In this document: in pieces, positions 1 to 64,000 of the stretch | Numbering within the stretch: the stretch's first letter is position 1 | Layout of the letters: the number at the start of each line of letters is the position of its first letter | Virus record (IMG/VR): IMGVR_UViG_3300030107_002093 | Span: 1-64,000 of that record | Strand: one strand, 5' to 3' | Length of the DNA stretch: 64,000 nt | DNA from: a virus | The notes under the pieces: generated by a model | Database searches by the model: none | What the model saw: the letters and a program-made list of their open reading frames with translations, nothing else | Told to the model about the DNA's origin: nothing | Translations under genes and position numbers: made by a program

Positions 1-1
1 T

Positions 2-259
2 GATGCTCAGGATTTGAGAGAGAAGGCCAGATACGGAACTAGTGATGAGATGTTCCAAGAATGGATGGCATCAAATCCAGATTCATTTCCAGATGGTTCC
101 GAGTTAGATGAACACTCTCGCAATGAAATGCAAGCAGGTAGACATGCTATGCTAGAAGGTGCATGGGGTAGACAAGGTGGTTATGCTGGGGTGGATAGAA
201 GACTCGATGAAATGCATCCTGACCCCCAACCACAATGGCAACAAGATTTACAACAGTAG
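2..259 (+). CDS. Unknown protein, 5' end cut by window edge
   Basis: The reading frame is open from base 2, so the gene very probably starts outside the window. An internal TTG at 14 is the first possible start seen. The visible 85 residues are acidic and polar, with several Met, Trp and Gln residues, and end in a Gln/Pro-rich tail. There is no recognisable domain, signal peptide or membrane segment. It stops 9 bases before the next gene's ATG and shares its direction, so it belongs to the same virion-type operon. I do not recognise a function. Confidence 0.6.
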   Translation, partial: DAQDLREKARYGTSDEMFQEWMASNPDSFPDGSELDEHSRNEMQAGRHAMLEGAWGRQGGYAGVDRRLDEMHPDPQPQWQQDLQQ

Positions 260-268
260 GTGGATAAA

Positions 269-1735
269 ATGAGTTGGTTTGACATTCTCAAGGATATGAG
301 GGAAGACCTTGAGCAAGCCACTAGAACAGTAGACACAAGCAACCCCGCCGCAATAAGAGATGAAAGACTAGCAGACGAACAGGCCTATGCTCAAGCCAAC
401 ACACCTCCCCCTGCTATGACTGTTGGTAGTCAAGTGCCGGGAACAATGCGAAGAGCAGGGCAATATATTGCAGACAAGACGGCTCCGCTTAGTGCGAATG
501 TTAGACAGACCTTGCAACAAGGAACAGATGCGGCAGTGCAAACTGGTAGAAACATCATGCATGATGTAGCAACAGGGGCCAGAGGAACGGCAAGTCAAAT
601 TGGCAGAGGTGTTCGGAATATACCACAAAACATCGTGCAAGGTGCTAAGAATATGGCTCCAACCCCTACTAACATTGCGAGTTATCACCAATCCGCATCA
701 CCCGTCAAGAGTAAAAGAGGGGCAACTAGAAACGTTGGTGAGTCAGAGGAACAATTTCAAGAGAGGGTATCACAAATGGAAGGTAGAAATCAACCAATAC
801 TCAACGAAGAAGGGGCCAACTATCAGCAGTGGCTTAGAGAGAAGGGATATGCTGACACTGCTGGGAAGGCAAAGGCAAAGAATATCATAAGGGACTGGAC
901 TGGATTTGGTGGAACTAAGAAACCCACTGAATCACAGAGGAGAGAACATCTAGCGGAATACGAGGCACATATGCAAGAGCAGACTAAAGACCCAAATTGG
1001 CAAATGAGTAGAACACAAGAGGTAACTGACCCTGCTACATTGGAAAGCATTGACAGGCGAATAGGAGAAGTAGAAGATAAGTTTGAGACTCGCCTAAGAG
1101 ATGCTAGTGCTGAGGACAGAGTAGATATCCAACGTGAGAAGAACAACGCATTAGCAGAACTGAATCGCAAGAAGATAACTGGAACCGGGCAATCGACAAG
1201 GGAAGAAGTTGAAGCCGAAAGAGAGAGACTACACCCATACGAGAAAGCACCACCAAAGGAAAAAGATGGGAAAGCACCACCAAAGGAAGAAGAAGGACTA
1301 TCACAGAATGTGAAAGACCAATTGAGCAGTGCCGAGCAATGGGATGCGGGTAATTGGATGGGTGAAGTGAAGGATGACGGACAGACTACTTTTGGTAATA
1401 TAATGTCAGATGGCTCACAGGAATCTGGAGCCGCTAAAGCGGCGAGAGAAGCCAGAGAAAAGAAGGAAGCGGACAACGCGGAGAAAACGAAAGACAATAC
1501 CGTTCAAACTAGACTTGGTAGAGATGCGAAAGGGAGAAGACTGCCGGGATATGGTGGAAAGATACCAAAAGGCAAACTATCGGATTTCAGGTTAGATGAA
1601 GGACAGGGCTATGGTGAATTCAAAGACGGTGGAGAAGGTAATGTTGCTGAACATGAGGAACTAGTAGCAGAGAAAGATAAGGAGAAGAGAGAAGCAATCT
1701 CTGGTAAGCAAACAGGATTAGGTGACTTCTCATGA
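269..1735 (+). CDS. Virion-associated candidate with MSWFDILK N-terminus (488 aa)
   Basis: I start this gene at ATG 269 rather than GTG 260. ATG 269 sits behind a GGTGGA ribosome-binding site and gives the N-terminus MSWFDILK, shared with several neighbours. The rest is hydrophilic, rich in Gln, Glu, Lys and Arg. Residues about 60-135 form a Thr/Gln/Ala-rich amphipathic stretch, and the middle and C-terminal third are highly charged, likely coiled-coil and disordered, with a repeated KAPPKE element around residues 330-345. No enzyme motif is visible. The stop overlaps the next start (ATGA). It could be an internal or ejected virion protein; that is inference from location and the shared tag. 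Confidence 0.8.
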   Translation: MSWFDILKDMREDLEQATRTVDTSNPAAIRDERLADEQAYAQANTPPPAMTVGSQVPGTMRRAGQYIADKTAPLSANVRQTLQQGTDAAVQTGRNIMHDVATGARGTASQIGRGVRNIPQNIVQGAKNMAPTPTNIASYHQSASPVKSKRGATRNVGESEEQFQERVSQMEGRNQPILNEEGANYQQWLREKGYADTAGKAKAKNIIRDWTGFGGTKKPTESQRREHLAEYEAHMQEQTKDPNWQMSRTQEVTDPATLESIDRRIGEVEDKFETRLRDASAEDRVDIQREKNNALAELNRKKITGTGQSTREEVEAERERLHPYEKAPPKEKDGKAPPKEEEGLSQNVKDQLSSAEQWDAGNWMGEVKDDGQTTFGNIMSDGSQESGAAKAAREAREKKEADNAEKTKDNTVQTRLGRDAKGRRLPGYGGKIPKGKLSDFRLDEGQGYGEFKDGGEGNVAEHEELVAEKDKEKREAISGKQTGLGDFS

Positions 1736-2388
1736 TTACGAGAAAGAGATGCGCACTTTGCAATCACGAAGACCGTGACCAATTTGAACAGGACTTGGAG
1801 AGCATTGCCATATCTCCCGATGAGTTGGACAATAGGATGAACTGGCCTAGTGGCACATCCTCAAGACATCAGAGGAATCACATGGCTGGCTACACCAATG
1901 CGTCTAACCCACGATGCAAGATTTGCATACACCCAATCAGAAGCGAGATTGAGAAACAAGTTCACGATGGGGCAATGACACCAACGGTTGCGGCTGAGGT
2001 TGTCGGTTGTTCGGAAGACCAGATAATGAGGCACATGAAGCACCACTTGCAACCACTAGTCCAACAGTCAGCCGCTCAACTAATCGCACAGAAGGACGTT
2101 GACGAGATTGGAGTCCTCAGCAATAACATCGGAAGGTTGGAGACAAAGGTGGATGAGTTGTTCGCACAGGATGGTGTAGACCCCAAGTATATTGACTCAC
2201 TAACCAAGTTGGCAAAGGAGATTCGTGAGAGCCTGAAGTATCTAATGGAGTTCAAGGGCAAGTTAGTCCACAAGAGGCAAGACACTATTATCGTTCATCA
2301 GATGCAAGTAATCAAGGAGGTTCTAGCACAGAACCACCCTGAAGTATGGTTAGATGTAAGAAAGCAAATGGAGGAGAAGATGCAATGA
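1732..2388 (+). CDS. Zinc-knuckle/helix-turn-helix protein, candidate small terminase subunit
   Basis: This 218-residue protein has two cysteine pairs in its first half: CALC near residue 8 and CKIC near residue 62. Each is followed by histidine-rich segments (HQRNH, HMKHH). The second pair leads into a predicted helix-turn-helix (about 70-105) with the pattern of an Ala-rich helix, a Val-Val-Gly turn and a recognition helix. The C-terminal half is a long helical or coiled-coil region. Small terminases of many tailed viruses pair an N-terminal DNA-binding HTH with a coiled-coil oligomerisation region, and this gene precedes TerL in the same operon. The role is inferred; another DNA-binding regulator is possible. 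It overlaps both neighbours by ATGA. Confidence 0.55.
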   Translation: MITRKRCALCNHEDRDQFEQDLESIAISPDELDNRMNWPSGTSSRHQRNHMAGYTNASNPRCKICIHPIRSEIEKQVHDGAMTPTVAAEVVGCSEDQIMRHMKHHLQPLVQQSAAQLIAQKDVDEIGVLSNNIGRLETKVDELFAQDGVDPKYIDSLTKLAKEIRESLKYLMEFKGKLVHKRQDTIIVHQMQVIKEVLAQNHPEVWLDVRKQMEEKMQ

Positions 2389-2681
2389 GTTGGAAGGATA
2401 TAGTGAAAGCGAAGAAGGTATATGCCGATAGGAAATACAAGTTGGGATACCTGCTTTGTAGAAATAACTGCATAAGGCCTGTAGAAGAGGGCCAAGAATA
2501 CTGTGCATGGTGTGGTGATAACTTTGATTATCAGGTTCCACCACCAAAGGGATTCAAGTTCGACAAGGAGCCACCGAAGGAACACAAGGAGGCAAAACTC
2601 GGATGGAATCCCCCTTGGGTTCCAAAGAAACTTCATGAGAAAGCCAAGGATGATGCTCACACTCTAATGTATGGAAAGTGA
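2385..2681 (+). CDS. Small zinc-ribbon protein with MSWKDIVK N-terminus (98 aa)
   Basis: The start at ATG 2385 overlaps the previous stop (ATGA) and yields the shared MSWxDI[LV]K N-terminal peptide; an upstream in-frame ATG at 2346 would remove that match. Residues about 25-48 contain four cysteines (CxxxC, then CxxC), consistent with one zinc ribbon. The remainder is rich in Pro, Lys and Trp, with no membrane segment. The tag plus a zinc ribbon in a very small protein suggests a virion-packaged or assembly-associated binding protein, but no family is recognised. Confidence 0.7.
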   Translation: MSWKDIVKAKKVYADRKYKLGYLLCRNNCIRPVEEGQEYCAWCGDNFDYQVPPPKGFKFDKEPPKEHKEAKLGWNPPWVPKKLHEKAKDDAHTLMYGK

Positions 2682-2682
2682 T

Positions 2683-3243
2683 ATGATGAATAGGGAAGAA
2701 ACGCTACATAAGAAAATGAGCAAGGTTGCTCAAGTAGCGCGATTCATCAAGAGGAACTTACCTAAATGGAAAGTAGTTGAAACCATACCAGATAGGGTGC
2801 ATGGAGGCATAGTAAGATATACTGAAGCGAATCCTTCTGAACAACATGACCCTAAAAACGAGCCACATCAGATTAGTCTACCAAGTAGTCCCGCAGTGAA
2901 ATGGAAGGCTTGGTTAAAACAACAACTAGCACCTGCATTGGAAAAGAATGCGGAAGAGATAGGAGTTGACGGACAAATGAGAAGTCGATACAGAAATCAA
3001 GGAGGTTACAAATTGGCAAGTGATAATAAAGAAAGCAAAACATGGTTCAGTGTTCTGAAACTGGAAAAGGAAAATTGGGAAAGTTCTGAGGGTAGTAGAG
3101 GAGAACCTACACAAGACTTCCCTGATGACGATAAGTTCTGGGATTCAGTTGCAGAGACTGACGAAGAAGAAGAAAAAAGAACGAGAGAAGAAGAGTTAGT
3201 GGAAGAAAACAAACGCATTGACCGAGAGAATCGTGGTGAATAA
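2683..3243 (+). CDS. Unknown charged protein (186 aa)
   Basis: Possible starts are ATG 2671, 2683 and 2686. I chose 2683 because it follows the previous stop directly with an AAGTGAT element ahead of it. The N-terminal third is basic (helical, KxxKxxKRNLPKWK-like). The C-terminal third is very acidic, ending in a Glu/Arg-rich helix. It lacks the MSW tag found on its neighbours on both sides. No known domain is seen. It is co-directional with the surrounding virion-type genes. Confidence 0.65.
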   Translation: MMNREETLHKKMSKVAQVARFIKRNLPKWKVVETIPDRVHGGIVRYTEANPSEQHDPKNEPHQISLPSSPAVKWKAWLKQQLAPALEKNAEEIGVDGQMRSRYRNQGGYKLASDNKESKTWFSVLKLEKENWESSEGSRGEPTQDFPDDDKFWDSVAETDEEEEKRTREEELVEENKRIDRENRGE

Positions 3244-3244
3244 G

Positions 3245-3763
3245 ATGAGTTGGTTTGACATATTGAAGAGTCCACCGCCATACCCCAAATCTTCGGAGAA
3301 TAAATTGGGATACTACTATGATGAACTAAGACCAGTGACGAAGAAACAAGTGGATGCGCATTGGGAACAGAACGAACTTCCAGAAGAGATGAAGGAACGC
3401 AGGGTATGGGCTACAACTAACAGGCATCAGGTAGGGAAAGGTGGCTATAGAATAGAAGGATATGACCCTAGTAATGCAAAGGACATGGAGACACTGAGAG
3501 GAGTCATGGGTCGTGGTCGTGCATTGGAGAGGGGTAAGGATAAGGACAATGTATACCCTTCTAATAAACTGAGCAAAGACCTGAGACAAATCTTCGATGA
3601 CAAGATGGCACAAGACGAGGATTGGGTTATTCAACAAGTGAGAAACAAGATAAGAGCCTTCGATAACAAGGGCTTCAAGTTTAGCACACAAAACCTAGCC
3701 ATCTTGAGACAGAATAATGCTGAACCAGATGTGATAAGATTTGTTGAGGATAAATTGAGGTGA
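3245..3763 (+). CDS. Unknown protein with MSWFDILK N-terminus (172 aa)
   Basis: ATG 3245 follows a GGTGAAT ribosome-binding site and gives MSWFDILK, identical over eight residues to the genes at 269 and 9027. An upstream alternative at 3218 would bury the tag and overlap the previous gene by 26 bases. The body is hydrophilic and mostly helical in appearance. A YRIEGYD segment near residue 65 resembles YRIEGFD in the 649-residue protein encoded at 26759-28708, a weak hint of a shared element. The C-terminal 50 residues look like a small all-helical domain. Function unknown. Confidence 0.75.
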   Translation: MSWFDILKSPPPYPKSSENKLGYYYDELRPVTKKQVDAHWEQNELPEEMKERRVWATTNRHQVGKGGYRIEGYDPSNAKDMETLRGVMGRGRALERGKDKDNVYPSNKLSKDLRQIFDDKMAQDEDWVIQQVRNKIRAFDNKGFKFSTQNLAILRQNNAEPDVIRFVEDKLR

Positions 3764-3767
3764 TACA

Positions 3768-5414
3768 ATGACATGGCATACTGTTCTCAAAGGAAGACCC
3801 TTCTTGACTAAAGACGAGGTTAAATTTGCTGGACAGGCCACAGCCGCTCAAATGGCTTCTATCCCAATGGAGATTGAAGATAGCGTCAAGAGCAAGAAGC
3901 AACTGACTAGGCTAATCAACAAGATACAGAGGTATGAGGGTGAGGAGTTTGAGGAGAAATTCCAACAAGCAGGTTGGGACGCATCAGATAGAGAGGAGAT
4001 TCTAGAGTTGCTCAATAAAACAAGAGAAGAATTAACTCAGCCAACAAAGGACAATCAACCTCACATTGCTGATAAGATTCAAACGTTCTTGGATGGTAAC
4101 CATGATGCTCTATTGGAACTCATAGAAAGGAGCAAGATGAAGGGATTGGCTTCTGCTATTCAACAATGGAACAAGAAAAACGGGGATGAACTACGCGAGT
4201 ATCTGAAGGACAAGCCCGACCTTGCTGAGAAATTCAAGAAGGTCTTCAAGAGATTAGAATCCGTAGAGGAGAGGAAGAAGCAGGTATCACCTGATGCAAT
4301 CGGAGATGACTTGGTATACGACTATGTGAAGATGATAGTAAATGACCTGAAGTTACCAACTAAAGGGGATGAGATTAGACTAGGAAAAATATCCTATTTG
4401 CCTATCACCCACTCACAGGGAAATCTTGCGATAAAGGTCTATGGGTTAGCCCCTAACCAAGGTGGGAATTTACCACCTGCCACTGCATATATTCTGAAGA
4501 ACGAGGATGTAGACCTTGAGCAATTCCTCGCAGTTGCAGATACTAAGACAAGCACGAAGAAAGAAATCATATTGAATCGATTGAGAAGTAGCAAAGTTGG
4601 AGGAGCCATACAGGATGCATGGGACAATAGCGAAACACTTAGTGGATTTGAGAATACAATTGCCGCAGATAGGAATCTCACTAAGGACTTCAAGGAACTA
4701 ATGGAAGCCCTTGGAAGTGAGATGAAAGTAGAGGATATCACTACAGAGGTTAAGTTCTCCATTCCCACACAAGCCTATGAGAAGATGATGGCAGTAGATT
4801 ATGATGACTCATTGAAGGTATACGGCATTAATTCCGAGGATGCTCTTGAGGAGATGATGGATGAGCATGAGGAAGACCTCGCTAGTTTCAAGGAGAAGGT
4901 ATCTGGGTTCTATAGGCCAGTTGATGGAGAAACAAAGAAAAGGCTAGAGAATTCTGAAGTCCTAGAGGATGAAGGAATAGAACTATGGGATTCTGAAGGA
5001 CGCTTGAAGGAATTATCTTCTAGCATGGCAAGCGGTAAGGCATTCCCACAATATCTGCAAACCCTCGCAGAAGCAGAGAGTCCGAACAAGATAATCCTAG
5101 AAGCGGCAGAGGGAAATAAGAACCAAGTGATGATAGGAGATTTCGTCCTATACATGATTAGAATAGAACAAGTGTATGAGGATAGAGACAGTGAGGTAAA
5201 GGAAGCAGTTTACCAATACACAGTAGAGCAAAGTGAAGAGAATAAAGAGAGACTAACCGAAGCATTGTCTTCTACTCAGTATGGTAAAATCAGAACTGCC
5301 TTCCTTGAGGCGATAAAGAAAAAGATGTCAGAGTTGCTAAGTGATTACAACAGTAATTATCTACATGAGAAGAACACGGTAGAGCCGTTGGAGTGGTTGT
5401 GGGAGAGAACATGA
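3768..5414 (+). CDS. Large unknown protein with MTWHTVLK N-terminus (548 aa)
   Basis: An AGGTGATACA element precedes ATG 3768. The N-terminus MTWHTVLKGRPF is a conservative variant of the MSWFDILK tag. The protein is acidic and predicted mostly helical with several coiled-coil-like stretches; a short Gly/Pro/Asn-rich, more strand-like section lies around residues 205-250. No catalytic motif or membrane segment is seen. The stop overlaps the next start by ATGA, implying translational coupling with the 944-residue protein that follows. Possible roles are an internal head protein or an ejection protein; both are inference from size, tag and location. Confidence 0.75.
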   Translation: MTWHTVLKGRPFLTKDEVKFAGQATAAQMASIPMEIEDSVKSKKQLTRLINKIQRYEGEEFEEKFQQAGWDASDREEILELLNKTREELTQPTKDNQPHIADKIQTFLDGNHDALLELIERSKMKGLASAIQQWNKKNGDELREYLKDKPDLAEKFKKVFKRLESVEERKKQVSPDAIGDDLVYDYVKMIVNDLKLPTKGDEIRLGKISYLPITHSQGNLAIKVYGLAPNQGGNLPPATAYILKNEDVDLEQFLAVADTKTSTKKEIILNRLRSSKVGGAIQDAWDNSETLSGFENTIAADRNLTKDFKELMEALGSEMKVEDITTEVKFSIPTQAYEKMMAVDYDDSLKVYGINSEDALEEMMDEHEEDLASFKEKVSGFYRPVDGETKKRLENSEVLEDEGIELWDSEGRLKELSSSMASGKAFPQYLQTLAEAESPNKIILEAAEGNKNQVMIGDFVLYMIRIEQVYEDRDSEVKEAVYQYTVEQSEENKERLTEALSSTQYGKIRTAFLEAIKKKMSELLSDYNSNYLHEKNTVEPLEWLWERT

Positions 5415-8245
5415 CATTAGAACTACTACTCAAGGAGAAGCCCAAATGGGTTAGGAAGTTCCTCTTGGAGGATAAGCCAACCTTCCTGAATAACGTGGTA
5501 GATTACCTCAATCAGGTTGACCCGGAAAAGGAGGCCGAACATACTAGGGAAACCTCTGGTAAAATCGTGAGAGAATTCCGCAAGGAGATTACACCTGAAG
5601 AGTTCTGGGAAGTAGTGGAGGATGACCAAGTAACTAGTGAGGTGTCTACCAATAGGATGTTCCTAATGAGAGAAGGTGACATCACACTACAAGGATGGAT
5701 GTTTGAACTGCTCGCTGATTCCGAGAAGGAGCAAGAGACAGAGGCTCAAGCGGATGTAGTGGCTCAACAACTCAGAGAGAAATACCCATCATTAGGCAGA
5801 CTCAGAAACGAGAACAAATACATCATGTTCGTTCTGTCTAAATTGAAGAGACTTTCAACTAAGGGCAAGGCTAGTGCGGTAGTTACCGAGGCAACCACCA
5901 AGACGGAGAAGGTTCTGAGGAACTTCAAAGCAGAGGGGAAGAGGCTCAATCTTCACATGTTCCTATCTGGTGAAGTCCCATCTCTGAGGAACCTACAGAT
6001 TGTCGGTGATACTAGCCCTAGCAAACTGAAGACATACAAGAGAGTCCTAGAGTCTGAGAAGGACAGTAAGTTGAGGAGTCGTATGGCTCCCTTAGTATCC
6101 TATTTGTCTAATTACATTCAAGGCGACATGCCGTATTACGAGGCTGACAAGTTGGATGCTGACAAGTTAATCGGCAAATTGGACTTGAAGTTCCTATCGC
6201 GTAGAGAGGAGATATACGACTACTGGCAGGGAATCCATGAGCAAGAATTCGCAGACCTGCAAACCGCAGTCAAGGATTTCACTGACGCATTGGAAGGATT
6301 CGATTCTGAGAATGAGAGACTGAATGACCTTATCAAGAAGATACAGGACTATGCAAAGGAATTCGACCAGTTCCCACACAGTATGCAATACACATTCCAG
6401 ATGAAGCCATTCAAGATGCAAGACCATGTGGATAAGAGAGACAAATACACCATACTCTTTGAGCGTTGGATGACCATATCTCAGAACCTCGGAAGTGGTA
6501 GGTATTCACAGAAGAAACTGATAGAGGAATTGAAGGATGAACTAGGGCCACTTGGAATAGGAAGCGCGGCCTTCAGACGAGATGAAGAAGGCAAACCCAT
6601 ACGAGGAGATAATGCTAGTGATGATTTGGGAATGGATGAGGCAGGGTCGCTATCTGGCCCGGAGCAGTTATCACCATTGGAAACTGAGGATATCTTAGAC
6701 GATGAAGCGGCAGTTACAGGAAAGGGAAAGTTCGATACTGAGATTTCCCCACCCACAAGGATTTCTGAGGAAGCAAGAAGCAATATGCAAGAGAGAAGCA
6801 GACTCGGTAGGAAACTCAAGAACCTAATGCAAGATGTCGAAGTAGACCCTCTATTCTACTATGTCTTCGCTCCCCAACAGAACAAGGAGAACAAATACGA
6901 GGCATGGTTGGACACACCTGTTTTCCTGAAGGAAATGAGGAGGCTCACAAGGAATTTCGCAATTGCCGGAGCCAAATATACAGTCGACATAGGTTCCGAG
7001 TTGTCGAACCACATTGATAGGCTAATGCAACAGGCCGCTACTACTAGGAAGGAGTATCATCTTCCTGTCTCAAACAAACTGATTATGATGATTGAGGATA
7101 GAGAGTTGTGGAACGAACTCGATGAGGACTCAAGGAAGATGCTGAAGGACTACAGTAGCAATGTCGAAAACATCACTGATTTCCTAGAGACTGTTGGTAG
7201 GATGATAGACAGTAGTGAGAATGAAATGGAGAGACTATCGAGTCCGGTTAGCACTACTGTGAGCAGTGAGAAGGACAAGGAGGGGAGGACTATTTCCCCA
7301 ACCATGTCAACGACTCATTTCGGCTCATCTAGAACGGAATCATTCGTAGATGAACTCGGCAATCTAAAGGAGGACTTCAATAAGATGCTGGATGCTATCT
7401 TTGAGTATTACGTTAAGCCCGTCAATAGCAGATACAGACCATTCGATGACCCAATCGCCTTCGGTGACAGAGGGGAATTAGGCTCTGCCATTGATTTGTT
7501 CAAGACTCTTGCACAAGACAATCGAAACGCGAATGCCTTCTTCATGCTACTATGGGCTGAGAGCATAGGACAAGGCGGGATAATAGCACCCAAGCAGTTG
7601 AACAGAATGACTGCCGCCTTGAAGGAATTAAGCACACCATCAAAGTTCAAGGATATGGAGCGTTTGAAATCTTCGTTGAGAGGATTAATGAAGGTCACTA
7701 ATCAAATTATGTCAGTTAGTGGGGAATCATTCAATGACGCTTTGGAAATTGAAATAGGGAAGTGGTTCCATGACTTCCTCCAGCGAAACAACAAACCAGA
7801 TGTGCAGTTCCCTAGAGGGACTAGTGTGGCTGAGTTGGCAGGTAGATGGGAGAAGAGCGAGATATACCCAATCGAAGCAGTTCAATTATACTTGGAGAGA
7901 AGCCAATCAGTCTATGATAAGGCTGGTATGAGTGATGAAGTCAATGCATTCAATTCCGCAATAGATGATATGAACATAGTCAAATCGAATGATGTCCCAG
8001 TGATAGAGGTTCATGATACCATTCGTAAGATGATGGGCAAGCCTGTCTATCACAATACTTCAAAACTCGATAACTTCAACCACATGGAATCTGCTATAGA
8101 TATCATGGAGAAGGAATACAACGTTGAAGTTACGGCTAGTGAGATAGAAAACATAGTCAACGATATTGACTCTATGGAAGGTCTAAGCAAGAGACACGGC
8201 ATTCCATCTGAAAGCGTCTATTTCCTAAAGGCGACTTTCAGGTGA
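5411..8245 (+). CDS. Very large helical protein, candidate internal virion protein (944 aa)
   Basis: The start is placed at ATG 5411, overlapping the previous stop (ATGA). GTG/ATG alternatives further upstream lie inside the neighbour. The N-terminus MTLELLLKEKPKWV keeps the LLK part of the shared peptide but has lost the Trp at position 3. The body is long, highly charged and almost wholly helical in appearance, with a low-complexity acidic linker around residues 385-450. No enzymatic motif is recognised. Large helical proteins encoded in a head operon upstream of TerL are often ejected or internal head proteins in tailed viruses; that parallel is inference only. Confidence 0.75.
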   Translation: MTLELLLKEKPKWVRKFLLEDKPTFLNNVVDYLNQVDPEKEAEHTRETSGKIVREFRKEITPEEFWEVVEDDQVTSEVSTNRMFLMREGDITLQGWMFELLADSEKEQETEAQADVVAQQLREKYPSLGRLRNENKYIMFVLSKLKRLSTKGKASAVVTEATTKTEKVLRNFKAEGKRLNLHMFLSGEVPSLRNLQIVGDTSPSKLKTYKRVLESEKDSKLRSRMAPLVSYLSNYIQGDMPYYEADKLDADKLIGKLDLKFLSRREEIYDYWQGIHEQEFADLQTAVKDFTDALEGFDSENERLNDLIKKIQDYAKEFDQFPHSMQYTFQMKPFKMQDHVDKRDKYTILFERWMTISQNLGSGRYSQKKLIEELKDELGPLGIGSAAFRRDEEGKPIRGDNASDDLGMDEAGSLSGPEQLSPLETEDILDDEAAVTGKGKFDTEISPPTRISEEARSNMQERSRLGRKLKNLMQDVEVDPLFYYVFAPQQNKENKYEAWLDTPVFLKEMRRLTRNFAIAGAKYTVDIGSELSNHIDRLMQQAATTRKEYHLPVSNKLIMMIEDRELWNELDEDSRKMLKDYSSNVENITDFLETVGRMIDSSENEMERLSSPVSTTVSSEKDKEGRTISPTMSTTHFGSSRTESFVDELGNLKEDFNKMLDAIFEYYVKPVNSRYRPFDDPIAFGDRGELGSAIDLFKTLAQDNRNANAFFMLLWAESIGQGGIIAPKQLNRMTAALKELSTPSKFKDMERLKSSLRGLMKVTNQIMSVSGESFNDALEIEIGKWFHDFLQRNNKPDVQFPRGTSVAELAGRWEKSEIYPIEAVQLYLERSQSVYDKAGMSDEVNAFNSAIDDMNIVKSNDVPVIEVHDTIRKMMGKPVYHNTSKLDNFNHMESAIDIMEKEYNVEVTASEIENIVNDIDSMEGLSKRHGIPSESVYFLKATFR

Positions 8246-8249
8246 TTAG

Positions 8250-9017
8250 ATGGCAGAATTCCAAATGGCAGGGCCAATATCAGAAGATGAAGTCAAAGCA
8301 CGTTTTGCAGAACATGGCATAGATTACGAAACTAGAGCAGAGAGATACGAGAAACTCAACGGCACTCCCTTTGCTACGATAAACCCGAACTATTGGATAG
8401 CGTATTATCCAACAGTGGAAGAGGGCAAGCCATTGGCTGTTCAAGGCATCGGAGGATACAAGGATATCTATCTTCTAACTGGGTTGGTAAGCCACGCGGC
8501 GGAATCTGGTCTTAGCGAGGAAGAGACAAAAGGTGCTGGTAGTTGGATATCAAACAAAGTGATTGACATGCACAGCAACAAGCCAATCGTAGGAGCGGCA
8601 AAACCAGCCGGAGTTGGTGTGTTTGATAGACAAGGATTCCAGCCGATACAATTCGACTCAAATAACAAAGTCATTAATCAAGATGACATTCCTGATGACA
8701 TAAGGGAGGTCTTCACAATGTTGGAGAACGAAGGAAGTAAGACAACCGCAATCAGGAAACTCTACTACAAGCCTGTTGCCAAGTGGTTCTACAAAATCAA
8801 GAAGTTCGACCCCGCAAGACAGAGGGAACGATTGATGCAAAGGGTGCAAAGTAGTTCACAAAGGGACATCCAACCACAAGAGGAGAAGGAAACCTGTCAG
8901 ATTTGTGGTAGTGATAAGTTCTCATTCAATGGTCAGATGAAACCCATGCAAGACGGTAAGAAAGTCTGCAAGTTATGTGAGAGGAGATTCTATTCAACAC
9001 CGTCAAGTGCGGCATGA
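8250..9017 (+). CDS. GNAT-like domain plus C-terminal zinc ribbon (255 aa)
   Basis: An AGGTGATTAG element precedes ATG 8250. Residues about 45-135 have the outline of a GNAT N-acetyltransferase fold. A WIAYYP strand and a long IYLLTGLVSH strand are followed by a Gly-containing turn before a helix, then a segment ending VFDRQGFQPI, which matches the usual LYEKxGF end of GNAT domains. The acetyl-CoA loop (Q/RxxGxG/A) is degenerate, so activity is doubtful. Residues about 215-245 carry CxxC and CxxC pairs forming a zinc ribbon. Target unknown; it could be a structural descendant rather than an enzyme. Confidence 0.5.
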   Translation: MAEFQMAGPISEDEVKARFAEHGIDYETRAERYEKLNGTPFATINPNYWIAYYPTVEEGKPLAVQGIGGYKDIYLLTGLVSHAAESGLSEEETKGAGSWISNKVIDMHSNKPIVGAAKPAGVGVFDRQGFQPIQFDSNNKVINQDDIPDDIREVFTMLENEGSKTTAIRKLYYKPVAKWFYKIKKFDPARQRERLMQRVQSSSQRDIQPQEEKETCQICGSDKFSFNGQMKPMQDGKKVCKLCERRFYSTPSSAA

Positions 9018-9026
9018 GGTGTTAGT

Positions 9027-9848
9027 ATGAGTTGGTTCGATATTCTAAAAATCAGTGGCAAGGAACTACTCAATGCTGTAGAATTCAGCGATACCCATTT
9101 CAAAGACAACCAGACTCCGAAAAGTGACCACGGCTACAGTGTGAAAAACACCACAATGACTAGACCACATTTTGAGGGAAAGTCACAATCAGTAGGCGCA
9201 CTAGACAAAGATGACCTCCAAGTAGTCAGGAGGCAAATAGGGGCCAAAGGTGAGGAGTGGGATTTGAATTTCTCATTCGCCGCTCCTGATAACGAGGATT
9301 ACATTGTCACATGGAGAAGGGTAAACACAAGAAGTGAATTGCCCGGTAGTGGCCTTTTACAAGCAAAAACAGGAAAAGCCAGACCTAAAGTCAGAGGATT
9401 CGGACATAATGATGCACCCAGAGGGATAGTTGTGTTTGATAGCATATACCCCACAGACGTTAATGCATATGATGACCCAATAGGAAATATAGAAGCAAAG
9501 ATGGCGGCTAATGAGGTCACTGATATTTTCCCTCTTTGGCCGAATGATGCCGAGAGATGGAAGAAAGTCAAGGGACAAGAAGAGGACGAGCCTGAAGTTA
9601 CTTGGACAGAGCGAGATGAGAAAGACTTGGAGTCATATAAAAAGAAACAAAGGAAATACGAAGCGAAAAAACGAGAGTTAGGGAACAAATACAAAGGCGA
9701 TGGTCAGTATGAATTCCGAAAGACTGAGATAGCACGACTAGAACAGAAAAGAACAAAGGCAATGGGTGGGGATAAGAAGCAAATCGATAACAAGAGAAGG
9801 CGAAAAGGAGGAGGAGGGCCACCTAATCCATTCGGGGGTAAGACCTGA
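9027..9848 (+). CDS. Unknown basic-tailed protein with MSWFDILK N-terminus (273 aa)
   Basis: ATG 9027 follows AGGTGTTAGT and encodes MSWFDILK exactly. The middle is a mixed strand/helix region. The last 80 residues are a highly charged Lys/Glu/Arg coiled coil ending in a Gly/Pro-rich basic tail, suited to nucleic-acid or protein contact. The stop overlaps the TerL start by one base (TGATG), so the two are probably translationally coupled. It is the tagged protein closest to the packaging genes. No known family is recognised. Confidence 0.75.
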   Translation: MSWFDILKISGKELLNAVEFSDTHFKDNQTPKSDHGYSVKNTTMTRPHFEGKSQSVGALDKDDLQVVRRQIGAKGEEWDLNFSFAAPDNEDYIVTWRRVNTRSELPGSGLLQAKTGKARPKVRGFGHNDAPRGIVVFDSIYPTDVNAYDDPIGNIEAKMAANEVTDIFPLWPNDAERWKKVKGQEEDEPEVTWTERDEKDLESYKKKQRKYEAKKRELGNKYKGDGQYEFRKTEIARLEQKRTKAMGGDKKQIDNKRRRKGGGGPPNPFGGKT

Positions 9849-11290
9849 TGGAACTAGATGACATGGACTTCGTTTCTGCAATGGACATGGAGATGTCCAA
9901 GACATCCTTCCCATACTTCTTCCAGAACGTCCTCGGTATGATGTTCCCACCATACATGGAGGAATGGCTTGAGTCGATGCAGACGACTGATAGGACTGTC
10001 ATCATCTGTAGTCGTGACCACGGCAAGTCCGTCTTCATGCATTGTTGGGTTGTATGGAACCTAGTATTCCAAGAGCCACCATATCAGATGCTATACATCT
10101 CATCGAACCAGAAGCAGACTCTTGTTCACATGCGCGAGATTGACAGATACTTCAATCATCCAGCATTGAAGAAGTTCCGCCCCAGTAGGAACTGGGCCAT
10201 TGGTAACATACAACTCACTAATGGCAACGCAATCCTAGAGAGGTCAGTTGGCTCTCAGATTAGAGGACTCCATCCACAGGAGATTATCATTGACGACCCC
10301 TTGAAGGAGTTCAGTCTATCTGCTATCCAAAGAGTGACTGACTGGTTCTTCGGTGACATGATACCCACTCTTCACCACACATCCAACCTGCGAATGATTG
10401 GGACACCATTCACATACACTGACATCTTCGCACAATTGGAAGAGAACCAAGCATACACCGTAACCAAGTATCCCTGTTTCAATGCATTGAACGAACCACT
10501 ATGGCCTGAGAGATGGGATAGTGATGCTCTGTTACAAAGGAAGGCTGAGATTGGTTCCCTCAAGTTTACCCGTGAGTATCTGTGTGTTCCCATATCAACT
10601 GGAACCTCGCTGTTCAATCCAGAATTCATACAGAACTGTAAGAACAAGGAATACGTTCTGAAACTAGGAAATAGGAAGGACAAGGGATACAAGTATTACG
10701 TTGGGGTTGACCCAGCGATATCCACTGATGGTGACTACAATGTGATAACAGTCTTGGAAGTGGATGATGAGGCAAACAAAACCATTGTCCATGTAGACCG
10801 AGCAAAGAACGTTGAGTTCAGGGAAAACATAGAGAAGATTAGACTGATTGGTAAGATATTCCAACCGGAAGTGGTTCTCTATGAAACTAACACTTTCGCC
10901 AAGGCATTTACTCAGGAGTTGAGAAGTATTTCTGACTTGAACATCAAGGACTTTGACACCACTCGTAAGAAGAAGCAAGAGATAATACTCAACCTACAAA
11001 TGAACATAGAGAATGGGAAATTGAATTTCCCCTATGGCGATAATGCCAGCAGAAGGTTGACTAACCTGTTGATTGAGGAACTATCCATGTTCAGCATCAC
11101 GGAGTCTGGTCGCTTTGAGGGAGTAGGCGCACATGACGACTTGGTTATGAGCCTCGCTTTAGCCAATGCCGCGACTCAAGCACCAAGCGAGAACTTTATC
11201 CTCCTAGATGATATGGACTTGTTTGATACGACTCCGGTAAGACCTATGGGCAACGTTATGCCCGGAGGAATAATGGGATTGAATATCTAG
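9848..11290 (+). CDS. terL: Terminase large subunit (DNA packaging ATPase-nuclease)
   Basis: This is a two-domain packaging motor protein that translocates DNA into the prohead and cuts it, docking on the portal. The Walker A variant CSRDHGKS lies at residues about 54-61. Walker B IIIDD at 146-150 is followed by a catalytic-glutamate region and an IGTP coupling-type motif near 184. The C-terminal RNase H-like nuclease shows GVDPA (Asp 288), an Asp/Glu in VLYETN (Glu 346) and GAHDDLVMSLALA (Asp 430/431). At 480 residues it has normal length. It is coupled to the preceding gene and followed 8 bases later by a LAGLIDADG-containing protein, then the portal. Confidence 0.95.
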   Translation: MELDDMDFVSAMDMEMSKTSFPYFFQNVLGMMFPPYMEEWLESMQTTDRTVIICSRDHGKSVFMHCWVVWNLVFQEPPYQMLYISSNQKQTLVHMREIDRYFNHPALKKFRPSRNWAIGNIQLTNGNAILERSVGSQIRGLHPQEIIIDDPLKEFSLSAIQRVTDWFFGDMIPTLHHTSNLRMIGTPFTYTDIFAQLEENQAYTVTKYPCFNALNEPLWPERWDSDALLQRKAEIGSLKFTREYLCVPISTGTSLFNPEFIQNCKNKEYVLKLGNRKDKGYKYYVGVDPAISTDGDYNVITVLEVDDEANKTIVHVDRAKNVEFRENIEKIRLIGKIFQPEVVLYETNTFAKAFTQELRSISDLNIKDFDTTRKKKQEIILNLQMNIENGKLNFPYGDNASRRLTNLLIEELSMFSITESGRFEGVGAHDDLVMSLALANAATQAPSENFILLDDMDLFDTTPVRPMGNVMPGGIMGLNI

Positions 11291-11298
11291 GTGATACT

Positions 11299-12750
11299 AT
11301 GGGTGTGAAAGGAGACAAACTAAGGGAAGTTGCCGCTCTTGCTGACGAAGAGGAGACATTAGTAGAAGAGCAACAGAGACTCACTGAAGAACTAAGGCGT
11401 TCTTGGTTGTCTGACCAACCCGTATCAAACCATTTTGACATTGAGAAGAAATTCGCAGTAGAGAACAAGGTTTCCCTATCCGATGCTAAGAAGCAACTGA
11501 ATGAGGATTTCAAGAAATACGAGGTAGAGGGGAAGGACATTCCATCGTTAATCAAGGAACTCAAGAACTACCGTAGGACTTTGAAAGGCGAGGAGAAAGT
11601 CAAGATTACACAATCCATTGACAATCTCATCAAGGGCTATGCATCCCATTTGGATGAGACAATAGAGAAGATATACTGGCTTGCCAAATACAAGCCTGTG
11701 GTCAAGGAGATGGTTTGTTCCGAGGAGCAACTAATCAAACTCTCATACATCCACGATGAGAACACTCGTAGAGAAGCATTGGACTCCCTCTGCAAGTATT
11801 GGGAAGCGAGGTTGGATAGAGCAGAAAGCCCATACAACTCTAGATACTCCTCGTTGACCAAGGAGATGACCAATAGCAAGAAGGCATTCAAGAAGACAAT
11901 CAAGGAACACATGCCAAGCATTGGGCCGAAGGATATCATCAAGCAAGAGATTCTACATGCAGTATGTGAAGAGCCGGGAATATCTGCTAGGCAGATACAT
12001 GAGAGACTACCTAAGAACCTCTTCAAGAAAACGTCACCTAGTATCATCTCTAAGATGGCTAGGACTCAGAATATCACCACGGTTGATGGTGCGTTCTACA
12101 AGTTCAGTGATGACATCAAGAAGGACATCTATGCATACACTGCCGCTTTCATTGACTCAGATGGATACATTACAATGGACAAAAATTTTAATCCAAGAGT
12201 TGGACTCGTTGCCACTGGCGATAGGGGGAAGGCATTCATGCTAGAGATGCACAAGTCGCTAGGTTGTGGTAGACTGCACTTAGACCAAAAATCCCCACAA
12301 GATACGAAACCCGTTAATAGACTGAATTTTTACTCTGCGGCAGATGTCGGAGAAATACTTACGAAATGTAGGCCTTTCCTGAAGATGAAAGGGACTAATG
12401 CTGACATTCTCCTTGAGTTGCTGAGAATGAAGAAATCCCATAAGAAGGCTGATTGGTATAAGCCCAGAAGGGAAGAACTTTTCCAACTGATGAAGTATGA
12501 GAACCACAAGGATAACACGAATTACGATTTCGCTAAATATGGGATAGACAGAGAAACAGTCTTCAAGTTCCATGATAACTCTAAGATGACAGAGATGGAT
12601 GTAATCGAAGGAGTCATCAAGGGTGCAGATGAGGCCATTGATGATTTAGAGGAGATTGCTGAGGAGCATGACCTATCAGAGGATGAGTGGAGTTCAGTAG
12701 ATGATGCGTCTGACTATCTTTTTGAGCATAAGGTGATGGAGGAAGAGTAG
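11299..12750 (+). CDS. LAGLIDADG-domain protein between terminase and portal (483 aa)
   Basis: An AGGTGATACT element precedes ATG 11299. Residues 1-210 are charged and helical. Residues about 213-270 resemble a winged helix (GISARQIHERL, then a short wing). At about 277-293 the segment TAAFIDSDGYIT matches the LAGLIDADG signature, including the two conserved acidic positions and the following Gly-Tyr-Ile. The roughly 110 residues after it show the usual pattern of a single-motif LAGLIDADG domain (GCGRL strand, RLNFYSAADVGEIL, then a Leu-rich helix). The C-terminus returns to an acidic helical tail. It could be a homing endonuclease, or a resident virion protein that absorbed one. Conserved acids suggest a functional fold; activity is unproven. 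Confidence 0.7.
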   Translation: MGVKGDKLREVAALADEEETLVEEQQRLTEELRRSWLSDQPVSNHFDIEKKFAVENKVSLSDAKKQLNEDFKKYEVEGKDIPSLIKELKNYRRTLKGEEKVKITQSIDNLIKGYASHLDETIEKIYWLAKYKPVVKEMVCSEEQLIKLSYIHDENTRREALDSLCKYWEARLDRAESPYNSRYSSLTKEMTNSKKAFKKTIKEHMPSIGPKDIIKQEILHAVCEEPGISARQIHERLPKNLFKKTSPSIISKMARTQNITTVDGAFYKFSDDIKKDIYAYTAAFIDSDGYITMDKNFNPRVGLVATGDRGKAFMLEMHKSLGCGRLHLDQKSPQDTKPVNRLNFYSAADVGEILTKCRPFLKMKGTNADILLELLRMKKSHKKADWYKPRREELFQLMKYENHKDNTNYDFAKYGIDRETVFKFHDNSKMTEMDVIEGVIKGADEAIDDLEEIAEEHDLSEDEWSSVDDASDYLFEHKVMEEE

Positions 12751-12752
12751 GT

Positions 12753-14390
12753 ATGGCAGACGAGAAAAGGAGATTCAGCATTGGAAATTTGTTTAGGAGG
12801 ACTACCCCTAAGCCAGCAGATAGGACGGTATACAATCCGGGGATTCAAGAGAAGGACACATCATACCTATTGACTTCACCTGTTATCTATCACATTGCCC
12901 AACAGTCAGTGATTGTCAGGACATGTGTAACCCAGTTGAAGAATGAGGTATTCAGAAGAGGATATCTCTGGGAAGAGAAGTTCGTCAAGAAGTGCATGGA
13001 TTGCGGTAAGGAACACCAATCACCAGTAGACCAATGTGCAGAGTGTGAATCCCCCAATCTAGAGAAGCCCAACCCTGAGCAGTTGAAGTATGCGCAGAAG
13101 TTCCTAGAGGGCTATGTCAACAAGGCAGAGCAACTGTTCATTGACGTATTGAAGGAATTGGAGGATGACTTGAACATCATGGATGATGCCTATTTGGTTT
13201 TAGTTAAGGAATACTTCATGGATAACAACAACCAGATTCGTATGCATAGAATCAAGGAGGTCTATCGTGGCGACCCTGTGACTATGCACATCTACTCTAA
13301 CGACTTAGGGGAAAGGGGCAAGGGAGGGTATGTCTGTGTAAAACACAGAGATAGAATAGAAACGAGTTCGACTGGACTCTGTGAGGAATGCAACTCAGAA
13401 CTTCATCCAGTTCACTATGTCAATAGAGTGAAGGGAGAGGAGCAATACTTCACGAAGGGAGAGGTGTTGCATTTCAGCAAATACTCTCCCGGTAGGATGT
13501 ATGGGCTATCTCCAATAATCACACTATGGAATCATGTGACTACGCTAATCGCAATGGAGAACTACGTTAACTCATCATACACCAAGGCTAGAATGCCGAA
13601 GGGATTGCTCGCAGTCCAGACTAGGAACATTGACTCCATGAAGTCCTTCTGGCGAAGCGTCAAGGAGAAGATGGAGACTGACCCACACTTCATTCCTGTA
13701 ATGGGAATCGAGGCAGAGAACGGTAAGGGTTCGATTGAGTGGGTGAAGTTCATGGATAGCCTCAAGGAGATGGATTACATCTCTGTCAAGGATGACTTGA
13801 GAGATAGGATATCAGGTTTCTATGGAGTGAGCAAGGTCTTCATGGCAGATAACTCTGCAAGTGGTGGCCTGAACAATGAGGGTATGCAGATTCTAGTTAC
13901 GAACAGAGCGGTTGAGATGGCCCAGACAATCTGGAACAACTACGTCTTCCCATTCGTCACGCAGGAATTCGGAATCTTAGATTGGGAACTGAAACTCCCA
14001 CCTTCCGAGGAAGAGGATGAGATAGCCAAACTCCGTAAGAGGGAGATTGAAGTCAACGTTGCATCCGCTATCAAGAACCTTGGATTTGAGGTCAATATGG
14101 ATGACGAAGGACGTTTCACCTATGTGAAGCCACCACAACCAGAAGACCAACAGGGACAAGACGAAGTAGAACTAGACCCATACGCTGGAACCAATATCGA
14201 TGCTGGTCATTTAGGTCAGATGATGGAAGCGGGTAATAAACCCTCAATGGCAGATGCGGGTAAACCAGCAGAGGTAAAATCTAGGAATAAGCCTAGTATG
14301 AGCGTTGGGCCTGATAAGAGATTCAGTGGATTGCCGAAAGACGCAGGTAATGAAAACGTGGATAAGCGAACAGAGAGGCGAGTCGGTTGA
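12753..14390 (+). CDS. Portal protein with two zinc-knuckle insertions
   Basis: This is the dodecameric head vertex through which DNA passes. Recognition rests on overall layout: position just after TerL, 545 residues, and the typical central region with RVKGEEQYFTKGEVLHFSKYSP, GLSPI and a long helix followed by GFYGVSKVFM and a NEGMQILVTNR segment, as in HK97/SPP1-type portals. Unusually, two cysteine knuckles interrupt it: CxxC...CxxC at about residues 81-98 and CxxH...CxxC at about 194-212. The C-terminus is a low-complexity polar tail. It is coupled to a tiny downstream gene by TTGA overlap. Confidence 0.85.
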   Translation: MADEKRRFSIGNLFRRTTPKPADRTVYNPGIQEKDTSYLLTSPVIYHIAQQSVIVRTCVTQLKNEVFRRGYLWEEKFVKKCMDCGKEHQSPVDQCAECESPNLEKPNPEQLKYAQKFLEGYVNKAEQLFIDVLKELEDDLNIMDDAYLVLVKEYFMDNNNQIRMHRIKEVYRGDPVTMHIYSNDLGERGKGGYVCVKHRDRIETSSTGLCEECNSELHPVHYVNRVKGEEQYFTKGEVLHFSKYSPGRMYGLSPIITLWNHVTTLIAMENYVNSSYTKARMPKGLLAVQTRNIDSMKSFWRSVKEKMETDPHFIPVMGIEAENGKGSIEWVKFMDSLKEMDYISVKDDLRDRISGFYGVSKVFMADNSASGGLNNEGMQILVTNRAVEMAQTIWNNYVFPFVTQEFGILDWELKLPPSEEEDEIAKLRKREIEVNVASAIKNLGFEVNMDDEGRFTYVKPPQPEDQQGQDEVELDPYAGTNIDAGHLGQMMEAGNKPSMADAGKPAEVKSRNKPSMSVGPDKRFSGLPKDAGNENVDKRTERRVG

Positions 14391-14491
14391 GCGATTTGCT
14401 TGAGATAGCGAAAAGATGGAAAGAAGAAATTGACAAATTGAATGCAGAGACTGATGAAAGATTAAGAAAATATTTGGAGGAAGGAAAATGA
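14387..14491 (+). CDS. Very small helical protein (34 aa)
   Basis: A TTG start at 14387 overlaps the portal stop (TTGA), and the TGA at 14489-14491 overlaps the ATG of the next gene (ATGA). Coupling at both ends supports a real gene, although it is only 34 codons. The product is one long, highly charged amphipathic helix (MSDLLEIAKRWKEEIDKL at the start). It has no cysteines and no membrane segment. It could act as a helical adaptor or a leader for the next gene. The same TTGA overlap occurs at 16403. Confidence 0.6.
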   Translation: MSDLLEIAKRWKEEIDKLNAETDERLRKYLEEGK

Positions 14492-14712
14492 GTGAAGAAA
14501 AAGGCGTAAGACAATTGGAACGAGAACTGAAAGCCGCAAGGAGCAGACAAAGAGCGGAGCATGAGAATAAGGTCACGAAAACCCGTGACTTCTCTGTGGG
14601 TGGGGTAGACCCTAACACGAAGAAAAAGGATAAGCCTGATTCAGCAGATATTCCAAATGCAATCTTACTACCAAAGAAGAAGAAACCAAGGAAAGAGAAC
14701 ATACCATTCTAA
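14488..14712 (+). CDS. Small basic protein (74 aa)
   Basis: ATG 14488 follows a GGAGGAAGG ribosome-binding site and overlaps the preceding tiny gene. The N-terminal 30 residues are a charged helix. The rest is Lys/Pro-rich and probably disordered, ending in a KKKKPRKENIPF tail. No known domain. Its strong positive charge fits nucleic-acid or acidic-partner binding during assembly. Function unknown. Confidence 0.65.
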   Translation: MSEEKGVRQLERELKAARSRQRAEHENKVTKTRDFSVGGVDPNTKKKDKPDSADIPNAILLPKKKKPRKENIPF

Positions 14713-14725
14713 GGGGGCTGATTAG

Positions 14726-15904
14726 TTGTCATACATGGATATCCTCAGAAAGCAGGGTGGGGAAGTCCATGATGACATCTATGACATCAAGGGGAATCTC
14801 ACCCCAAAGCAATTGAGGACTGCATCTAGCAAATGGAATGAGGAACAATTTGGCCCTAACCTACTAGCACAACCTGCTCCACTAAAAGACAGAAGGGCGA
14901 GAGCAGATGGAGATTGGAAAACCAATCCCGGCTTCATGGCTAATTCAAGTAAGGTTCTAGATAGAATAGAGGCATTGCCATCCGCTACTACTCCCGAAGA
15001 GATGATGAGTGCAGAATACTCATTGAGAGGCGAGATAGAAGAAATCCTAGAAGGCTTGCAAGAAGGCTATGTAAAGGAGATGGAACGCAGAGGCAAGCAA
15101 AAAGAGCAATTCAAACAACGGGTCTTCGATGTAGACGCAATGGAAGAGATACTCCGGATGACTGCCAAGTTCGATAACCCAGCCATGTTAGAGGAGAAGT
15201 TCCCACAGAAAGAGAAGTTCATCAAGGATTGGGGAACGGATTTCGCTTCCTACAAGGACAAGATAGATGCCTTCCTGTATTACGGTGAGCCAGTAGCAGG
15301 TTCGGTCAGAGAGATGTTCCTTGAATCTCCGAATGCTTCTAGATTCGATAAGGAGTCCTCTGAGTGGATGGAAGGAGAGGAATCAGCATACAAGAAGTAT
15401 AATGGCAAACTCTCCAAAGAGGTATGGGAGGACTTGATGAACTTCTTGGGCTTAGAAATCATGCGTGGTTCTGATAAGGATATTTCTAGAGGAAGATTAG
15501 AACAACACATACAATTCGATGAGAAGAACCTTGACCAGATTTTCCACTTGATACCAGAGGACAATCTACTAGAGAAATTCCCAGTATTGTTTGAAGAGGA
15601 CTCATTCGATGATTTAGAGAGTGCGCTCTACATTCTAATAGAAGATGTCATGGAAATGCATGATGACTATCTGGATGCTGATGAAACCGATGAGAAGACA
15701 GAAGATAACATCGAGAAGTATCTAACAGCAATAGAGTTCCTGATGCATGTCTTTGAGATAACAAAGACGGATGATTACGTTAATGAGAAAGTATTGAAGG
15801 AACTAGAAGAGATAGAGAGTCCAAGGCCATTCCAACCCCATAGAGAATTCAGAAATATAATAGACGCACATGATGTGTGGGATGAAGAGGAGGAGTCTGA
15901 ATGA
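14726..15904 (+). CDS. Acidic helical protein with MSYMDILRK N-terminus (392 aa)
   Basis: The likely start is TTG 14726, preceded by GGGGGCTGAT, because it yields MSYMDILRK, a variant of the shared MSWFDILK peptide. The nearest ATG (14735) would remove the first three residues of the tag. The protein is strongly acidic and almost entirely helical in appearance, with no catalytic motif. The stop overlaps the following MSWQSILK gene by ATGA. Probably a structural or assembly protein; the family is unrecognised. Confidence 0.7.
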   Translation: MSYMDILRKQGGEVHDDIYDIKGNLTPKQLRTASSKWNEEQFGPNLLAQPAPLKDRRARADGDWKTNPGFMANSSKVLDRIEALPSATTPEEMMSAEYSLRGEIEEILEGLQEGYVKEMERRGKQKEQFKQRVFDVDAMEEILRMTAKFDNPAMLEEKFPQKEKFIKDWGTDFASYKDKIDAFLYYGEPVAGSVREMFLESPNASRFDKESSEWMEGEESAYKKYNGKLSKEVWEDLMNFLGLEIMRGSDKDISRGRLEQHIQFDEKNLDQIFHLIPEDNLLEKFPVLFEEDSFDDLESALYILIEDVMEMHDDYLDADETDEKTEDNIEKYLTAIEFLMHVFEITKTDDYVNEKVLKELEEIESPRPFQPHREFRNIIDAHDVWDEEEESE

Positions 15905-16224
15905 GTTGGCAATCTATCCTAAAAACCAATGGTCTAGTAGAGAAACTAGAGCCTAAACAGAAGAAGAGAATAAAGAAACTCCTACAGGCGGCTCAACCAA
16001 CAGAGTTCATGGGTCAGGAGATAGCGCAATTGTCTGATTTGTTGGAAGAGATGAAGGGTCTTGACTTAGTGAAGAACGATAAGAACATGCAGAAGAAGTT
16101 TGAGAAGTTCGATGAAAACAACTTAGACCTAGTTGCTACAGCCTCCGAACTACGGAAGGATTACGAGACACTATACAATCAGTTGAGAAAAGAGATTTAC
16201 CCAAAGAAGGAGAGGAAGAAATGA
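15901..16224 (+). CDS. Small helical protein with MSWQSILK N-terminus (107 aa)
   Basis: The ATG overlaps the previous stop (ATGA) with GAGGAGTCTG ahead of it. After the tag MSWQSILK the protein is a basic, Lys-rich set of helices with heptad-like Leu spacing around residues 40-100. The stop again overlaps the next gene's ATG, so three tagged genes in a row (14726, 15901, 16221) are translationally chained. No homologous family is recognised. Confidence 0.7.
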   Translation: MSWQSILKTNGLVEKLEPKQKKRIKKLLQAAQPTEFMGQEIAQLSDLLEEMKGLDLVKNDKNMQKKFEKFDENNLDLVATASELRKDYETLYNQLRKEIYPKKERKK

Positions 16225-16406
16225 GTTGGCAAGATATATTGAAGAAGATTCCCATCCCTAAAGAAACCGAAGGTAACTTTAGAGGAAAAGAACCTGCTAC
16301 TGCTGAAGGCAGATACGGCACTAAAGTCACACCCGAAGACATAGAAAGGGAAATGGAAGAAAGAAGAAAGGAAGATGAGGAACAAGGGATTCCTCCGATG
16401 GATTGA
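16221..16406 (+). CDS. Short protein with MSWQDILKK N-terminus (61 aa)
   Basis: The ATG overlaps the previous stop and follows a GGAGAGGAAG site. The product is little more than the MSWQDILKK peptide joined to a disordered, charged segment and an acidic Arg/Glu helix. That a gene can consist of the tag plus about 50 hydrophilic residues argues that the tag is a portable targeting or docking element rather than part of a large fold. Function unknown. Confidence 0.7.
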   Translation: MSWQDILKKIPIPKETEGNFRGKEPATAEGRYGTKVTPEDIEREMEERRKEDEEQGIPPMD

Positions 16407-16816
16407 TTGAAATGAACATGAGAGGAATACTACAGGACAACCTTCGCAAGCAGAAGTGGTTCAGCATCATTAAGCAAGATATTGGTGACCTCGCTGGTGA
16501 GATTGCTGACATGCTGGACAACAACGAGGCCATTATGGGTGTGACTCCCGATGGTGACTACGATGACATGCTGGATGGATACAGGGACAGTGGTGAAACA
16601 CATGTTACAGACTACATCTCATTAGAGCCAACATACCAACACGAAGAGGATGAGGAAGTGACAATAGAATTCGATTTGAACTTCTGGGACTACAAAAATC
16701 ACCTTAGACTAGGTTCATATACAGGTGATAGTGGCTACTACATAGCGATGGAAGATTGGGGCGAGGAAGATAGAGAAGCACTACTGGCCCTGAAGGAACA
16801 TTTGGAGGAGATATAA
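16403..16816 (+). CDS. Unknown acidic protein with WFSIIK element (137 aa)
   Basis: Possible starts are TTG 16403, which overlaps the previous stop in the same TTGA style as 14387, or ATG 16412 or 16418. Near the N-terminus, residues about 19-24 read WFSIIK, which resembles the WFDILK part of the neighbours' tag but is not at the extreme N-terminus. The rest is strongly acidic, with predicted strands (VTIEFDLNFWDY) and a C-terminal helix. It may be a compact alpha/beta domain of unknown role. The last base is shared with the next ATG. Confidence 0.65.
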   Translation: MIEMNMRGILQDNLRKQKWFSIIKQDIGDLAGEIADMLDNNEAIMGVTPDGDYDDMLDGYRDSGETHVTDYISLEPTYQHEEDEEVTIEFDLNFWDYKNHLRLGSYTGDSGYYIAMEDWGEEDREALLALKEHLEEI

Positions 16817-17052
16817 TGACAAGCGAAGAAAACAATGAGATGATACTACTACTGAAGGAACTAGTCAATAAAGTCAAGTCACTTGAGGAGGTCGTCTATC
16901 AGAAAGATAATCTACTTATGAAAAGTGGACTCGTAGTAGTTGATAGCCCAACGCCATCACTAGGCAATGAAACAACCGCATTCTCAGGAGATACAGTAGC
17001 AAAGATGGATTGGTCACAGATTAGCGATATCATAGAGACAATAGAGGGATAG
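16816..17052 (+). CDS. Small coiled-coil protein with scaffold-like C-terminus (78 aa)
   Basis: The ATG overlaps the previous stop by one base (TAATG). The first 38 residues form a heptad-patterned coiled coil, then a Ser/Thr/Pro linker. The C-terminus contains MDWSQISDIIETIE. That ending aligns with the C-terminus of the protease-scaffold protein encoded at 20180-21385 (SWSDIHSIVE): WS-x-I-x-x-I-[VI]-E. Since the C-terminal helix of scaffolding proteins commonly docks onto the capsid protein, this protein may bind the same site. That role is inference. Confidence 0.65.
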   Translation: MTSEENNEMILLLKELVNKVKSLEEVVYQKDNLLMKSGLVVVDSPTPSLGNETTAFSGDTVAKMDWSQISDIIETIEG

Positions 17053-17053
17053 T

Positions 17054-17245
17054 ATGGCATGGAGAGAACTTCTGAAGAAAAACCTCGATGAAGAAGAGGA
17101 AGAACTTGAGAAGATACTACCCGCAGTGGCGGCAGGGGCAAGAGCCGCCGCCTCTTCACCTACAGGAAAGAAAGTAATAGCACAAGGCGCACAGATGGGT
17201 GCTAATTATGCAATGGACAAATATCAACAAAACAAAAAGCAGTGA
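17054..17245 (+). CDS. Small Ala/Gly-rich protein with MAWRELLKK N-terminus (63 aa)
   Basis: ATG 17054 immediately follows the previous stop. The N-terminus MAWRELLKKN is a looser version of the shared tag (Trp at 3, Leu-Leu-Lys at 6-8). Then come a run of Glu and a roughly 25-residue Ala/Gly-rich stretch (residues 24-50) that could be a weakly hydrophobic helix. It could contact membrane or pack inside the head. No known family. Confidence 0.6.
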   Translation: MAWRELLKKNLDEEEEELEKILPAVAAGARAAASSPTGKKVIAQGAQMGANYAMDKYQQNKKQ

Positions 17246-17251
17246 TGAAAA

Positions 17252-17494
17252 ATGGCAACGAATCTACAGAATGTAAACAAGGCTATAGCAAAGGCCAAGG
17301 CAATTCTACAAGAAGCCGAACATCTAGGCATTATTGAGAACAAGGATGACTTGAAGGGTGAGGAAGTGAAGGTCAAGAAGCCCAAGAAAAATCCAGCAGA
17401 GGAGAAGATAAAGAATCCTACTGCCAAGGATGATACGTCATCTGGCTATGGTCACGTTGGTGACAAGCACTACATTGGTAAGACGGATAATTAG
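17252..17494 (+). CDS. Small Lys-rich protein (80 aa)
   Basis: ATG 17252 lies downstream of a GTGATGA element. The N-terminal 30 residues are an Ala/Lys amphipathic helix. The middle is a Lys/Pro/Glu-rich disordered segment, and the end is Gly/His/Asp-rich. No domain recognised. It lies between the tagged genes and the ligase gene and shares their direction; its role is unknown. Confidence 0.6.
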   Translation: MATNLQNVNKAIAKAKAILQEAEHLGIIENKDDLKGEEVKVKKPKKNPAEEKIKNPTAKDDTSSGYGHVGDKHYIGKTDN

Positions 17495-17506
17495 GTGTGG
17501 GGATGA

Positions 17507-20149
17507 ATGCCTCACTCTGGTCTAGCGTTTGAGAAGGAAGAAGACGGACTCACGAAAAGAGTTCTAGATTTCTTTGAGCGAACCAGATTCGCCTATCTTT
17601 CTGCTAGGGAAGACCCATCTGAGTATGGCCCTAAGTGGAAGAAGATTGTCAAGAAACTCAGAGAGGACTTCGACCAGATAAGCAACTTCGCTAGGGAGTT
17701 GAAGAAATACGTCCAAGAGAAGGAACTCTTCGATGATGATGTATATGACCCAAAGTCCAGAACTGCTGAGACACTGTTCTCACAAGTGAAGGAGATGCGA
17801 TTCAAGTCAGAGAAGATAAGCGACCCATTCTCAAAACTACTAGGGGATGATGTGATTGATACCTTCATGCAAAAACCAGACGTATTCATATCATTCATTC
17901 ACTATGCGATGCGTTCACATCCCAATACCCTACCTGACAAGATTTGGGAGAAGCACGACTTGAAGCCTGATGAGATTACACAGGGAACAATGGGATTGGA
18001 TTTGAAGGTAGAGGATATCCCATTATACATCATAGAGCATTATGGGGCTGAGGGTAAAGATACTCGTAGGGTGAAATCGAAGTTCAAGGGAGCGTTTGCG
18101 AGATTGAAGGAGATGTATAATGATACATATCCTGAAGACAAGTGGGACTCATTGGTGGATTTGGATGTCGTCAAGGCAGAGAAGAGTGAAGAGGAGAAGC
18201 AAGAGGTAGATTTTCTGGTTCCTAACAAGCCCATGTATCGCATATTTGAAACAGATGATTTGAAGCAACTCAAGGGATTTAGTGGTGATTGGCTAGTTCA
18301 AGAGAAGTATGATGGAATGAGAATACAGATACACAAGGAAAAGGAAGACATCAAAATCTACTCCTATAACAAGAAGGACATAACCGAGAAATGTAAACTG
18401 CAAGTGAAGGAGATGCAGAAGAAGAACTTCGGGGATTGCATACTAGACGCTGAGTTAACATTGTTCCTTGATGATGAGCCACTACATAGAGCAGACACCG
18501 TATCCCATGTATTCAAGAAAGAAACCAAGGGTAGGTTATCTGCTCACGTTTTTGACATCATGAAGCATGAGGGCAAGATGATTGCAGATGAGCCATTGAG
18601 GGAGAGAATCAACATACTCTTCTACCAATACAGTTCCCACTCCACTGAGAACCTAGCCTTCCCATCGAAGAAGGACACTAGGATTGCTGATTCAATCAAG
18701 GAGGTCGAGGACTATTCAAAGGAGATAATGTCCCTACCTGCTTCTGAAGGAGTCGTCATCAAGGACATTGAATCGACATACATACTAGGAAAACAGAAGA
18801 ACCCCAAGTGGATTAAGTGGAAGAAGTTCGTTGACTTGGATGTAGTTGTATTGGATGACAAGAAAACGAAGAAGGGACTACATTCCTATAGCATGGGAAT
18901 AGGGCCAGTCAATGCTGAAACCGCAAGAAACTACAAGACTGTTGAGATGGGAGATAAGGCATACCTTCCTGTGGGGAAGGCTCTGAATACCAAGGAGAAG
19001 GTTAGTGTTGGTGATATCGTCAGAGTCAAGGTCGATGAGGTTAAGAAGACAAAGAATGGTTTCAGCCTGTATTCTGCCAAGGTCATTGAGATACCAGAAG
19101 TGACAGAATCCGATAAGGTGGATACTCTAGAACAACTCTCTACTAAGACGAAGAAGTCTCTTGAGTCTGCAATAGAGTATGTTGCTGGTAAGGCAATGGG
19201 TGATAGGTTCAAGGTTATGAGCGGGGTTCAAACTGCGGCCAAAGTAAAGACTGCTGGTGATATAGCCAGAAATAAAAAGAAGAAGAAGGTGAAGAAGGGC
19301 ATCTACATCACTGATGGTATACACGGAACTGCTGAGATTATCCTGAAGAGTGACTTGGATGGGTTTACCATTTACGGTTTTGAGGGAGATGAGTTGATGC
19401 AGAAGAACGCCCTCTACAACATAGATGAGTGGAAGGAAGAACTCAGCAAGATACTGAAGACCAAGAGGTCTGAACTCAGAATGGGAATCAGGAATGACAT
19501 TATCGAATACGGAGACAAGCCAAAGCCCTTCGACAAGATAGTTGATTTCGTAGCGAGGCATTACAAGGAAGTCTTTGAAGAACTGTTTGAGAGTAACCCA
19601 GAGAGGCTAATGTCATGGATGAAGAAGCAGGGAGATATCCAATATGTTCATCCGAACAAGTTCCAAGCAATGGATGATGTTCTAGAGAAGGACATAGAAG
19701 AAGTGAAAAAAAAAGACTCTCCTAAAAAAGGCGAATTTCAACTCTATCAACGAGAAGACGGAAACATAGACTTCGTTATTTCTGCTGGCGAAGAGAAGAT
19801 GGTTTGGACTATAGACATAGAAGATACGGAAGACGTATTCAATCTATTTGGGAAGTCAGGTAAATTCCCCGCTATAGTTGCTGATACCGTTAATGAGAAC
19901 AAACTATTGGATGCTGGTGAATTAGAACTAGGAGTTCAGAAGGATGGCTATCATGAATATCGTTTGGATGGTGACAAATTCCAGACTAGAATGCATCTTC
20001 GCGTAGTGCCATTGGATGAGCAGAAGGCATGGTTGGCTTGGACAGGAAAGAAGCAAGAGATGCTAGACAAGAAAGAGGATAAGGGAGTATGGAAAATTAC
20101 AGAAGATAAATGGGCTAATTTGCCATTTCCCAAGGAAAAGAGCGAGTAG
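17507..20149 (+). CDS. ATP-dependent DNA ligase with extra terminal regions (880 aa)
   Basis: The enzyme seals nicks in duplex DNA through a ligase-AMP intermediate. Motif I EKYDG is at residues 266-270 (adenylated Lys 267). An acidic LDAEL is near 313-317, HVFDIM at about 347-352, EGVVIKD (motif IV) at 414-420 and KWIKWKK (motif V) at 434-440, followed by an OB-fold region to about 540. Residues 1-220 are a long helical N-terminal region. About 340 residues beyond the OB fold are unusual for a ligase: a Lys-rich linker, a helical section and a beta-rich end (YHEYRLDG...LAWTG), loosely like phosphoesterase-type domains of LigD-like proteins, which is uncertain. It sits directly upstream of protease and capsid genes. 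Confidence 0.85.
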   Translation: MPHSGLAFEKEEDGLTKRVLDFFERTRFAYLSAREDPSEYGPKWKKIVKKLREDFDQISNFARELKKYVQEKELFDDDVYDPKSRTAETLFSQVKEMRFKSEKISDPFSKLLGDDVIDTFMQKPDVFISFIHYAMRSHPNTLPDKIWEKHDLKPDEITQGTMGLDLKVEDIPLYIIEHYGAEGKDTRRVKSKFKGAFARLKEMYNDTYPEDKWDSLVDLDVVKAEKSEEEKQEVDFLVPNKPMYRIFETDDLKQLKGFSGDWLVQEKYDGMRIQIHKEKEDIKIYSYNKKDITEKCKLQVKEMQKKNFGDCILDAELTLFLDDEPLHRADTVSHVFKKETKGRLSAHVFDIMKHEGKMIADEPLRERINILFYQYSSHSTENLAFPSKKDTRIADSIKEVEDYSKEIMSLPASEGVVIKDIESTYILGKQKNPKWIKWKKFVDLDVVVLDDKKTKKGLHSYSMGIGPVNAETARNYKTVEMGDKAYLPVGKALNTKEKVSVGDIVRVKVDEVKKTKNGFSLYSAKVIEIPEVTESDKVDTLEQLSTKTKKSLESAIEYVAGKAMGDRFKVMSGVQTAAKVKTAGDIARNKKKKKVKKGIYITDGIHGTAEIILKSDLDGFTIYGFEGDELMQKNALYNIDEWKEELSKILKTKRSELRMGIRNDIIEYGDKPKPFDKIVDFVARHYKEVFEELFESNPERLMSWMKKQGDIQYVHPNKFQAMDDVLEKDIEEVKKKDSPKKGEFQLYQREDGNIDFVISAGEEKMVWTIDIEDTEDVFNLFGKSGKFPAIVADTVNENKLLDAGELELGVQKDGYHEYRLDGDKFQTRMHLRVVPLDEQKAWLAWTGKKQEMLDKKEDKGVWKITEDKWANLPFPKEKSE

Positions 20150-20150
20150 A

Positions 20151-20158
20151 TTAAATAG
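20151..20158 (+). promoter_or_regulatory. Possible TATA box ahead of protease-capsid genes
   Basis: TTAAATAG lies just after the ligase stop, in one of the few short intergenic spaces of the rightward block, and resembles the archaeal TATA consensus TTTAWATA. The expected transcription start about 25 bases downstream would fall close to the GTG at 20180. That would leave little room for the GGTGAT at 20170-20175 in the mRNA, so the assignment is weak. Confidence 0.25.
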
Positions 20159-20179
20159 TAAGAAAAAAAGGTGATTGGA

Positions 20180-21385
20180 GTGTTAGCAACAACAGGAGTA
20201 TTATTGAAAGCAGAAAACAATGCTGAGTTTAGCATTCTGAAATCAGATAATCTAGTAATTGGAGGGTATGCATCTATAGAAATTGTAGACAAGCAAAACG
20301 ACTTAATTACACTAGAAGCATTGGAAGAAGCAGTCAAGAAATACATGACGAAAGAAAAATACAGAAATGTAATGTCAAATCATTCAAATGTTCAAGTCGG
20401 GGAGGTCATAGAAAAATACCGAGATTCCAACGGTGTCCTACACAAAACTGCTGTAGACGATGTTGGGTTCTATGTAGTAATCAAGATGCGCGATGACATC
20501 GAGAAGGCTAAGGAAATCTCAAGAGGTATTAGGAAAGGAACATTACGGTCTTTCAGCATAGGTGGACAGGCGATATCAAAGAAACAGAGAAAATCTGAGG
20601 AGTTTGGGGAATACAACGAGATAGAAAAACTTGAGTTGCATGAAGTTACTGTCTGTGAAAAAGGAATAAACCCGGAAGCAAAATTCGACATTTTGAAAAT
20701 GGAGGAAAAGAAAATGAGTGGAAAACTGGAAAAAGCCCTTGAGGAGTTGAATAGCCTGATGAAGCAGGTCAATTCGCTCCAAAAGGAAGAAGAAAGCGAA
20801 GAAATAATGGAGAAAGGTGACGAGTATATGGACACTGAACCCGAAGAGGACATGGGAGAAATGGGCGGCGAAGACGACCTAGAACTTTCAGACGACAGCG
20901 AGGAGAAGGCTCTTGATGAGGACTCAACAAGAGACTACGAGGCTGGCGAGGAAGTTGTTAGCGGCGGAAACCCGACTGCAACCCCAGCACCTCTGAAGGT
21001 TTCTAAGGGATTGGAGAATGGCGATTTCTCTACTCTTGACCTAAGTGTGGAGAATGTCGAGAAGGCATATGAAGCATTCAAGGCCGAGAAGTTAGAGGCA
21101 ATGGCATATGATTCCCTTAACAAGGAGTTCAGTGAGCGTCTAACCGCAGAACTGTCTGTAAAGAAGTCGGCGGCTGAGAGAGCAGAGTATGATGCTCGCA
21201 CAGACGTAGCGGCTCTTAAGGAAGAGTTCGCGGAACTACGCAAGTCCCTTTCGGCAGAAAGCGATGAGATAAAGAAGGCAAGAGAGGTTGCTTTTGAGAT
21301 TCCTGAAGGAATCCCAACCAATACTCTTCAGGCTTCTGAGATTTCATGGAGTGATATTCACAGTATTGTGGAGAGGTATCAGTGA
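20180..21385 (+). CDS. Prohead protease (U35/XkdF-like) fused to scaffold
   Basis: I start at GTG 20180 because GGTGAT at 20170-20175 is a well-placed ribosome-binding site; an in-frame GTG at 20171 would overlap that site. Residues 15-175 resemble HK97-type maturation protease, with His in SNHSN (His 68), Ser in SFSIGG (Ser 124/126) and an acidic residue in LHEVTV (Glu 155). From 180 on the protein is acidic and coiled-coil-rich, typical of a scaffold. The C-terminus SWSDIHSIVERYQ shares WSxIxxI[VI]E with the 78-residue protein encoded at 16816. It precedes the major capsid gene, as usual. It should cleave head proteins during maturation. Confidence 0.85.
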   Translation: MLATTGVLLKAENNAEFSILKSDNLVIGGYASIEIVDKQNDLITLEALEEAVKKYMTKEKYRNVMSNHSNVQVGEVIEKYRDSNGVLHKTAVDDVGFYVVIKMRDDIEKAKEISRGIRKGTLRSFSIGGQAISKKQRKSEEFGEYNEIEKLELHEVTVCEKGINPEAKFDILKMEEKKMSGKLEKALEELNSLMKQVNSLQKEEESEEIMEKGDEYMDTEPEEDMGEMGGEDDLELSDDSEEKALDEDSTRDYEAGEEVVSGGNPTATPAPLKVSKGLENGDFSTLDLSVENVEKAYEAFKAEKLEAMAYDSLNKEFSERLTAELSVKKSAAERAEYDARTDVAALKEEFAELRKSLSAESDEIKKAREVAFEIPEGIPTNTLQASEISWSDIHSIVERYQ

Positions 21386-21396
21386 GGTGATTAAGT

Positions 21397-22767
21397 ATGA
21401 CAACAGGACATATTAGAACAATGGCAGACCTAGAAGCCGCAACCTACGGCATGGTCGGAGGAACAGGGAACGCCCTGCTAAAGAGCAGTGGAGTAGTTGG
21501 AGGACTCGGAACGCCACACGATGCGTCATCGAATGCCTTCAGTGCGGCAAGTGGTCTAGGTGACCTTTACAACTTGCTATACGGACAGAAAGTCTGGTCG
21601 ATGCTAAATCAGGAAGTCAATGCACTGTCAATGATTTCCAAGAGGCCATACACTTCCAGTGGTTGGAGAGTTCTAAAGAGCCGACCTGCTGGTGGTAGTG
21701 GCTCTGCATTCGGTATTGGAACAACTGACCCCGGTGCAAACACGGCTGACCTATCTGGAATAGCCGCCGACATGATTGGTGGTGTTGCAGAGAACGCTGA
21801 ACTTGGTGGAGATGCTTCTTTCAGAGCATTGTCGCCAGAATACACCAAACTATACGTCAGTCCAAAGACTGTTGCACATCTGTTTGAGTTCTCAGAACTT
21901 GGAATGGAGATGGCCGCAATTGACGATGGAGTAGGAGACATCCGCTCAATCGTTAGAGAGGACATGGGCAAGCACCACGCTGAAGTTCAGAACAAGATGC
22001 TACTAATGCCACTTGAGCATTACGACCACGCATCTTATGCTGACATCGAGAACAACTATACGTCACTATACAAGATTGTGTCGTCTGCTGGTGAACTAGC
22101 CGCAATGGGTGACGCAGACATGACTGCAAACAGCACTACCCCCGCAGACCTACCAACACAACTGGTTAGGATTTTCGGAGATGACAGGACTGTAACCAGA
22201 AGCGGTGGAGACTACACCGGAACGGATAACTTCCTTTCGGCTGAGGTTGACTTCGGTTCAGGATACGCCGCAGGTGACGCAAGAGTTCTAACACTGACTC
22301 TTCTAAACGACATGATTAGGAGAATCAGGCAGAACGGTGGAAACCCCAAGGTTATGCTAACTGGATACGATACTATCCAGCACATCTCAGACCTGCTACA
22401 GAGCCAAGAGAGGTTCATGGACAGGAAGGAGATTGTTCCAACGCACAACGGTGTAAGAGGAGTGAAGGGTGCAGAGGTTGGCTTTAGGGTCGCCACTTAC
22501 TACGACATCCCAATTATCCCAGCAAAGGACATGGCACAGACTGGTAACGCAACGGCTAACAAGTTGAGTGACATCATGCTACTAGACACAGACCATCTGT
22601 GGCTATCGGTCATGAAGCCTACTCAATACTTTGAGAACGGTATTACCAATGGTGACCCATTCGGCGTTGGTTCTCTAGGGAATCAGGGAATGTATCGCAC
22701 AATGGGCGAGACTGGTTGCTCCTTCTTCAAGGGCCAAGGAAAGATTACGAACATAACGAGTGCATAG
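21397..22767 (+). CDS. Major capsid protein, HK97-fold candidate
   Basis: AGGTGATTAAGT precedes ATG 21397. This 456-residue protein follows the protease-scaffold gene. Its pattern suits an HK97-like shell subunit: a Gly/Ala/Ser-rich N-terminal arm, a segment around residues 65-130 likely forming the E-loop, a long helix (MGKHHAEVQNKMLLM), a central strand/helix domain with LTLTLLNDMIRRIRQNGGNPKVMLTG, then a RVATYYDIPIIPAKDM strand region near the C-terminus. It is less acidic than the flanking scaffold and has balanced composition, as expected for a highly expressed shell protein. Identity rests on order and pattern, not on a database match. Confidence 0.88.
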   Translation: MTTGHIRTMADLEAATYGMVGGTGNALLKSSGVVGGLGTPHDASSNAFSAASGLGDLYNLLYGQKVWSMLNQEVNALSMISKRPYTSSGWRVLKSRPAGGSGSAFGIGTTDPGANTADLSGIAADMIGGVAENAELGGDASFRALSPEYTKLYVSPKTVAHLFEFSELGMEMAAIDDGVGDIRSIVREDMGKHHAEVQNKMLLMPLEHYDHASYADIENNYTSLYKIVSSAGELAAMGDADMTANSTTPADLPTQLVRIFGDDRTVTRSGGDYTGTDNFLSAEVDFGSGYAAGDARVLTLTLLNDMIRRIRQNGGNPKVMLTGYDTIQHISDLLQSQERFMDRKEIVPTHNGVRGVKGAEVGFRVATYYDIPIIPAKDMAQTGNATANKLSDIMLLDTDHLWLSVMKPTQYFENGITNGDPFGVGSLGNQGMYRTMGETGCSFFKGQGKITNITSA

Positions 22768-22781
22768 GTGGGTGATTTCGT

Positions 22782-23144
22782 ATGACTGAAGAAGTTTTTA
22801 CGGTTACCATCCTACCTGACCACAAAGGACACACTGCTCCCCATGTTCACGGTGATGAGTATTTCGTGGATGCAGTAGTGGATGTTTCAACATATGACGC
22901 ATCTGGTGTAGTGTTTAGTGCAAGTGACTTCGGACTATCGAGAGTCAATGCAGTTACACTGACCGGAACCGCGAATGTGTTGTTCTACCCAACCTTCGTA
23001 GTCTCAGAAGCAGGTGCATACACATCTAACAACTCGTTTACCATGTTGTTAGTGCAAGCACTACAGGCTACACCAGCAGAAGTTGCTGACGGTGGAACCC
23101 ACAGTGGCATGCAATTCAGGCTTAGAGTCTACGGACTCGTTTGA
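22782..23144 (+). CDS. Candidate capsid decoration/stabilisation protein (120 aa)
   Basis: GGTGGGTGATTTCGT precedes ATG 22782, directly after the capsid gene. The product looks all-beta: alternating hydrophobic strands with Thr/Val/Ser, and a His-rich loop (HKGHTAPHVHG, residues 14-24). Tailed viruses frequently encode a small beta-rich decoration protein immediately next to the capsid gene, which is the basis for this call. The histidine cluster could bind a metal. A strong hairpin follows the gene. Confidence 0.55.
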   Translation: MTEEVFTVTILPDHKGHTAPHVHGDEYFVDAVVDVSTYDASGVVFSASDFGLSRVNAVTLTGTANVLFYPTFVVSEAGAYTSNNSFTMLLVQALQATPAEVADGGTHSGMQFRLRVYGLV

Positions 23145-23156
23145 GTAAAACATAAA

Positions 23157-23198
23157 GTAGTAGCCTCTGTCCTAGAACATCAGGACAGGGGTTACTAC
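23157..23198 (+). terminator. Strong 17-bp hairpin after the capsid genes
   Basis: The left arm GTAGTAGCCTCTGTCCT (23157-23173) pairs with the right arm AGGACAGGGGTTACTAC (23182-23198) over 17 bp with only two G-U wobbles; the loop is 8 bases. It lies in the longest gap of the head region. No T-tract follows, so it may be an mRNA 3'-end stabiliser, a processing site or an attenuator rather than a classical terminator. It would separate the abundant capsid message from the downstream cassette. Confidence 0.6.
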
Positions 23199-23219
23199 CC
23201 CAATATAATTGGTGAAATT

Positions 23220-23693
23220 ATGGCAGTAGTTAGAAGCAAGATTGGCAAGATGACTTGGAAGAACTATAGGTTTGACAGGAACGGAACCAGAGTTTCAACT
23301 AGTGATGCAATCATTCTATACGGCGATAGAAACGTCAAGGTAGAGTTCACTGCTGATGATAAAGCAACCATACAAAGACTAATGGAAACCTCACCTAAGA
23401 AGGTGAAGCACCTAGCCAAGTATCTCAACTTGCGTGGGCCTGATGCAAAGGAAGTTATGGATTCTCTATATCCTCGTTCTAGAAAAGAGAAGATAATCGG
23501 TAGAGCCAAGGTTCCAGAAGTCAAAGAAGAAGTAAAAGAAGAACCAAAGAAAGAAGAGAAAGAGGGAACTCCTCTTCCTCCTGACCTAAACAAACTCACT
23601 GTTAAGGTCTTGAAGGAACATCTAGAAGAGAGGAAACTTTCAACAGAAGGTAAAAAAGCAGACCTCATCAAGAGACTATCAGAGGATGGTTAG
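23220..23693 (+). CDS. SAP-domain protein (157 aa)
   Basis: Residues about 122-156 match a SAP motif, a helix-turn-helix DNA-binding element: LTVKVLKEHLEERKLSTEGKK (split over two helices) followed by ADLIKRL. SAP domains bind AT-rich DNA in eukaryotic chromatin proteins and occur in some viral and phage proteins. Residues 1-80 look like a small alpha/beta domain; residues 95-120 are a Glu/Lys/Pro linker. Its location between capsid and membrane-protein genes suggests a virion or genome-organising protein, but the role is unproven. Confidence 0.65.
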   Translation: MAVVRSKIGKMTWKNYRFDRNGTRVSTSDAIILYGDRNVKVEFTADDKATIQRLMETSPKKVKHLAKYLNLRGPDAKEVMDSLYPRSRKEKIIGRAKVPEVKEEVKEEPKKEEKEGTPLPPDLNKLTVKVLKEHLEERKLSTEGKKADLIKRLSEDG

Positions 23694-24002
23694 ATGAGTA
23701 GCGGAACATGCTTCAGTAGTGGTGTCAGAACTGCTGACGCAATTATTACCAAGAGTAGGTGTAAACTAATCTCAATTAGAGCATCTACAGTTACAGATGG
23801 AACATTCACCGTAAAGGTTTACGATAGTGCTGACAACGACCCAAGTGCGGCAGGTGAAGTAGAAGTAGCACGAATGCAAATACACTCCACTGGTGCAACC
23901 AGAGGGAATTCAATGGAATACGACATGCATGGGGTAGTATGCCAAAATGGTATCTTTGTTGATATCACTGGAACAGGTGCTTACTCAATAGAATATGCGT
24001 GA
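23694..24002 (+). CDS. Small beta-rich protein (102 aa)
   Basis: The ATG lies directly after the SAP gene's stop. The sequence alternates short strands rich in Thr, Val and Ile with Gly/Asp turns and contains three cysteines but no zinc pattern. It resembles small beta-sandwich accessory virion proteins encoded next to capsid genes. Function unknown; candidates are a decoration protein or part of the neck. Its stop overlaps the next gene region (GTGATTAATATG). Confidence 0.6.
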   Translation: MSSGTCFSSGVRTADAIITKSRCKLISIRASTVTDGTFTVKVYDSADNDPSAAGEVEVARMQIHSTGATRGNSMEYDMHGVVCQNGIFVDITGTGAYSIEYA

Positions 24003-24007
24003 TTAAT

Positions 24008-24439
24008 ATGCCAAGTATAGATACAGACACAAGACTAGTGATGACAATACTGTTCGTAGGAGCAGTCAGTGGAATAAATATCTACTTTTATTCCCAATAT
24101 GGAATAACGTTCCCTTACGGTGCGGTTGAGCATTCATTGCTCTTCGGGATTAGCACCATTGGTGGGATAATGATAATGAAGGCATTGTTCGATATGGTCG
24201 TTAATGACTGGATTGAGGAATACCTACTACAAAGGAGAATAGACGCTTATTGGGCTAGGAAGGCTAGGGAAGAGGAGAACCGCAAGAGAGTCCGAGAGTC
24301 CTTCAGGCAGTTCCAGCAGAATTGGAATACCACAGTCGCTTCTCCCTCAAACATATACGGGGATAGCAACCTACCTAGTCTGAATCCAACCAAGGGAGGA
24401 GTAAACCCATCTTTCCTAACATTGGAGACTGAGCAGTAG
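24008..24439 (+). CDS. Two-helix membrane protein (143 aa)
   Basis: The start is ATG 24008; GTG 23999, overlapping the previous stop, would add three residues. Two hydrophobic segments at about residues 11-29 and 40-62 should span a membrane. They are followed by an amphipathic Arg/Glu helix (WARKAREEENRKRVRESFRQ) and a polar Pro/Ser/Asn tail. It has the first membrane segments in the structural operon and is followed by another membrane protein and an Arf-like GTPase. Function unknown. Confidence 0.75.
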   Translation: MPSIDTDTRLVMTILFVGAVSGINIYFYSQYGITFPYGAVEHSLLFGISTIGGIMIMKALFDMVVNDWIEEYLLQRRIDAYWARKAREEENRKRVRESFRQFQQNWNTTVASPSNIYGDSNLPSLNPTKGGVNPSFLTLETEQ

Positions 24440-24451
24440 TGAGGCATATGA

Positions 24452-24676
24452 ATGGTCAGCGAAATCCTATTTGGAATGGATGAATCCACTCTCGCATATG
24501 ACCTTCAACGAGCGCATTCTGCTGACATCTGGTTTCTCAGGGCTAGGTTCTGGTTTTGGGGAATAGTTGGTGGGTTATCCAGTTTCGTATTAGGACAGGC
24601 TATGGCTATCCTCGGCATTAATACTCTCTCCATAGCATGGAATGGTCTAGTGGATTTCTGGAATCATCTGTGGTGA
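24452..24676 (+). CDS. Small membrane protein (74 aa)
   Basis: GAGGCATATGA precedes ATG 24452. The N-terminal 25 residues are polar and acidic, followed by an aromatic-rich hydrophobic segment at about 32-55 (FWFWGIVGGLSSFVLGQAMA) that should span a membrane, and a Trp-rich amphipathic end. Size and shape would also fit a holin or a membrane anchor, but its place between the two-helix membrane protein and the GTPase suggests a functional set. No family recognised. Confidence 0.7.
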   Translation: MVSEILFGMDESTLAYDLQRAHSADIWFLRARFWFWGIVGGLSSFVLGQAMAILGINTLSIAWNGLVDFWNHLW

Positions 24677-24680
24677 TTGA

Positions 24681-25352
24681 ATGTCAGTAATGGCGGGTTT
24701 CGCCATACTTATTGTCGAAGGACTAAACAAGATATACCAAAGAGTCCATGCGATTAACTTCGGCATCTATGGTGCTAGTAGAGCAGGGAAGACGACATTG
24801 AATCATCAACTCAGGACAAGAGGGGAGGTTCCTGATATACGACATAGAACCGAGGGGATACAACGTGCCACTAGGAAATACGTCAAACTAGATGGTGACG
24901 CTCATACTGTCAAGACTGCTGATTTGGGAGGACAGACTGTCTATTGGCATGAATGGATAGAGGACATGCGCAATAGAAGACCGAAATACATCATCTTCAT
25001 GATAGATGATAGGCATATGAATAAGCACTATGACATAGAGCAACAACTGTGTTGGACATTCTTGGTGGATACTATCTGTGAACCATACTGGCATAACAGG
25101 AAGAGAAAGAAGAAAAAGAGAGAGATAGACTACCCTATTGCAGTTTCCATTTGGGCCAACAAATACGACTTATGGAAAGACAGGTATGACTATGATGGGC
25201 CAATAGAGAATCACCCCATCTTTGAGGCATTCAGAGCAGGTATGCAGAAGTTGAATGACAAGGGAATACCATGTCACAAATACATAGTCAGTGCTAAATC
25301 TGACTCGGAGATGGTATACAGGGGAGTCCTAACAATGATAAAGGACTACTAG
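24681..25352 (+). CDS. Arf/Ras-like small GTPase (223 aa)
   Basis: GGTGATTGA precedes ATG 24681. All G motifs are in order. G1 is GASRAGKT (residues 31-38). A G2 Thr candidate lies near 57. G3 is DLGGQ (81-85), followed by an aromatic stretch (VYWHEWIE). A strand leads to MIDDR (107-111). G4 is NKYD (160-163) and G5 is SAK (204-206). DxGGQ is characteristic of Arf/Arl, G-alpha and related GTPases, whereas Ras-type proteins have DTAGQ. The N-terminal 15 residues are hydrophobic and followed by a polar helix, so it could sit on a membrane as Arf proteins do. An insertion of basic residues (140-147) precedes G4. Neighbouring membrane proteins suggest a membrane-related task. Confidence 0.85.
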   Translation: MSVMAGFAILIVEGLNKIYQRVHAINFGIYGASRAGKTTLNHQLRTRGEVPDIRHRTEGIQRATRKYVKLDGDAHTVKTADLGGQTVYWHEWIEDMRNRRPKYIIFMIDDRHMNKHYDIEQQLCWTFLVDTICEPYWHNRKRKKKKREIDYPIAVSIWANKYDLWKDRYDYDGPIENHPIFEAFRAGMQKLNDKGIPCHKYIVSAKSDSEMVYRGVLTMIKDY

Positions 25353-25364
25353 AGGTGAAGACCC

Positions 25365-26039
25365 ATGAGTATGCAGTTTCAGCCACCTAGCCTCATCGGT
25401 GCTAATTCTACAAACGTAACTAATAATGCGTTTATGGATAGACAGTCTGCGGCGAGAGCGGCAGGTGCAGTAACACAATATGAGTATAAGAACACGAAGC
25501 CAAAGAAACAACTTAAGGAAATAATCAAAATCCTAAAACCAGAATCTAAGAGATTCCTAAAGATTCCATACAAGTTCAAGTATAATATCAAGGATAGATG
25601 TGTGGTTTGTGGAACTCACAAGGTTTGGGATGCCAGTGATAACCTAAGACCGCCATTACCTCTACACAAGGTTCGCAAGGGATATCCAATGAGAGGAACA
25701 TACTGTGAGAAACATGCTGGCATTCATAGGCAGTATGAAATGCTAGAGCAACAGATTCTAGCAGATGAACACGGACTATCCTTTAGCGCATATATTCCAA
25801 AGGCTCCTACAATGCAATCCTTGAACCCTCTAGCCTCTGGGCCTCTAACGAGTTTGAAAGCAACAGATATTGCTTCGTTGGGGTCATTGGGATGGACAAT
25901 CAAACCACCTGTCTCTGAAACAGAGAGTAGGGAAGAAGAATTATTCAGACTTGTCATAGAATCCAGCACAATCAACGAAAGGGTGAAAACATTATTGACT
26001 GAGGGGGCTAAGGTAGCACCAGTGGAGGGTGAGCAGTAA
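25365..26039 (+). CDS. Zinc-binding protein of GTPase cassette (224 aa)
   Basis: GAGGTGAAGACCC precedes ATG 25365. Residues about 80-125 contain CVVCGTH and a later YCEKHAGIH, a CxxC...CxxH arrangement likely to hold one zinc. It is preceded by a Lys-rich helix (about 45-70). The C-terminal 70 residues end in an acidic helix. It lacks a catalytic motif. Co-transcription with the GTPase and one-base overlap with the next gene suggest a joint function; it might be an effector or structural partner, which is speculation. Confidence 0.65.
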   Translation: MSMQFQPPSLIGANSTNVTNNAFMDRQSAARAAGAVTQYEYKNTKPKKQLKEIIKILKPESKRFLKIPYKFKYNIKDRCVVCGTHKVWDASDNLRPPLPLHKVRKGYPMRGTYCEKHAGIHRQYEMLEQQILADEHGLSFSAYIPKAPTMQSLNPLASGPLTSLKATDIASLGSLGWTIKPPVSETESREEELFRLVIESSTINERVKTLLTEGAKVAPVEGEQ

Positions 26040-26749
26040 TGGGACTATTTGGAACAAGTAATTCAAATTTGATGAATACAATGCAAACTAATCAACAAGC
26101 ACAGTTCAAAACTATGAACAATTTGTTGACGCTTCAAGAGAACCACGTTGAGGATTTCTTCCAATATCACGGTGAGGCATTCCTAGCGGCATTGGCTCAA
26201 TTGATTGAGGATACCGTGGAGAAGGTTCTTGGGCAAATGCTACCACAATTGAAATTCCAAACAGACAGTTCTGGTGTCCTTAACATGCATTCTGATTCTA
26301 CAACTGCCTTTGGAAACATCACTGAGGCTAACATCAACTTAGACCTCCAAGCACTCCTTGCCTCGGCAATAAACTCAGAGGTAATAATGCAAAGGAGAAT
26401 GGCAAAGGCACAGTATCTAGAATCACAGGGATTCGCTATGCCAGCAGGGGAACAAATGCCAGCAAACAACATGGGAGGAATGGGACAGATGAATCCGGGT
26501 GGGATTGACCCATCACAGATACAAGGTGGCAACGCTTCTGTCCAAATGAACAATACCATGATGCAACAACAGATGGCGTTCAACAACCAATCTGGATATC
26601 CAGTCCCACCTGCTGGCTATGACAATATGAATAACCCATACTGGATTGACCCTAATACAGGGCAGATGTCCTATACACCACCTGCAAGTGGTCTTGGTCT
26701 TGCTAATGCCGTAAGTAAGGGCATTGCTTGGGCTAAGTGGCTTGCATAG
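26039..26749 (+). CDS. Met/Gln/Asn-rich protein (236 aa)
   Basis: The ATG overlaps the previous stop (TAATG). Residues 1-60 are Asn/Gln-rich and helical, and 60-130 contain a hydrophobic amphipathic helix pair. Residues 135-220 are low complexity, rich in Met, Gly, Gln, Asn and Pro, with a WIDPNTGQM segment. The final 25 residues (Ala/Gly/Leu/Trp-rich) could be a short membrane-interacting helix. No catalytic motif. It closes the apparent cassette beginning with the membrane proteins. Function unknown. Confidence 0.65.
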   Translation: MGLFGTSNSNLMNTMQTNQQAQFKTMNNLLTLQENHVEDFFQYHGEAFLAALAQLIEDTVEKVLGQMLPQLKFQTDSSGVLNMHSDSTTAFGNITEANINLDLQALLASAINSEVIMQRRMAKAQYLESQGFAMPAGEQMPANNMGGMGQMNPGGIDPSQIQGGNASVQMNNTMMQQQMAFNNQSGYPVPPAGYDNMNNPYWIDPNTGQMSYTPPASGLGLANAVSKGIAWAKWLA

Positions 26750-26758
26750 GTGAAGTGA

Positions 26759-28708
26759 ATGGCGATATTTCTACCTAGAGAATACTCAGTCGATGATTAC
26801 GACTTTTCCTTAGAGGGAGATAGAAACGCCAATTTCCAAGAACTGATGGAGAACAAACTCTTTCGATGGATGTTAGCATATCCCTTCTCTTGGGTAGAAA
26901 GGACACATAAGGCGAAGGCAAGACACGCCTTGGAACTAATACAAGGTAGACTAGGAGACTTGTTGGATTTGACCCAACAGGAGTTCAATGAGGAATATGC
27001 AGAAACGGAGTATGAATTCGATGAAGCGGAGTTCAGAGAATACAAGAGAGCATTCTTTCAGACCATTGGTTCTACTACGATACCACAAGTAGTAGCGGCA
27101 TTGGAACAAGAGGACTTACTGTCTGCACAGGTGATTCCTAGAAACATCCTATCCAAGATGAAAGAGATGGACTTCACTATGAATGACTTGTTGGATACCA
27201 ACAAAACACAGAGAATGTTCGATGCTAAGACCACAGAACGGGGCTTCAAACCCGGTCTTCCTCATGGGGCTAGAGGAGAAGGAAGAAAGGAACCCTATGG
27301 CCCATTAACAGAAGGCGTAGACCCAGAGAAATCTGCTGGATTAATGGGAGCATTCCTAGAATCAAGACCAATACTATACGAGGAGATAAGAAGACATATC
27401 AAAGTCAAGGGACATCAAATTGATTTTGATACAGAGAAATACCTCTCTGAAATCTCTGAAGCAGAGGGCTTTGGCAAGTTGGATGATTCAGAGTTAGTGG
27501 TGGCTAGTCCGAGGAAATCCAGTGAGATAGAGAAGACCGTAGAGATATTCAGCATTAGCAATACAAATGATGGTAGATATCGCATTGAGGGATTCGACAA
27601 GACTAGAACGGTTGATGACATTGAGGAAGCATGGGACGTATATCGAAACGCAACTGACCTTGAGAAACTGGAAAAGCACATAGAGGATACCATTCTATCA
27701 CAGAAGAAATCCCCATTGTCAGATATCCTATATTCAGTCGTAGAACCGGAAGACAGAATGTTGGATGTTGGTAAGTTGGTAATACACGTTGACCAACTAT
27801 CACAGGGTGACAAGGGTAAGGCTGGCTTTGGTAAGACGGAACCAATTGGCAAGAAGAGTTGGATTAATTGGGTTAGAGCATTAGAGGGGAAGACTTCTGA
27901 AACGAATCCAAATGTAACGAAGATAGAGAACCTACTAATGCAAGCCTTCAATCTATTTGCAAGAGATGAACCATTCAGCAAACTTGACGGTTCTAAGCAA
28001 ATGCAAAAAGTTCAAGCAATGAAAGATGGGGTTCTTGATGATTTAACATCAGAAGACCTGTATGATATCTGGGAAGATAATGGTAAACCAACAGGTAATG
28101 ACCTAGACAAGGTTGATGATTTGGCTAATGCCATTTGGAGACATGCATTGGGTAAAGACATGGCTAGAGGGTTTGAAGGTGAAATGGGATATCATCGTGA
28201 GGGTCAATTTGCCTCTGGTGTCGAGAATGCCCTAGAAGCAATAAACGCAGACATAAAGAGGCGCAGAGCAAAACAAGACATCCAAGGAACCCCTACAGAC
28301 AAACCAAGAGCAGAGAAGCATAGAAAATTTACAGAAAGCGGTGAACCAGCAGTTACCGACAAACGAAGTAAGACAAAGACATCTGATAAGACAATTGACT
28401 CAGTAGGAGGTGGAGATACATTCCCCGTATTGGATGCTGGTAAAAAGAAGAAAGGCATGATTCGACTACGAGTGTCATTCACCCCAACCAAACTAGTCAG
28501 TGCTAGGAAATACGAGATATTCACCCCAAGCCAAGACTACGAAGGCAAGACAATAACAGGAAAGGACAAGCGTGGGCCTCTTGGTGGAAAGGGGCCAACA
28601 ACTGCTAGAGCCGTAGGTGGAGATGTTGCATCAGATAAGGAGAAGGATTTCAAAACCCTAATGGAGTTGAAGTTGGGATACAATAGATTGAAGGGGCTGG
28701 TGAACTAA
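26759..28708 (+). CDS. Large unknown virion-type protein (649 aa)
   Basis: ATAGGTGAAGTGA precedes ATG 26759. The N-terminal 150 residues are helical and aromatic-rich; the central part is a mixed alpha/beta region carrying a YRIEGFD segment like one in the protein at 3245-3763. Residues about 500-560 are a Lys/Thr/Pro-rich disordered linker, and the end is a basic Gly-rich tail followed by a short helix. No known domain, and it does not carry the MSW tag. It lies immediately upstream of the head-tail adaptor with a one-base overlap. Confidence 0.7.
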   Translation: MAIFLPREYSVDDYDFSLEGDRNANFQELMENKLFRWMLAYPFSWVERTHKAKARHALELIQGRLGDLLDLTQQEFNEEYAETEYEFDEAEFREYKRAFFQTIGSTTIPQVVAALEQEDLLSAQVIPRNILSKMKEMDFTMNDLLDTNKTQRMFDAKTTERGFKPGLPHGARGEGRKEPYGPLTEGVDPEKSAGLMGAFLESRPILYEEIRRHIKVKGHQIDFDTEKYLSEISEAEGFGKLDDSELVVASPRKSSEIEKTVEIFSISNTNDGRYRIEGFDKTRTVDDIEEAWDVYRNATDLEKLEKHIEDTILSQKKSPLSDILYSVVEPEDRMLDVGKLVIHVDQLSQGDKGKAGFGKTEPIGKKSWINWVRALEGKTSETNPNVTKIENLLMQAFNLFARDEPFSKLDGSKQMQKVQAMKDGVLDDLTSEDLYDIWEDNGKPTGNDLDKVDDLANAIWRHALGKDMARGFEGEMGYHREGQFASGVENALEAINADIKRRRAKQDIQGTPTDKPRAEKHRKFTESGEPAVTDKRSKTKTSDKTIDSVGGGDTFPVLDAGKKKKGMIRLRVSFTPTKLVSARKYEIFTPSQDYEGKTITGKDKRGPLGGKGPTTARAVGGDVASDKEKDFKTLMELKLGYNRLKGLVN

Positions 28709-29805
28709 TGGGCAAGGTATCCTCACCTAGTGATTTCACAGCAATCAATCCTAACTACACTAATGGGACTGGGTATTACACCACGCATACTGATGTCTCC
28801 AATCTCCTTCAAATCAATTCGTTTACCAATTCGACTACTCCCACTATTGCAGAGGTAGGGAAGATAATCAAGAGAGTCGAGGAGAAGATAGATGACAAGA
28901 CGAAGACCTCTTATCGACCAACTATCTACAAAGACGAGTTCCATTCGTTTGAGGGCTTTCAACAAGGACAATACCCATTACGAACATACAAGGATTATGT
29001 AGGATTCGTTCAACTATCGTATCCTAAAGTGCAGAAAATAGTTAGGTTAGAGGTATGGCAAGGAATTGAATGGGTAGACTTGGCTTCTGCTACTGCTACT
29101 CTGAAGGTTCCGTCTACTGCAACTACAAACGACTGGACTATAGCCCTCACCGTTGGTTCTCCTACGACATACACGTTCAATATCAGGAACTTGGCTAACA
29201 ATTCTGTCAGGGATTTCTATGACAACTTCGGTGCTAAGACGACTGCTAGTCAGATTGTCGATGCAATCAACGAGGTATACCCAATGAAGACGGCTAAATT
29301 CACTGGTGAGACTGCCGCTAAATCGCTTCAGGATACTGGAAACTCAGTCAACATATCTGATTTCTTCTATGCCACCACTAACAGTGAGGATAGCACCACA
29401 GTTGTCATCTCATCCTTGCTAATGGGAGAGGATGGAACTAATTGCACAATCTCCTCGACATATGGGTCAGTCACTAACTTCACTGACAATCAAGACCAGC
29501 GTAGGATGGGTGACTATTGGACTATAGGAGATGAGGGTAAGATATTCTTCCATCAGAATTATCCATACTTGGAGAGACACTCAGTCAGAGTCACATATGT
29601 CGCAGGTGAAGGCAGGGTTCCCGCTACCATTCATGATGCCGCTACGAAACTAGTTGCCGCCGAAGTCATACGACATGATGACAACTCAATCCTAATCGCA
29701 GAAACGCAATCTAATATTGACTTGAAGACGAAGCACGATATCCTAGTGGAAGAGGCTAATGAGACTTTGAAGGGCAAGGCAAATATGGTTTACTTCATTT
29801 CGTGA
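28708..29805 (+). CDS. Head-tail adaptor (connector) with inserted beta domain
   Basis: The overall pattern matches gp6/gp15-type adaptors that sit under the portal. An N-terminal DVSNLLQIN...TIAEVGKIIKRVEEKIDDKT helix (residues about 28-75) precedes a YRP strand, and the C-terminal part VRVTYVAGEGRVPATIHDAATKLVAAEVI (split here in the middle of the helix; about 290-320) is typical of the family. Between them a roughly 100-residue insertion (about 130-240) has the TASQIVDAIN and GEDGTNCTIS features seen in repeated tail-protein domains such as those in 34843-37812. At 365 residues it is longer than usual adaptors because of this insertion. Confidence 0.7.
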   Translation: MGKVSSPSDFTAINPNYTNGTGYYTTHTDVSNLLQINSFTNSTTPTIAEVGKIIKRVEEKIDDKTKTSYRPTIYKDEFHSFEGFQQGQYPLRTYKDYVGFVQLSYPKVQKIVRLEVWQGIEWVDLASATATLKVPSTATTNDWTIALTVGSPTTYTFNIRNLANNSVRDFYDNFGAKTTASQIVDAINEVYPMKTAKFTGETAAKSLQDTGNSVNISDFFYATTNSEDSTTVVISSLLMGEDGTNCTISSTYGSVTNFTDNQDQRRMGDYWTIGDEGKIFFHQNYPYLERHSVRVTYVAGEGRVPATIHDAATKLVAAEVIRHDDNSILIAETQSNIDLKTKHDILVEEANETLKGKANMVYFIS

Positions 29806-29809
29806 TAAT

Positions 29810-30010
29810 ATGGAAAACATAAATGCAACTAAAATTCTTGAAGAGATATTAGAACGGGAGAAAGAAAGGAACGCGCTTCTCAAGGATAGTGCTTATGCAG
29901 AGTTCGCATTGTCTGATGAGAGTGTTGTAGAAGAGGCACAGAAGGCATACCACGCAAGAATGATGGATGAAATAAAGAAGGCTACTAAGGAAGTGTTGAA
30001 AGGTGGATGA
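29810..30010 (+). CDS. Small helical protein (66 aa)
   Basis: The ATG lies a few bases after the adaptor stop. The product is a charged helical protein with heptad-like repeats (ILEEILEREKERNALL) and a second helix; no cysteines or membrane segments. It overlaps the next gene start (GGTGGATGAGG). Position between two connector genes suggests a neck or assembly role. Family unknown. Confidence 0.6.
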   Translation: MENINATKILEEILEREKERNALLKDSAYAEFALSDESVVEEAQKAYHARMMDEIKKATKEVLKGG

Positions 30011-30530
30011 GGTAACTTTCCTAATTAGACTCCTAAGTGATAATTGGGCATCAGCCGCTTCTGCTTTGGTTAGTAGCGGTGATATAACATCCAACCACAA
30101 TGAGACTCCTAATTTCATAGATGTCCGTTCAATTGCTCCTAATGAGGGGAGAAGAGTCGATATGGATTCAAAGTCAGTAGTTATCGTCTATGAGGACAGT
30201 GGCTCTACTGAGTATCCAACAATCGATTATGCAGTAAGAAACGAGACATTCGGTTTCACTGTTCACATTAGAACTATGCATAGGAGGGATTTCTCCGAAC
30301 TTACGTTCTCTAGGGATAGGCTTCAATCACTCTATAGGATAGCGAGATATATCCTTGAGAATAATAGTCTACAACCAAAGGTATATGTTGGCGGTAATAG
30401 TAGCAATAACGTAGAGGACAGTGCGCAACTAATCAAACTACAGAGTAGGAGTGAAGCCAACGATAGGAACAAAAGGTTATTGGGCTACAAGTTAACGGTT
30501 GAGATGAAGAGGATGGCTATCAGCGTCTAG
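30003..30530 (+). CDS. Tail completion/terminator-like protein (175 aa)
   Basis: The start is GTG 30003, overlapping the previous stop; no in-frame ATG is near. The N-terminal helix (VTFLIRLLSDNW) is followed by strands including DSKSVVIVYED, a central TFGFTVHIRTM strand and an ARYIL helix, ending with a GYKLTVEMKRM strand. This alternation resembles tail-terminator and head-closure proteins that cap the tail tube. Order (adaptor, this gene, tail tube) supports it. The call is by pattern and position. Confidence 0.55.
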   Translation: MDEVTFLIRLLSDNWASAASALVSSGDITSNHNETPNFIDVRSIAPNEGRRVDMDSKSVVIVYEDSGSTEYPTIDYAVRNETFGFTVHIRTMHRRDFSELTFSRDRLQSLYRIARYILENNSLQPKVYVGGNSSNNVEDSAQLIKLQSRSEANDRNKRLLGYKLTVEMKRMAISV

Positions 30531-30543
30531 GTGTGAGAAAAAA

Positions 30544-32238
30544 ATGGCAAATAGCAATTCACTAAATCAGCAGGTTTGGGTTGGTGCAGGGGCATCGGCT
30601 ACTATGATACCAGAGATGAATATTTACCTTGATGCATGTGACGGAGATGGTGCTAACCCCACAGGAGTGACTGTAGAAAATCTAGGCTCAGGAGCAAATG
30701 CTTTCCTATTAGTTCCTGACCTATATGTTGGATGTATGGCTAGGATAAGAAATAACGATGATACTTCTTTCAGTGGAATAGCAATGATTACCGCTAACAC
30801 TACTAACGCCATTACCTTTGATAGAACCATAGGTAGTAGTGCAGACAACAACGATATTGATGTTACCATACTTGCTTTTGGCGCACCGTCACCTGCTCCG
30901 GCTATCACAAAGAACAGTGCGGCTCGCCCTTCATTACTGGCAGACAATTGGTTAGGTCTTGTGAATACTGTTTCACCCCCATCCGTAGATGTAGAACTAG
31001 GGCAGATATCACTAGCACTTTCCGGTAGAGATTTTGGCTACCAATTCAAGAAAAATGAGACAATAAGTGGTGGTTCAATTGATATGTCCCTGAACAATGG
31101 TTCTTGGTTATACTATGCATTAGGGAAAATTGCTACAGTAACTCATACAAGCACATCTCAAGTTCTACAAGCATCTAGTGATGTGATGACTGGCCTCCAT
31201 GCTAATTCCAAGACTAAATTTATCAGAGCATTTAGTGGAATGACGTTTCCTCCATCAGAGGCAAGCACATTTCATATTGCAAACGGTAATGCAGGTGCAG
31301 ATGGCGCATTATCCGGAACTACGGAATTATATGAAGTAGGGGCAGGTGTCATAACATACGGATTCGGGACTTCAGATGGTGATGCTCTCCCATCATTTGC
31401 TCTAGAAATAACGATGGAAAAAGACGGGTTAACATCCGATGAGTATTATGTTGGTTCTGAAGGAAGTAGTGCTGAGGCATCTTCTGCTTATTCATCCAAT
31501 AGACCATTCAAGGATGTTTATTCAAGAATATTTACAGGATGTCAAGTAAATACTCTTACTCTTAATTTTGAAGAAGGACAAGAAGTGAAGACAAATCTAG
31601 AATTAGTAAGTAGAAGAGCATTTGACTCTCCACAAAACTACGTTCCAAAGAACGGAGTAACGACTCATACATCACTTTTCAATTACAACACTACTCAAAA
31701 CGATGATGCTGACCATAGAACTTCTAGAGATTCAGAACCATTCTTGTTCTCAGAAGGAGTGATTGAGGTATTCGGTCAAACTGTTGCTAGAGTTAAAAGT
31801 GGAAGTCTAACCATTAACAATAACATCACTCCTCAGAGATTCATCGGCACATATGACAGAGGGATAACCACTGCACATATCCCCGGTCAAAGAAACTATG
31901 AGGTTTCATTGACTCTATTAGTTACTGATACTGATATTTGGGATAATCTAAGAAGACAAGGAGAACATGACAGTTTGACTACTACTGACCCACATACTGG
32001 TAGTGCATCTACTGATGAAACTCTTACTCTTAAATTCCAGAAAAATGCAAATGACATTATTCAAATTCAGTTGGACAATTACATCATACAATCTATGGAT
32101 GTTCCCTTCCCTGAAGACAAGGGGCCAATAGAAATGGCAGTGACACTTTCTGCTAGAACTTTAGTTGAAGGAAACAGTGCTACTCCTACGGGAACATATT
32201 ACAAAGGTAAGTGGGTTATCCAAAATATAGATACTTAG
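30544..32238 (+). CDS. Major tail tube protein (564 aa)
   Basis: AGGTGTGAGAAAAAA precedes ATG 30544. The product is all-beta and Ser/Thr/Asn-rich, with segments typical of siphovirus tail tubes: GCQVNTLTLNFEEGQEVKT (about 342-360), KSGSLTINNNITPQ (about 420), and the ending QSMDVPFPEDKGPIEMAVTL (about 518-537). It is longer than the usual 200-300 residue tube proteins, so additional surface domains are likely (residues 1-140). No sheath gene is seen, favouring a non-contractile tail. A hairpin and the chaperone genes follow. Confidence 0.75.
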   Translation: MANSNSLNQQVWVGAGASATMIPEMNIYLDACDGDGANPTGVTVENLGSGANAFLLVPDLYVGCMARIRNNDDTSFSGIAMITANTTNAITFDRTIGSSADNNDIDVTILAFGAPSPAPAITKNSAARPSLLADNWLGLVNTVSPPSVDVELGQISLALSGRDFGYQFKKNETISGGSIDMSLNNGSWLYYALGKIATVTHTSTSQVLQASSDVMTGLHANSKTKFIRAFSGMTFPPSEASTFHIANGNAGADGALSGTTELYEVGAGVITYGFGTSDGDALPSFALEITMEKDGLTSDEYYVGSEGSSAEASSAYSSNRPFKDVYSRIFTGCQVNTLTLNFEEGQEVKTNLELVSRRAFDSPQNYVPKNGVTTHTSLFNYNTTQNDDADHRTSRDSEPFLFSEGVIEVFGQTVARVKSGSLTINNNITPQRFIGTYDRGITTAHIPGQRNYEVSLTLLVTDTDIWDNLRRQGEHDSLTTTDPHTGSASTDETLTLKFQKNANDIIQIQLDNYIIQSMDVPFPEDKGPIEMAVTLSARTLVEGNSATPTGTYYKGKWVIQNIDT

Positions 32239-32267
32239 GAGGGATATCAAGAGTAACGATATCTCTC
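32239..32267 (+). terminator. 10-bp hairpin directly after tail tube gene
   Basis: GAGGGATATC (32239-32248) pairs with GATATCTCTC (32258-32267) with one G-U pair and a 9-base loop. It starts at the base after the tail-tube stop codon. As no T-run follows, it may reduce read-through from the highly expressed tube gene or protect its mRNA end rather than terminate fully. Confidence 0.5.
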
Positions 32268-32273
32268 AAAAAC

Positions 32274-32319
32274 ATTCCACCAACACTGTTTGTTTGTTGG
32301 TTAGAAAAAAAGGTGGAAT
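32274..32319 (+). promoter_or_regulatory. Inverted repeat that masks the chaperone ribosome-binding site
   Basis: ATTCCACC (32274-32281) is the exact reverse complement of GGTGGAAT (32312-32319). The right arm contains GGTGGA, the ribosome-binding site of the gene starting at 32325 (spacing 7 bases). A nested CCAAC (32280-32284)/GTTGG (32296-32300) stem lies inside, sharing two bases with the outer arm. If folded, the mRNA would hide the translation start of the chaperone gene, giving low-level expression relative to the tail tube. Confidence 0.45.
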
Positions 32320-32324
32320 AAGAA

Positions 32325-32684
32325 ATGACAAATGTAGTAAATGATAAGAGTATGCTGTTCGCAAGGACAGAAACAGAATGCCATGAGTTGAAGGTAAGTC
32401 CTGACTCAGATGAAATAATGAAAGTGTGGGTAAAGGAACCCACATGGTTGCAAGTGGAAAAGGCGACCTCACAGTTAATGGATATTAATGCTAGAACACA
32501 AGAAATGGAAATAAACATGAATAAACTATACAAATACCTAGTGACAGAATTCATTGAGAAGACAGAACCCCCATTAGAGCCATTAGATATCCTACGGTTG
32601 AGTCCATATATTGGTGCGCAATTAAAGGAAGTCCTACCAAACCCCTTCATGGAGATAGGGGATGATACGGGAAAAGCCGATTAA
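32325..32684 (+). CDS. Tail assembly chaperone, short form (gpG-like, 119 aa)
   Basis: This is the unshifted product of the two-product chaperone gene found between tail tube and tape measure in most long-tailed viruses. It coats the tape measure during tail assembly. The 119-residue product is mixed helix and strand, with a C-terminal LDILRLSPYIGAQL helix. Near the 3' end the heptamer GGGAAAA (32669-32675) is read G GGA AAA, the canonical -1 slip pattern; the zero-frame stop TAA follows at 32682-32684. The ribosome-binding site GGTGGA lies 7 bases upstream and can be masked by a hairpin. Confidence 0.8.
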   Translation: MTNVVNDKSMLFARTETECHELKVSPDSDEIMKVWVKEPTWLQVEKATSQLMDINARTQEMEINMNKLYKYLVTEFIEKTEPPLEPLDILRLSPYIGAQLKEVLPNPFMEIGDDTGKAD

Positions 32685-32884
32685 TTAGAAAAGCAATAAG
32701 TGGAGGAGAGGTAGAGCCGGAAATAGCATACAAGATATTGCTATATTCCTATTGTAAAGTTTTCAGCATAAATCCAATGGAGGCCAAACACACAACGATT
32801 TCGACAATGGTAGAAATGTTACTTATTCATGGGGAAGTAGAGAAATACAAATCAGAAGAAATACAGAAGCAGATAAAGAAGTGA
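32325..32884 (+). CDS. Tail assembly chaperone, -1 frameshift long form (gpGT-like, 186 aa)
   Basis: A -1 slip at 32669-32675 continues from codon AGC at 32675 for 69 more codons to TGA at 32882-32884. The extension begins SRLIRKAISGGEVEPEIA and continues with an aromatic helix (YKILLYSYCKVF), then MVEMLLIHGEVEKY. It has no in-frame ATG near its start, so it is not an independent gene. The stop lies four bases before the tape-measure ATG. Lambda and many other tailed viruses make the T domain the same way; it recruits tail tube protein to the tape measure. Confidence 0.8.
32669..32675 (+). promoter_or_regulatory. Slippery heptamer for programmed -1 frameshift
   Basis: The sequence G GGA AAA fits X XXY YYZ in the zero frame and differs only in the last base from lambda's GGGAAAG. 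The zero-frame stop follows two codons later and the -1 frame stays open to the tape measure gene. Efficiency and any downstream stimulatory structure cannot be judged by eye. Confidence 0.8.
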
Positions 32885-32888
32885 GTGA

Positions 32889-34145
32889 ATGGCAGATGAA
32901 ATTTATTCCATAGCCGCCGCTAACAAAGAACTCTCTGAAAGTTTCAGCCAACTTGGAGGAGGAATGGCGGAAGCCGCCAGTAAATCCAAGGCGTGGAACG
33001 TAGTTAGCAGAATGACTTCTGGTAGTGGGTTCTGGAAGGTGCAGAATAAATTTCGTGCAGTTGCCGATGCCGTTTCAGCATACAACGAGAACGTGAAGGA
33101 GTCCATAAAAGCCCAGAGTGAGATGGCTGACACTATGGCTAAACTGAAGAAAGCAAGAGACAACATGCCAGCCCCGATAGCAGACGCATATGGCGGTGTT
33201 GACTTCGATAAATCTGAGGTTATGCAGACGAAGGAGTATCAAGATGCCGAAGCAACATACAAGAAGGCGTTTGGTGAGGATGATTACCAAGATATACTTC
33301 TAGCAGACATCAAGGAACAACTATCAATAAACAATGAATTGGTTACGGAGTTAGAAAACAAAGCCATAGATGATTTGCGATATTCAAAACTAGGATGGAG
33401 ATTAGACAAGAAGGCATATTTCAAAGCGCAGAAGATGTGGAAGTTCACTAAGAACCTCTTCAAGATGGCAACTAGGTTCTTAGTTGGAGCCATGTTTGGA
33501 ATGTTACTCCTAATCCTGTTCTTGCCTCTAGCGATTAAATTCTTCAAGAACTTCAAGGGTATATTATCCGACATGGGTATGAGTCTAGGAATGGATGACA
33601 TAAAGAAAGCACTCACTTTTGTAAAGGACATACTAACTGCGGTATTTGATATATTCAAAGCGATATTCAAGGGAAACGTAGTTGAGGCGTTGAAGATATA
33701 CGTTGAACGGATTCTTATCCCAATAGGCAAGGTTATTTGGGGCGCGGCAAAGAAACTGCCTTATTTGATATTTGCAATTCTGAAAGCATTAGTGAAAACA
33801 ATTATTGACACCGTTAAGGGCATTATCGATTTCATTCAAGGCGGTGGGATAAAGAAGGCTGGTGGATGGCTAAAGAAGAAAATCACTGGAAGGGCAACGG
33901 GTGGAATAGTAAATGAGGATATAACCCTAGTTGGAGAAAACGGCCCAGAACTAGTCTCACTACCTAATGGGGCAAGGGTGCATACGAATAGTCAATCAAG
34001 GCGAATGGCTGGGAACACAATACACGTTCATGTTAATGGCAGGGTTGGTGCATCTGATGCTGAGATAAGGGACATTGCCCAGAAGGTCGCTAGGGAGATT
34101 GGATTGCAGATGAATAGAACGACAAGTGCGAGGTCTGGTTTCTAA
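32889..34145 (+). CDS. Tape measure protein (418 aa)
   Basis: ATG 32889 follows GAAGTGAGTGA. The N-terminal 180 residues are helical. Hydrophobic segments at about 190-225 (FLVGAMFGMLLLILFLPLAI) and near 280-320 fit tape-measure transmembrane regions inserted into the host membrane at genome entry. The C-terminus has the frequent ATGGIVNEDITLVGENGPELVSL-type signature (about 338-360; residues shown split by the Val-Asn turn). The gene follows the G/GT chaperone pair as expected. Using about 0.15 nm per residue, the tail would be near 60 nm, a short one. Confidence 0.85.
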   Translation: MADEIYSIAAANKELSESFSQLGGGMAEAASKSKAWNVVSRMTSGSGFWKVQNKFRAVADAVSAYNENVKESIKAQSEMADTMAKLKKARDNMPAPIADAYGGVDFDKSEVMQTKEYQDAEATYKKAFGEDDYQDILLADIKEQLSINNELVTELENKAIDDLRYSKLGWRLDKKAYFKAQKMWKFTKNLFKMATRFLVGAMFGMLLLILFLPLAIKFFKNFKGILSDMGMSLGMDDIKKALTFVKDILTAVFDIFKAIFKGNVVEALKIYVERILIPIGKVIWGAAKKLPYLIFAILKALVKTIIDTVKGIIDFIQGGGIKKAGGWLKKKITGRATGGIVNEDITLVGENGPELVSLPNGARVHTNSQSRRMAGNTIHVHVNGRVGASDAEIRDIAQKVAREIGLQMNRTTSARSGF

Positions 34146-34840
34146 TGGCTGGTGAGAACTTTGCAAATTTCAAGGTCTTCCTAGAACTACAAAGGAGGAA
34201 CGACTATGGTGGAGGAACCACAAATCGTATTCCCCTCTTTGCTGATAGCGTGACCATTAACACTTCCAAGACAGTAATGAACATGGGTGTGCCATTTTCA
34301 GGAGCAATCCAAGGGGAGTCACTTAGCCTAGCCTTCGATGTGGGCATGGCACAGAAGACTGTCAATATCAGTGGACAGTTGCTTGGTCAGAAAATAAAGA
34401 AACAGAGAGATGGTGAAGCCGCCAAGGAAGTCAACCTAACTTCATTTGAGATGGCTCAACTAATACACTCGTATGTGGATGCATCTACTTTTCAAGATGA
34501 CCAGAATTTCAACAAACTGATAGTGCTGGGGCCAAGTAGGGTTGACCACACTTTTGCCTATCATGGAGGAGACAACGCACTTGCCACAAAGGACGTATCA
34601 GAACTACAGACTATACCCTTCTCATGGAAGAACAGGGGATATGACAATCTGTTTGCAAGTGCTGGGTCTAACTCAGAGTATTTCACCCCATATACAGGAG
34701 CAGAAGACGTTACTGTGGGAATGACTGGGTTCATCCGCTCTTTCAACACTACGATAACTGGAGCAGAGTTTCCAGCAATAGGTTTCACATTGGACTTTGA
34801 AGAGGCATATGTCCTTGCGGAGAATTTCTTGGATGGGTGA
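34145..34840 (+). CDS. Distal tail-like protein (231 aa)
   Basis: The ATG overlaps the tape-measure stop (TAATGG). The protein is predominantly beta, with alternating strands around SVTINTSKTVMNM and MAQKTVNISGQLLGQ, a helix at SFEMAQLIHSYV, and a final strand/helix FTLDFEEAYVLAEN. In tailed viruses the gene after the tape measure usually encodes the distal tail (Dit) ring that links tube to baseplate. No direct family match is claimed. Confidence 0.55.
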   Translation: MAGENFANFKVFLELQRRNDYGGGTTNRIPLFADSVTINTSKTVMNMGVPFSGAIQGESLSLAFDVGMAQKTVNISGQLLGQKIKKQRDGEAAKEVNLTSFEMAQLIHSYVDASTFQDDQNFNKLIVLGPSRVDHTFAYHGGDNALATKDVSELQTIPFSWKNRGYDNLFASAGSNSEYFTPYTGAEDVTVGMTGFIRSFNTTITGAEFPAIGFTLDFEEAYVLAENFLDG

Positions 34841-34842
34841 AT

Positions 34843-37812
34843 ATGGTCAATGCTTACATCGAGAACTCCTACAAACTGGTTTTCCCCCTGTTCTGCGAAG
34901 GTTATCTGAATCTGGATTATGACCCAGCAGTAGTCACACTAGAAGCCGATGCATTAGCGGCTTCTGGGGAAATACAACACCCTGTTACCGTAGAGTCTAC
35001 TGGTGTTCTAGTTAACGGGGCTATCAATGACAACTCAACCACGAACATAGCAGTAGATACCGTAGATGCCACTACTAAGTTTGAGGTTGGAGACAATGTG
35101 TATGATGCAGACAATGCTCTGGTTGGTGTTGTTAGTGCCGTCACTGCTACACAGATAACACTGGCCGCTAACAACGATGAGGCATTAGCCAACAATGAGA
35201 ACCTAAAGAAGAATATAACCACTACAACCGAACTTAGGGAAAGGGGAATATGGGCGCATGATAGCAACTTCGTAATAGAGGCCATAATTACCCCATATGA
35301 CGTAAATGGAGCGGGTTCTAGGGCTTCTGGTAAGCATGGGGTGCTTGACTCACAAAAGACCCCTCCATACCCTACAGATGACTTGGGTAGTCGGACTTCA
35401 TATGAGAGCGTAGATTACCTCGGAACTTCTGCTTATCTCACGCAGAAGATGATGTTATTCCACAATACGAACCTGAAACTATACTTGAAGAACACCACAT
35501 CAAGTTCATACAACCAACCAGCAGAATACAAGGTCGTTGCTGAACTGACCAAGGGTGGAACCACTAAGACCATACAAAGCGATACGGTAATCAAGGCAGT
35601 AGATTCTCTACAAGGATACTATGATGCTACTGGCTACTACGATGATATGACAACAGGCTATCAATTAGTATCCGCTAGTGCCACTGGTAGCAATCCACAG
35701 GGAACCATAACCGTATCAGACTACGATGACTTGGAAGTGAACGCGAAGGCTACTGGTCAAGTTGCTATAAACGCAAATGACATAGCGAACTATGTCTCAC
35801 CCGTAGCCGCTACTGGTTCATACACCATTGCCAATGCGAATAGCATACCTTGTAACACTCCTCCTGTATATGCCACGGCTAAAATCAAAGTGATGTATGT
35901 TCAACAAGCCAGCACGAATCCGGGTGCGGATGATTGGATAGGGGTCATTAACTCAAGTGGCACAACATACAAATTCTTCCAGTTCAATTCCGGTGGGCAA
36001 GTGAGCAATGGCTCTGCATTAGACAATGGGACTTACGGCCCATTAGCATTCGGCTTCGTAGATGGTGGAGGGCTTGGAATGCCAACCACCACTGATGTCG
36101 CGGTAAATCTAGCCGCCGCGATTAATGCAGTGGCAGGTAACGGTGAGTATTCCTTGGATTGCTCTGCGACTAGTTCTGGTTCGGCAGTCAGTCTGACTTC
36201 AACTGCTTCTACACCAGTCAACCATAACAATGACACAAACACTAGAGGAAGTAATATGACTAACTCACATTACATTCCCTATGGTTGGGCTACTAACAAC
36301 AACGGAGATGGGGATTTAGTCACTGGTGTCAATGAAGTGGAGGACATTGAGTTCATCACGATAACATCCACAGATGACACAATCAAGAAATACAAGGCAT
36401 CTACGGATTCCGCAGTCACAACTGGACAACTCATCACTGACTCTGCAAGTAATCAATGCGTCATGTATAAGATAGGTGCTAATGCTACTCAAACTGCCAC
36501 TTCTTTTAGGAATGCAATATTACACGCTAATGGTCATAATGGTAAGATAACAGTATCTACTAGCGGGGCTACACGGACATTGACACAAGCAACTGTTGGT
36601 GCTGGTGGGAACAATACGATAACTAGGACGACAGGCATAACGAATACACATGTCACTATCGCTGGATTCACTGGTGGTGTAACTGAGGCTAATGCCACAG
36701 ACACACCATACATACAGATTATCGATAGTGCTGGAACACCCGTGACGAAGAAGTATGTTCCAGTAGCGGTGGGAGATGCTCTTGCGACAGGTGCTACTCA
36801 GACCATAGGGGATGTGTCAGGAGCAGTGGCCTTCCGAGAAGGAGCCAATGCCAATGCCACTGGTGCTAATTTGGCAACCGCGATAAATCACTCCAATGGT
36901 CACAATGGTAGCATAGTCGCTAGTAACTCATCAGGAACAGTCTCCTTGACACAGGGAACCGTAGGAACTGGTGGTAACACCGATATCACACTGAGTGATA
37001 CAACCAATGTGACCAAATCAGATTTTACGGGTGGAGCAACGCCTGACAATTTCATAAGCCTCACAGACGCGGCTGGGACTCTAAAGAAATACAAGGCTTC
37101 TACAATAGAAGTTACTGGAACAACTGATGGGACATACACCTTCTTCAGAGCAGAGACTAACAATGACACCACTGCCACTAATCTAGAGACTGCCATCGAT
37201 GGGGCTAATGGACACAATGGAACAATCATCACAACTAGAGCGAGTAACGTAGTGACTGCCAAGTTGAATCAAGCGGCAATGGGAAGTGCCGCCATGTCAG
37301 ATAACATCACCGACTTGACTGCAACAAATTTCTCTGCTGGCACTAGCAATGAAATAGCCGTAGGCTCAGGAGAGGCAGAAGAATTAGGAGCAGGTAGCAA
37401 GATATACGACTCTTCGGCTAACCTACTAGGAACAGTATCAAGCGTAGCAGGTGATACCATTACTCTAGCAACTGCACCTAGTAGCACTGTAGGGTCAACG
37501 ATATACACCAATCAACTGAGAGAGGCATTGTATCTAGAGCAGGTATACAAAGTGTCCTTGGTATACAACAATAACACCCTTGAATTGTATCTCAATGATG
37601 AGTTAATCAAGAAAGACAGTCACACTATCACATCATTCAAACTTGACCCTAGCGATTGTAAGATAGGCAGAGGAGCGAATAACGCAGAGCAGTTCTTCGG
37701 TGAACTATATGAGATTGCGATGCATAAGGGAAAAAGGCCAAGTGCCACACAAAAGACTCTAACTCCGGGTTATTCGGATATCATGTTTTACTACACTTTT
37801 GGGGATACTTGA
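34843..37812 (+). CDS. Tail protein: split LamG-like fold enclosing a repeat array (989 aa)
   Basis: The start is ATG 34843, with GGTGAAT upstream. Residues about 130-260 and the last 100 residues look like two halves of a concanavalin/LamG sandwich; the end has VYKVSLVYNNNTLELYLNDEL and GELYEIAMHKG, typical of LamG. Between them lie three or four related 100-residue units, each with a Lys-Tyr strand, ATNLxTAIxxxNGHNG and a Thr-rich strand. LamG domains bind carbohydrate in many phage tail proteins. The protein probably decorates the tail tip and contacts the host surface. Function inferred. Confidence 0.6.
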   Translation: MVNAYIENSYKLVFPLFCEGYLNLDYDPAVVTLEADALAASGEIQHPVTVESTGVLVNGAINDNSTTNIAVDTVDATTKFEVGDNVYDADNALVGVVSAVTATQITLAANNDEALANNENLKKNITTTTELRERGIWAHDSNFVIEAIITPYDVNGAGSRASGKHGVLDSQKTPPYPTDDLGSRTSYESVDYLGTSAYLTQKMMLFHNTNLKLYLKNTTSSSYNQPAEYKVVAELTKGGTTKTIQSDTVIKAVDSLQGYYDATGYYDDMTTGYQLVSASATGSNPQGTITVSDYDDLEVNAKATGQVAINANDIANYVSPVAATGSYTIANANSIPCNTPPVYATAKIKVMYVQQASTNPGADDWIGVINSSGTTYKFFQFNSGGQVSNGSALDNGTYGPLAFGFVDGGGLGMPTTTDVAVNLAAAINAVAGNGEYSLDCSATSSGSAVSLTSTASTPVNHNNDTNTRGSNMTNSHYIPYGWATNNNGDGDLVTGVNEVEDIEFITITSTDDTIKKYKASTDSAVTTGQLITDSASNQCVMYKIGANATQTATSFRNAILHANGHNGKITVSTSGATRTLTQATVGAGGNNTITRTTGITNTHVTIAGFTGGVTEANATDTPYIQIIDSAGTPVTKKYVPVAVGDALATGATQTIGDVSGAVAFREGANANATGANLATAINHSNGHNGSIVASNSSGTVSLTQGTVGTGGNTDITLSDTTNVTKSDFTGGATPDNFISLTDAAGTLKKYKASTIEVTGTTDGTYTFFRAETNNDTTATNLETAIDGANGHNGTIITTRASNVVTAKLNQAAMGSAAMSDNITDLTATNFSAGTSNEIAVGSGEAEELGAGSKIYDSSANLLGTVSSVAGDTITLATAPSSTVGSTIYTNQLREALYLEQVYKVSLVYNNNTLELYLNDELIKKDSHTITSFKLDPSDCKIGRGANNAEQFFGELYEIAMHKGKRPSATQKTLTPGYSDIMFYYTFGDT
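36340..37350 (+). repeat. Three tandem protein-level repeats of about 105-120 residues
   Basis: Units at about 36340-36690, 36690-37040 and 37040-37350 share an opening strand (FITITSTDD / YIQIIDSAG / FISLTDAAG), a Lys-Tyr motif, an Ala-Asn-helix (SFRNAILHANGHNG / NLATAINHSNGHNG / NLETAIDGANGHNG) and a Thr/Gln-rich end (TLTQATVGAGGNN / SLTQGTVGTGGNT / KLNQAAMGSAAM). A divergent copy is visible upstream at about 35925-36240. They are similar but not identical, so the duplication is old. Confidence 0.7.
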
Positions 37813-40800
37813 ATGGGAACGAGTGCATACGGTAAGGCAGTGTTCCCGTTGAATGCGGGAAAGAGGGATACGCATATTCTAGAAGCAACGGCTCAAAACC
37901 AAGCAGACTATGACTATGGTAGTCACTTTGCTAGAACCACCGAAGCATATCTGTCTGTCTCTGTCAATCCTACCATTGTCCAGAACAACCTACAATACGA
38001 AAACTCAGTCAGTGGAAGTTCTCTAGTTAATTCCGCTAACTTCATGGAGATAAGGAAAAACCCACATGGTGGTTCAATAAGCAATGATTATGCTGATAAG
38101 ATTGGGAATAGGGTATATCCCGGCAATAACACCCTGACTTCATATGCAACCAACCGAGATGAGACACATTCATTCAAGGTCAAGGTATATGATTCTCAAG
38201 TTGCTAATTCAGAGACAAACAGGAAGTTCGTTTACTCTACCTCTGATTACCCAGCCACAGAGGAAGTAGGCTTGGATATAGAGAACTATGACTATTTCAT
38301 TCTCTTGAATCCCGACACATATCAGATGGGAACTGATACACTGCGACCACATTTCGCCAAAGTAACTAGGATAATATCATTCGATGAGATGGGGGATGGC
38401 CTTGAGTTCTCCCCAGCATATCCGACAGAGGTGTCCATAAACACGAAGTTTGAGATTTACAAGGGGCCAGCCAAGACTACTACGGATATAGTCGCAGTCA
38501 GTTATGGGTTGAGAGGAGATACGTCAACCTCCACATCAAAGCATGATAGGGTAGCACATTGCAGTCGCCCTACTTGGTATTTCTACAACGATAGGTTGGA
38601 TGAGAAAGACCAATTGGATTACATGACCAAATACAATCTCACTCATCTAAGGTGGTGGAACTATCCTACTACCCTTGAAGTGACAGCAGTAGATACCCAT
38701 GCCCAATATGAAGCGGGTAGTGGTTCTAAGGAATTCACTCTACACGATGCCGATGATGACTTGAAACTCTCTCTAGGTATGTCTGTGTTTAATGCTAGTA
38801 ATGTGTTGTTAGGCAACATCACCGTTGTCACACCTTTGACAAACAAGTTCAGACTAGACTATGCCAGAATAGCAATAACTGGCACTTCTACCAATTTTGA
38901 CATCAAAATAGGGAAGACCGCTCACAATGTGGCATTCCGAACTGAAGGCAAATTCGGCAATACGATACATAGTCTAGGCAAGGAGAGAATGAATGCTACT
39001 CTCGTAGATGCTAACAGAACCTCTGATGATAGCAATTCCAGCAACTTCCACAAATGGGAGAATGCCTTCCCCAAGATGCATAGGCACACAGCCAACTCTG
39101 ACTCGGTAACAGCAACTACCCTTGATGGGAACATGACTGGGCCGGGGAAATACATTACATTTGAAAAAGCGAATTTCAAAAATAACAAAATTCCTCTCAT
39201 AACTGACGCAATACTAAACCAACCGAGAAATAAGATGAGCCAATTAGCCCAATTCAACATATTGGATAATAGCGGTATACAACATTTGAGAATCAAAGAA
39301 GAAGACACCTTGATTCTTGAAAGAAACATTCACAACGATGGTTTGAATCTGATTGCATTTGAAGGAAAAGCGGCTAGAGATTCCTCTAATACATCTATAA
39401 TAGTAATGAGTGACATTAGAAAACAAACGGATTTAAGGAATATACTAGGCAATAATGACATTATAGAGATTGATGGATATCATTATGCAGTTGCCTCTGT
39501 AGCGGCTCAATCAAGCGGAACGCAGAACATTACGATAAAGAACAAGAAACTCAAGACTGCTAATACTTGGAGTGGTAGTGCAGTAGCAGAGAACTTCTCT
39601 GGTAAGACATTGTTCCTACCTCCCTACACTGGCGTGATTAACACATCATTGGAACCAGACACGGAGTATAATTATGCAACTGGCAAACTTAGCATGTCAG
39701 AGGTCACTGTAGACAAGGAGAACACCAAACTGTATAATGCCAGATTAGTGAGTGGTGTTTACAATGGACATGATAACAAGATTGACTATGGTGATAAGGA
39801 TAACAAGTTCCTGAAGATTCAAGACTCTGATAGAGTGTTCTACCAAAGAAGCAATGAGAATGCCAGTAGGTTCTACTACTATCGCGGTGGATATGCCATA
39901 AGTGACTCAGCATTCAACGGGATTGTCGAGGATGTCTCTAGCAAGTCCGAACACGGATTGACCACTTACAGTGTAGTTGGCAGAGATGAAACCTCCAAAT
40001 TGCTTTCCCAGACAGTCAGTAAGAACACTACCTTCATGGAGGATATAATACACACTTCAATCCCTCCTATTCTGAACCCTACGGCAATAACTGATTCTGA
40101 GGGAAACAATGTAAGCAATCTCAGCATATCTGGAACTACTATTACATGGAATGATACTACCAACCTAAGCCCCACAAGATATGGTTTGGTTATGAACCAA
40201 GCCGGAGAGTTGATTGGGGAAGTCAAGCAATATGAGGAGAATTACAGTGGTGGCAATGATAGGATAACTCTCTATGATGCGGCCTATTCTACTCCTACCA
40301 CAACTACATCGTTGTTGTATTATCATCCATATACGTCTTCATGGGTCAATTATATCACAGGAACGAAAGCACTAGCAAGTAATGAGTTACACAATACTGG
40401 TATCAATGGGTTTACATCCATTAGCGAGAAGGGAATGGGATTCAATAGTGGTTTATCATTAGGAGGAACATTTGGCTCCAATTCTGCTACATTCACATAT
40501 GAGGAGATGAAAGCCACTTCAAACACTGGTAACTACAAGGAAGATAGAACATTGGGATATGACATTTCAAGTCCTAAATCTGTGTCTGTGAATGATTCCA
40601 TATTTGCGTTTACTGCTGGTAATGAGAACGGTGTTACTGTAGATAAGATAGACATTGCGACTATCAATAAAGAGTCATTGGATATCGTGAGTATCAACGA
40701 GAAGGATGAAGGAGCAACAACGTTATCCGTGTCTCCGATTTTCCCTGTAGTTCTAGGGAGACTAGATAGCAACAGTTCTGATAATAGAGGAAACTGCAAT

Positions 40801-43800
40801 ATCTATCTAGTAAACAATAACATAGACACTGGTGGATTTATCCATAGACTACAAAACACCTTTGGGTCTGGTTATTTCGGGCCTAAAGAAAGCATACGGT
40901 ATTGGGATTTGCAGAAGTTCGATGGTGGAACCATAACGAAGACACACGACAGTATCTACAGTAATGGGGTGAAACCCCAGAAGATACAAGGATATGGAGT
41001 AGGTTATGGTGTGCGCCCCAATGGGACTATATTCACACCAACTGCAACGAATGACAACAAGCCTCTGGCTGGAAGCAATACAGTAAATGGATGGACATAC
41101 GTTGCTAACTTCCTCGGAAATCAGACTGATTCGCCTTTGATTCAATCATATCCAACAATTCGTGACCAAGGAACTTATGATGGAATCAATAGCGGCTATG
41201 CTCCCAATGGATACGAGGAAGACATACAATACTCACAGTTTGAGCATATAGACCCACGGTCAGAGACATATGAATTGTTAGCCGTGGGAGACACATTTCC
41301 AGCATCCAAACTGCGACATAACAATCTAGGCTATCATACCAAGAACTATGATGACTTTTCAATAGTCCTTGAATCCGAATCCTCTGTTATTGGAAACACC
41401 TCTCATCAAAAATACACTGGGCAAACCAAACAGACTCTTCAATCCAGTAACATGTTTGAGGAATCTTCTATCTCTAGTGCCACCCAAACCACGAATCAAG
41501 CGAGAAGGTTCGGTGTGATGAGACTAGTGGAAGCAACATTCGATTGGCATTTCAATCCAGTGGATTACGAATCGCTACCAAAGGCAGAGGACATCCCTAC
41601 AGTCAGGGCTTTTGACTATGTTCAGGCAGACATGCCCCCTACTGTCGAGACTTCCACAAATGAAATAGTGATTGATAGCGAAGGAGTTCATACTAGCAAC
41701 ACTGTAGCAGAAACCACAGGGGATGTGTTCTACAAGAAAGCCAACATAGGACAATACCCCGCCAGTGCGGTTACTAATTTTGGGCTTGCTAGTGGGATAA
41801 ACGGCTTTGTGATGTCTTACCGTCCTAGTGGGTTTGGAACGAGATATGCCCCAAATCTAATCTTCGACTCAACGGGACATGGCACTCTAACAGGACTATT
41901 GCGACATGAAGGAGGAAATCACTACTATGGAGTTCAACCATTCAGAGTGTTTTCCACTACTGACTTCAACATTGACAACTTATCTGCAAGCGAGGGTAGT
42001 ATTGATTTGAAAGCAGATAGGGCAAATGGTAGAAACAACGTTAGATTCAGCCATGTGTGGATTTGCTCTCCAACCGTAGTAAGCACCAATTTCAAGTGGA
42101 CTAAACAATTGGCTGACTCTAGTAATGTAAACCACACATTCCAAGGCCATGATATTATTCTACCGTTAATATCAGAGGAATACAGGGGAACGTGGGCAGG
42201 TGGAGGTAGTAGTAACTTCACTAGAGAACCTGATAGAAAGGACAGGAATGTATCTGCTCACCATTATTTCGCATCATCACACAGGCATATTTCTAGAGTG
42301 ATGGCGGGGTTGTATCATAGAGAACTGAGCAATACTTCCTCAACTAAGACCTTCAGATACAGTGTTGGTCAAACTGCTGATAATAGCGCATCATTAGCGC
42401 ACATATACGATGGGTGCATTGGGCTATTCAGAGGATTCAAACAAGGCGCAGACGTTCATGCTGATGGTTTTGGTGCTGATATAATAGGGAACGATGACAT
42501 CGTTCTTAGTTCACGACTAGCCCTATCCAATGATGCCTCATATTCAGACTTCGTTACTAGTAATACTAATGATTTTGAGCAGGTTTCTAGAAACTTGATG
42601 GTTCAGGAATATGAAGATGTCAACTCCACAGTAGCCACTGCCTACTCTGATGGGGATACTAGTCTAGTTCTTGATGACGCTAGTGGTTTTGCTAGTGCTG
42701 GTAGTGGATTCATCAACGGTGTGGCGTTCACTTGGACAAATAAATCAAGTAACACTCTGACTGTCCCTGACCTGAATGATGATTACGCCGTGGGAGTTCT
42801 AGTAGAAGCAACCCAGATTAGCCTCGCTATGGTAGGAACCAAAGCAACTGATGGCATATTAGCAAACAACCCTTCTCTCCGCACAAGTGACCGAACACGC
42901 GCCGCAAGAAGATACGCATCCTCAAGCACGTTTAATTCTACAACCATAAGAGATACGGGCTTAATAGGTGACCGAACTAAAGGCGGGGTCTTCTCTGCAC
43001 AAATGCTAGTAAAACCAACATTCAACATCACACATGGGAGCAATGGAGTTGATGTATCATCAACTACTATGGAATTCACTCTTAATTCAGACACCGAACA
43101 CGCATGGCTTAGTTACATGCCTGATTTGACAGGATATTACCTAGTCACGGAAGCGGCTAACTACAACTTATCCACTGGTTCTGGAACTGCAACTGCCACT
43201 CTGAGAAACACTACTGCTGATATTATACCTGCCACGATTGCGAAGATAACGAGTCATACCATAACCACCCCTCCTACAACTAGCAATACAGAAGCACATA
43301 CAATAGTAGTCGATACGGCTATATCTGGGAGATGTAGGCTTATGCGGCCCTCAGAGGTAGCCTTCGATAATGTAGAGGGAGAAATCAAACTCAACACTCT
43401 CCTAACTGACGGCAAGGGAAGAGATTGGAGAACCGGAGGTGCAAGGAGTTCTGTTGACGCAACATACTCAGAAAGCGCGTATCACATGTATCTGCTCTTA
43501 GACATTGATAACATCCACACCACGATAGAAAGAAGAACCCCAGCAAACGCATTATCACTCTTTACTGATTTGTCTGATGGGGATGTTCTTGACATGAACG
43601 TATCAGACGGACAAAACAGACAACGTAGAAAAATAGTCTTCAAGAAAACAATAGACGTTGCTGATGGTAATAGTCAATCCGGGTTGACCCTAAAGGTTGA
43701 TGGTGCGTTAAACGCTAATGGTGTTGCATCCTTTGGGGAAGTATTTGATATCACACTAGGAAGGAAGCCTAAGTTGAAGGAAATCAGGAAATGTCACATA

Positions 43801-44952
43801 GGAACCACATACTCCATTGGTTCTCAATTGGAAAAGGAAGTGGAGAATATAGTGAAACTCGCTGGTCTTGAATACAATGCGGCAAGGAGTTTCTCCAAAC
43901 CAACTGGTAATATCATTAGCAGTGGAACCACTTCTGCTACTACAATAACTTGCACTGAGAACGTCACAGGCATTAGTAATGGTGATGTCATATATTCTTA
44001 TGATGGACATTTAATTGGGGAGGTAAGCAACGTGACAAACGCTGTGATAACACTAACGAAAAAATACTATGCTCCGGCGCAGAATGATGAAATAGTGACG
44101 ATAAACAATAAGACGTTTGTTACTAATTTGAAGTTCGATAATAGCAACATGTATAATGCACTCAATTCATTAATCGTAAAGCGTGGATTAGATTACCGAA
44201 TAAAGAACGGGGAATTCATAACAAGGAACATAGAAGATACTGATAGTCTGCGTAGTTATGCTTTGTCTTACAAGGAGTCTGGTCGTCTAATCAAAGTAGG
44301 GTCAAATAAATCCATGTTCGACAAGGCTAACAAGATAATCGTTATCGGAGATAAAGTCCAATATGAATTAGAAGAGCCTACTAAGAAGCAAGTAAGAGCA
44401 GTGAAGGTAGTTGACCCCACGATAAAGACTAGGACAGATGCAGAAACAAAGGCCGTAGAGTTAATGGAAATCTATAATGAAGGAACAAGAAAAATAGATA
44501 TCGAATTACAGAAACAAGGACTAGAGTTACTTGAAGCCGGAGATATTCTTCGATTGAACTTCCCTAACCATAACATTCCAATAGATGACTATATCGTCTT
44601 TGAAATAGAAAACGTTCTTGCTGGAACCCTCAAATTGAAAGTAGGGACATTTGACAAGACAATCGCTGAGAGGCTTAGTGAATTATCCAGTAGACAATCA
44701 GATGATAGCACTGTGCTATTGGGTAGAGATGCGGTAGTGCTTTCTGCTGGAAAATTCCTGTTCGATGCAATTAAACTAAAGAACATCAGTTTCTCCTATA
44801 CAATAACGGGGTCATCCAATGCTCTATCATATAACTCAAACATGGGCTTCGATGACTTAGTTGGGTTCACGGAGGAAGTAGGATTTGAGCATAGCACAGT
44901 TACCAAGAAGAGTTTCCAAGATAAGTTCTATGAACAGGAGGAGTATTCATGA
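37813..44952 (+). CDS. Giant baseplate hub/tail tip protein (2379 aa)
   Basis: The gene starts immediately after the previous stop. The C-terminal 400 residues are hub-like: EIRKCHIG, QLEKEVENIVKLAGLEYN, NALNSLIVKRGLDYRIKNG, SFxxANKIIVIGDKV-like sections and DAETKAVELMEIYN, as in gp27/Tal-type proteins that close the tail tube and thread the tape measure. A segment GLTTYSVVGRDETSKLLSQTV (split; about residues 715-735) is also frequent in tail hubs. The first 700 and the central 1200 residues are beta-rich, with Ser/Thr/Asn, probably receptor-binding or spike domains. It is far longer than typical hubs, so several modules are fused. The last bases overlap the next start. Confidence 0.6.
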   Translation: MGTSAYGKAVFPLNAGKRDTHILEATAQNQADYDYGSHFARTTEAYLSVSVNPTIVQNNLQYENSVSGSSLVNSANFMEIRKNPHGGSISNDYADKIGNRVYPGNNTLTSYATNRDETHSFKVKVYDSQVANSETNRKFVYSTSDYPATEEVGLDIENYDYFILLNPDTYQMGTDTLRPHFAKVTRIISFDEMGDGLEFSPAYPTEVSINTKFEIYKGPAKTTTDIVAVSYGLRGDTSTSTSKHDRVAHCSRPTWYFYNDRLDEKDQLDYMTKYNLTHLRWWNYPTTLEVTAVDTHAQYEAGSGSKEFTLHDADDDLKLSLGMSVFNASNVLLGNITVVTPLTNKFRLDYARIAITGTSTNFDIKIGKTAHNVAFRTEGKFGNTIHSLGKERMNATLVDANRTSDDSNSSNFHKWENAFPKMHRHTANSDSVTATTLDGNMTGPGKYITFEKANFKNNKIPLITDAILNQPRNKMSQLAQFNILDNSGIQHLRIKEEDTLILERNIHNDGLNLIAFEGKAARDSSNTSIIVMSDIRKQTDLRNILGNNDIIEIDGYHYAVASVAAQSSGTQNITIKNKKLKTANTWSGSAVAENFSGKTLFLPPYTGVINTSLEPDTEYNYATGKLSMSEVTVDKENTKLYNARLVSGVYNGHDNKIDYGDKDNKFLKIQDSDRVFYQRSNENASRFYYYRGGYAISDSAFNGIVEDVSSKSEHGLTTYSVVGRDETSKLLSQTVSKNTTFMEDIIHTSIPPILNPTAITDSEGNNVSNLSISGTTITWNDTTNLSPTRYGLVMNQAGELIGEVKQYEENYSGGNDRITLYDAAYSTPTTTTSLLYYHPYTSSWVNYITGTKALASNELHNTGINGFTSISEKGMGFNSGLSLGGTFGSNSATFTYEEMKATSNTGNYKEDRTLGYDISSPKSVSVNDSIFAFTAGNENGVTVDKIDIATINKESLDIVSINEKDEGATTLSVSPIFPVVLGRLDSNSSDNRGNCNIYLVNNNIDTGGFIHRLQNTFGSGYFGPKESIRYWDLQKFDGGTITKTHDSIYSNGVKPQKIQGYGVGYGVRPNGTIFTPTATNDNKPLAGSNTVNGWTYVANFLGNQTDSPLIQSYPTIRDQGTYDGINSGYAPNGYEEDIQYSQFEHIDPRSETYELLAVGDTFPASKLRHNNLGYHTKNYDDFSIVLESESSVIGNTSHQKYTGQTKQTLQSSNMFEESSISSATQTTNQARRFGVMRLVEATFDWHFNPVDYESLPKAEDIPTVRAFDYVQADMPPTVETSTNEIVIDSEGVHTSNTVAETTGDVFYKKANIGQYPASAVTNFGLASGINGFVMSYRPSGFGTRYAPNLIFDSTGHGTLTGLLRHEGGNHYYGVQPFRVFSTTDFNIDNLSASEGSIDLKADRANGRNNVRFSHVWICSPTVVSTNFKWTKQLADSSNVNHTFQGHDIILPLISEEYRGTWAGGGSSNFTREPDRKDRNVSAHHYFASSHRHISRVMAGLYHRELSNTSSTKTFRYSVGQTADNSASLAHIYDGCIGLFRGFKQGADVHADGFGADIIGNDDIVLSSRLALSNDASYSDFVTSNTNDFEQVSRNLMVQEYEDVNSTVATAYSDGDTSLVLDDASGFASAGSGFINGVAFTWTNKSSNTLTVPDLNDDYAVGVLVEATQISLAMVGTKATDGILANNPSLRTSDRTRAARRYASSSTFNSTTIRDTGLIGDRTKGGVFSAQMLVKPTFNITHGSNGVDVSSTTMEFTLNSDTEHAWLSYMPDLTGYYLVTEAANYNLSTGSGTATATLRNTTADIIPATIAKITSHTITTPPTTSNTEAHTIVVDTAISGRCRLMRPSEVAFDNVEGEIKLNTLLTDGKGRDWRTGGARSSVDATYSESAYHMYLLLDIDNIHTTIERRTPANALSLFTDLSDGDVLDMNVSDGQNRQRRKIVFKKTIDVADGNSQSGLTLKVDGALNANGVASFGEVFDITLGRKPKLKEIRKCHIGTTYSIGSQLEKEVENIVKLAGLEYNAARSFSKPTGNIISSGTTSATTITCTENVTGISNGDVIYSYDGHLIGEVSNVTNAVITLTKKYYAPAQNDEIVTINNKTFVTNLKFDNSNMYNALNSLIVKRGLDYRIKNGEFITRNIEDTDSLRSYALSYKESGRLIKVGSNKSMFDKANKIIVIGDKVQYELEEPTKKQVRAVKVVDPTIKTRTDAETKAVELMEIYNEGTRKIDIELQKQGLELLEAGDILRLNFPNHNIPIDDYIVFEIENVLAGTLKLKVGTFDKTIAERLSELSSRQSDDSTVLLGRDAVVLSAGKFLFDAIKLKNISFSYTITGSSNALSYNSNMGFDDLVGFTEEVGFEHSTVTKKSFQDKFYEQEEYS

Positions 44953-45281
44953 TAGTAGATAGTGGAAAGGAAGCATTAGCATCAACAATGGCAAGCACGT
45001 TTACAAAGGTAAGAATAGGCAATGGCGGCGATGACACGGCATCTTCGCAGACTGCTTTGGATGCCTTCGTAGCAGAGAAGACAGTAACCCCTTCTAGAAT
45101 AGGGTCACAGTTGGTTTGGACTGCTTCTTTCACTGGTGCAGAGATTGGAACACAAGGAGTGTCAGAAATCGGAATATTCAATACCGCCGATACCCTATTG
45201 AGCCGAGTTACCTTCACGAATACTGGAGTAGTGCCATCGGCAGATACAGTGACATTCACAATTAGATTGGAGGTAGATTAA
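44949..45281 (+). CDS. Tail-fiber adaptor-like protein (110 aa)
   Basis: The ATG overlaps the hub stop (ATGA). The small all-beta protein resembles the N-terminal domain of tail-collar fibers: a strand with VRIGNGGDD, a helix over SQTALDAF, a strand QLVWTASFTG, then VSEIGIFN, and a closing strand. In tailed viruses such domains attach fibers to the baseplate; here it is a separate gene, overlapping the 3019-residue fiber gene by one base. The call is by pattern and position. Confidence 0.55.
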   Translation: MIVDSGKEALASTMASTFTKVRIGNGGDDTASSQTALDAFVAEKTVTPSRIGSQLVWTASFTGAEIGTQGVSEIGIFNTADTLLSRVTFTNTGVVPSADTVTFTIRLEVD

Positions 45282-48200
45282 TGGTTAACAGTAATCCGGG
45301 CTTCTTGTCGACTCTATCTGCTAGTCCCAGCACTAGAATTGTAGATGGGACAGACAATATACACAGTGGTATAATCAACGCTCTGAACGTTGCCACTGGT
45401 GGTAATAGCGTTCTCAGTGGATTTAACATCACACAAGAAGATGGTGGTGCATACACGAAGTATGACGTTGCATCTGGTAAGATAATGAGAAACGGTCTTC
45501 TAGTGTCTATCTCCGCTAGGAATGACATAGAACCCGGTGTAGGAGAAAGAGCAGGTAATGATTGGTATGCCACTGTTGTAGTTGACGCATCGAATGTCAT
45601 ACAGATTAGGACTGGTGCTAATTCGTTAAGCACTGCCTCTGTATCCTCATTGACTGCTGGTGATATCCCTGTTGCTATAATCAAGTATCCAGCAGGTTCA
45701 GACCACGATGCTATAGACAGACTAGTTCAGTTCTTAGGTTATGACCAAACGACTAAGGGATTCAGTGCGATAAACAGTGGGTCAGAGACATTGAGGATAA
45801 ATGCCAATGGAACTCTAACCAAGGGTTCCGCGACACTTACACTCCCCTCATCCACAGGAACTGTTGCTCTCACTTCTGACATAACTTACACATCTGCCAT
45901 TTCAGAAGGGAACTCTGGACTGATTCCTAGTGGTGGTGTAGCAACTGCAAACATAGCCGATGATGCGGTAACATACGCGAAGATGCAGAATGTTTCTGCC
46001 ACTAATAGAATTCTAGGTAGAGATAGTTCTGGGGCAGGTGTTGTAGAGGAAATAACCCCAGCAAACTTAGTTTCAATGCTTGGTATAGAAGCAAGTGCTA
46101 CTGCTGACCAAACGGATGCTGAGATTGAGACTGCTTACAATACCAGAGTCAGCCAAGTATCCTCAGCAGAAAGGACTGCTGGTAGTTCTACTGATATCAA
46201 GAGATATGCACCTGCTGATATCAAGAGCATGATTGACACTCATCAGACTGATACCAATACAGATGTGACCACCGCCAATCTAAAGACCAAACTAAATTCT
46301 GACTTTGGTAGCGATTTCACTATAGGTTCACAGACCAATGACACGGCTATCTTTACTGGTCATCTAACAGTAGGCGGAAACCTAACCGTCAATGGTGCTA
46401 CACAGACTATCAACTCAACCGTTGTCACAGTTGATGACCCTGTATTCACATTGGGTGGGGATGGCACAGGAGCCAATGACAACAAGGATAGGGGAATAGA
46501 ATTCAAGTGGCATAATGGTTCCTCTGGAAAGATAGGCTTCTTCGGGTTCGATGATAACACAGGGAAATTCACCTTCATCCCTGATGCTACCAATAACAGT
46601 GAAGTGTTCTCTGGAACTGCTGGAACAATAGTAGCAGATTTGGAGGGTGGTGTTACAGGTAATGCCTCTACTGCGACTGCTCTAGCGACTTCTAGAAATT
46701 TCAGTATCACTGGTGATGTCACTGCAAGTGCCGTTGGGTTCACGGGTGCGGCAAATGTAGCCTTGTCAACCACTCTAGCGGATGATGCGGTTGCCACTGC
46801 CAAGATAGCAGATGACGCAGTGACTAGTGCTAAGATAGCAGATGGAACGATAGTCGCTGGTAACGTTGCAGATGATGCAATCACCTATGCCAAGATGCAA
46901 GACACCTCCACTAACAACAGGGTGCTAGGTGCTACTACTGCTGGCACGATTGGAGAGGTTCAAGTCGCTACGGCAATGATAGCAGACGATGCCATAACAT
47001 CAGCGAAGATAGCAGACGATGCAGTCGGTGCTGACCAATTGGGGTCTAATGCAGTAGTAAACGCAAGTGTTGCCAGTGATGCGGCAATAGCGCAGAGCAA
47101 GATAGACGGATTAGTATCCGCTCTAAGTGGTAAGGAACCAAGCCTCACCATAAGTGATGGGCTGGATAGAAGCAGTGCTACATTGAAGGTTGACATTGAT
47201 GGTCTTACTATCGAGAATGGTATTGACAGAACGGCTGATTATCTGATGTATGACGATGCAACCAATGGGTTGAGGAGAATCAATCCAGCGAACTTGTTCG
47301 CGCTTCTCATTGCCTCGGACATACCAGACATATCTGCAAACTATCGGGCTACTGGAACGGCTATTGTCAATGCTGACATATCGAACAGTGCGGCAATTAG
47401 TGCAGATAAGATTGCTGATGGAACAACTAACAAACTATTTACGGCTACACTGAAAACCAAACTTGATGGAATTGCCGCTAGTGCTACTGCTGGTGCTGAC
47501 TGGAGTAGCAATGTTTCTAATATTTCTGTGACTAACGCACAACTTGCTGGAAGCATTGCAAACTCCAAACTAGCAAACTCAGGAGTTACTATCAATAGTA
47601 ACTCAGTCAATCTTGGTGGGACTCTCACATTAGACACAGACGATTTCGCAGAAGGTAGCAACAAGTTCTACACTGATGAGAGAGTCGATGATAGAGTCAA
47701 TGCTCTGATAACCGATGGAGAGGGAATCACCACCACATACGATGATAGCGCAGGGACATTAACTGTAGCCGCAGAAAATGCTACTACTTCCAATAAGGGA
47801 GTAGCATCCTTCACTTCTGATATGTTTGATGTCTCTTCCGGTGTAGTTTCATTGAAGAACGGTGCAATACAAAATGCTCAGATAGCAAGCAATGCTAGTA
47901 TTGCTCAAAGCAAGATAGCAAACTTAGTCTCCAATCTTTCTGATAAGGTTGAGACTCTAAGCGATTTAAACATCACTGCGTCTGCGGCAGAGATAAACAT
48001 CCTAGATGGTGTCACAGGTGTTAGTGCCACAGAGATTGGCTATCTTGATGGAGTCACATCGGCAATACAAACCCAGTTAAACACAAAACTCTCCACTGTT
48101 GCAGTAGCGGATTTATCTGACATAAGCGCATTAGTGACTGCAATTAATAGTAATTCTACTGATGCTCAACTTCCAACTGCGAAGGCAGTTAAGGAGTATA

Positions 48201-51200
48201 TCACACAACAAGAAGTAGAAGACCACACATACACGATTGGTGTAGAACTCTCAGGTAGCATTCCCCTGATTAAAATATCAGACCAGTTTGGAGGTTCATC
48301 CACCCTTCAGGTAACTGGTGGGGATAGAATAACAACGGGTGTAAATTCTGGGAGACTGACTATTTCAGATTCAGGAAAGGGTGCAGTAGCCAGCGCGTCT
48401 TTCAATCAAGGTCTACTAACTCTAACTCACGATGATGGGACTACATCTACAGCGACTCTACCTGATGCCACAACAGATGCTCACGGTCTAATGACTGATG
48501 ACCAATTTGATAAACTGGCTGGTATCGAGGCATTAGCAGATGTTACCGATAAGGCAAATGTGGTGGCTTCTCTTGGACTTCTTAATGAGAGTGACACTCT
48601 TTACCTTGGTGATGCTGGCAATGATACTACTGTTAGGGTCAGGGGCAATTTCTTTGTTGATGGAACAACTACAACAATAAATCAGACTGAGATTAACGTT
48701 CAAGATGCAATTAAGTTTGAAGGGCAGACTGCTGATGACTACGAAACCATTCTTCGTATCATAGACCCAACTGCTGATAGAGTAATATCTCTCCCAGACA
48801 TAACGGGAACTGTAGTCACAACAGGAGATTCACAGACTGTTGCTACAGGTATGATTGCAAACCTTGGAGTAACTACAGGTAAGATAAACAGTAATGCAGT
48901 CACTTCTGGAAAACTAGGAACAGGTGCGGTAATAACTGCAAAACTTGCTGATGATGCAGTCACCACAATTAAGATTACAGATGCGAATGTGACTACGGCT
49001 AAGATTGCTGATGATGCAGTTACAATGGCTAAGATTGATGGGATTACAGATGCTGGTAGTGGTTCGGTAATCACCTCTGCTGAGAGAACCAAACTAAGTG
49101 GCATTGCAACAGGTGCAGAAGTGAATGTCCAATCTGATTGGAATGCCTCTAGTGGGGATGCCAAGATTCTCAATAAGCCAAATGTTGCATACACATCTGC
49201 AATACCAAATGCTACTGCTTCACAGACTGGCCTAGCGACTTCAACTCAGATTACCAAATTGGATGCAATTGACGCAAGTGCAGACGTTACTGATGCAACG
49301 ACTGTGAATGCCGCAGGTGCGGTAATGCACACAGATATACCAGATAGCGATACTGGTTTCATTAAGAGGACTGGTTCTGAGACATATGACATTGATACTA
49401 ACACATATCTGACATCTCTAGCCACCACCGGGTTAACTGATATTGCCCAATTAGAAACCAACTTGGCAAGTATCACAGATGACCATGCTGGACTAGCAAC
49501 TGCAAAGGCAGTCAAAGCGTATGTGGATAGCATTCCCGGTGGAGTTGGAGGAATGTCATTCGTCTTAGAAGACGGAGATGGAACAGAAATTACAATTGCT
49601 GACTCCAAAGAAATCAAATTTGTTGAGGGTGGTTTAATTGATATTAATTGGACTGATACAGATAATGGAACGGATGCTGACCCATATGACCTGACATTCA
49701 CAGTAGATAATGACCTAGCAAACTACAGTAATACGAATAGTGGTTTCTCTACTACAAGCGCATTAACATCTGCAACTGCGGCTACTGCGATAACTGGTAA
49801 GGTATTGACGAACCTCTCTACAGGTAGTGGTGGAACAGTTGCGGCTACAGACACAATCCTAGCCGCATTCGGTAAACTAGAGAATAGAGTTGCACTCAAT
49901 GATGCTAAGGTGACAAACACAGATGTTAGTGTAACAGAACCTAACCTCCGCACTACATTAACTGCTATTACTGAAAATGTGACAATCGGTGATGGAACAG
50001 ATGTAACTGTGACTACTTCTGGAGCATTGGTAGTTACAGGCAATCTAACAGTAAATGGAACAACTACGACTCTTGATACAACTAACTTGGCTATTGAAGA
50101 TAAAAACATAGTCTTAGGAACTGGTAATGATACTGGTGAGATTCTAGATGCAACAGGCCTTACTCTAGAAGGAGGCAGTGGAGATGATATGACTCTACAG
50201 TATCTTGCTTCTGCTAATAGAATGGAATTGAAACTAGGGTCTAGTTATGGGGATTTGAAGGCTGGAACTGTAACGGGAACATTCGTAGGCGACTTAACGG
50301 GTGATGTGACAGGCAATGCCGATACTGCAACCACTCTGGCTACGGCTAGAACTATTGCTGGGAAGTCTTTCAATGGTTCTGCCAATATCACGATAGCGAC
50401 AACTGACCTATCTGATATCACGGCATTGGATACAGACTTGTCATCTGTCAGTGCAAGTGATGATACTCTTGCTACGGCTAAGGCAATCAAGACATATGTA
50501 GATGCTCAAGTGGATACTGAGGACACACTTGCTGAATTGGATGATACCAATATCGGTTCACTCTCGGCTGGGCATCTTCTCATTTATGATTCAACTGCTG
50601 GTGTTTGGGACAATGCAATCCCAACAGGAACAGATACTACTACAGTAGACATGACGATTACTGGGGGAGATGGAACATTAGCAATCTCTGCTGACTTAAA
50701 GAATCCTGATGGTCTTACTGTCATCACGGATGATGGTGCTGGCTCTACTCTAACTGCTACTGGAACAGACGAGATGATGGTATGGGATGTTGGTTCAAGT
50801 GCTTGGAGAGTAATGACTCTAGCAAACCTATCTGACTTCGCAGTATCAAATGGTGCAGGTGGCATTAGTGCATACAAAACAATCTCCGTTCCAGACGATG
50901 GGAACTCAGGGCCAGACTCTCAGGCAAACGTAGTTGCTAGTGATACTGCTGATACCCTAGTTCTCAAGGGAGACTCAATTGCAATCACAACCGGAACTGA
51001 CTTGATTAATTTCAATGTGAACATAGACGGTCTTACTGCTCTTGGTGGAACTGGGCTTCATCAGACGCAAGACCACTTCATGTTCTCAGACAATGGGACT
51101 GAGAAGAAGATTACATTCTCTAATCTTGAAGATGCCATCTTCGCCAATGTAAGTGGTGACGCTACAATAGCCGCAGGTGGGGCGTTGACCATTGGTAGTG

Positions 51201-54200
51201 GTGCAGTTGAGAATGGAATGTTAGCAACTGGAATTGACATGGACAAGTTGGATGGTGATTCCCTCGCAACTGCTATCACAGACTTCGCTCAAGATGACTT
51301 GGTAATTCTATCTGATACATCAGATTCAGGTAATCTTGTGAAGATGACTACCTCTAACTTTGAGGATGCCATCTTCGGAAACGTTAGTGGAGATATCGCA
51401 ATAGCGGCTGGTGGTGCGGCAACAATACAAGCCAATAGCGTAGCACTAGGAACAGACACAACTGGAAACTACATGACGGATGTTTCTGCTGGAACAGGAA
51501 TAGATGTCACTCATACTGCGGCAGAAGGCTCAACTGCTACTATTGCAGTAGACGTATCTGACTTCATGTCAAATGGTGCGAACAATAGGATTCTAACTGC
51601 AACTGGCACAGATGCCATGAATGCGGAGGCGAATCTAACCTTCGATGGAAGCACACTTGCAATTGCCGCAACTGGTGCGACAGGTGGTATTGGAGTATCA
51701 ATGCAGAACAACGAGGGTAAGTTCCTCGCATATACTGATGGTGGAAACTTCGTAGTCAAGGATTACCAAATTGATACAGGGGGTTCTACAGACGGAACAG
51801 ACCTATATCCATTCAAGATAATGGGAGGTTCTGCCAATAGTTCTCTCGTAGTTTCAAATGGGTTAGTTACTGTTGCAGGGGATTTGAAGGTAGGTGGAAA
51901 TGACATCAAGGCATCTGATGGAACTACTGCAATAACTCTATCCGGGGCTGATGCAACTACTGCTGGCATCATTTCAGGTCTTGATGGAAAATTAAAACTT
52001 GGCTCTTCTGGACAATTGGATATTGACTTCGATGGCTCGCATTCACGCATAACCCATGATGCGGCAACAGACTCTTGGATGATATTCAAGAACGAAGATG
52101 GTGCAGGTTTCCAATTCAACATCGGTAGTGACAAGGGAATTGAGATAAACAAAGATGGTAATGTTGAGTTATATTATGATAACACTAAGACACTTGAAAC
52201 TACTTCAACAGGTGTAACAGTAACAGGCGATTTGACAGTCACAGGTAATGATATCAAAGCATCTGATGGAACTACTGCTCTCAGTCTATCCGGTGCAGAT
52301 GTAACTGTTGCAGGTGATTTGACTGTATCTGGAACTACTACGACTGTCAATTCAAACACCGTAAACATAGGAGATAGCATAATCACGCTAAACTCAGATG
52401 AGACAGGAACTCCTTCACAAGACGGTGGTATAGAGATTGAGAGAGGAACTTCAACTAACAAGTCATTCTATTGGGATGAGAGCGAAGATAAGTGGTCTGT
52501 CGGTTCTGAGACAATGGTAGCGGGAACCTTTGAAGGAAATCTAACTGGAAATGTAACTGGAAATGCTAGTGGAACTGCGGCTACTGTCACAGGTGCGGCG
52601 CAGACAAACATTACCTCTCTTGGAACTCTAACTGCTCTACAGGTAGACAATCTCAACGTTAACGGTAATACCATATCTAGCACAGACACAAATGGAGATA
52701 TTACAGTCACACCTAACGGAACAGGAGATATTGTTCTTGATAGCCAAAAGTGGCCTCAAGCAGATGGAAGCGCAAATCAAATTCTTTCTACTAATGGAAG
52801 CGGTCAACTATCTTGGATTGATGCTACTTCTGCGGCTGGTGGTGGAGATGGACTTACTCTAGCAAATGGTGCAGATAACAGAATAGTTACTGCTACTGGT
52901 TCTACAGGATTGAATGGTGAATCTACTCTTACTTGGAATGGTAGTAAATTACACGTTGATAGAGGAACCGTTGTAGCGGCTTCGTTAACTTTTGATGCTG
53001 ATGCGGCGGCAGTTATCTCATCTGAAAACTCACAGTTGGCATTTGGTTTGCACAACGCAAGTCCGTGGTGCTATTGGATGCAAGCAAGAACACATACAGA
53101 TGGTGCTAGGCAGTTGATGATTAACCCACTAGGAGGAAATGTGGGCATAGGTGCTTTGGATGCTGATGATTACAAATTGCACGTTAAAGGTGATTTCCAA
53201 GCACAAGGCGACCACACCGGAAACGTAGTCATTGACAACACAGGGACAGGTCAAACTATTCTCGCAAGTCACACAGGTTCGGGAAGTCCTGTGCCTTGGG
53301 ATATTCGTGAGGCATCATCAACCAATAGCGACTCAGCAAATTATGGGCCACTACATATCACAAGAATGAACATGGCCGCAGACGGCGCAGGTTCTAACAT
53401 CCATTTTAGGACTAAGAAATACGATAGTAACACTCCACAGGAAGTCGGTGGTATTGGTGCTACGATTGACGCAGGGCTTACTGCGGATACTACAATCACA
53501 GGTAGTCTTCACTTCTATACGACTGATGCAGGTTCAACTCGTCAAGAGAAGATGACAATCAAATCCGATGGTAAAGTCGGAATAGGCATTACGAGTCCCG
53601 ATGATATTCTCCATGTAAAGGGAACCGATGCGGCAATTCTTGTCGAAGACGCAGGTTCAAACAGCAACCCTGCGGTTGAGATAAAGAACGATGCGGCTCA
53701 TTGGAAATTACAGGCAAGGGGTGGAGATAGTGATAAATTCCGCATTGTCGAAGGTAGCAACACCCATGTCACAATTGATACATCCGGTAATGCCACAATA
53801 GCAGGTGCATTAACAGGAACTGGTTCTCTTACAATGAACTATGCAGGTTCAGATGGGTATGCTGATATTATCGGCCCGCTAAATAGGGATTTGAGATTCG
53901 TTCTCCGAGATAATGGTGATGGAGATAGTTTCCTCTTTAGGAATGCGGCTGGAACAGACTTACTTGACCTCAGTAGAACAGGAAGTATGACCTTAAATGG
54001 CGCATTTTCAGCCACTACGAAGTCTTTCGATATAGAACACCCAACAGAAGAAGGGAAGAGATTGCATCACGGTTCTCTTGAAGGGCCGGAACACGGTGTT
54101 TACATTAGAGGCAGATTAGAAGGAGATACGATTGAACTCCCTGACTACTGGCTAGGTCTAGTTGATGAGGATACAATCACAGTTCAACTAACTCCCAACA

Positions 54201-54340
54201 AGGGATTCCAGCAGATATACGTTGACCACATAGAGGACAACAAGGTGTATGTGGGAACGCAAACTGATACACCAATTGACTGCTTCTACTTCATACAGGC
54301 TGAGAGAAAGGACGTTGAGAAAATGGTGGTGGAATACTAA
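45281..54340 (+). CDS. Giant tail fiber protein (3019 aa)
   Basis: The ATG overlaps the previous stop (TAATGG). The protein is a very long series of short beta modules rich in Thr, Ser, Asn, Asp, Ala and Gly. These include repeated K-IADDAVT-x-AKI units and four copies of a GNLTVNGTTTT-type strand-turn module (near 46360, 48640, 50040, 52320). These module types are common in marine phage fibers and suggest a trimeric beta fiber. The last 115 residues (SFDIEHPTEEGKRLHHGS, then LEGPEHGVYIRG and LPDYW) match a C-terminal domain often found at the end of cyanophage fibers. It should recognise the host surface. Confidence 0.85.
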   Translation: MVNSNPGFLSTLSASPSTRIVDGTDNIHSGIINALNVATGGNSVLSGFNITQEDGGAYTKYDVASGKIMRNGLLVSISARNDIEPGVGERAGNDWYATVVVDASNVIQIRTGANSLSTASVSSLTAGDIPVAIIKYPAGSDHDAIDRLVQFLGYDQTTKGFSAINSGSETLRINANGTLTKGSATLTLPSSTGTVALTSDITYTSAISEGNSGLIPSGGVATANIADDAVTYAKMQNVSATNRILGRDSSGAGVVEEITPANLVSMLGIEASATADQTDAEIETAYNTRVSQVSSAERTAGSSTDIKRYAPADIKSMIDTHQTDTNTDVTTANLKTKLNSDFGSDFTIGSQTNDTAIFTGHLTVGGNLTVNGATQTINSTVVTVDDPVFTLGGDGTGANDNKDRGIEFKWHNGSSGKIGFFGFDDNTGKFTFIPDATNNSEVFSGTAGTIVADLEGGVTGNASTATALATSRNFSITGDVTASAVGFTGAANVALSTTLADDAVATAKIADDAVTSAKIADGTIVAGNVADDAITYAKMQDTSTNNRVLGATTAGTIGEVQVATAMIADDAITSAKIADDAVGADQLGSNAVVNASVASDAAIAQSKIDGLVSALSGKEPSLTISDGLDRSSATLKVDIDGLTIENGIDRTADYLMYDDATNGLRRINPANLFALLIASDIPDISANYRATGTAIVNADISNSAAISADKIADGTTNKLFTATLKTKLDGIAASATAGADWSSNVSNISVTNAQLAGSIANSKLANSGVTINSNSVNLGGTLTLDTDDFAEGSNKFYTDERVDDRVNALITDGEGITTTYDDSAGTLTVAAENATTSNKGVASFTSDMFDVSSGVVSLKNGAIQNAQIASNASIAQSKIANLVSNLSDKVETLSDLNITASAAEINILDGVTGVSATEIGYLDGVTSAIQTQLNTKLSTVAVADLSDISALVTAINSNSTDAQLPTAKAVKEYITQQEVEDHTYTIGVELSGSIPLIKISDQFGGSSTLQVTGGDRITTGVNSGRLTISDSGKGAVASASFNQGLLTLTHDDGTTSTATLPDATTDAHGLMTDDQFDKLAGIEALADVTDKANVVASLGLLNESDTLYLGDAGNDTTVRVRGNFFVDGTTTTINQTEINVQDAIKFEGQTADDYETILRIIDPTADRVISLPDITGTVVTTGDSQTVATGMIANLGVTTGKINSNAVTSGKLGTGAVITAKLADDAVTTIKITDANVTTAKIADDAVTMAKIDGITDAGSGSVITSAERTKLSGIATGAEVNVQSDWNASSGDAKILNKPNVAYTSAIPNATASQTGLATSTQITKLDAIDASADVTDATTVNAAGAVMHTDIPDSDTGFIKRTGSETYDIDTNTYLTSLATTGLTDIAQLETNLASITDDHAGLATAKAVKAYVDSIPGGVGGMSFVLEDGDGTEITIADSKEIKFVEGGLIDINWTDTDNGTDADPYDLTFTVDNDLANYSNTNSGFSTTSALTSATAATAITGKVLTNLSTGSGGTVAATDTILAAFGKLENRVALNDAKVTNTDVSVTEPNLRTTLTAITENVTIGDGTDVTVTTSGALVVTGNLTVNGTTTTLDTTNLAIEDKNIVLGTGNDTGEILDATGLTLEGGSGDDMTLQYLASANRMELKLGSSYGDLKAGTVTGTFVGDLTGDVTGNADTATTLATARTIAGKSFNGSANITIATTDLSDITALDTDLSSVSASDDTLATAKAIKTYVDAQVDTEDTLAELDDTNIGSLSAGHLLIYDSTAGVWDNAIPTGTDTTTVDMTITGGDGTLAISADLKNPDGLTVITDDGAGSTLTATGTDEMMVWDVGSSAWRVMTLANLSDFAVSNGAGGISAYKTISVPDDGNSGPDSQANVVASDTADTLVLKGDSIAITTGTDLINFNVNIDGLTALGGTGLHQTQDHFMFSDNGTEKKITFSNLEDAIFANVSGDATIAAGGALTIGSGAVENGMLATGIDMDKLDGDSLATAITDFAQDDLVILSDTSDSGNLVKMTTSNFEDAIFGNVSGDIAIAAGGAATIQANSVALGTDTTGNYMTDVSAGTGIDVTHTAAEGSTATIAVDVSDFMSNGANNRILTATGTDAMNAEANLTFDGSTLAIAATGATGGIGVSMQNNEGKFLAYTDGGNFVVKDYQIDTGGSTDGTDLYPFKIMGGSANSSLVVSNGLVTVAGDLKVGGNDIKASDGTTAITLSGADATTAGIISGLDGKLKLGSSGQLDIDFDGSHSRITHDAATDSWMIFKNEDGAGFQFNIGSDKGIEINKDGNVELYYDNTKTLETTSTGVTVTGDLTVTGNDIKASDGTTALSLSGADVTVAGDLTVSGTTTTVNSNTVNIGDSIITLNSDETGTPSQDGGIEIERGTSTNKSFYWDESEDKWSVGSETMVAGTFEGNLTGNVTGNASGTAATVTGAAQTNITSLGTLTALQVDNLNVNGNTISSTDTNGDITVTPNGTGDIVLDSQKWPQADGSANQILSTNGSGQLSWIDATSAAGGGDGLTLANGADNRIVTATGSTGLNGESTLTWNGSKLHVDRGTVVAASLTFDADAAAVISSENSQLAFGLHNASPWCYWMQARTHTDGARQLMINPLGGNVGIGALDADDYKLHVKGDFQAQGDHTGNVVIDNTGTGQTILASHTGSGSPVPWDIREASSTNSDSANYGPLHITRMNMAADGAGSNIHFRTKKYDSNTPQEVGGIGATIDAGLTADTTITGSLHFYTTDAGSTRQEKMTIKSDGKVGIGITSPDDILHVKGTDAAILVEDAGSNSNPAVEIKNDAAHWKLQARGGDSDKFRIVEGSNTHVTIDTSGNATIAGALTGTGSLTMNYAGSDGYADIIGPLNRDLRFVLRDNGDGDSFLFRNAAGTDLLDLSRTGSMTLNGAFSATTKSFDIEHPTEEGKRLHHGSLEGPEHGVYIRGRLEGDTIELPDYWLGLVDEDTITVQLTPNKGFQQIYVDHIEDNKVYVGTQTDTPIDCFYFIQAERKDVEKMVVEY
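46360..52440 (+). repeat. Four dispersed GTTTT-type fiber modules
   Basis: Within the fiber gene a module begins with a Leu/Phe-x-Val-x-Gly-Thr-Thr-Thr-Thr pattern and runs on to a Val/Ile-x-Asp-rich strand. Copies start near 46360 (GNLTVNGATQTIN), 48640 (NFFVDGTTTTIN), 50040 (GNLTVNGTTTTLD) and 52320 (GDLTVSGTTTTVN). The sequences after the first 20 residues differ, which suggests module exchange rather than recent duplication. Confidence 0.7.
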
Positions 54341-55110
54341 TGGGATTCTATAGCGGCCCAACAGTAGTGAATGATTCGCTTGTATTCTGCTTCGATGCAG
54401 GTAGCGATAAATGCACAGATGCAGATGATGCATTAGCAAGCATGAGAGACATTGGGCCAGTCGCACATTCTTCTAGAACAGATAGGAGTATGAGTGGTGA
54501 AGGCATAGTTGCGAATATCTCATTCCCAACTGATACAGGTGCGGCTAAGGCAATCAACACAGGTGTCACATATCGAAGAAGTGATGGTGATTCTGCTGAC
54601 CCTTCTAACTTTGAGAATAGAATAGCAATGGCTGATAATCTTGTCTTTGCAGACCAAGCCGCATGGAGTATGGAATTTTGGGCAAAACCCGATTCCGATT
54701 CAGAACATACGTTTCTGAGTCTAGCAGGTAAGGGTGGAACAAATAATTGGATGATTTGGCAACAAGGAAGTAGCACATGGTATCCTCGTTATCGAGATAA
54801 CAATTCCAATTATTACAGGGATAGTGCTGACACCAATGTTTCAGGGCCGGATGACTGGCATCAAGTTGTGTTTACTGCTGATACAAGTAGAAACATTGGG
54901 TTCTATGTGGATGGTGCTTTGCTTGGTGGCACAACTCAAGCCGCAGATACCGCCGCGACAGTTAATAGGTTAATGGCAGGTTATTCATCTGGGACTTCTA
55001 GATATGGTTTTCAAGGTAGTATGCTTTGTGCTAGAATCTATGCTAAGACATTATCAGCCGCAGAAGTTCTACAAAACTTCAACGCAACAAGAGGGAGAGT
55101 GGGAATATGA
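54340..55110 (+). CDS. LamG/concanavalin-like tail protein (256 aa)
   Basis: The ATG overlaps the fiber stop (TAATGG). The protein has the order of a LamG sandwich: an opening VVNDSLVFCFDAG strand, WSMEFWAKPDS (about 108), LSLAGKGGTNNWMIW, WHQVVFTADTSRNIGFYVDG (about 186-205), and GSMLCARIYAKTLSAAEV with the common final AEVLQNFNA helix. Such domains bind glycans in many phage adhesins. The overlap with both fiber and next small gene indicates a host-binding cassette. Activity not demonstrated. Confidence 0.7.
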   Translation: MGFYSGPTVVNDSLVFCFDAGSDKCTDADDALASMRDIGPVAHSSRTDRSMSGEGIVANISFPTDTGAAKAINTGVTYRRSDGDSADPSNFENRIAMADNLVFADQAAWSMEFWAKPDSDSEHTFLSLAGKGGTNNWMIWQQGSSTWYPRYRDNNSNYYRDSADTNVSGPDDWHQVVFTADTSRNIGFYVDGALLGGTTQAADTAATVNRLMAGYSSGTSRYGFQGSMLCARIYAKTLSAAEVLQNFNATRGRVGI

Positions 55111-55322
55111 AATACAAGATAAATGGAGTAGAGTATTCACAGAAACAATTAGAGAATATATTATCAGGTCTTACTGCTAAGTATTGTGATAGTGAAGGTA
55201 ATCCTATTGTAGAATTACAAGATGCCGCATTACTAGCATTAGAGCAAGGTAGTAGTTTTGTTCCTCTTACATTTGACGAGGCGATGATTCGGTCTAGGTT
55301 ATTACACACGGAGGAAGAATAA
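55107..55322 (+). CDS. Small protein in lectin cassette (71 aa)
   Basis: The ATG overlaps the lectin stop (ATGA) and the gene ends directly before the next ATG. The 71-residue product has a short beta hairpin start (YKINGVEYS), two helices with alternating hydrophobics and an acidic end. It may assist folding or attachment of the flanking lectin-like proteins, as small chaperones do next to some fiber genes; this is a guess from position. Confidence 0.6.
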   Translation: MKYKINGVEYSQKQLENILSGLTAKYCDSEGNPIVELQDAALLALEQGSSFVPLTFDEAMIRSRLLHTEEE

Positions 55323-56054
55323 ATGGGAGTTTCGGGTGGCCCTTCTATACCACAAAGCGGTATGCAATTGAATCTAGATGCTTCCAATAGCAAGAGTTCT
55401 CCCGGTAGTGGAACAACTTGGACTGATGTTAGCGGAAATGGTAGAGACTTCACTTGGTCATCTGCACCCACATACAATACAAGACCTGTTGTTGGTGGAT
55501 ATCAACAACCAGATTCAATTGACTCTGCTATGTGTAGTGGCCCTGCTTCTGATTCATTCGGGATAACATCTTCGACAGGTGCTTCATTTGTCTTCTATTG
55601 CACCAATGATGCATTAACTGCTAAATCTGCTTTCAAGTGGTATATGTATGATGGGACAGGAAGCGATGCAAGGGGATATTTTGCACATATTCCGTGGAAT
55701 AATTCAAAAATCTACTTTGACACGAATGGTTCTACATCTACTCAAAGTGGTGGAGGTAGATTGAATACAGATACATTAACCAATATTGTGAATTACTTTT
55801 GGGTTCATGTATTTACCAAATCAGCAGACGGGGCTACGATGAAGATATACAGAGATGGCGAGGAAGTAGCATCTAGAACTAATGCAGGGGCTTGTCCAAC
55901 ATTGAGTGATGATGCGGCCACGATTGGTGGAGATGATGTGTATGCCTCCGGTTGGGATGCCAAGATGGGCTATTTCCTATGCTACAACAGGGAACTAAGT
56001 GCTGATGAGGCAAAGCAAATAACTGCCGCATTGCGTGGAAGGGATGGTGCTTAG
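55323..56054 (+). CDS. Second LamG-like tail protein (243 aa)
   Basis: It starts at the base after the previous stop. The start region GMQLNLDASNSKSSPGSGTTWTD (split; residues 13-35) with DVSGNGRDF, and the ending MGYFLCYNRELSADEAKQI, are hallmarks of LamG/concanavalin-like adhesin domains. The middle strand FWVHVFTKSADGATMKIYRDG matches the usual core strand. It is a separate domain from the one at 54340, with low mutual similarity, implying two binding specificities or two ring positions at the tail tip. Confidence 0.7.
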   Translation: MGVSGGPSIPQSGMQLNLDASNSKSSPGSGTTWTDVSGNGRDFTWSSAPTYNTRPVVGGYQQPDSIDSAMCSGPASDSFGITSSTGASFVFYCTNDALTAKSAFKWYMYDGTGSDARGYFAHIPWNNSKIYFDTNGSTSTQSGGGRLNTDTLTNIVNYFWVHVFTKSADGATMKIYRDGEEVASRTNAGACPTLSDDAATIGGDDVYASGWDAKMGYFLCYNRELSADEAKQITAALRGRDGA

Positions 56055-58028
56055 ATGGCGGATAGCGATAAGATAATCACAGTCACTCCTAATACGAGTG
56101 TAGCAACAACTCACCCTGAGATTAAATTCGTAGGTAAGGATAACTCACCGATGTATCTCAAGGTGCTTGATGACAACACGCTTTCCTTTGAGGGAACAGA
56201 AGGACAGGTTTTCGCAATCAGTCCTACAATGTCAAGTGGGGATATCTTCAGCGTCAATGATATTTCAGGAGTTCAAAGCATTTCGGTGAATGCTGATGGG
56301 ACAATAACAATGGATGCACAGACTAAATCGACCACGATAAAGAACAACGCATCAGACACTTCTACTCTCATCCTAGAGAATACAAATGCTGATGAGGTTG
56401 ATGGGCCTATATTGGAGTTCTATCGCAATACTCCATCCCCTGCGGATAATGGAGATGCTGGTGCTATTCAATGGACTATGACGAATGATAATGGCGACAA
56501 GCATGAGTATGGTAGATTATTCATGGAATACAATGATGCCTCAGATGGTGACGAAAGGGGCGAGATGATTTTCCAATTGACAGAAGATGGTGCAGTAGGA
56601 CAAGAATACATGAGACTTCGTGGTGGTGTGAGACAGATTGAATTGAATACAAATGAAGATGACATAGACCTCGTTTACAATTCTGATGCGACTGCTAATT
56701 TTTTCTTCATTAATGCTAACACACAACGAATAGGAATAGGAGATGCTGGTTCTGCTCCAAGTTACTTACTGCACCTAGAAGGAGTGGGTGGGGGTAATGG
56801 AGAGTTATTCGTTGAAAGGACTAGTGGCGCAGGTATTCACTTACAAGCACAAGCAAGTTATGGAATAATAGGGACGACAACCAATCATTCTCTTGGATTA
56901 AAGAGCAATGGTTCTGTTAGGTTGTATGTTGAAGCAAGTGGCTCAGTTAGAATCATGCCGGAAGATGCTTCATCGGGAACCTTGAAACTATCTGGTGCGG
57001 CTACTGGTAGTGATGAAGGCGGTGAAATACAAATTGAAACTGCGGCTGACCATGATGGCACATACAACTTCTATCGTATAGATGCGTATCAAGATGATTT
57101 GAGAATTGGTCGTGCAGGTCAAACTGATTTCACACTTGACTCAAGCGGCAATATTACTATTGGCGGAGTAGTAGATGTTGGTAATCTAAAGATAGGTGGG
57201 GCGCAAGGAAGCGATGGTCAAGTCCTCACTTCAACAGGAAGCGGTGTTGCATGGGAAGCCGCAGGTGGAGGTTCTTCATTCTCTGTGAGTGATATTACAG
57301 GCGCAACTGCCTTAACAAGTGGTTTAGCATCAACTGATGAATTAGTTCTAAGTGATGGTGGAACACTCAAGAGAATGGATGTTTCTGTTCTTCAAACATA
57401 TATGCAAGGTAATCTAACATTCACTACAAATACAAATACTATGGGTAGTGGTTTTGTAATAGAAGACGGTGATTCAACAGAAGTTACCATTACAGAAAAT
57501 AAAGAAGTTAAATTCAAAGAAGGAACAGGCATTGAGATTAATTGGACTGATACAAGTCATGGTTCAGATGGTGACCCATATGACCTACAATTTACAGTAG
57601 ATGTTTCTGACTTCATGAGCAACGGTTCTAACAATAGAGTCGTGACTGCTACAGGGACAGATGCGATGAACGCTGAAGGAAATTTAACCTTTGATGGTAG
57701 CACTCTAACTGTTACAGGAGATGTTGTAGCCACAGGAACAATGCAGGGCTATAAGACAGAAATTAAAGCAGTTAGTAGTAACACCACTTTAGCAGATGCG
57801 GATTCAGGAAAGACAGTCTATTGGACAGGTGGAACACTAACACTACCTGCAACCGCACAAGCAGGGCAACAATATGTTGTCATCAATAATACAGGTGGTT
57901 CTGCTACACCCGCATTAGGAACATCAAACGCAATTGTTTCTGGTTGGACTGCTCATGCGGCTATGGATGATGAAACCGCTAGAACGTATATTTCCCCTGC
58001 GGCAAACAAGTGGTTGTATATCGGGTGA
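56055..58028 (+). CDS. Second tail fiber protein (657 aa)
   Basis: It starts at the base after the previous stop. The N-terminal half is beta-rich, with TLILENTNADEVDGPILEF and RIGIGDAG-type modules common in marine phage fibers. The C-terminal third shares modules with the giant fiber: FVIEDGDSTEVTI...EINWTDT...DPYDL resembles 49558-49715, and VDVSDFMSNGSNN...DAMNAEGNLTFDGS resembles 51550-51660. In this protein the two modules are adjacent, whereas in the giant fiber they are about 1.8 kb apart. The C-terminus ends in a short beta domain with TLTLPATAQAGQQY. Receptor-binding role inferred. Confidence 0.75.
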   Translation: MADSDKIITVTPNTSVATTHPEIKFVGKDNSPMYLKVLDDNTLSFEGTEGQVFAISPTMSSGDIFSVNDISGVQSISVNADGTITMDAQTKSTTIKNNASDTSTLILENTNADEVDGPILEFYRNTPSPADNGDAGAIQWTMTNDNGDKHEYGRLFMEYNDASDGDERGEMIFQLTEDGAVGQEYMRLRGGVRQIELNTNEDDIDLVYNSDATANFFFINANTQRIGIGDAGSAPSYLLHLEGVGGGNGELFVERTSGAGIHLQAQASYGIIGTTTNHSLGLKSNGSVRLYVEASGSVRIMPEDASSGTLKLSGAATGSDEGGEIQIETAADHDGTYNFYRIDAYQDDLRIGRAGQTDFTLDSSGNITIGGVVDVGNLKIGGAQGSDGQVLTSTGSGVAWEAAGGGSSFSVSDITGATALTSGLASTDELVLSDGGTLKRMDVSVLQTYMQGNLTFTTNTNTMGSGFVIEDGDSTEVTITENKEVKFKEGTGIEINWTDTSHGSDGDPYDLQFTVDVSDFMSNGSNNRVVTATGTDAMNAEGNLTFDGSTLTVTGDVVATGTMQGYKTEIKAVSSNTTLADADSGKTVYWTGGTLTLPATAQAGQQYVVINNTGGSATPALGTSNAIVSGWTAHAAMDDETARTYISPAANKWLYIG

Positions 58029-58032
58029 TTGA

Positions 58033-58608
58033 ATGTCATACATGACAGGCTTGATTGGAACGTGTCAGCAATTGGAAGATGCGTCAGCAACTCCGGGGCC
58101 AACAGGAGTTTCCATTGCTACGAGTTCAAGTGGAAACTACAACAACTCGTTTAGTGTAGGAACTGGTGGGGGAAACCCCGGTTCTTCCCTTGATTTCAAC
58201 GGTTCTTCTCTTGATGTTACTACAATAGTATTGATGGAAGAAGGTAATGATGGCCCATATAAACAGGATTGGGGTAATGCCCCAACCGCCGTAGGTGATG
58301 TTTTCGCTTATCTCAGGGCTACAGGTGCGGCATCATATGAGATGCAGGGTTCTATTGCTTCATCTAGTCTTAGTAATGGTTGTTCTGCTTCATGGTCTGG
58401 TAGTGCTTTTACTTCACAAGATGGAACGGGTTCTGGTGGTATTGGTAATTTCAGCATTAGTCACGGTGGTGGAAGGGGAGGATACTTCCTTCCCGCAGAT
58501 GGAGATTGGGTGAGAGTAACGGTTGAAGGAACTGCAACGACAAGTGGTGGTGGAACAACAGATGCTAGTGATGTTACTATGAAAATTAACTTCTCAGGTG
58601 GATTGTGA
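58033..58608 (+). CDS. Gly/Ser-rich beta protein after fiber (191 aa)
   Basis: GGTGATTGA precedes ATG 58033. The protein is very rich in Gly, Ser and Thr with short alternating strands, and contains repeated Gly-Gly-Gly turns; two cysteines are present. It could be a fiber-tip or accessory adhesin. It starts MSYMTGLIG, but this does not continue as the ILK tag. No known domain is recognised. Confidence 0.6.
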   Translation: MSYMTGLIGTCQQLEDASATPGPTGVSIATSSSGNYNNSFSVGTGGGNPGSSLDFNGSSLDVTTIVLMEEGNDGPYKQDWGNAPTAVGDVFAYLRATGAASYEMQGSIASSSLSNGCSASWSGSAFTSQDGTGSGGIGNFSISHGGGRGGYFLPADGDWVRVTVEGTATTSGGGTTDASDVTMKINFSGGL

Positions 58609-58609
58609 A

Positions 58610-59155
58610 ATGACTAGAATAGAAGTAGACATACCTGAAGGAATCTCAGGGCAACATCAAATTGCTCACTATAACAAAGAAACAACAGATTATGATTGGC
58701 AGGGATATAGAGCAATGAAAAATTGTGCTTATGATACTCACACAGTATTAATCAAGGATACTTGTTCTATGCCTATAATGCAAAACTCAGAAGCAGAATA
58801 CAATGAGCATCAATGGTTATGGGATAATGCGACAGGTGATGTATTGGTTGGGGGTCTTGGTATAGGTATGATTCATCAGAAACTAATTGATAACCCCGAT
58901 GTTACCTCAGTTACCATTATTGAAATTTCTCAAGATGTAATTGATTTGGTTTGGGAGCATTGTGCTAAAGATGATACATTCACTTTAATTCTAAATGACT
59001 TTGAAACGTGGGTTCCACCCGAAGGAACGACCTTCGATACTATTTGGGCAGACAGTTGGATATTCGATAATGGTATATCCTATCCAGCATACCAAGAAAA
59101 TATTCAGAACCACTATTCAGACTACTGTGATAACTTCGGATTTTGGGGAACTTAG
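58610..59155 (+). CDS. SAM-methyltransferase/spermidine-synthase-like protein (181 aa)
   Basis: The start is ATG 58610; the in-frame TTG at 58598 lies inside the previous gene. A Rossmann SAM-binding core is visible: GDVLVGGLGIGMIHQKL (about 73-89, glycine-rich motif I), VTIIEISQDVIDLV with an acidic ribose-binding Glu (about 99-112), then LILNDFETW and FDTIWADSWI. The N-terminus is a strand-rich extension. Similar methyltransferase-like proteins occur in marine phages after fiber genes. The substrate is unknown. It ends the rightward block. Confidence 0.6.
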   Translation: MTRIEVDIPEGISGQHQIAHYNKETTDYDWQGYRAMKNCAYDTHTVLIKDTCSMPIMQNSEAEYNEHQWLWDNATGDVLVGGLGIGMIHQKLIDNPDVTSVTIIEISQDVIDLVWEHCAKDDTFTLILNDFETWVPPEGTTFDTIWADSWIFDNGISYPAYQENIQNHYSDYCDNFGFWGT

Positions 59156-59242
59156 ATTAATTCACAGTCCCACCAACGGAACTTAGTCAATTTCACCTTC
59201 TTCAGTGGTAGATTCAAATCTGCAACCCCATTTCAAATATGC

Positions 59243-59260
59243 AACGCAGTTAAGCGTTTT
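59243..59260. terminator. Hairpin between convergent gene blocks
   Basis: AACGC (59243-59247) pairs with GCGTT (59254-59258) around a 6-base loop, ending in TTTT on the plus strand. It lies in the 111-base gap between convergent genes and could end transcription from the left; the stem is short, so confidence is modest. Confidence 0.35.
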
Positions 59261-59266
59261 ACCCCC

Positions 59267-59482
59267 CTATTGTGAGACTACAATTTCAATATCCGAGTCA
59301 TAGTCATCTGAGTCATCATCCCACTGGCTCAACCATGCCCATTCTCGCATCATCATACCAAAGGCAAACAATCCAAGTCCAAGGGCGAACCCAATAATGA
59401 TTAGAATCGGTAGGGCATCATCCCAGCCGACCAAATCACCAGATGATACTTCGTTTACTATTGTATTATCAAATAAAAACAA
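59267..59482 (-). CDS. Small membrane protein with acidic tail (71 aa)
   Basis: The start is TTG 59482, with an AGGAGCGTGAT ribosome-binding site three bases upstream; no ATG is near. Residues about 25-47 are a Leu/Ile/Gly-rich membrane segment. The C-terminal 20 residues are strongly acidic (DDDSDDYDSD). The gene is the last of the leftward block. A holin-like or other egress role is possible but unsupported. Confidence 0.6.
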   Translation of the reverse strand: MFLFDNTIVNEVSSGDLVGWDDALPILIIIGFALGLGLFAFGMMMREWAWLSQWDDDSDDYDSDIEIVVSQ

Positions 59483-59486
59483 TTTA

Positions 59487-59747
59487 TCACGCTCCTAATT
59501 TATTGTTTCTCACAATCTGACAACAGAAGCGAATCTTCTGTGTCGAATGTAAATTCCAAAAGTGGTTTTCCTCCACCTTGAATTGCTTCTCAATGTATTC
59601 ACAAAGTTCCTTTCTGGACATAGCCTCAAAATCTTCATCGATTTCCAGTCCTAGCACCGGGCCAGTTTCATGAATGAGTTTTTTGTCTAACCAAACATAG
59701 GTGTTTCCCATTAGTGAAAGCAACTTACGAATGACCCACTGCTTCAT
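59487..59747 (-). CDS. Unknown small protein (86 aa)
   Basis: The start ATG 59747 overlaps the stop of the upstream tiny gene (ATGA); a possible upstream in-frame start at 59777 lies inside that gene. The N-terminus MKQWVIRKLLSLMGN is basic and amphipathic, the middle is acidic, and the C-terminus carries two adjacent cysteines (RFCCQ). No family is recognised. It is co-directional with the flanking small membrane protein. Confidence 0.55.
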   Translation of the reverse strand: MKQWVIRKLLSLMGNTYVWLDKKLIHETGPVLGLEIDEDFEAMSRKELCEYIEKQFKVEENHFWNLHSTQKIRFCCQIVRNNKLGA

Positions 59748-59872
59748 GCTTGACACACCCAATAATCCCAATCCCAATCCGGATGTTTAGCCATGAGTTC
59801 CTTCAATCTACGATTATCCCTATCTTTCTCATTAGCCATTCTGTGAGCCTTCCTACTTCCACAACGCTCCAC
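59744..59872 (-). CDS. Tiny Trp-rich protein with Cys motif (about 42 aa)
   Basis: The frame ends in TGA overlapping the next ATG. It could start at ATG 59839 (31 residues) or GTG 59872 (42 residues, MERCGSRKAHR start). The frame remains open with sensible residues up to about 59896, where only ATA is available. A C-x6-C pair appears if the longer frame is used, and the C-terminus HPDWDWDYWVCQ is unusually Trp-rich. Real coding is likely from the overlap with its neighbour, but the start is uncertain. Confidence 0.45.
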   Translation of the reverse strand: MERCGSRKAHRMANEKDRDNRRLKELMAKHPDWDWDYWVCQA

Positions 59873-59990
59873 ACCAAAACAACCAATTACTTCTATTTTT
59901 CTATCTAGTGTTTATTTCTCACTTTCAGGAATAACATATTTTTCCAATAGAGCAACCACACACAGGAAAAAAATCGGCGGTTTTCCGAGG

Positions 59991-59998
59991 TTTAAATA
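59991..59998 (-). promoter_or_regulatory. Archaeal TATA-like box
   Basis: TTTAAATA matches the archaeal consensus TTTAWATA and is nearly symmetrical, so orientation is ambiguous. The only genes nearby that need a promoter run leftward (59872 and below), so I assign the minus strand; the start would lie about 25 bases to the left. If it acts rightward it would yield a noncoding or antisense transcript. Confidence 0.4.
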
Positions 59999-60113
59999 TG
60001 AATGGCAAGCCGTTTCCCTACAAAAAAATGTTTATTTCTAATTAAAAACGATATAATTCCTTTAGTTTTAATGTGAAACGATTAAACGAGGAAAAAGAGA
60101 AAATAAACCGCAA

Positions 60114-60127
60114 TTTTTGCGCAAAAA
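60114..60127. repeat. 14-bp perfect palindrome TTTTTGCGCAAAAA
   Basis: A perfect two-fold symmetrical site in the noncoding region, flanked by AAA and a G-rich run (GGCGGGGGG at 60131-60139). Its symmetry fits an operator for a dimeric DNA-binding protein or part of a replication origin. No partner protein is identifiable in the window. Confidence 0.55.
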
Positions 60128-60151
60128 AAAGGCGGGGGGCAATGGCCGGAA

Positions 60152-60292
60152 CTAATTTTCCGACCAAAGCCCTTTACATTCACGGCACTGCCAAATTTTC
60201 ATTTTAGTAGCAGAGCCAACAACTCTTGCGTTAAGACGTATTGGAATATTGGTAACGCTACAGAACCTACAAGTTTCCTTGAGTCCCACCAC
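60152..60292 (-). CDS. Small double-CxxC zinc-ribbon protein (46 aa)
   Basis: The start is GTG 60292 (or GTG 60289) behind a GGAGATGGAA ribosome-binding site, overlapping the end of the upstream membrane-protein gene by 26 bases. Residues hold CxxC near position 8 and CxxC near position 36, separated by a strand-rich stretch: a compact zinc ribbon with a Trp-rich end (GLWSEN). Viral mini zinc ribbons often act as nucleic-acid or transcription-factor partners. The role here is unknown. Confidence 0.6.
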   Translation of the reverse strand: MVGLKETCRFCSVTNIPIRLNARVVGSATKMKIWQCRECKGLWSEN

Positions 60293-60437
60293 GTTCCATC
60301 TCCTCTGCAATTAACTTGTCCATATACTCGTCAATGCTTCTCTCATCATACTTCGACCCACCAAAGGCGGCGAAGAAAAGCAGACTAATCACTACCACAA
60401 ATATTGTCCATGCCATCCATTCTAATGCCGTTGCCAT
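60267..60437 (-). CDS. Small membrane protein (56 aa)
   Basis: ATG 60437 overlaps the exonuclease stop (TAATG), which supports translational coupling. Residues about 7-26 (WMAWTIFVVVISLLFFAAFG) form one membrane span, followed by a charged amphipathic helix (SIDEYMDKLIAEEME). It is too short for standard gene calls but has a clear coupled start and a clean stop at 60267. Its function is unknown; location beside replication genes may indicate a membrane-anchored factor or egress protein. Confidence 0.65.
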   Translation of the reverse strand: MATALEWMAWTIFVVVISLLFFAAFGGSKYDERSIDEYMDKLIAEEMERGGTQGNL

Positions 60438-61030
60438 TACCAATCAACTCCTAAATCGAGGACTTCCTCTTGTTCTATGGAGAAGCCCTTCACTACTTTA
60501 TTGTTCTGGCCGTGTTTCCATAGGTCAAATACGAGTTGACAGTCCTTTAGACAGTAATCTGCGACCTCAGAATAACCACCAGCCTTCCATACTTCAGGAG
60601 CCATCGCACTCTCCATTATCTTATCAGAGCCAAGGGTGTGTTGAACAAGGTTAGACAGAGAATACCTCTCACCAAACTCCTTGTTCAGTATCCTACTAGT
60701 GTCGATGTATGCTCGCTTATCCAAGTATTTCTTGATGCAGAAGATGTCCATAGCGTTCTTCAAAACGGGAAGGTCGAACCCGACTATGTTGTGTCCCAAG
60801 AGGACACCACCCTTCTCAAGGTGGTCATCCAAGTCAAACTTCAGTTGCGACAGGGGTTTGATTTCCACGTTGCTTTTCTTCAGGTCATCCACTGCCTTGT
60901 CGATGTAGATATTGCCCACATCACCGTCCCATGTGCATACTGTGCTAACTTGAAACATGTGGGTGTTACCCCAACCGCCTATGTCATGAGACATATTCTT
61001 AGTTTCCAAGTCTATTGCCAATACATTCAT
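60437..61030 (-). CDS. DEDDy-type 3'-5' exonuclease, PolB-exonuclease-like (197 aa)
   Basis: The ATG overlaps the upstream stop (ATGA). The protein has RNase H-like exonuclease motifs: ExoI AIDLETK (Asp 7, Glu 9), ExoII GHNIVGFDLPVL (Asp 86) and ExoIII VADYCLKD (Tyr 159, Asp 163), the DEDDy set of proofreading domains of family B DNA polymerases. At 197 residues it is free-standing, without a polymerase domain. Likely roles are proofreading in trans or 3'-end trimming during viral DNA replication or recombination. Confidence 0.8.
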   Translation of the reverse strand: MNVLAIDLETKNMSHDIGGWGNTHMFQVSTVCTWDGDVGNIYIDKAVDDLKKSNVEIKPLSQLKFDLDDHLEKGGVLLGHNIVGFDLPVLKNAMDIFCIKKYLDKRAYIDTSRILNKEFGERYSLSNLVQHTLGSDKIMESAMAPEVWKAGGYSEVADYCLKDCQLVFDLWKHGQNNKVVKGFSIEQEEVLDLGVDW

Positions 61031-61287
61031 TGTTTCTTACCACCAGTGTCTTCTTCTGTTCCTGACCAAAGTTCAGCAATCTTATTTTGCTTCGTTTTCG
61101 TTGGGTCTGGTGCTTCTATAGCCGCTCCCTTGACTATCCATGCAACAATATACTCGCCATTGTTGATGGTTATCATGGTGGACAAAGCCCATCCCTCAGC
61201 CCCGTAGGTGTTCAACGATTCGTTGATTACCTTTGGGCCGTCATTCACATTAAACACTAGATATTGGTGTTCGTATATGTCACTCAT
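61027..61287 (-). CDS. DUF4177-like small protein (86 aa)
   Basis: The ATG lies 8 bases inside the end of the ATPase gene. The first 55 residues have the pattern EHQYLVFNVND...LNTYGAEGWALSTMI, typical of the small DUF4177-type domain, which is widespread in bacteria and phages and functionally uncharacterised. The C-terminal 30 residues are a charged, probably disordered tail. It is part of the chained replication operon. Confidence 0.6.
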   Translation of the reverse strand: MSDIYEHQYLVFNVNDGPKVINESLNTYGAEGWALSTMITINNGEYIVAWIVKGAAIEAPDPTKTKQNKIAELWSGTEEDTGGKKQ

Positions 61288-62758
61288 TGTTTTTCGCCTC
61301 CACTAATCTCACATAAGCCCTTCTGCCTATCATCTTTGTCTCAAATTTATCTCCCAAGTCATTGAACCAACGGTATACAGTGGCTTGACCCTTACTGGTA
61401 GTCTTTCTAACTTGCTCTAACATAGCCGTTTTATTCACCCATTCGTCATCTCCCTTCTTTTTCATGGACATGTATATTTTCCTGAATACTCCATAGTTTG
61501 CCTTGTCCTGTAATCCAGTTGCTTGCACCTTTAGTGCCGTATCTAACCATGATACCAATGATTGATAACACTGTCGAACCAAGAAGGAAGCCTGTCTGAC
61601 GTTCTTCTCAGTCACAATATACCTCTTGGACTTATCAGTGATACTAGGTGCTTCCGCAATAGCAGAGAGAACTGCCATTCTAACTAGCGTCCCATTCAAC
61701 CTCGTAATGAAGTTACTAGCAATACTGAATACTTCTGGTCTAGCAGATGCCACATAATTCCTCATCTTCCATGATTCGTTCTTCAAGGAATCCTTGACTC
61801 CCTCACCGAACTTCACCGTAGTCAACGGGTCTTGACCGTTCTCATCGTAGTGGTTCTTCAAGACATCGTATATCTTCACGAAGTTATTTGCGAATTTGGT
61901 GATTGGTAAATCTCTGTTGGATATCGTTCCTACCTCATCTAGAATAGCATCCCTCAATTCGTCTTGAATTGTCTGAGGAACTTCCCTGATGTAAATCAGG
62001 CATCGCTGAATGACACCCTTCTCTGCTATCACACCAGTCAGTGTCTTTGGTATGTATGTGGTAGCGAAGAGTGACCTACGACATCTACACTCAATGGTAT
62101 CTCCATCCTTGAGTTTCTTCGTGATAACCCAGTTCTCACCGTGTAGAGAATTCATGAATGTATTGAGATACATTACCACGTTCTCTTTGTGTTGAGACTG
62201 TTTGAACACACCAGAATACTCAAACTCATCATAGGCGGCTAATCCATTGCCTTCCAACGCTCCATCGATTTGAACGGCAACCTGTCTTCTGACCATATTA
62301 CCGTTCTCATCTTCCTCTTCTTCAAACTCAGTTCCCATAGAACCAACCAATGCCGCATCAGTAGTGTCTTTCACTGAGAATATATCAAAGTCTGTGTTAT
62401 ATTTGTCATTAATCAAATCGAAAGTCAATCTAGATACAGGCCCAAAGAAATCATAGAGAGTAGACTTACCAGTTCCCGATGTCTGCATCCAAAGGAATTG
62501 AACTCTGGTATCATCAATCCTCCTCCCATGTGGGATTGATACCATGTCTTTGCATAACTGTCCTAATAGGGCATAGAAGGATACTGCTGAAGGCACGGGG
62601 TTGTATAGCGACACCTGCTCTGCGCTTCTCATGTATGCCTCTACCACCTTTGGTAGGACAGACTCTTTCGCTCGTCTTTGTATCTGTGCTAGAGAAGCCG
62701 TGTTCTCCTGTTGCTCAAAATACAGTCTATCTTCTTCTTCATTATCATATATTTCCAT
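61280..62758 (-). CDS. P-loop ATPase with C-terminal winged helix, helicase/DUF3987-like candidate (492 aa)
   Basis: I start at ATG 62758 because GGTGAT (62771-62766) is spaced 7 bases from it; ATG 62764, overlapping the upstream stop, is an alternative. Walker A SGTGKST is at about residues 94-100, preceded by LWMQ. A Walker B-like AAYDEFE is near 174-180, with downstream TTYIP and RCLIYIRE sensor-like segments. The C-terminal 80 residues look like a winged helix (MLEQVRKTTSKGQATVYRWF). The layout resembles primase-associated helicases. Its order with primase, XPF-like nuclease and exonuclease supports a replication role. Confidence 0.7.
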   Translation of the reverse strand: MEIYDNEEEDRLYFEQQENTASLAQIQRRAKESVLPKVVEAYMRSAEQVSLYNPVPSAVSFYALLGQLCKDMVSIPHGRRIDDTRVQFLWMQTSGTGKSTLYDFFGPVSRLTFDLINDKYNTDFDIFSVKDTTDAALVGSMGTEFEEEEDENGNMVRRQVAVQIDGALEGNGLAAYDEFEYSGVFKQSQHKENVVMYLNTFMNSLHGENWVITKKLKDGDTIECRCRRSLFATTYIPKTLTGVIAEKGVIQRCLIYIREVPQTIQDELRDAILDEVGTISNRDLPITKFANNFVKIYDVLKNHYDENGQDPLTTVKFGEGVKDSLKNESWKMRNYVASARPEVFSIASNFITRLNGTLVRMAVLSAIAEAPSITDKSKRYIVTEKNVRQASFLVRQCYQSLVSWLDTALKVQATGLQDKANYGVFRKIYMSMKKKGDDEWVNKTAMLEQVRKTTSKGQATVYRWFNDLGDKFETKMIGRRAYVRLVEAKNNE

Positions 62759-62760
62759 TT

Positions 62761-63447
62761 TCATATCACCTGCTTATCCTCCGAATTCATTAATCCGTGG
62801 ACTCTTTCAGCCAACACTTTACCGAACCCATCTAGCATGGCTATCTCTGATGGTGGTGTTTCCCCTATCTCCATTAAGGAGCCAAATTCGTCTATCAACG
62901 TCTTGGCCTTCTTCTCACTAATTCCGGGGATAGTAGTGAGAACGTCTAATCTCAAATCAGTAGTGCTTATTCTCCGTTGTTTAATCAAACGTGGATTGTA
63001 TACATCTCTGTCAATGGGTTGCATCTTACAGACTACGCATATCATATGAGCCGCAGTCTTAGCATCTTTCACCCATAGGACACTTGCATCCATGTCTAGC
63101 ATTATCTTACCAAACGCTCCATGAAACTTATTCGATATCGAATTGAAGTGTCCCTTGCCATATTGCCTATAGGCCTTGTATGCAGTATTGAAATCTCCAT
63201 ACACGATTACTATGTTATTGTCGAAAGCCCTATCCATATTGTCTAATTGATTCCATAGTCTCTTGTTCAATATGGACTGTAGGAAATCGAATGCTGACTT
63301 AGCCTCAAAGCATACATCATTGAATACATAGTCTCCTATCTCTAACCATTCCTTTTCAAATGGTATATTCATGGTAGATGCCTTATCGATTACAAAGGCA
63401 CTCAATTCTGAATCCTCTCTGCTATCAATCACCAACTTACTCATCAT
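62761..63447 (-). CDS. XPF/ERCC4-type nuclease with helix-hairpin-helix domain (228 aa)
   Basis: The N-terminal ERCC4 nuclease core shows VIDSRED (Asp 8), EIGDYVF (Asp 39) and FEAKSAFDF (Glu 48, Lys 50), matching the GDxxxERKxxxD signature with Ala in place of Arg. The C-terminal region about 168-222 carries two helix-hairpin-helix motifs (TIPGISEKKAKTLIDEFGS and MLDGFGKVLAERVHGL). This is the architecture of archaeal XPF/Hef-type structure-specific endonucleases without the helicase. It should cut branched DNA in replication, recombination or repair. It overlaps the primase gene by 11 bases. Confidence 0.85.
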   Translation of the reverse strand: MMSKLVIDSREDSELSAFVIDKASTMNIPFEKEWLEIGDYVFNDVCFEAKSAFDFLQSILNKRLWNQLDNMDRAFDNNIVIVYGDFNTAYKAYRQYGKGHFNSISNKFHGAFGKIMLDMDASVLWVKDAKTAAHMICVVCKMQPIDRDVYNPRLIKQRRISTTDLRLDVLTTIPGISEKKAKTLIDEFGSLMEIGETPPSEIAMLDGFGKVLAERVHGLMNSEDKQVI

Positions 63448-64000
63448 GATACCTCCAACACTTACCTACACAATAGCCCTGTGGTATCAGAACTCCCTTA
63501 CAACTAGGAGCATGATAGCCACGATTGACTATGAAATCAACATGGCTCTTGGTCTTCCTCTCATCCCAATCCAACCATATGTCATCCTTAGAGGCAATCG
63601 TCTTCAACTCCTCCATGATAGTATCAGTGATTTGCTTCTTGGCATCTTCATTGACCTCTCTCACACCAAGGCTCAATAAGTCACGGAACCACTGAACAAG
63701 ATACACCCTAGCATAGTGGCTAGGATTCTCCACAGTGATTGAACTATGCAAGCATGGTAGTATGGGCAGACGACCCAATGGCTTAGGGACTTCTACCTCC
63801 TCTTCCGATACTGCGACTGGCTTTACCTTCGGCCATTGTATTAGTTTGTCTCCCCACAATGTCTTGGCTTTTGCATTCCCTACTGAGAACGTTCTTTCTG
63901 GTATGTTTTTCTCAAACGTTCTAGGATTGATAAAATAACAATAGTATCCATCAGTGCTTAGGTTCATCGTATTAGGAACCCTACGAAGTCTATTGGTCTG
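63437..64000 (-). CDS. Archaeo-eukaryotic primase, C-terminal part with PriL-like cysteine domain (5' end outside window)
   Basis: The frame is open to the window edge beyond ATG 63967 (QTNRLRRVPNT precedes it), so this is a fragment. The upstream RLRRVPNT-MNLSTDGYYC block resembles the end of AEP catalytic domains (R-x-P-x-T-x-N). The rest resembles the iron-sulfur domain of PriL: LPCLHSSI, a YARVYLVQWF helix, KTKSHVDFIVNRGYHAPSC, then GYCVGKCWRYH, giving four cysteines in a plausible [4Fe-4S] arrangement. It would make primers for viral DNA replication. A PriS-PriL fusion is inferred. Confidence 0.7.
   Translation of the reverse strand, partial: QTNRLRRVPNTMNLSTDGYYCYFINPRTFEKNIPERTFSVGNAKAKTLWGDKLIQWPKVKPVAVSEEEVEVPKPLGRLPILPCLHSSITVENPSHYARVYLVQWFRDLLSLGVREVNEDAKKQITDTIMEELKTIASKDDIWLDWDERKTKSHVDFIVNRGYHAPSCKGVLIPQGYCVGKCWRYHDE

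Follow-up and report, generated by a model that had tools for sequence, protein, structure and literature searches.

An eight-residue N-terminal peptide, M-[S/T/N]-W-x-[D/N/E/S]-[I/V]-[L/I/V]-K, recurs on dissimilar proteins encoded upstream of the prohead protease and capsid genes of the virus described here and of its relatives, and is, in our judgement, likely a portable, cleavable capsid-targeting sequence (CTS). The tag itself, its portability, its location bias and a core motif common to three kinds of site were observed; cleavage, packaging, injection and the docking partner are inferred.

Tag inventory

The window analysed comprises bases 1–64000 of IMG/VR record IMGVR_UViG_3300030107_002093 (102,725 bases). 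As the last ~99 bases of the record are a copy of its first ~99 (terminal redundancy), the genome is probably complete and maps as a circle, with the tags at ~98–102 kb directly upstream of the window start. The tagged block extends from ~98 kb of the record, over the origin, to 17.2 kb. Outside the window it includes three additional ATG-started tags (98563, 99195 and 102259; whole-record scan) and MSWFDIIK with a TTG start at ~98090. Within the window the following copies were identified:

269..292, + strand: tag MSWFDILK, N-terminus of a 488-aa charged protein (gene 269–1735)
2385..2408, + strand: tag MSWKDIVK, N-terminus of a 98-aa protein (gene 2385–2681)
3043..3060, + strand: internal WFSVLK in a 190-aa protein (gene 2671–3243)
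3245..3268, + strand: tag MSWFDILK, N-terminus of a 172-aa protein
3768..3791, + strand: tag MTWHTVLK, N-terminus of a 548-aa protein
9027..9050, + strand: tag MSWFDILK, N-terminus of a 273-aa protein
14726..14749, + strand: tag MSYMDILR with TTG start, N-terminus of a 392-aa protein
15901..15924, + strand: tag MSWQSILK on a 107-aa protein, the commonest tagged protein (tblastn matches in 99 loci)
16221..16244, + strand: tag MSWQDILK, N-terminus of a 61-aa protein
16457..16474, + strand: WFSIIK, an N-terminally extended tag (gene at 16403)
17054..17077, + strand: tag MAWRELLK, N-terminus of a 63-aa protein

The positions and peptides given in the preliminary description of this DNA were correct, including that of WFSIIK inside the gene at 16403, while WFSVLK at 3043 is an addition and one entry, MTLELLLK at 5411, was dropped as weak: it has no W, and none of the listed relatives of the gene carries a tag. 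The internal WFSIIK corresponds to an N-terminal tag, MSWKDILK, in a homologue (L046), and relatives with ATG-started MSFMDILR at the same place speak for the TTG start at 14726 (homologues read MSFMDILR/K). WFSVLK is a possible internal cleavage site, judged from its sequence, but no homologue of gene 2671–3243 was found with which to test it. WKKIVK in the N-terminal region of the DNA ligase was rejected as a site, being absent from distant relatives.

The DNA pattern ATG-N3-TGG-N6-NTN-NTN-AAR occurs eight times in the window, where 0.09 occurrences are expected by chance, and none of 100 shuffles reached eight; two further tags in the window have a TTG start or lie within a gene. The whole 102,725-base record contains 11 forward matches, none in reverse and none to the control pattern.

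Portability and fixed register of the tag

Across all fetched loci, 325 tagged orfs (290 distinct) were identified. Clustering of the 290 distinct proteins with their first ten residues removed gave 134 clusters, 93 of them singletons, similarity being limited to the tag, in agreement with the earlier observation that the proteins behind it differ. In the 133 representatives of clusters that have W, the consensus reads M, S/T/N, W, E/Q/K/F, D/N/S/E, I/V, L/I/V, K, and the peptide is kept in diverged homologues. Residues 9 to 14 are near random, with no clear preference, so that conservation stops sharply at Lys8, as would be expected for positions P6–P1 of a cleavage site without demands on the P′ side. 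As the tagged set was selected by pattern, positions were re-tested singly with the others fixed: W was found at position 3 in 217/228 cases and K at position 8 in 217/230. Spacing from the initiator Met is also fixed, the motif lying at residue 3 in 221 cases and in no more than 27 at any other offset.

Relatives and location bias

The protease used as a query retrieved 80 loci, and a wider set was assembled later, with an alignment that includes halovirus HVTV-1. Anchoring on the protease was possible for 79 loci of the first set. These have 169 tagged orfs upstream of the protease, one downstream and none on the opposite strand; four permuted-motif controls gave 0 to 3 matches. Scanned over their whole length, the clade A records tested had 6 to 11 pattern matches each and the clade B records 11 to 15, almost all on one strand (controls, 0 to 1), compared with 0 to 1 in clade C records and none in two haloviruses. 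A few tagged genes are off-module, among them those of L199 and L198, on the minus strand and close to replication genes, and of L180, after the tail genes. The position of the tags upstream of the protease and capsid genes, reported for the window alone, thus extends to relatives as enrichment in the head operon, and equal tag frequency on non-virion genes, which was named beforehand as grounds for abandoning the idea, was not seen. With fixed distance from Met, 134 unrelated clusters and confinement to the head module, the proposal of a portable head-packaging signal gains support from sequence, packaging and cleavage remaining inferences.

The capsid protein matched only archaeal viruses (11/11 matches, best ~25% identical), and replication-type genes include PolB, ATP ligases and ERCC4. 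The family probably infects archaea, the host being inferred from relatedness only. These observations bear on a possible placement with the magrovirus-like tailed viruses of Poseidoniales, to be recognised by PolB replication and by head genes akin to those of Druskaviridae. A scan of genome contigs found only six loci, which came from Maricaulis, Altibacter and Omnitrophota bins; five of these encode a protease of clade A or B and are likely to be viral contigs placed in the bins.

Protease-scaffold fusion, capsid arm and scaffold end

Downstream of the tagged block lie the protease-scaffold and capsid genes, with the following features:

20171..21385, + strand: prohead protease (Peptidase_S78; T4 gp21-like fold) fused to a coiled scaffold (Pfam, Foldseek, model)
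20228..20242, + strand: site 1, FSILK, residues 20–24, at the N-terminal edge of the protease domain
20684..20698, + strand: site 2, FDILK, residues 172–176, in the protease/scaffold linker, a low-confidence part of the model
21344..21382, + strand: scaffold C-terminal helix SWSDIHSIVERYQ, the start of which resembles MSWxDI; W393 invariant in 61 homologues
21397..22767, + strand: major capsid protein, HK97 fold family
21472..21486, + strand: N-arm site ALLK-S, residues 26–30; K29 invariant in 77 sequences

The protease belongs to Pfam PF04586 (E 5e-10; 40.2 bits, cut-off 21), and the best solved relative of its model is T4 gp21 (5jbl; Foldseek prob 1.00, E 4e-4), placing it in the gp21/herpes fold; the EBV and HCMV proteases appear further down the Foldseek list, above E 0.001. 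Confidence in the model is moderate (mean pLDDT 64.7), a single-sequence model was unusable (mean pLDDT 44), and a sequence search against solved structures returned only unrelated weak matches. All 39 close homologues carry FxILK before the domain and, if I and V are allowed to interchange, FDILK after it, whereas the residues preceding site 1 vary freely; K24, F172, K176 and W393 are invariant in 61 homologues, down to 38% identity. Sites 1 and 2 are proposed, from this conservation, to be self-cleavage sites of the protease.

A maturation cut of the capsid protein after K29 is likewise proposed. In clade B, [LI][LM]K[ASG] persists in the arm though arm length and sequence differ between viruses; the counterpart in clade C is ELLK[AS], and that in the haloviruses LMKS. 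The element common to the tag, the protease edges and the capsid arm is two hydrophobic residues followed by Lys, located where maturation cuts are expected. Neither the putative self-cleavage sites nor the capsid site has a W, which places W outside the minimal cleavage motif.

The scaffold ends with a predicted helix (393–403) that begins at W393, and the consensus of this end is [M/L/I]-[S/D]-W-x-[D/E]-[I/V/L/A]-H. Comparison of M-S-W-x-D-I with SWxDIH suggests that the tag may copy the docking end of the scaffold. The scaffold residue that precedes W does not covary with tag residue 2 (Fisher p = 0.70), leaving scaffold mimicry suggestive only. The preliminary description had missed both this SWxDI likeness and the link of the tag to the I-L-K core of the protease edges and capsid arm.

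In clade C the two protease sites, the capsid site and a scaffold end with SW are all retained, yet tags are nearly absent, indicating that the protease does not require the tag and can operate without it. A search for another recurrent N-terminal tag in clade C gave none that was convincing, the ranking being dominated by homologous genes.

Docking, trimming and nucleic-acid readings

The tag could instead form a short helix that attaches to the capsid shell or to the scaffold and is not removed from its protein, with the protease-scaffold using the same docking peptides. SWxDI, common to the tag and the predicted scaffold C-terminal helix, and the fixed distance to the N-terminus both fit docking of this kind, as does clade C, where cleavage-like sites occur in records with no tag or a single one. 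However, a peptide that only docks does not account for conservation ending exactly at Lys8, nor for the fact that the part in common with the protease edges and capsid arm is [ILV][ILVM]K, at the places where cuts are expected, and we regard docking without cleavage as unlikely, though not negligible. Conversely, the proteins might enter the head by other means, the tag merely permitting the protease to trim them, in keeping with the match of its core to the other proposed protease sites and with the internal copies in a few proteins. W3 and the distance from Met are, however, kept as strongly as Lys, and as W is missing from the other sites the tag must hold additional information; moreover, trimming eight residues from 134 unrelated families would have no obvious other use. 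This makes a pure substrate motif very improbable.

In the tagged genes the codons for Ile, Leu, Val and Lys vary freely, those for Ile, Leu and Lys like background, upholding the earlier argument from Ile, Leu and Lys codons for selection on the peptide; the exception is Ser2, which is nearly always AGT (125/131 tagged genes; the share of AGT is 63% where Ser2 occurs without a tag and 28% for Ser codons elsewhere). The Ser2 bias is the one point in favour of an element that acts as nucleic acid or at the start of translation (ATGAGTTGG), or of recent copying of gene starts, but replacement of Ser2 by Thr, Asn, Asp or Gly in some tagged genes, the free codons elsewhere and maintenance of the peptide in diverged homologues leave this the least credible reading, largely refuted by codon variation.

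Comparison with known systems

The CTS of T4 is a 10-residue peptide with targeting residues 4 and 7 and processing residues 8 and 10, and reportedly still sends a reporter into heads when defective in processing (PMC9026906); it packages foreign proteins, and the internal proteins that carry it differ between relatives (PMC9026906, PMC3012670). T4 IPIII starts MKTYQEFIAE-A (cut after E) and gp21 starts MNEPQLLIE. Like the CTS of IPI, IPII and IPIII, which is cut by gp21, the tag is short, stands at the N-terminus of varied and rapidly changing cargo, and has an aromatic residue and then hydrophobic residues before the (here proposed) P1 residue, in a system with a gp21-fold protease; targeting is N-terminal and processing C-terminal in T4, an arrangement proposed for the tag. 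A T4-type CTS is one short N-terminal peptide on several unrelated proteins, which the tag is, and contains the motif of its own prohead protease. Here the core is common to the protease edges and capsid arm, although cutting has not been demonstrated.

In contrast to the T4 peptide, MSWxDILK has eight residues and Lys rather than Glu at the proposed P1, occurs ~6 to 15 times per genome as pattern matches in tag-bearing clades and on 134 clusters, compared with a handful of T4 cargos, and belongs to an archaeal-virus lineage with its protease fused to the scaffold. By-eye comparison places it outside the T4 CTS sequence family, since the (L/I)xE motif is missing and the tag ends in Lys. By analogy, then, it is a functional counterpart of the T4 CTS and not a member of its sequence family.

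The scaffold of HK97 is a domain of the capsid protein, unlike the arrangement in these viruses, and to our knowledge HK97 has no portable tag. Resemblance to HK97 gp4 lies in an S78 protease beside an HK97-fold capsid gene and in Lys-Ser/Ala at the proposed capsid site; the HK97 capsid protein is cut at K103/S104 (PMC10275583). In phage P1, an N-terminal signal within the first 30 residues of DarB suffices to send a reporter headward, but, unlike the tagged proteins, the Dar proteins have no common consensus (PMC9024508). Head proteins of SPN3US and phiKZ carry N-terminal propeptides cut at one motif by a protease that also cleaves itself (PMC5694885, PMC10052503); these differ from the tag in their AxE/SxE motif and in length, mostly >100 residues. 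A literature search, with subscription journals largely outside its reach, found no report of such a tag in an archaeal virus, nor any paper in which archaeal viruses and capsid targeting appear together.

Cargo proteins and proposed mechanism

Nearly all tagged proteins lack a known family in Pfam and PHROGs. Single members match PAP2 (phosphatase type), GNAT (acetyltransferase), DUF6782 (putative metallopeptidase), DUF6321, DUF5754 and zinc ribbons. Charged residues make up a median fraction of 0.35 of the tagged proteins; the corresponding values are 0.19 (capsid protein) and 0.23 (terminase). The singleton-rich tagged set resembles T4 internal proteins in turnover, and the latter act in host take-over.

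In the mechanism that we propose for a cleavable targeting sequence, the N-terminal half of the tag (M-S-W-x-D-I) would probably dock its carrier on the core of the prohead during assembly, perhaps as a mimic of the C-terminal SWxDIH helix of the scaffold; alternatively, the receptor may be the substrate groove of the protease, which every scaffold chain carries as part of the fusion. The C-terminal half ([I/V]-[L/I/V]-K) would be a site for the S78/gp21-like prohead protease, cut after Lys. The same enzyme would free itself at FSILK-S and FDILK-x and trim the capsid N-arm at LLK-S. After maturation the eight-residue tag would have been removed and the cargo would remain in the head, probably to be injected together with the DNA, which is inference. 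We are evenly divided on a broader reading, in which one eight-residue code, scaffold-end mimic followed by protease site, constitutes a general cargo-loading system for fast-changing proteins destined for injection into the host. Genomes of the tag-bearing clades would each have ~6 to 15 such tags, on >100 families altogether, the PAP2-type phosphatase, the GNAT acetyltransferase and the putative metallopeptidase among them.

If the proposal is true, the virion cargo of uncultured marine viruses would become readable from sequence alone, and >100 families of ‘hypothetical protein’ would become predicted virion cargo delivered to the host. It would also reveal protease specificity for a large unstudied virus lineage, and offer a checkable hypothesis for the action of targeting peptides, namely scaffold mimicry followed by cleavage. 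The peptide itself would be testable for packaging of foreign proteins, and would represent an archaeal-virus parallel of the T4 system.

Tagged genes

AGT encodes Ser2 in 125 of the 131 tagged genes (codon 2, e.g. 272–274 in the window), compared with 63% where the second residue of an untagged gene is Ser and 28% for Ser codons at other positions, and this excess is a start-site preference plus something more.

The virus record is probably complete, as ~99 bases are repeated at its two ends (window 1–99 and 102,627–102,725); the start of the window therefore falls within a tagged gene, which runs from 102,259 (tag MGWEDVLK) to window position 259 and encodes a proline-rich protein.

Further tagged genes were identified in related loci (L-numbers; coordinates are those of each locus):

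L181, 11,693–12,511: tagged PAP2-superfamily protein (cluster of 10)
L198, 2,376–2,681, minus: rare tagged gene on the replication strand
L199, 1,507–2,208, minus: rare tagged gene on the replication strand

The first is a lipid-phosphatase-like enzyme that may be carried in the head. The rare replication-strand genes include a GNAT-like acetyltransferase.

Other head-region genes and haloviruses

One virus has two ATP-dependent DNA ligases, the longer of which (880 aa) lies in the head module, directly 5′ of the protease, and is kept in relatives. A homing-endonuclease-like orf is flanked by the terminase and portal genes.

Window, 17,507–20,149, and locus L008, 12,150–13,679: ATP-dependent DNA ligase pair
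Window, 11,299–12,750: homing-endonuclease-like orf (PHROG HNH endonuclease match, 6.7e-05)

Haloviruses HVTV-1 and HCTV-1 carry no MSWxDILK-type tag. A recurrent short segment like VYVDSPDEAPEGV is common to their head-module proteins:

L090 (related locus), 12,230–15,376, 16,623–20,564 and 20,557–21,018: head-module proteins with the segment
L091 (related locus), 12,831–15,971 and 18,929–22,561: head-module proteins with the segment

Given that the tag is missing there, this segment could be a cargo module of these haloviruses' own.

Follow-up and report, generated by a model that had tools for sequence, protein, structure and literature searches.

A Ras-like small GTPase gene in an all-or-none five-gene cassette of magrovirus-like tailed viruses

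Introduction

Apart from the viruses described here, the small GTPase switches familiar to us are those of cells and of giant viruses. Arf GTPases have the switch I sequence PTxG, and not all Arl proteins carry the N-terminal Gly2 used for myristoylation. Ras and Rab proteins are marked by DTAGQ in place of the Arf DxGGQ, and SRPRB is a GTPase with an N-terminal membrane segment. The small GTPases of pithovirus, klosneuvirus, tupanvirus and other giant viruses belong to viruses of eukaryotes and take their names from host families (Ras, Rab and Ran). We know of no earlier membrane-remodelling machine of this type in a virus of prokaryotes.

Magroviruses are tailed viruses whose assigned hosts are the Poseidoniales, a group of marine archaea (PMC12999244, PMC10768690). 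The magrovirus-related literature that was covered mentions no GTPase, and a survey that paired small GTPases with magroviruses or archaeal viruses brought up no paper on such a gene; an earlier annotation of this ORF is possible. Within this scope, the literature agrees with the remark in the initial annotation that it knew of no well-described small GTPase in tailed archaeal viruses.

Here, we analyze a 64,000-base stretch of viral DNA (the window), taken from the start of a viral record of 102,725 bases (positions 1-64000), that encodes a small GTPase among its structural genes. The protein kind is already known; the family, the cassette in which it lies and its occurrence in this virus group appear to be new.

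Results

The GTPase gene lies in the structural cluster of a magrovirus-like virus

The features of the locus are collected in Table 1. The GTPase ORF opens with ATG and has no internal stops, and the motifs GASRAGKT, DLGGQ, NKYD and SAK follow one another over 223 residues as initially annotated. The surroundings are those of a tailed virus, also as annotated: a protease, an HK97-type major capsid protein (MCP), a tail tube, a portal and a terminase were all recognized. Among the head genes, positions 17507-20149 of the window encode an 880-aa protein in which an ATP-dependent DNA ligase domain is flanked on both sides by long extra regions. Two very long ORFs, encoding 2379 and 3019 aa, follow downstream of the tail genes (37813-44952 and 45281-54340).

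Table 1. Features of the GTPase locus, in window coordinates
Feature	Position	Strand	Basis or remark
Terminase-like protein	from 9848		recognized
Portal	from 12753		recognized
Prohead protease (flank)	20171..21385	+	PHROGs; HVTV1_119 homologue
Major capsid protein, SU10/HK97-type (flank)	21397..22767	+	PF17236, phrog_24667
SAP-domain protein (flank)	23220..23693	+	PF02037
p102, cassette left border	23694..24002	+	weak homologues at the empty site of sister viruses
TM1, 146 aa, two hydrophobic segments, cassette gene 1	23999..24439	+	hydropathy
TM2, 74 aa, one hydrophobic stretch, cassette gene 2	24452..24676	+	hydropathy
Ras-like small GTPase, 223 aa (predicted)	24681..25352	+	motifs, invariant residues, AlphaFold model, Foldseek
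Amphipathic N-terminal helix, residues 2-22, possible membrane anchor	24684..24746	+	model secondary structure, hydrophobic moment
G1/P-loop GASRAGKT (G31-T38)	24771..24794	+	glycines, Lys and Thr invariant
Candidate switch I RTxG (R56-T57-x-G59)	24846..24857	+	R56, T57 and G59 invariant
G3 DLGGQ (from D81)	24921..24935	+	Gln is Glu in most homologues
Basic loop RKRKKKKR	25098..25121	+	sequence; net charge positive in the family
G4 NKYD (from N160)	25158..25169	+	N, K and D invariant
G5 SAK (from S204)	25290..25298	+	invariant
Zn protein, 224 aa, CxxC...CxxH, cassette gene 4	25365..26039	+	Cys/His conserved
p236, N/Q-rich C-terminal half, cassette gene 5	26039..26749	+	locus comparison
Large variable ORF, cassette right border	26759..28708	+	positional equivalent in sisters, weak profile match
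p365, HVTV-1 gp125 homologue, probable head-tail connector	28708..29805	+	E 4.5e-20; connector role from position only
Tail tube	from 30544		recognized

The full record shows Magrovirales-type features: a DNA polymerase B split into two parts, like that of YSH_150918, a DNA ligase, an HK97 structural module and a length within about 90-110 kb. Its size, ligase and split polymerase fit with the magroviruses, and we call it magrovirus-like by these features rather than by direct match with named genomes (ON649702, OR863078). The GTPase-bearing group as a whole probably consists of tailed viruses of marine archaea. Because the archaeal markers MCM and PCNA gave no match in six records, this host assignment rests on the magrovirus literature and on kinship with haloarchaeal viruses.

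A chaperonin gene is present in 13 of 29 large GTPase-bearing records and absent from the other 16. The one chaperonin that was read (L223) seems GroEL-like by eye, in line with the description of the Aoguangviridae (PMC10768690). One record of 184,733 bases (IMGVR_UViG_3300021958_000021) holds two GTPases (L147 and L194) and two chaperonins about 90 kb apart; this record is probably two virus genomes joined in assembly.

Nucleotide-contact residues are invariant in 155 homologues

Successive, overlapping scans of IMG/VR for homologues returned 145, 151, 88, 195 and 359 relatives. For the analysis of conservation, we used 155 distinct full-length homologues from viral contigs, about 55-92% identical to the window protein. 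In all 155, residues G31, G36-T39, R56, T57, G59, D81, G83, G84, N160, K161, D163 and S204-K206 are invariant. Because these core residues do not vary across so many distinct homologues, the GTPase motifs are not a product of chance, and the claim of a complete small GTPase holds, with G1, G3, G4, G5 and a candidate switch-I Thr all present. Between the window and a near homologue (L002), 86 codon differences are silent and 17 change the residue, with 94 of the 120 base changes at third codon positions.

The glutamine of DLGGQ, part of the motif that the initial annotation took as a mark of Arf/Arl/G-alpha-type GTPases, is not general in this family. At this position (residue 85), 163 of 212 members have Glu and 49 have Gln, the window protein being among the latter. 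The prevalence of Glu in place of the catalytic Gln suggests, from sequence comparison, that hydrolysis may be altered or partner-dependent in most members. Residues 133-152, around the basic loop, carry a net charge of +1 to +6 in every member measured. The predicted N-terminal helix has a mean hydrophobic moment of 0.35 across the family; the helix is borderline and could pack on the G domain rather than on a membrane.

No relative of the GTPase was detected among known isolate phages (tblastn against INPHARED, E ≤ 1) or in PHROGs, and a search of 84,980 genome contig sets, which covered close-relative patterns only, gave no convincing close cellular relative. The sole match there (L082, NZMJ01000101.1; 69% identical) lies on a contig from a Maricaulis MAG. 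We rejected Maricaulis as a cellular source of the gene, as the contig shows the virus gene order; it is probably a viral contig misbinned into a bacterial MAG.

The protein is predicted to have a Ras-like fold with no assignable subfamily

Curated profiles recognize the family weakly. The window protein falls below every Pfam and NCBIfam cut-off, including that of NCBIfam small_GTP, which matched all 23 members scanned; one homologue (L116) exceeds the cut-off of MMR_HSR1 (25.9 vs 21.9 bits). Weak Pfam matches among 27 members were to MMR_HSR1 (27), SRPRB (25), Roc (24), Ras (15) and Arf (13). A profile built from 55 members aligns with KRAS (E 0.032) and with the archaeal-type GTP-binding protein 8oun (E 0.045). 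Identity to reference GTPases is 15-18%, a level at which a subfamily tree would be unreliable.

An AlphaFold model computed from the 55 sequences (pLDDT 74.5, pTM 0.75), which supersedes an earlier poor model (pLDDT 64), shows strands and helices arranged as in a small GTPase after helix 2-22, with the P-loop and other loops modeled at low confidence. Foldseek returned 1207 PDB matches at E ≤ 1e-3, and the best 50 of the 1207 all belong to the Ras superfamily, with E values of about 1e-7 and TM-scores of only 0.42-0.53 by query. KRAS ranks first, and GerdArfR1 (8oum), Arl10B and Rab5C, near the top, have TM-scores of 0.52-0.53 by query. The model and the listed matches thus favor a GTPase fold over another P-loop fold. 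Ras, Rab, Arl and Asgard Arf proteins are mixed among these matches. In the viral fold library BFVD, the best matches are giant-virus GTPases, and no tailed-virus member was recognized among the matches listed.

By its motifs and model, the window protein is very probably a Ras-like GTPase with intact nucleotide motifs. Because profiles and Foldseek matches spread over several GTPase families, we describe the GTPases of this virus group, on the strength of sequence and predicted structure, as a new family of Ras-like small GTPases with no assignable subfamily.

The initial label of "Arf-like" cannot be kept in its strict sense. Arf and Arl proteins, including Asgard ArfR, resemble the viral protein in the fold, the P-loop, RTxG (against PTxG in Arf), DxGG, NKxD and a helix before strand 1, which in the viral protein is predicted to be amphipathic from the model and hydrophobic moment; GerdArfR1 stands at Foldseek rank 5 (TM 0.53). 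However, no member scanned reaches the cut-off of Pfam Arf (PF00025, 22.3 bits; the window protein scores 16.8 and two further members 16.6 and 17.2), and the scores for MMR_HSR1, SRPRB, Roc and Ras are at least as high. The viral proteins mostly have Glu in DxGGQ, have SAK as G5 and a basic insertion near residues 137-150, are about 17% identical to Arf/Arl, and lack the Gly2 required for N-myristoylation, 209 of 212 members having Ser at residue 2. With the curated cut-off unreached and the diagnostic features split, we rejected assignment to the Arf family.

Other families fit no better. The SAK G5, the fold (KRAS on top, Rab5C at TM 0.53) and the best profile match point to Ras/Rab, but the viral protein has DxGG, not DTAGQ, an extra N-terminal helix and a score below the Ras cut-off. 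SRPRB likewise gives a weak profile match (E 2e-4 to 0.04), yet the window protein scores 17 bits and the best of the matches listed 21.2 against a cut-off of 25 (PF09439), no SR-alpha-like partner was seen in the cassette, and the gene belongs to a viral unit. Giant-virus GTPases share with it that they are viral small GTPases retrieved by fold.

The GTPase is a core gene within a five-gene cassette

Five co-oriented genes, TM1-TM2-GTPase-Zn protein-p236, form a cassette whose order is intact in 181 of the 182 loci with enough flank, with median intergenic gaps of 9, 4, 13 and 1 bases. In the one apparent exception (L195), the five genes are also in order, and extra ORFs between them break only the distance limit of the test. 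The neighborhood noted at the outset thus recurs in related viral genomes. Its two small membrane proteins correspond to predicted hydrophobic segments in the adjacent TM1 and TM2, assigned by hydropathy only (KD19 peaks of 1.8), and its zinc protein to the conserved CxxC...CxxH protein directly 3′ of the GTPase.

When the search was seeded with the MCP, a GTPase was found at 57/57 loci with at least 3 kb downstream. All 29 large records, which had been found through the GTPase itself, carry it, in single copy except in the 184.7-kb record with two. The GTPase is therefore a core gene of one magrovirus-like tailed-virus clade, in an all-or-none five-gene cassette.

None of the cassette proteins showed likeness to known lysis or membrane-remodeling proteins, and PADLOC gave no hit to a defense or anti-defense family. 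TM2 matched a PHROG holin at E 0.28, which is noise.

Sister viruses have an empty site

The nearest named relative found via the capsid gene is HVTV-1 (Druskaviridae). Its protease, MCP, gp125 (p365) and gp128 (tail tube) are homologous to those of the window and follow one another as they do there, yet all five cassette genes are missing, and its whole record contains no match to the GTPase. Two virus groups nearer than HVTV-1 also lack all five genes. In the first of these, the MCP is about 44-47% identical to the window's and p365 about 40%. In the sisters, the MCP is followed in turn by a decoration protein, a small protein whose end resembles SAP (HH E 7e-8), a relative of p102, a single large ORF and p365. 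Across the loci that span MCP to p365, the full set of five genes was present in 15, none in 40 and a partial set in 0.

Whole sister records of 86-94 kb contain no detectable GTPase. A hidden divergent copy was rejected after six-frame profile searches, whole-record searches, Walker A/NKxD pattern searches and an HH comparison against the large ORF all proved negative.

The MCP tree places all cassette bearers in a single clade (SH-aLRT 100), and presence and absence can be accounted for by one change; outgroup rows fill few columns, so that the root is less certain than the clade. Because the tree unites the cassette bearers, these sequences make it likely that the cassette was gained once. 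Distances between GTPases correlate with those between MCPs (0.78; 0/999 permutations as high), suggesting mostly vertical descent after the gain.

Discussion

We tentatively propose, from sequence features and the predicted structure, that the GTPase could be a GTP switch that is anchored in the membrane of the host and works there late in infection with TM1 and TM2 as partners; this is the likeliest of the readings considered, and we rate it as possible but somewhat short of even. Its amphipathic N-terminal helix, together with TM1/TM2, would hold the GTPase on the inner side of the host's cytoplasmic membrane, and the GTPase would alternate between GTP and GDP states. In the GTP state, it would recruit or rearrange TM1/TM2, with the Zn protein and p236 serving as effectors or adaptors. 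Acting while structural genes are being produced, the system would reshape the membrane of the host in the service of virion assembly, egress or lysis. The role in membrane organization or egress raised in the initial annotation, which we still infer, is somewhat strengthened by the all-or-none cassette with its two TM proteins and amphipathic helix. The further step, that the switch and its two dedicated membrane partners make up a self-contained machine with which tailed archaeal viruses remodel membranes or leave the cell, acquired a single time and retained across a widespread marine clade, is more doubtful.

The place among head genes suits a virion component equally well, and the chief competitor of a membrane switch is a role in the virion or at entry. 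The cassette would then encode minor components of the virion or proteins ejected from it, with TM1 and TM2 entering the host membrane at genome delivery and the GTPase acting on host membrane or proteins immediately after entry. Location on the same strand in the head-to-tail cluster, strict co-inheritance and two hydrophobic proteins that would suit pilot or ejection proteins are all consistent with this, but a GTP-cycling enzyme would be of little use within a particle, and HVTV-1 and the two sister clades retain the homologous genes for head and connector, and for the tail tube where seen, but not the cassette; we consider this role unlikely. The same comparison bears on the idea that the GTPase is an assembly factor, with GTP governing head maturation or head-tail joining at a TM1/TM2 membrane site. 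Its place between the capsid and probable connector genes and its retention wherever testable in the clade would fit, yet the sisters manage without it despite their similar MCP and p365, and tailed viruses known to us assemble without a GTPase, which leaves this idea distinctly improbable. As sister viruses encode homologous particle genes without the cassette, it is not needed for building such a particle and would be an added layer, apart from basic capsid assembly; within its clade it was nevertheless retained throughout.

We give an equally low standing to the idea that the GTPase is an effector taken from a host, which would imitate or titrate one of the host's small GTPases or act against host defense. 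A single gain is compatible with capture, and the viral GTPases found by fold are giant-virus proteins named for host Rab, Ran and Ras; against this, there is the failure to find a close cellular relative among the genome contig sets (by close-relative patterns), the empty PADLOC result, the fixed position amid structural genes, and a very strong conservation and vertical descent unlike those of an arms-race gene. Least probable is a degenerate P-loop protein that has lost switching: the Gln-to-Glu change in most members and the weak profile scores could be read in this way, but every nucleotide-contact motif is invariant in the 155 sequences.

If the membrane switch and its partners do act as a machine, it would be the first Ras-like membrane-remodeling or egress machine known to us in a prokaryote virus. 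The clade also shows a Ras-like switch maintained long-term within a structural operon of prokaryote viruses. With its two putative membrane partners, the core GTPase offers a small, testable way into the entry, assembly and exit of the tailed viruses of uncultured marine archaea, and the clean presence and absence between sister clades permits a comparison of what the cassette allows with what the sisters do otherwise.

One further pattern emerged in related viruses. Dozens of seemingly unrelated small structural-cluster proteins share the start heptapeptide MW[KFE][DNE][IV][LI]K, which was seen in L147, L152, L157, L170, L174, L195, L449, L366, L381, L408, L411, L419, L430 and others. This start occurs in 113 ORFs, 73 of them distinct, all on the structural strand; control patterns with W replaced by F, L, I or Y occur in 6, 3, 2 and 2 ORFs, respectively. 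Searched as a DNA pattern in 13 records, it gave 30 matches vs 0 for the reversed control, and none in the window's own record or in HVTV-1. The internal proteins of phage T4 carry a capsid-targeting tag, and by analogy the heptapeptide may be such a tag for internal head proteins. Extra ORFs with an MWxxILK-like start also lie beside the GTPase within the cassette, in L195 (7157-7995 and 8660-9235), L449 (11950-12800) and L442 (12012-12578).
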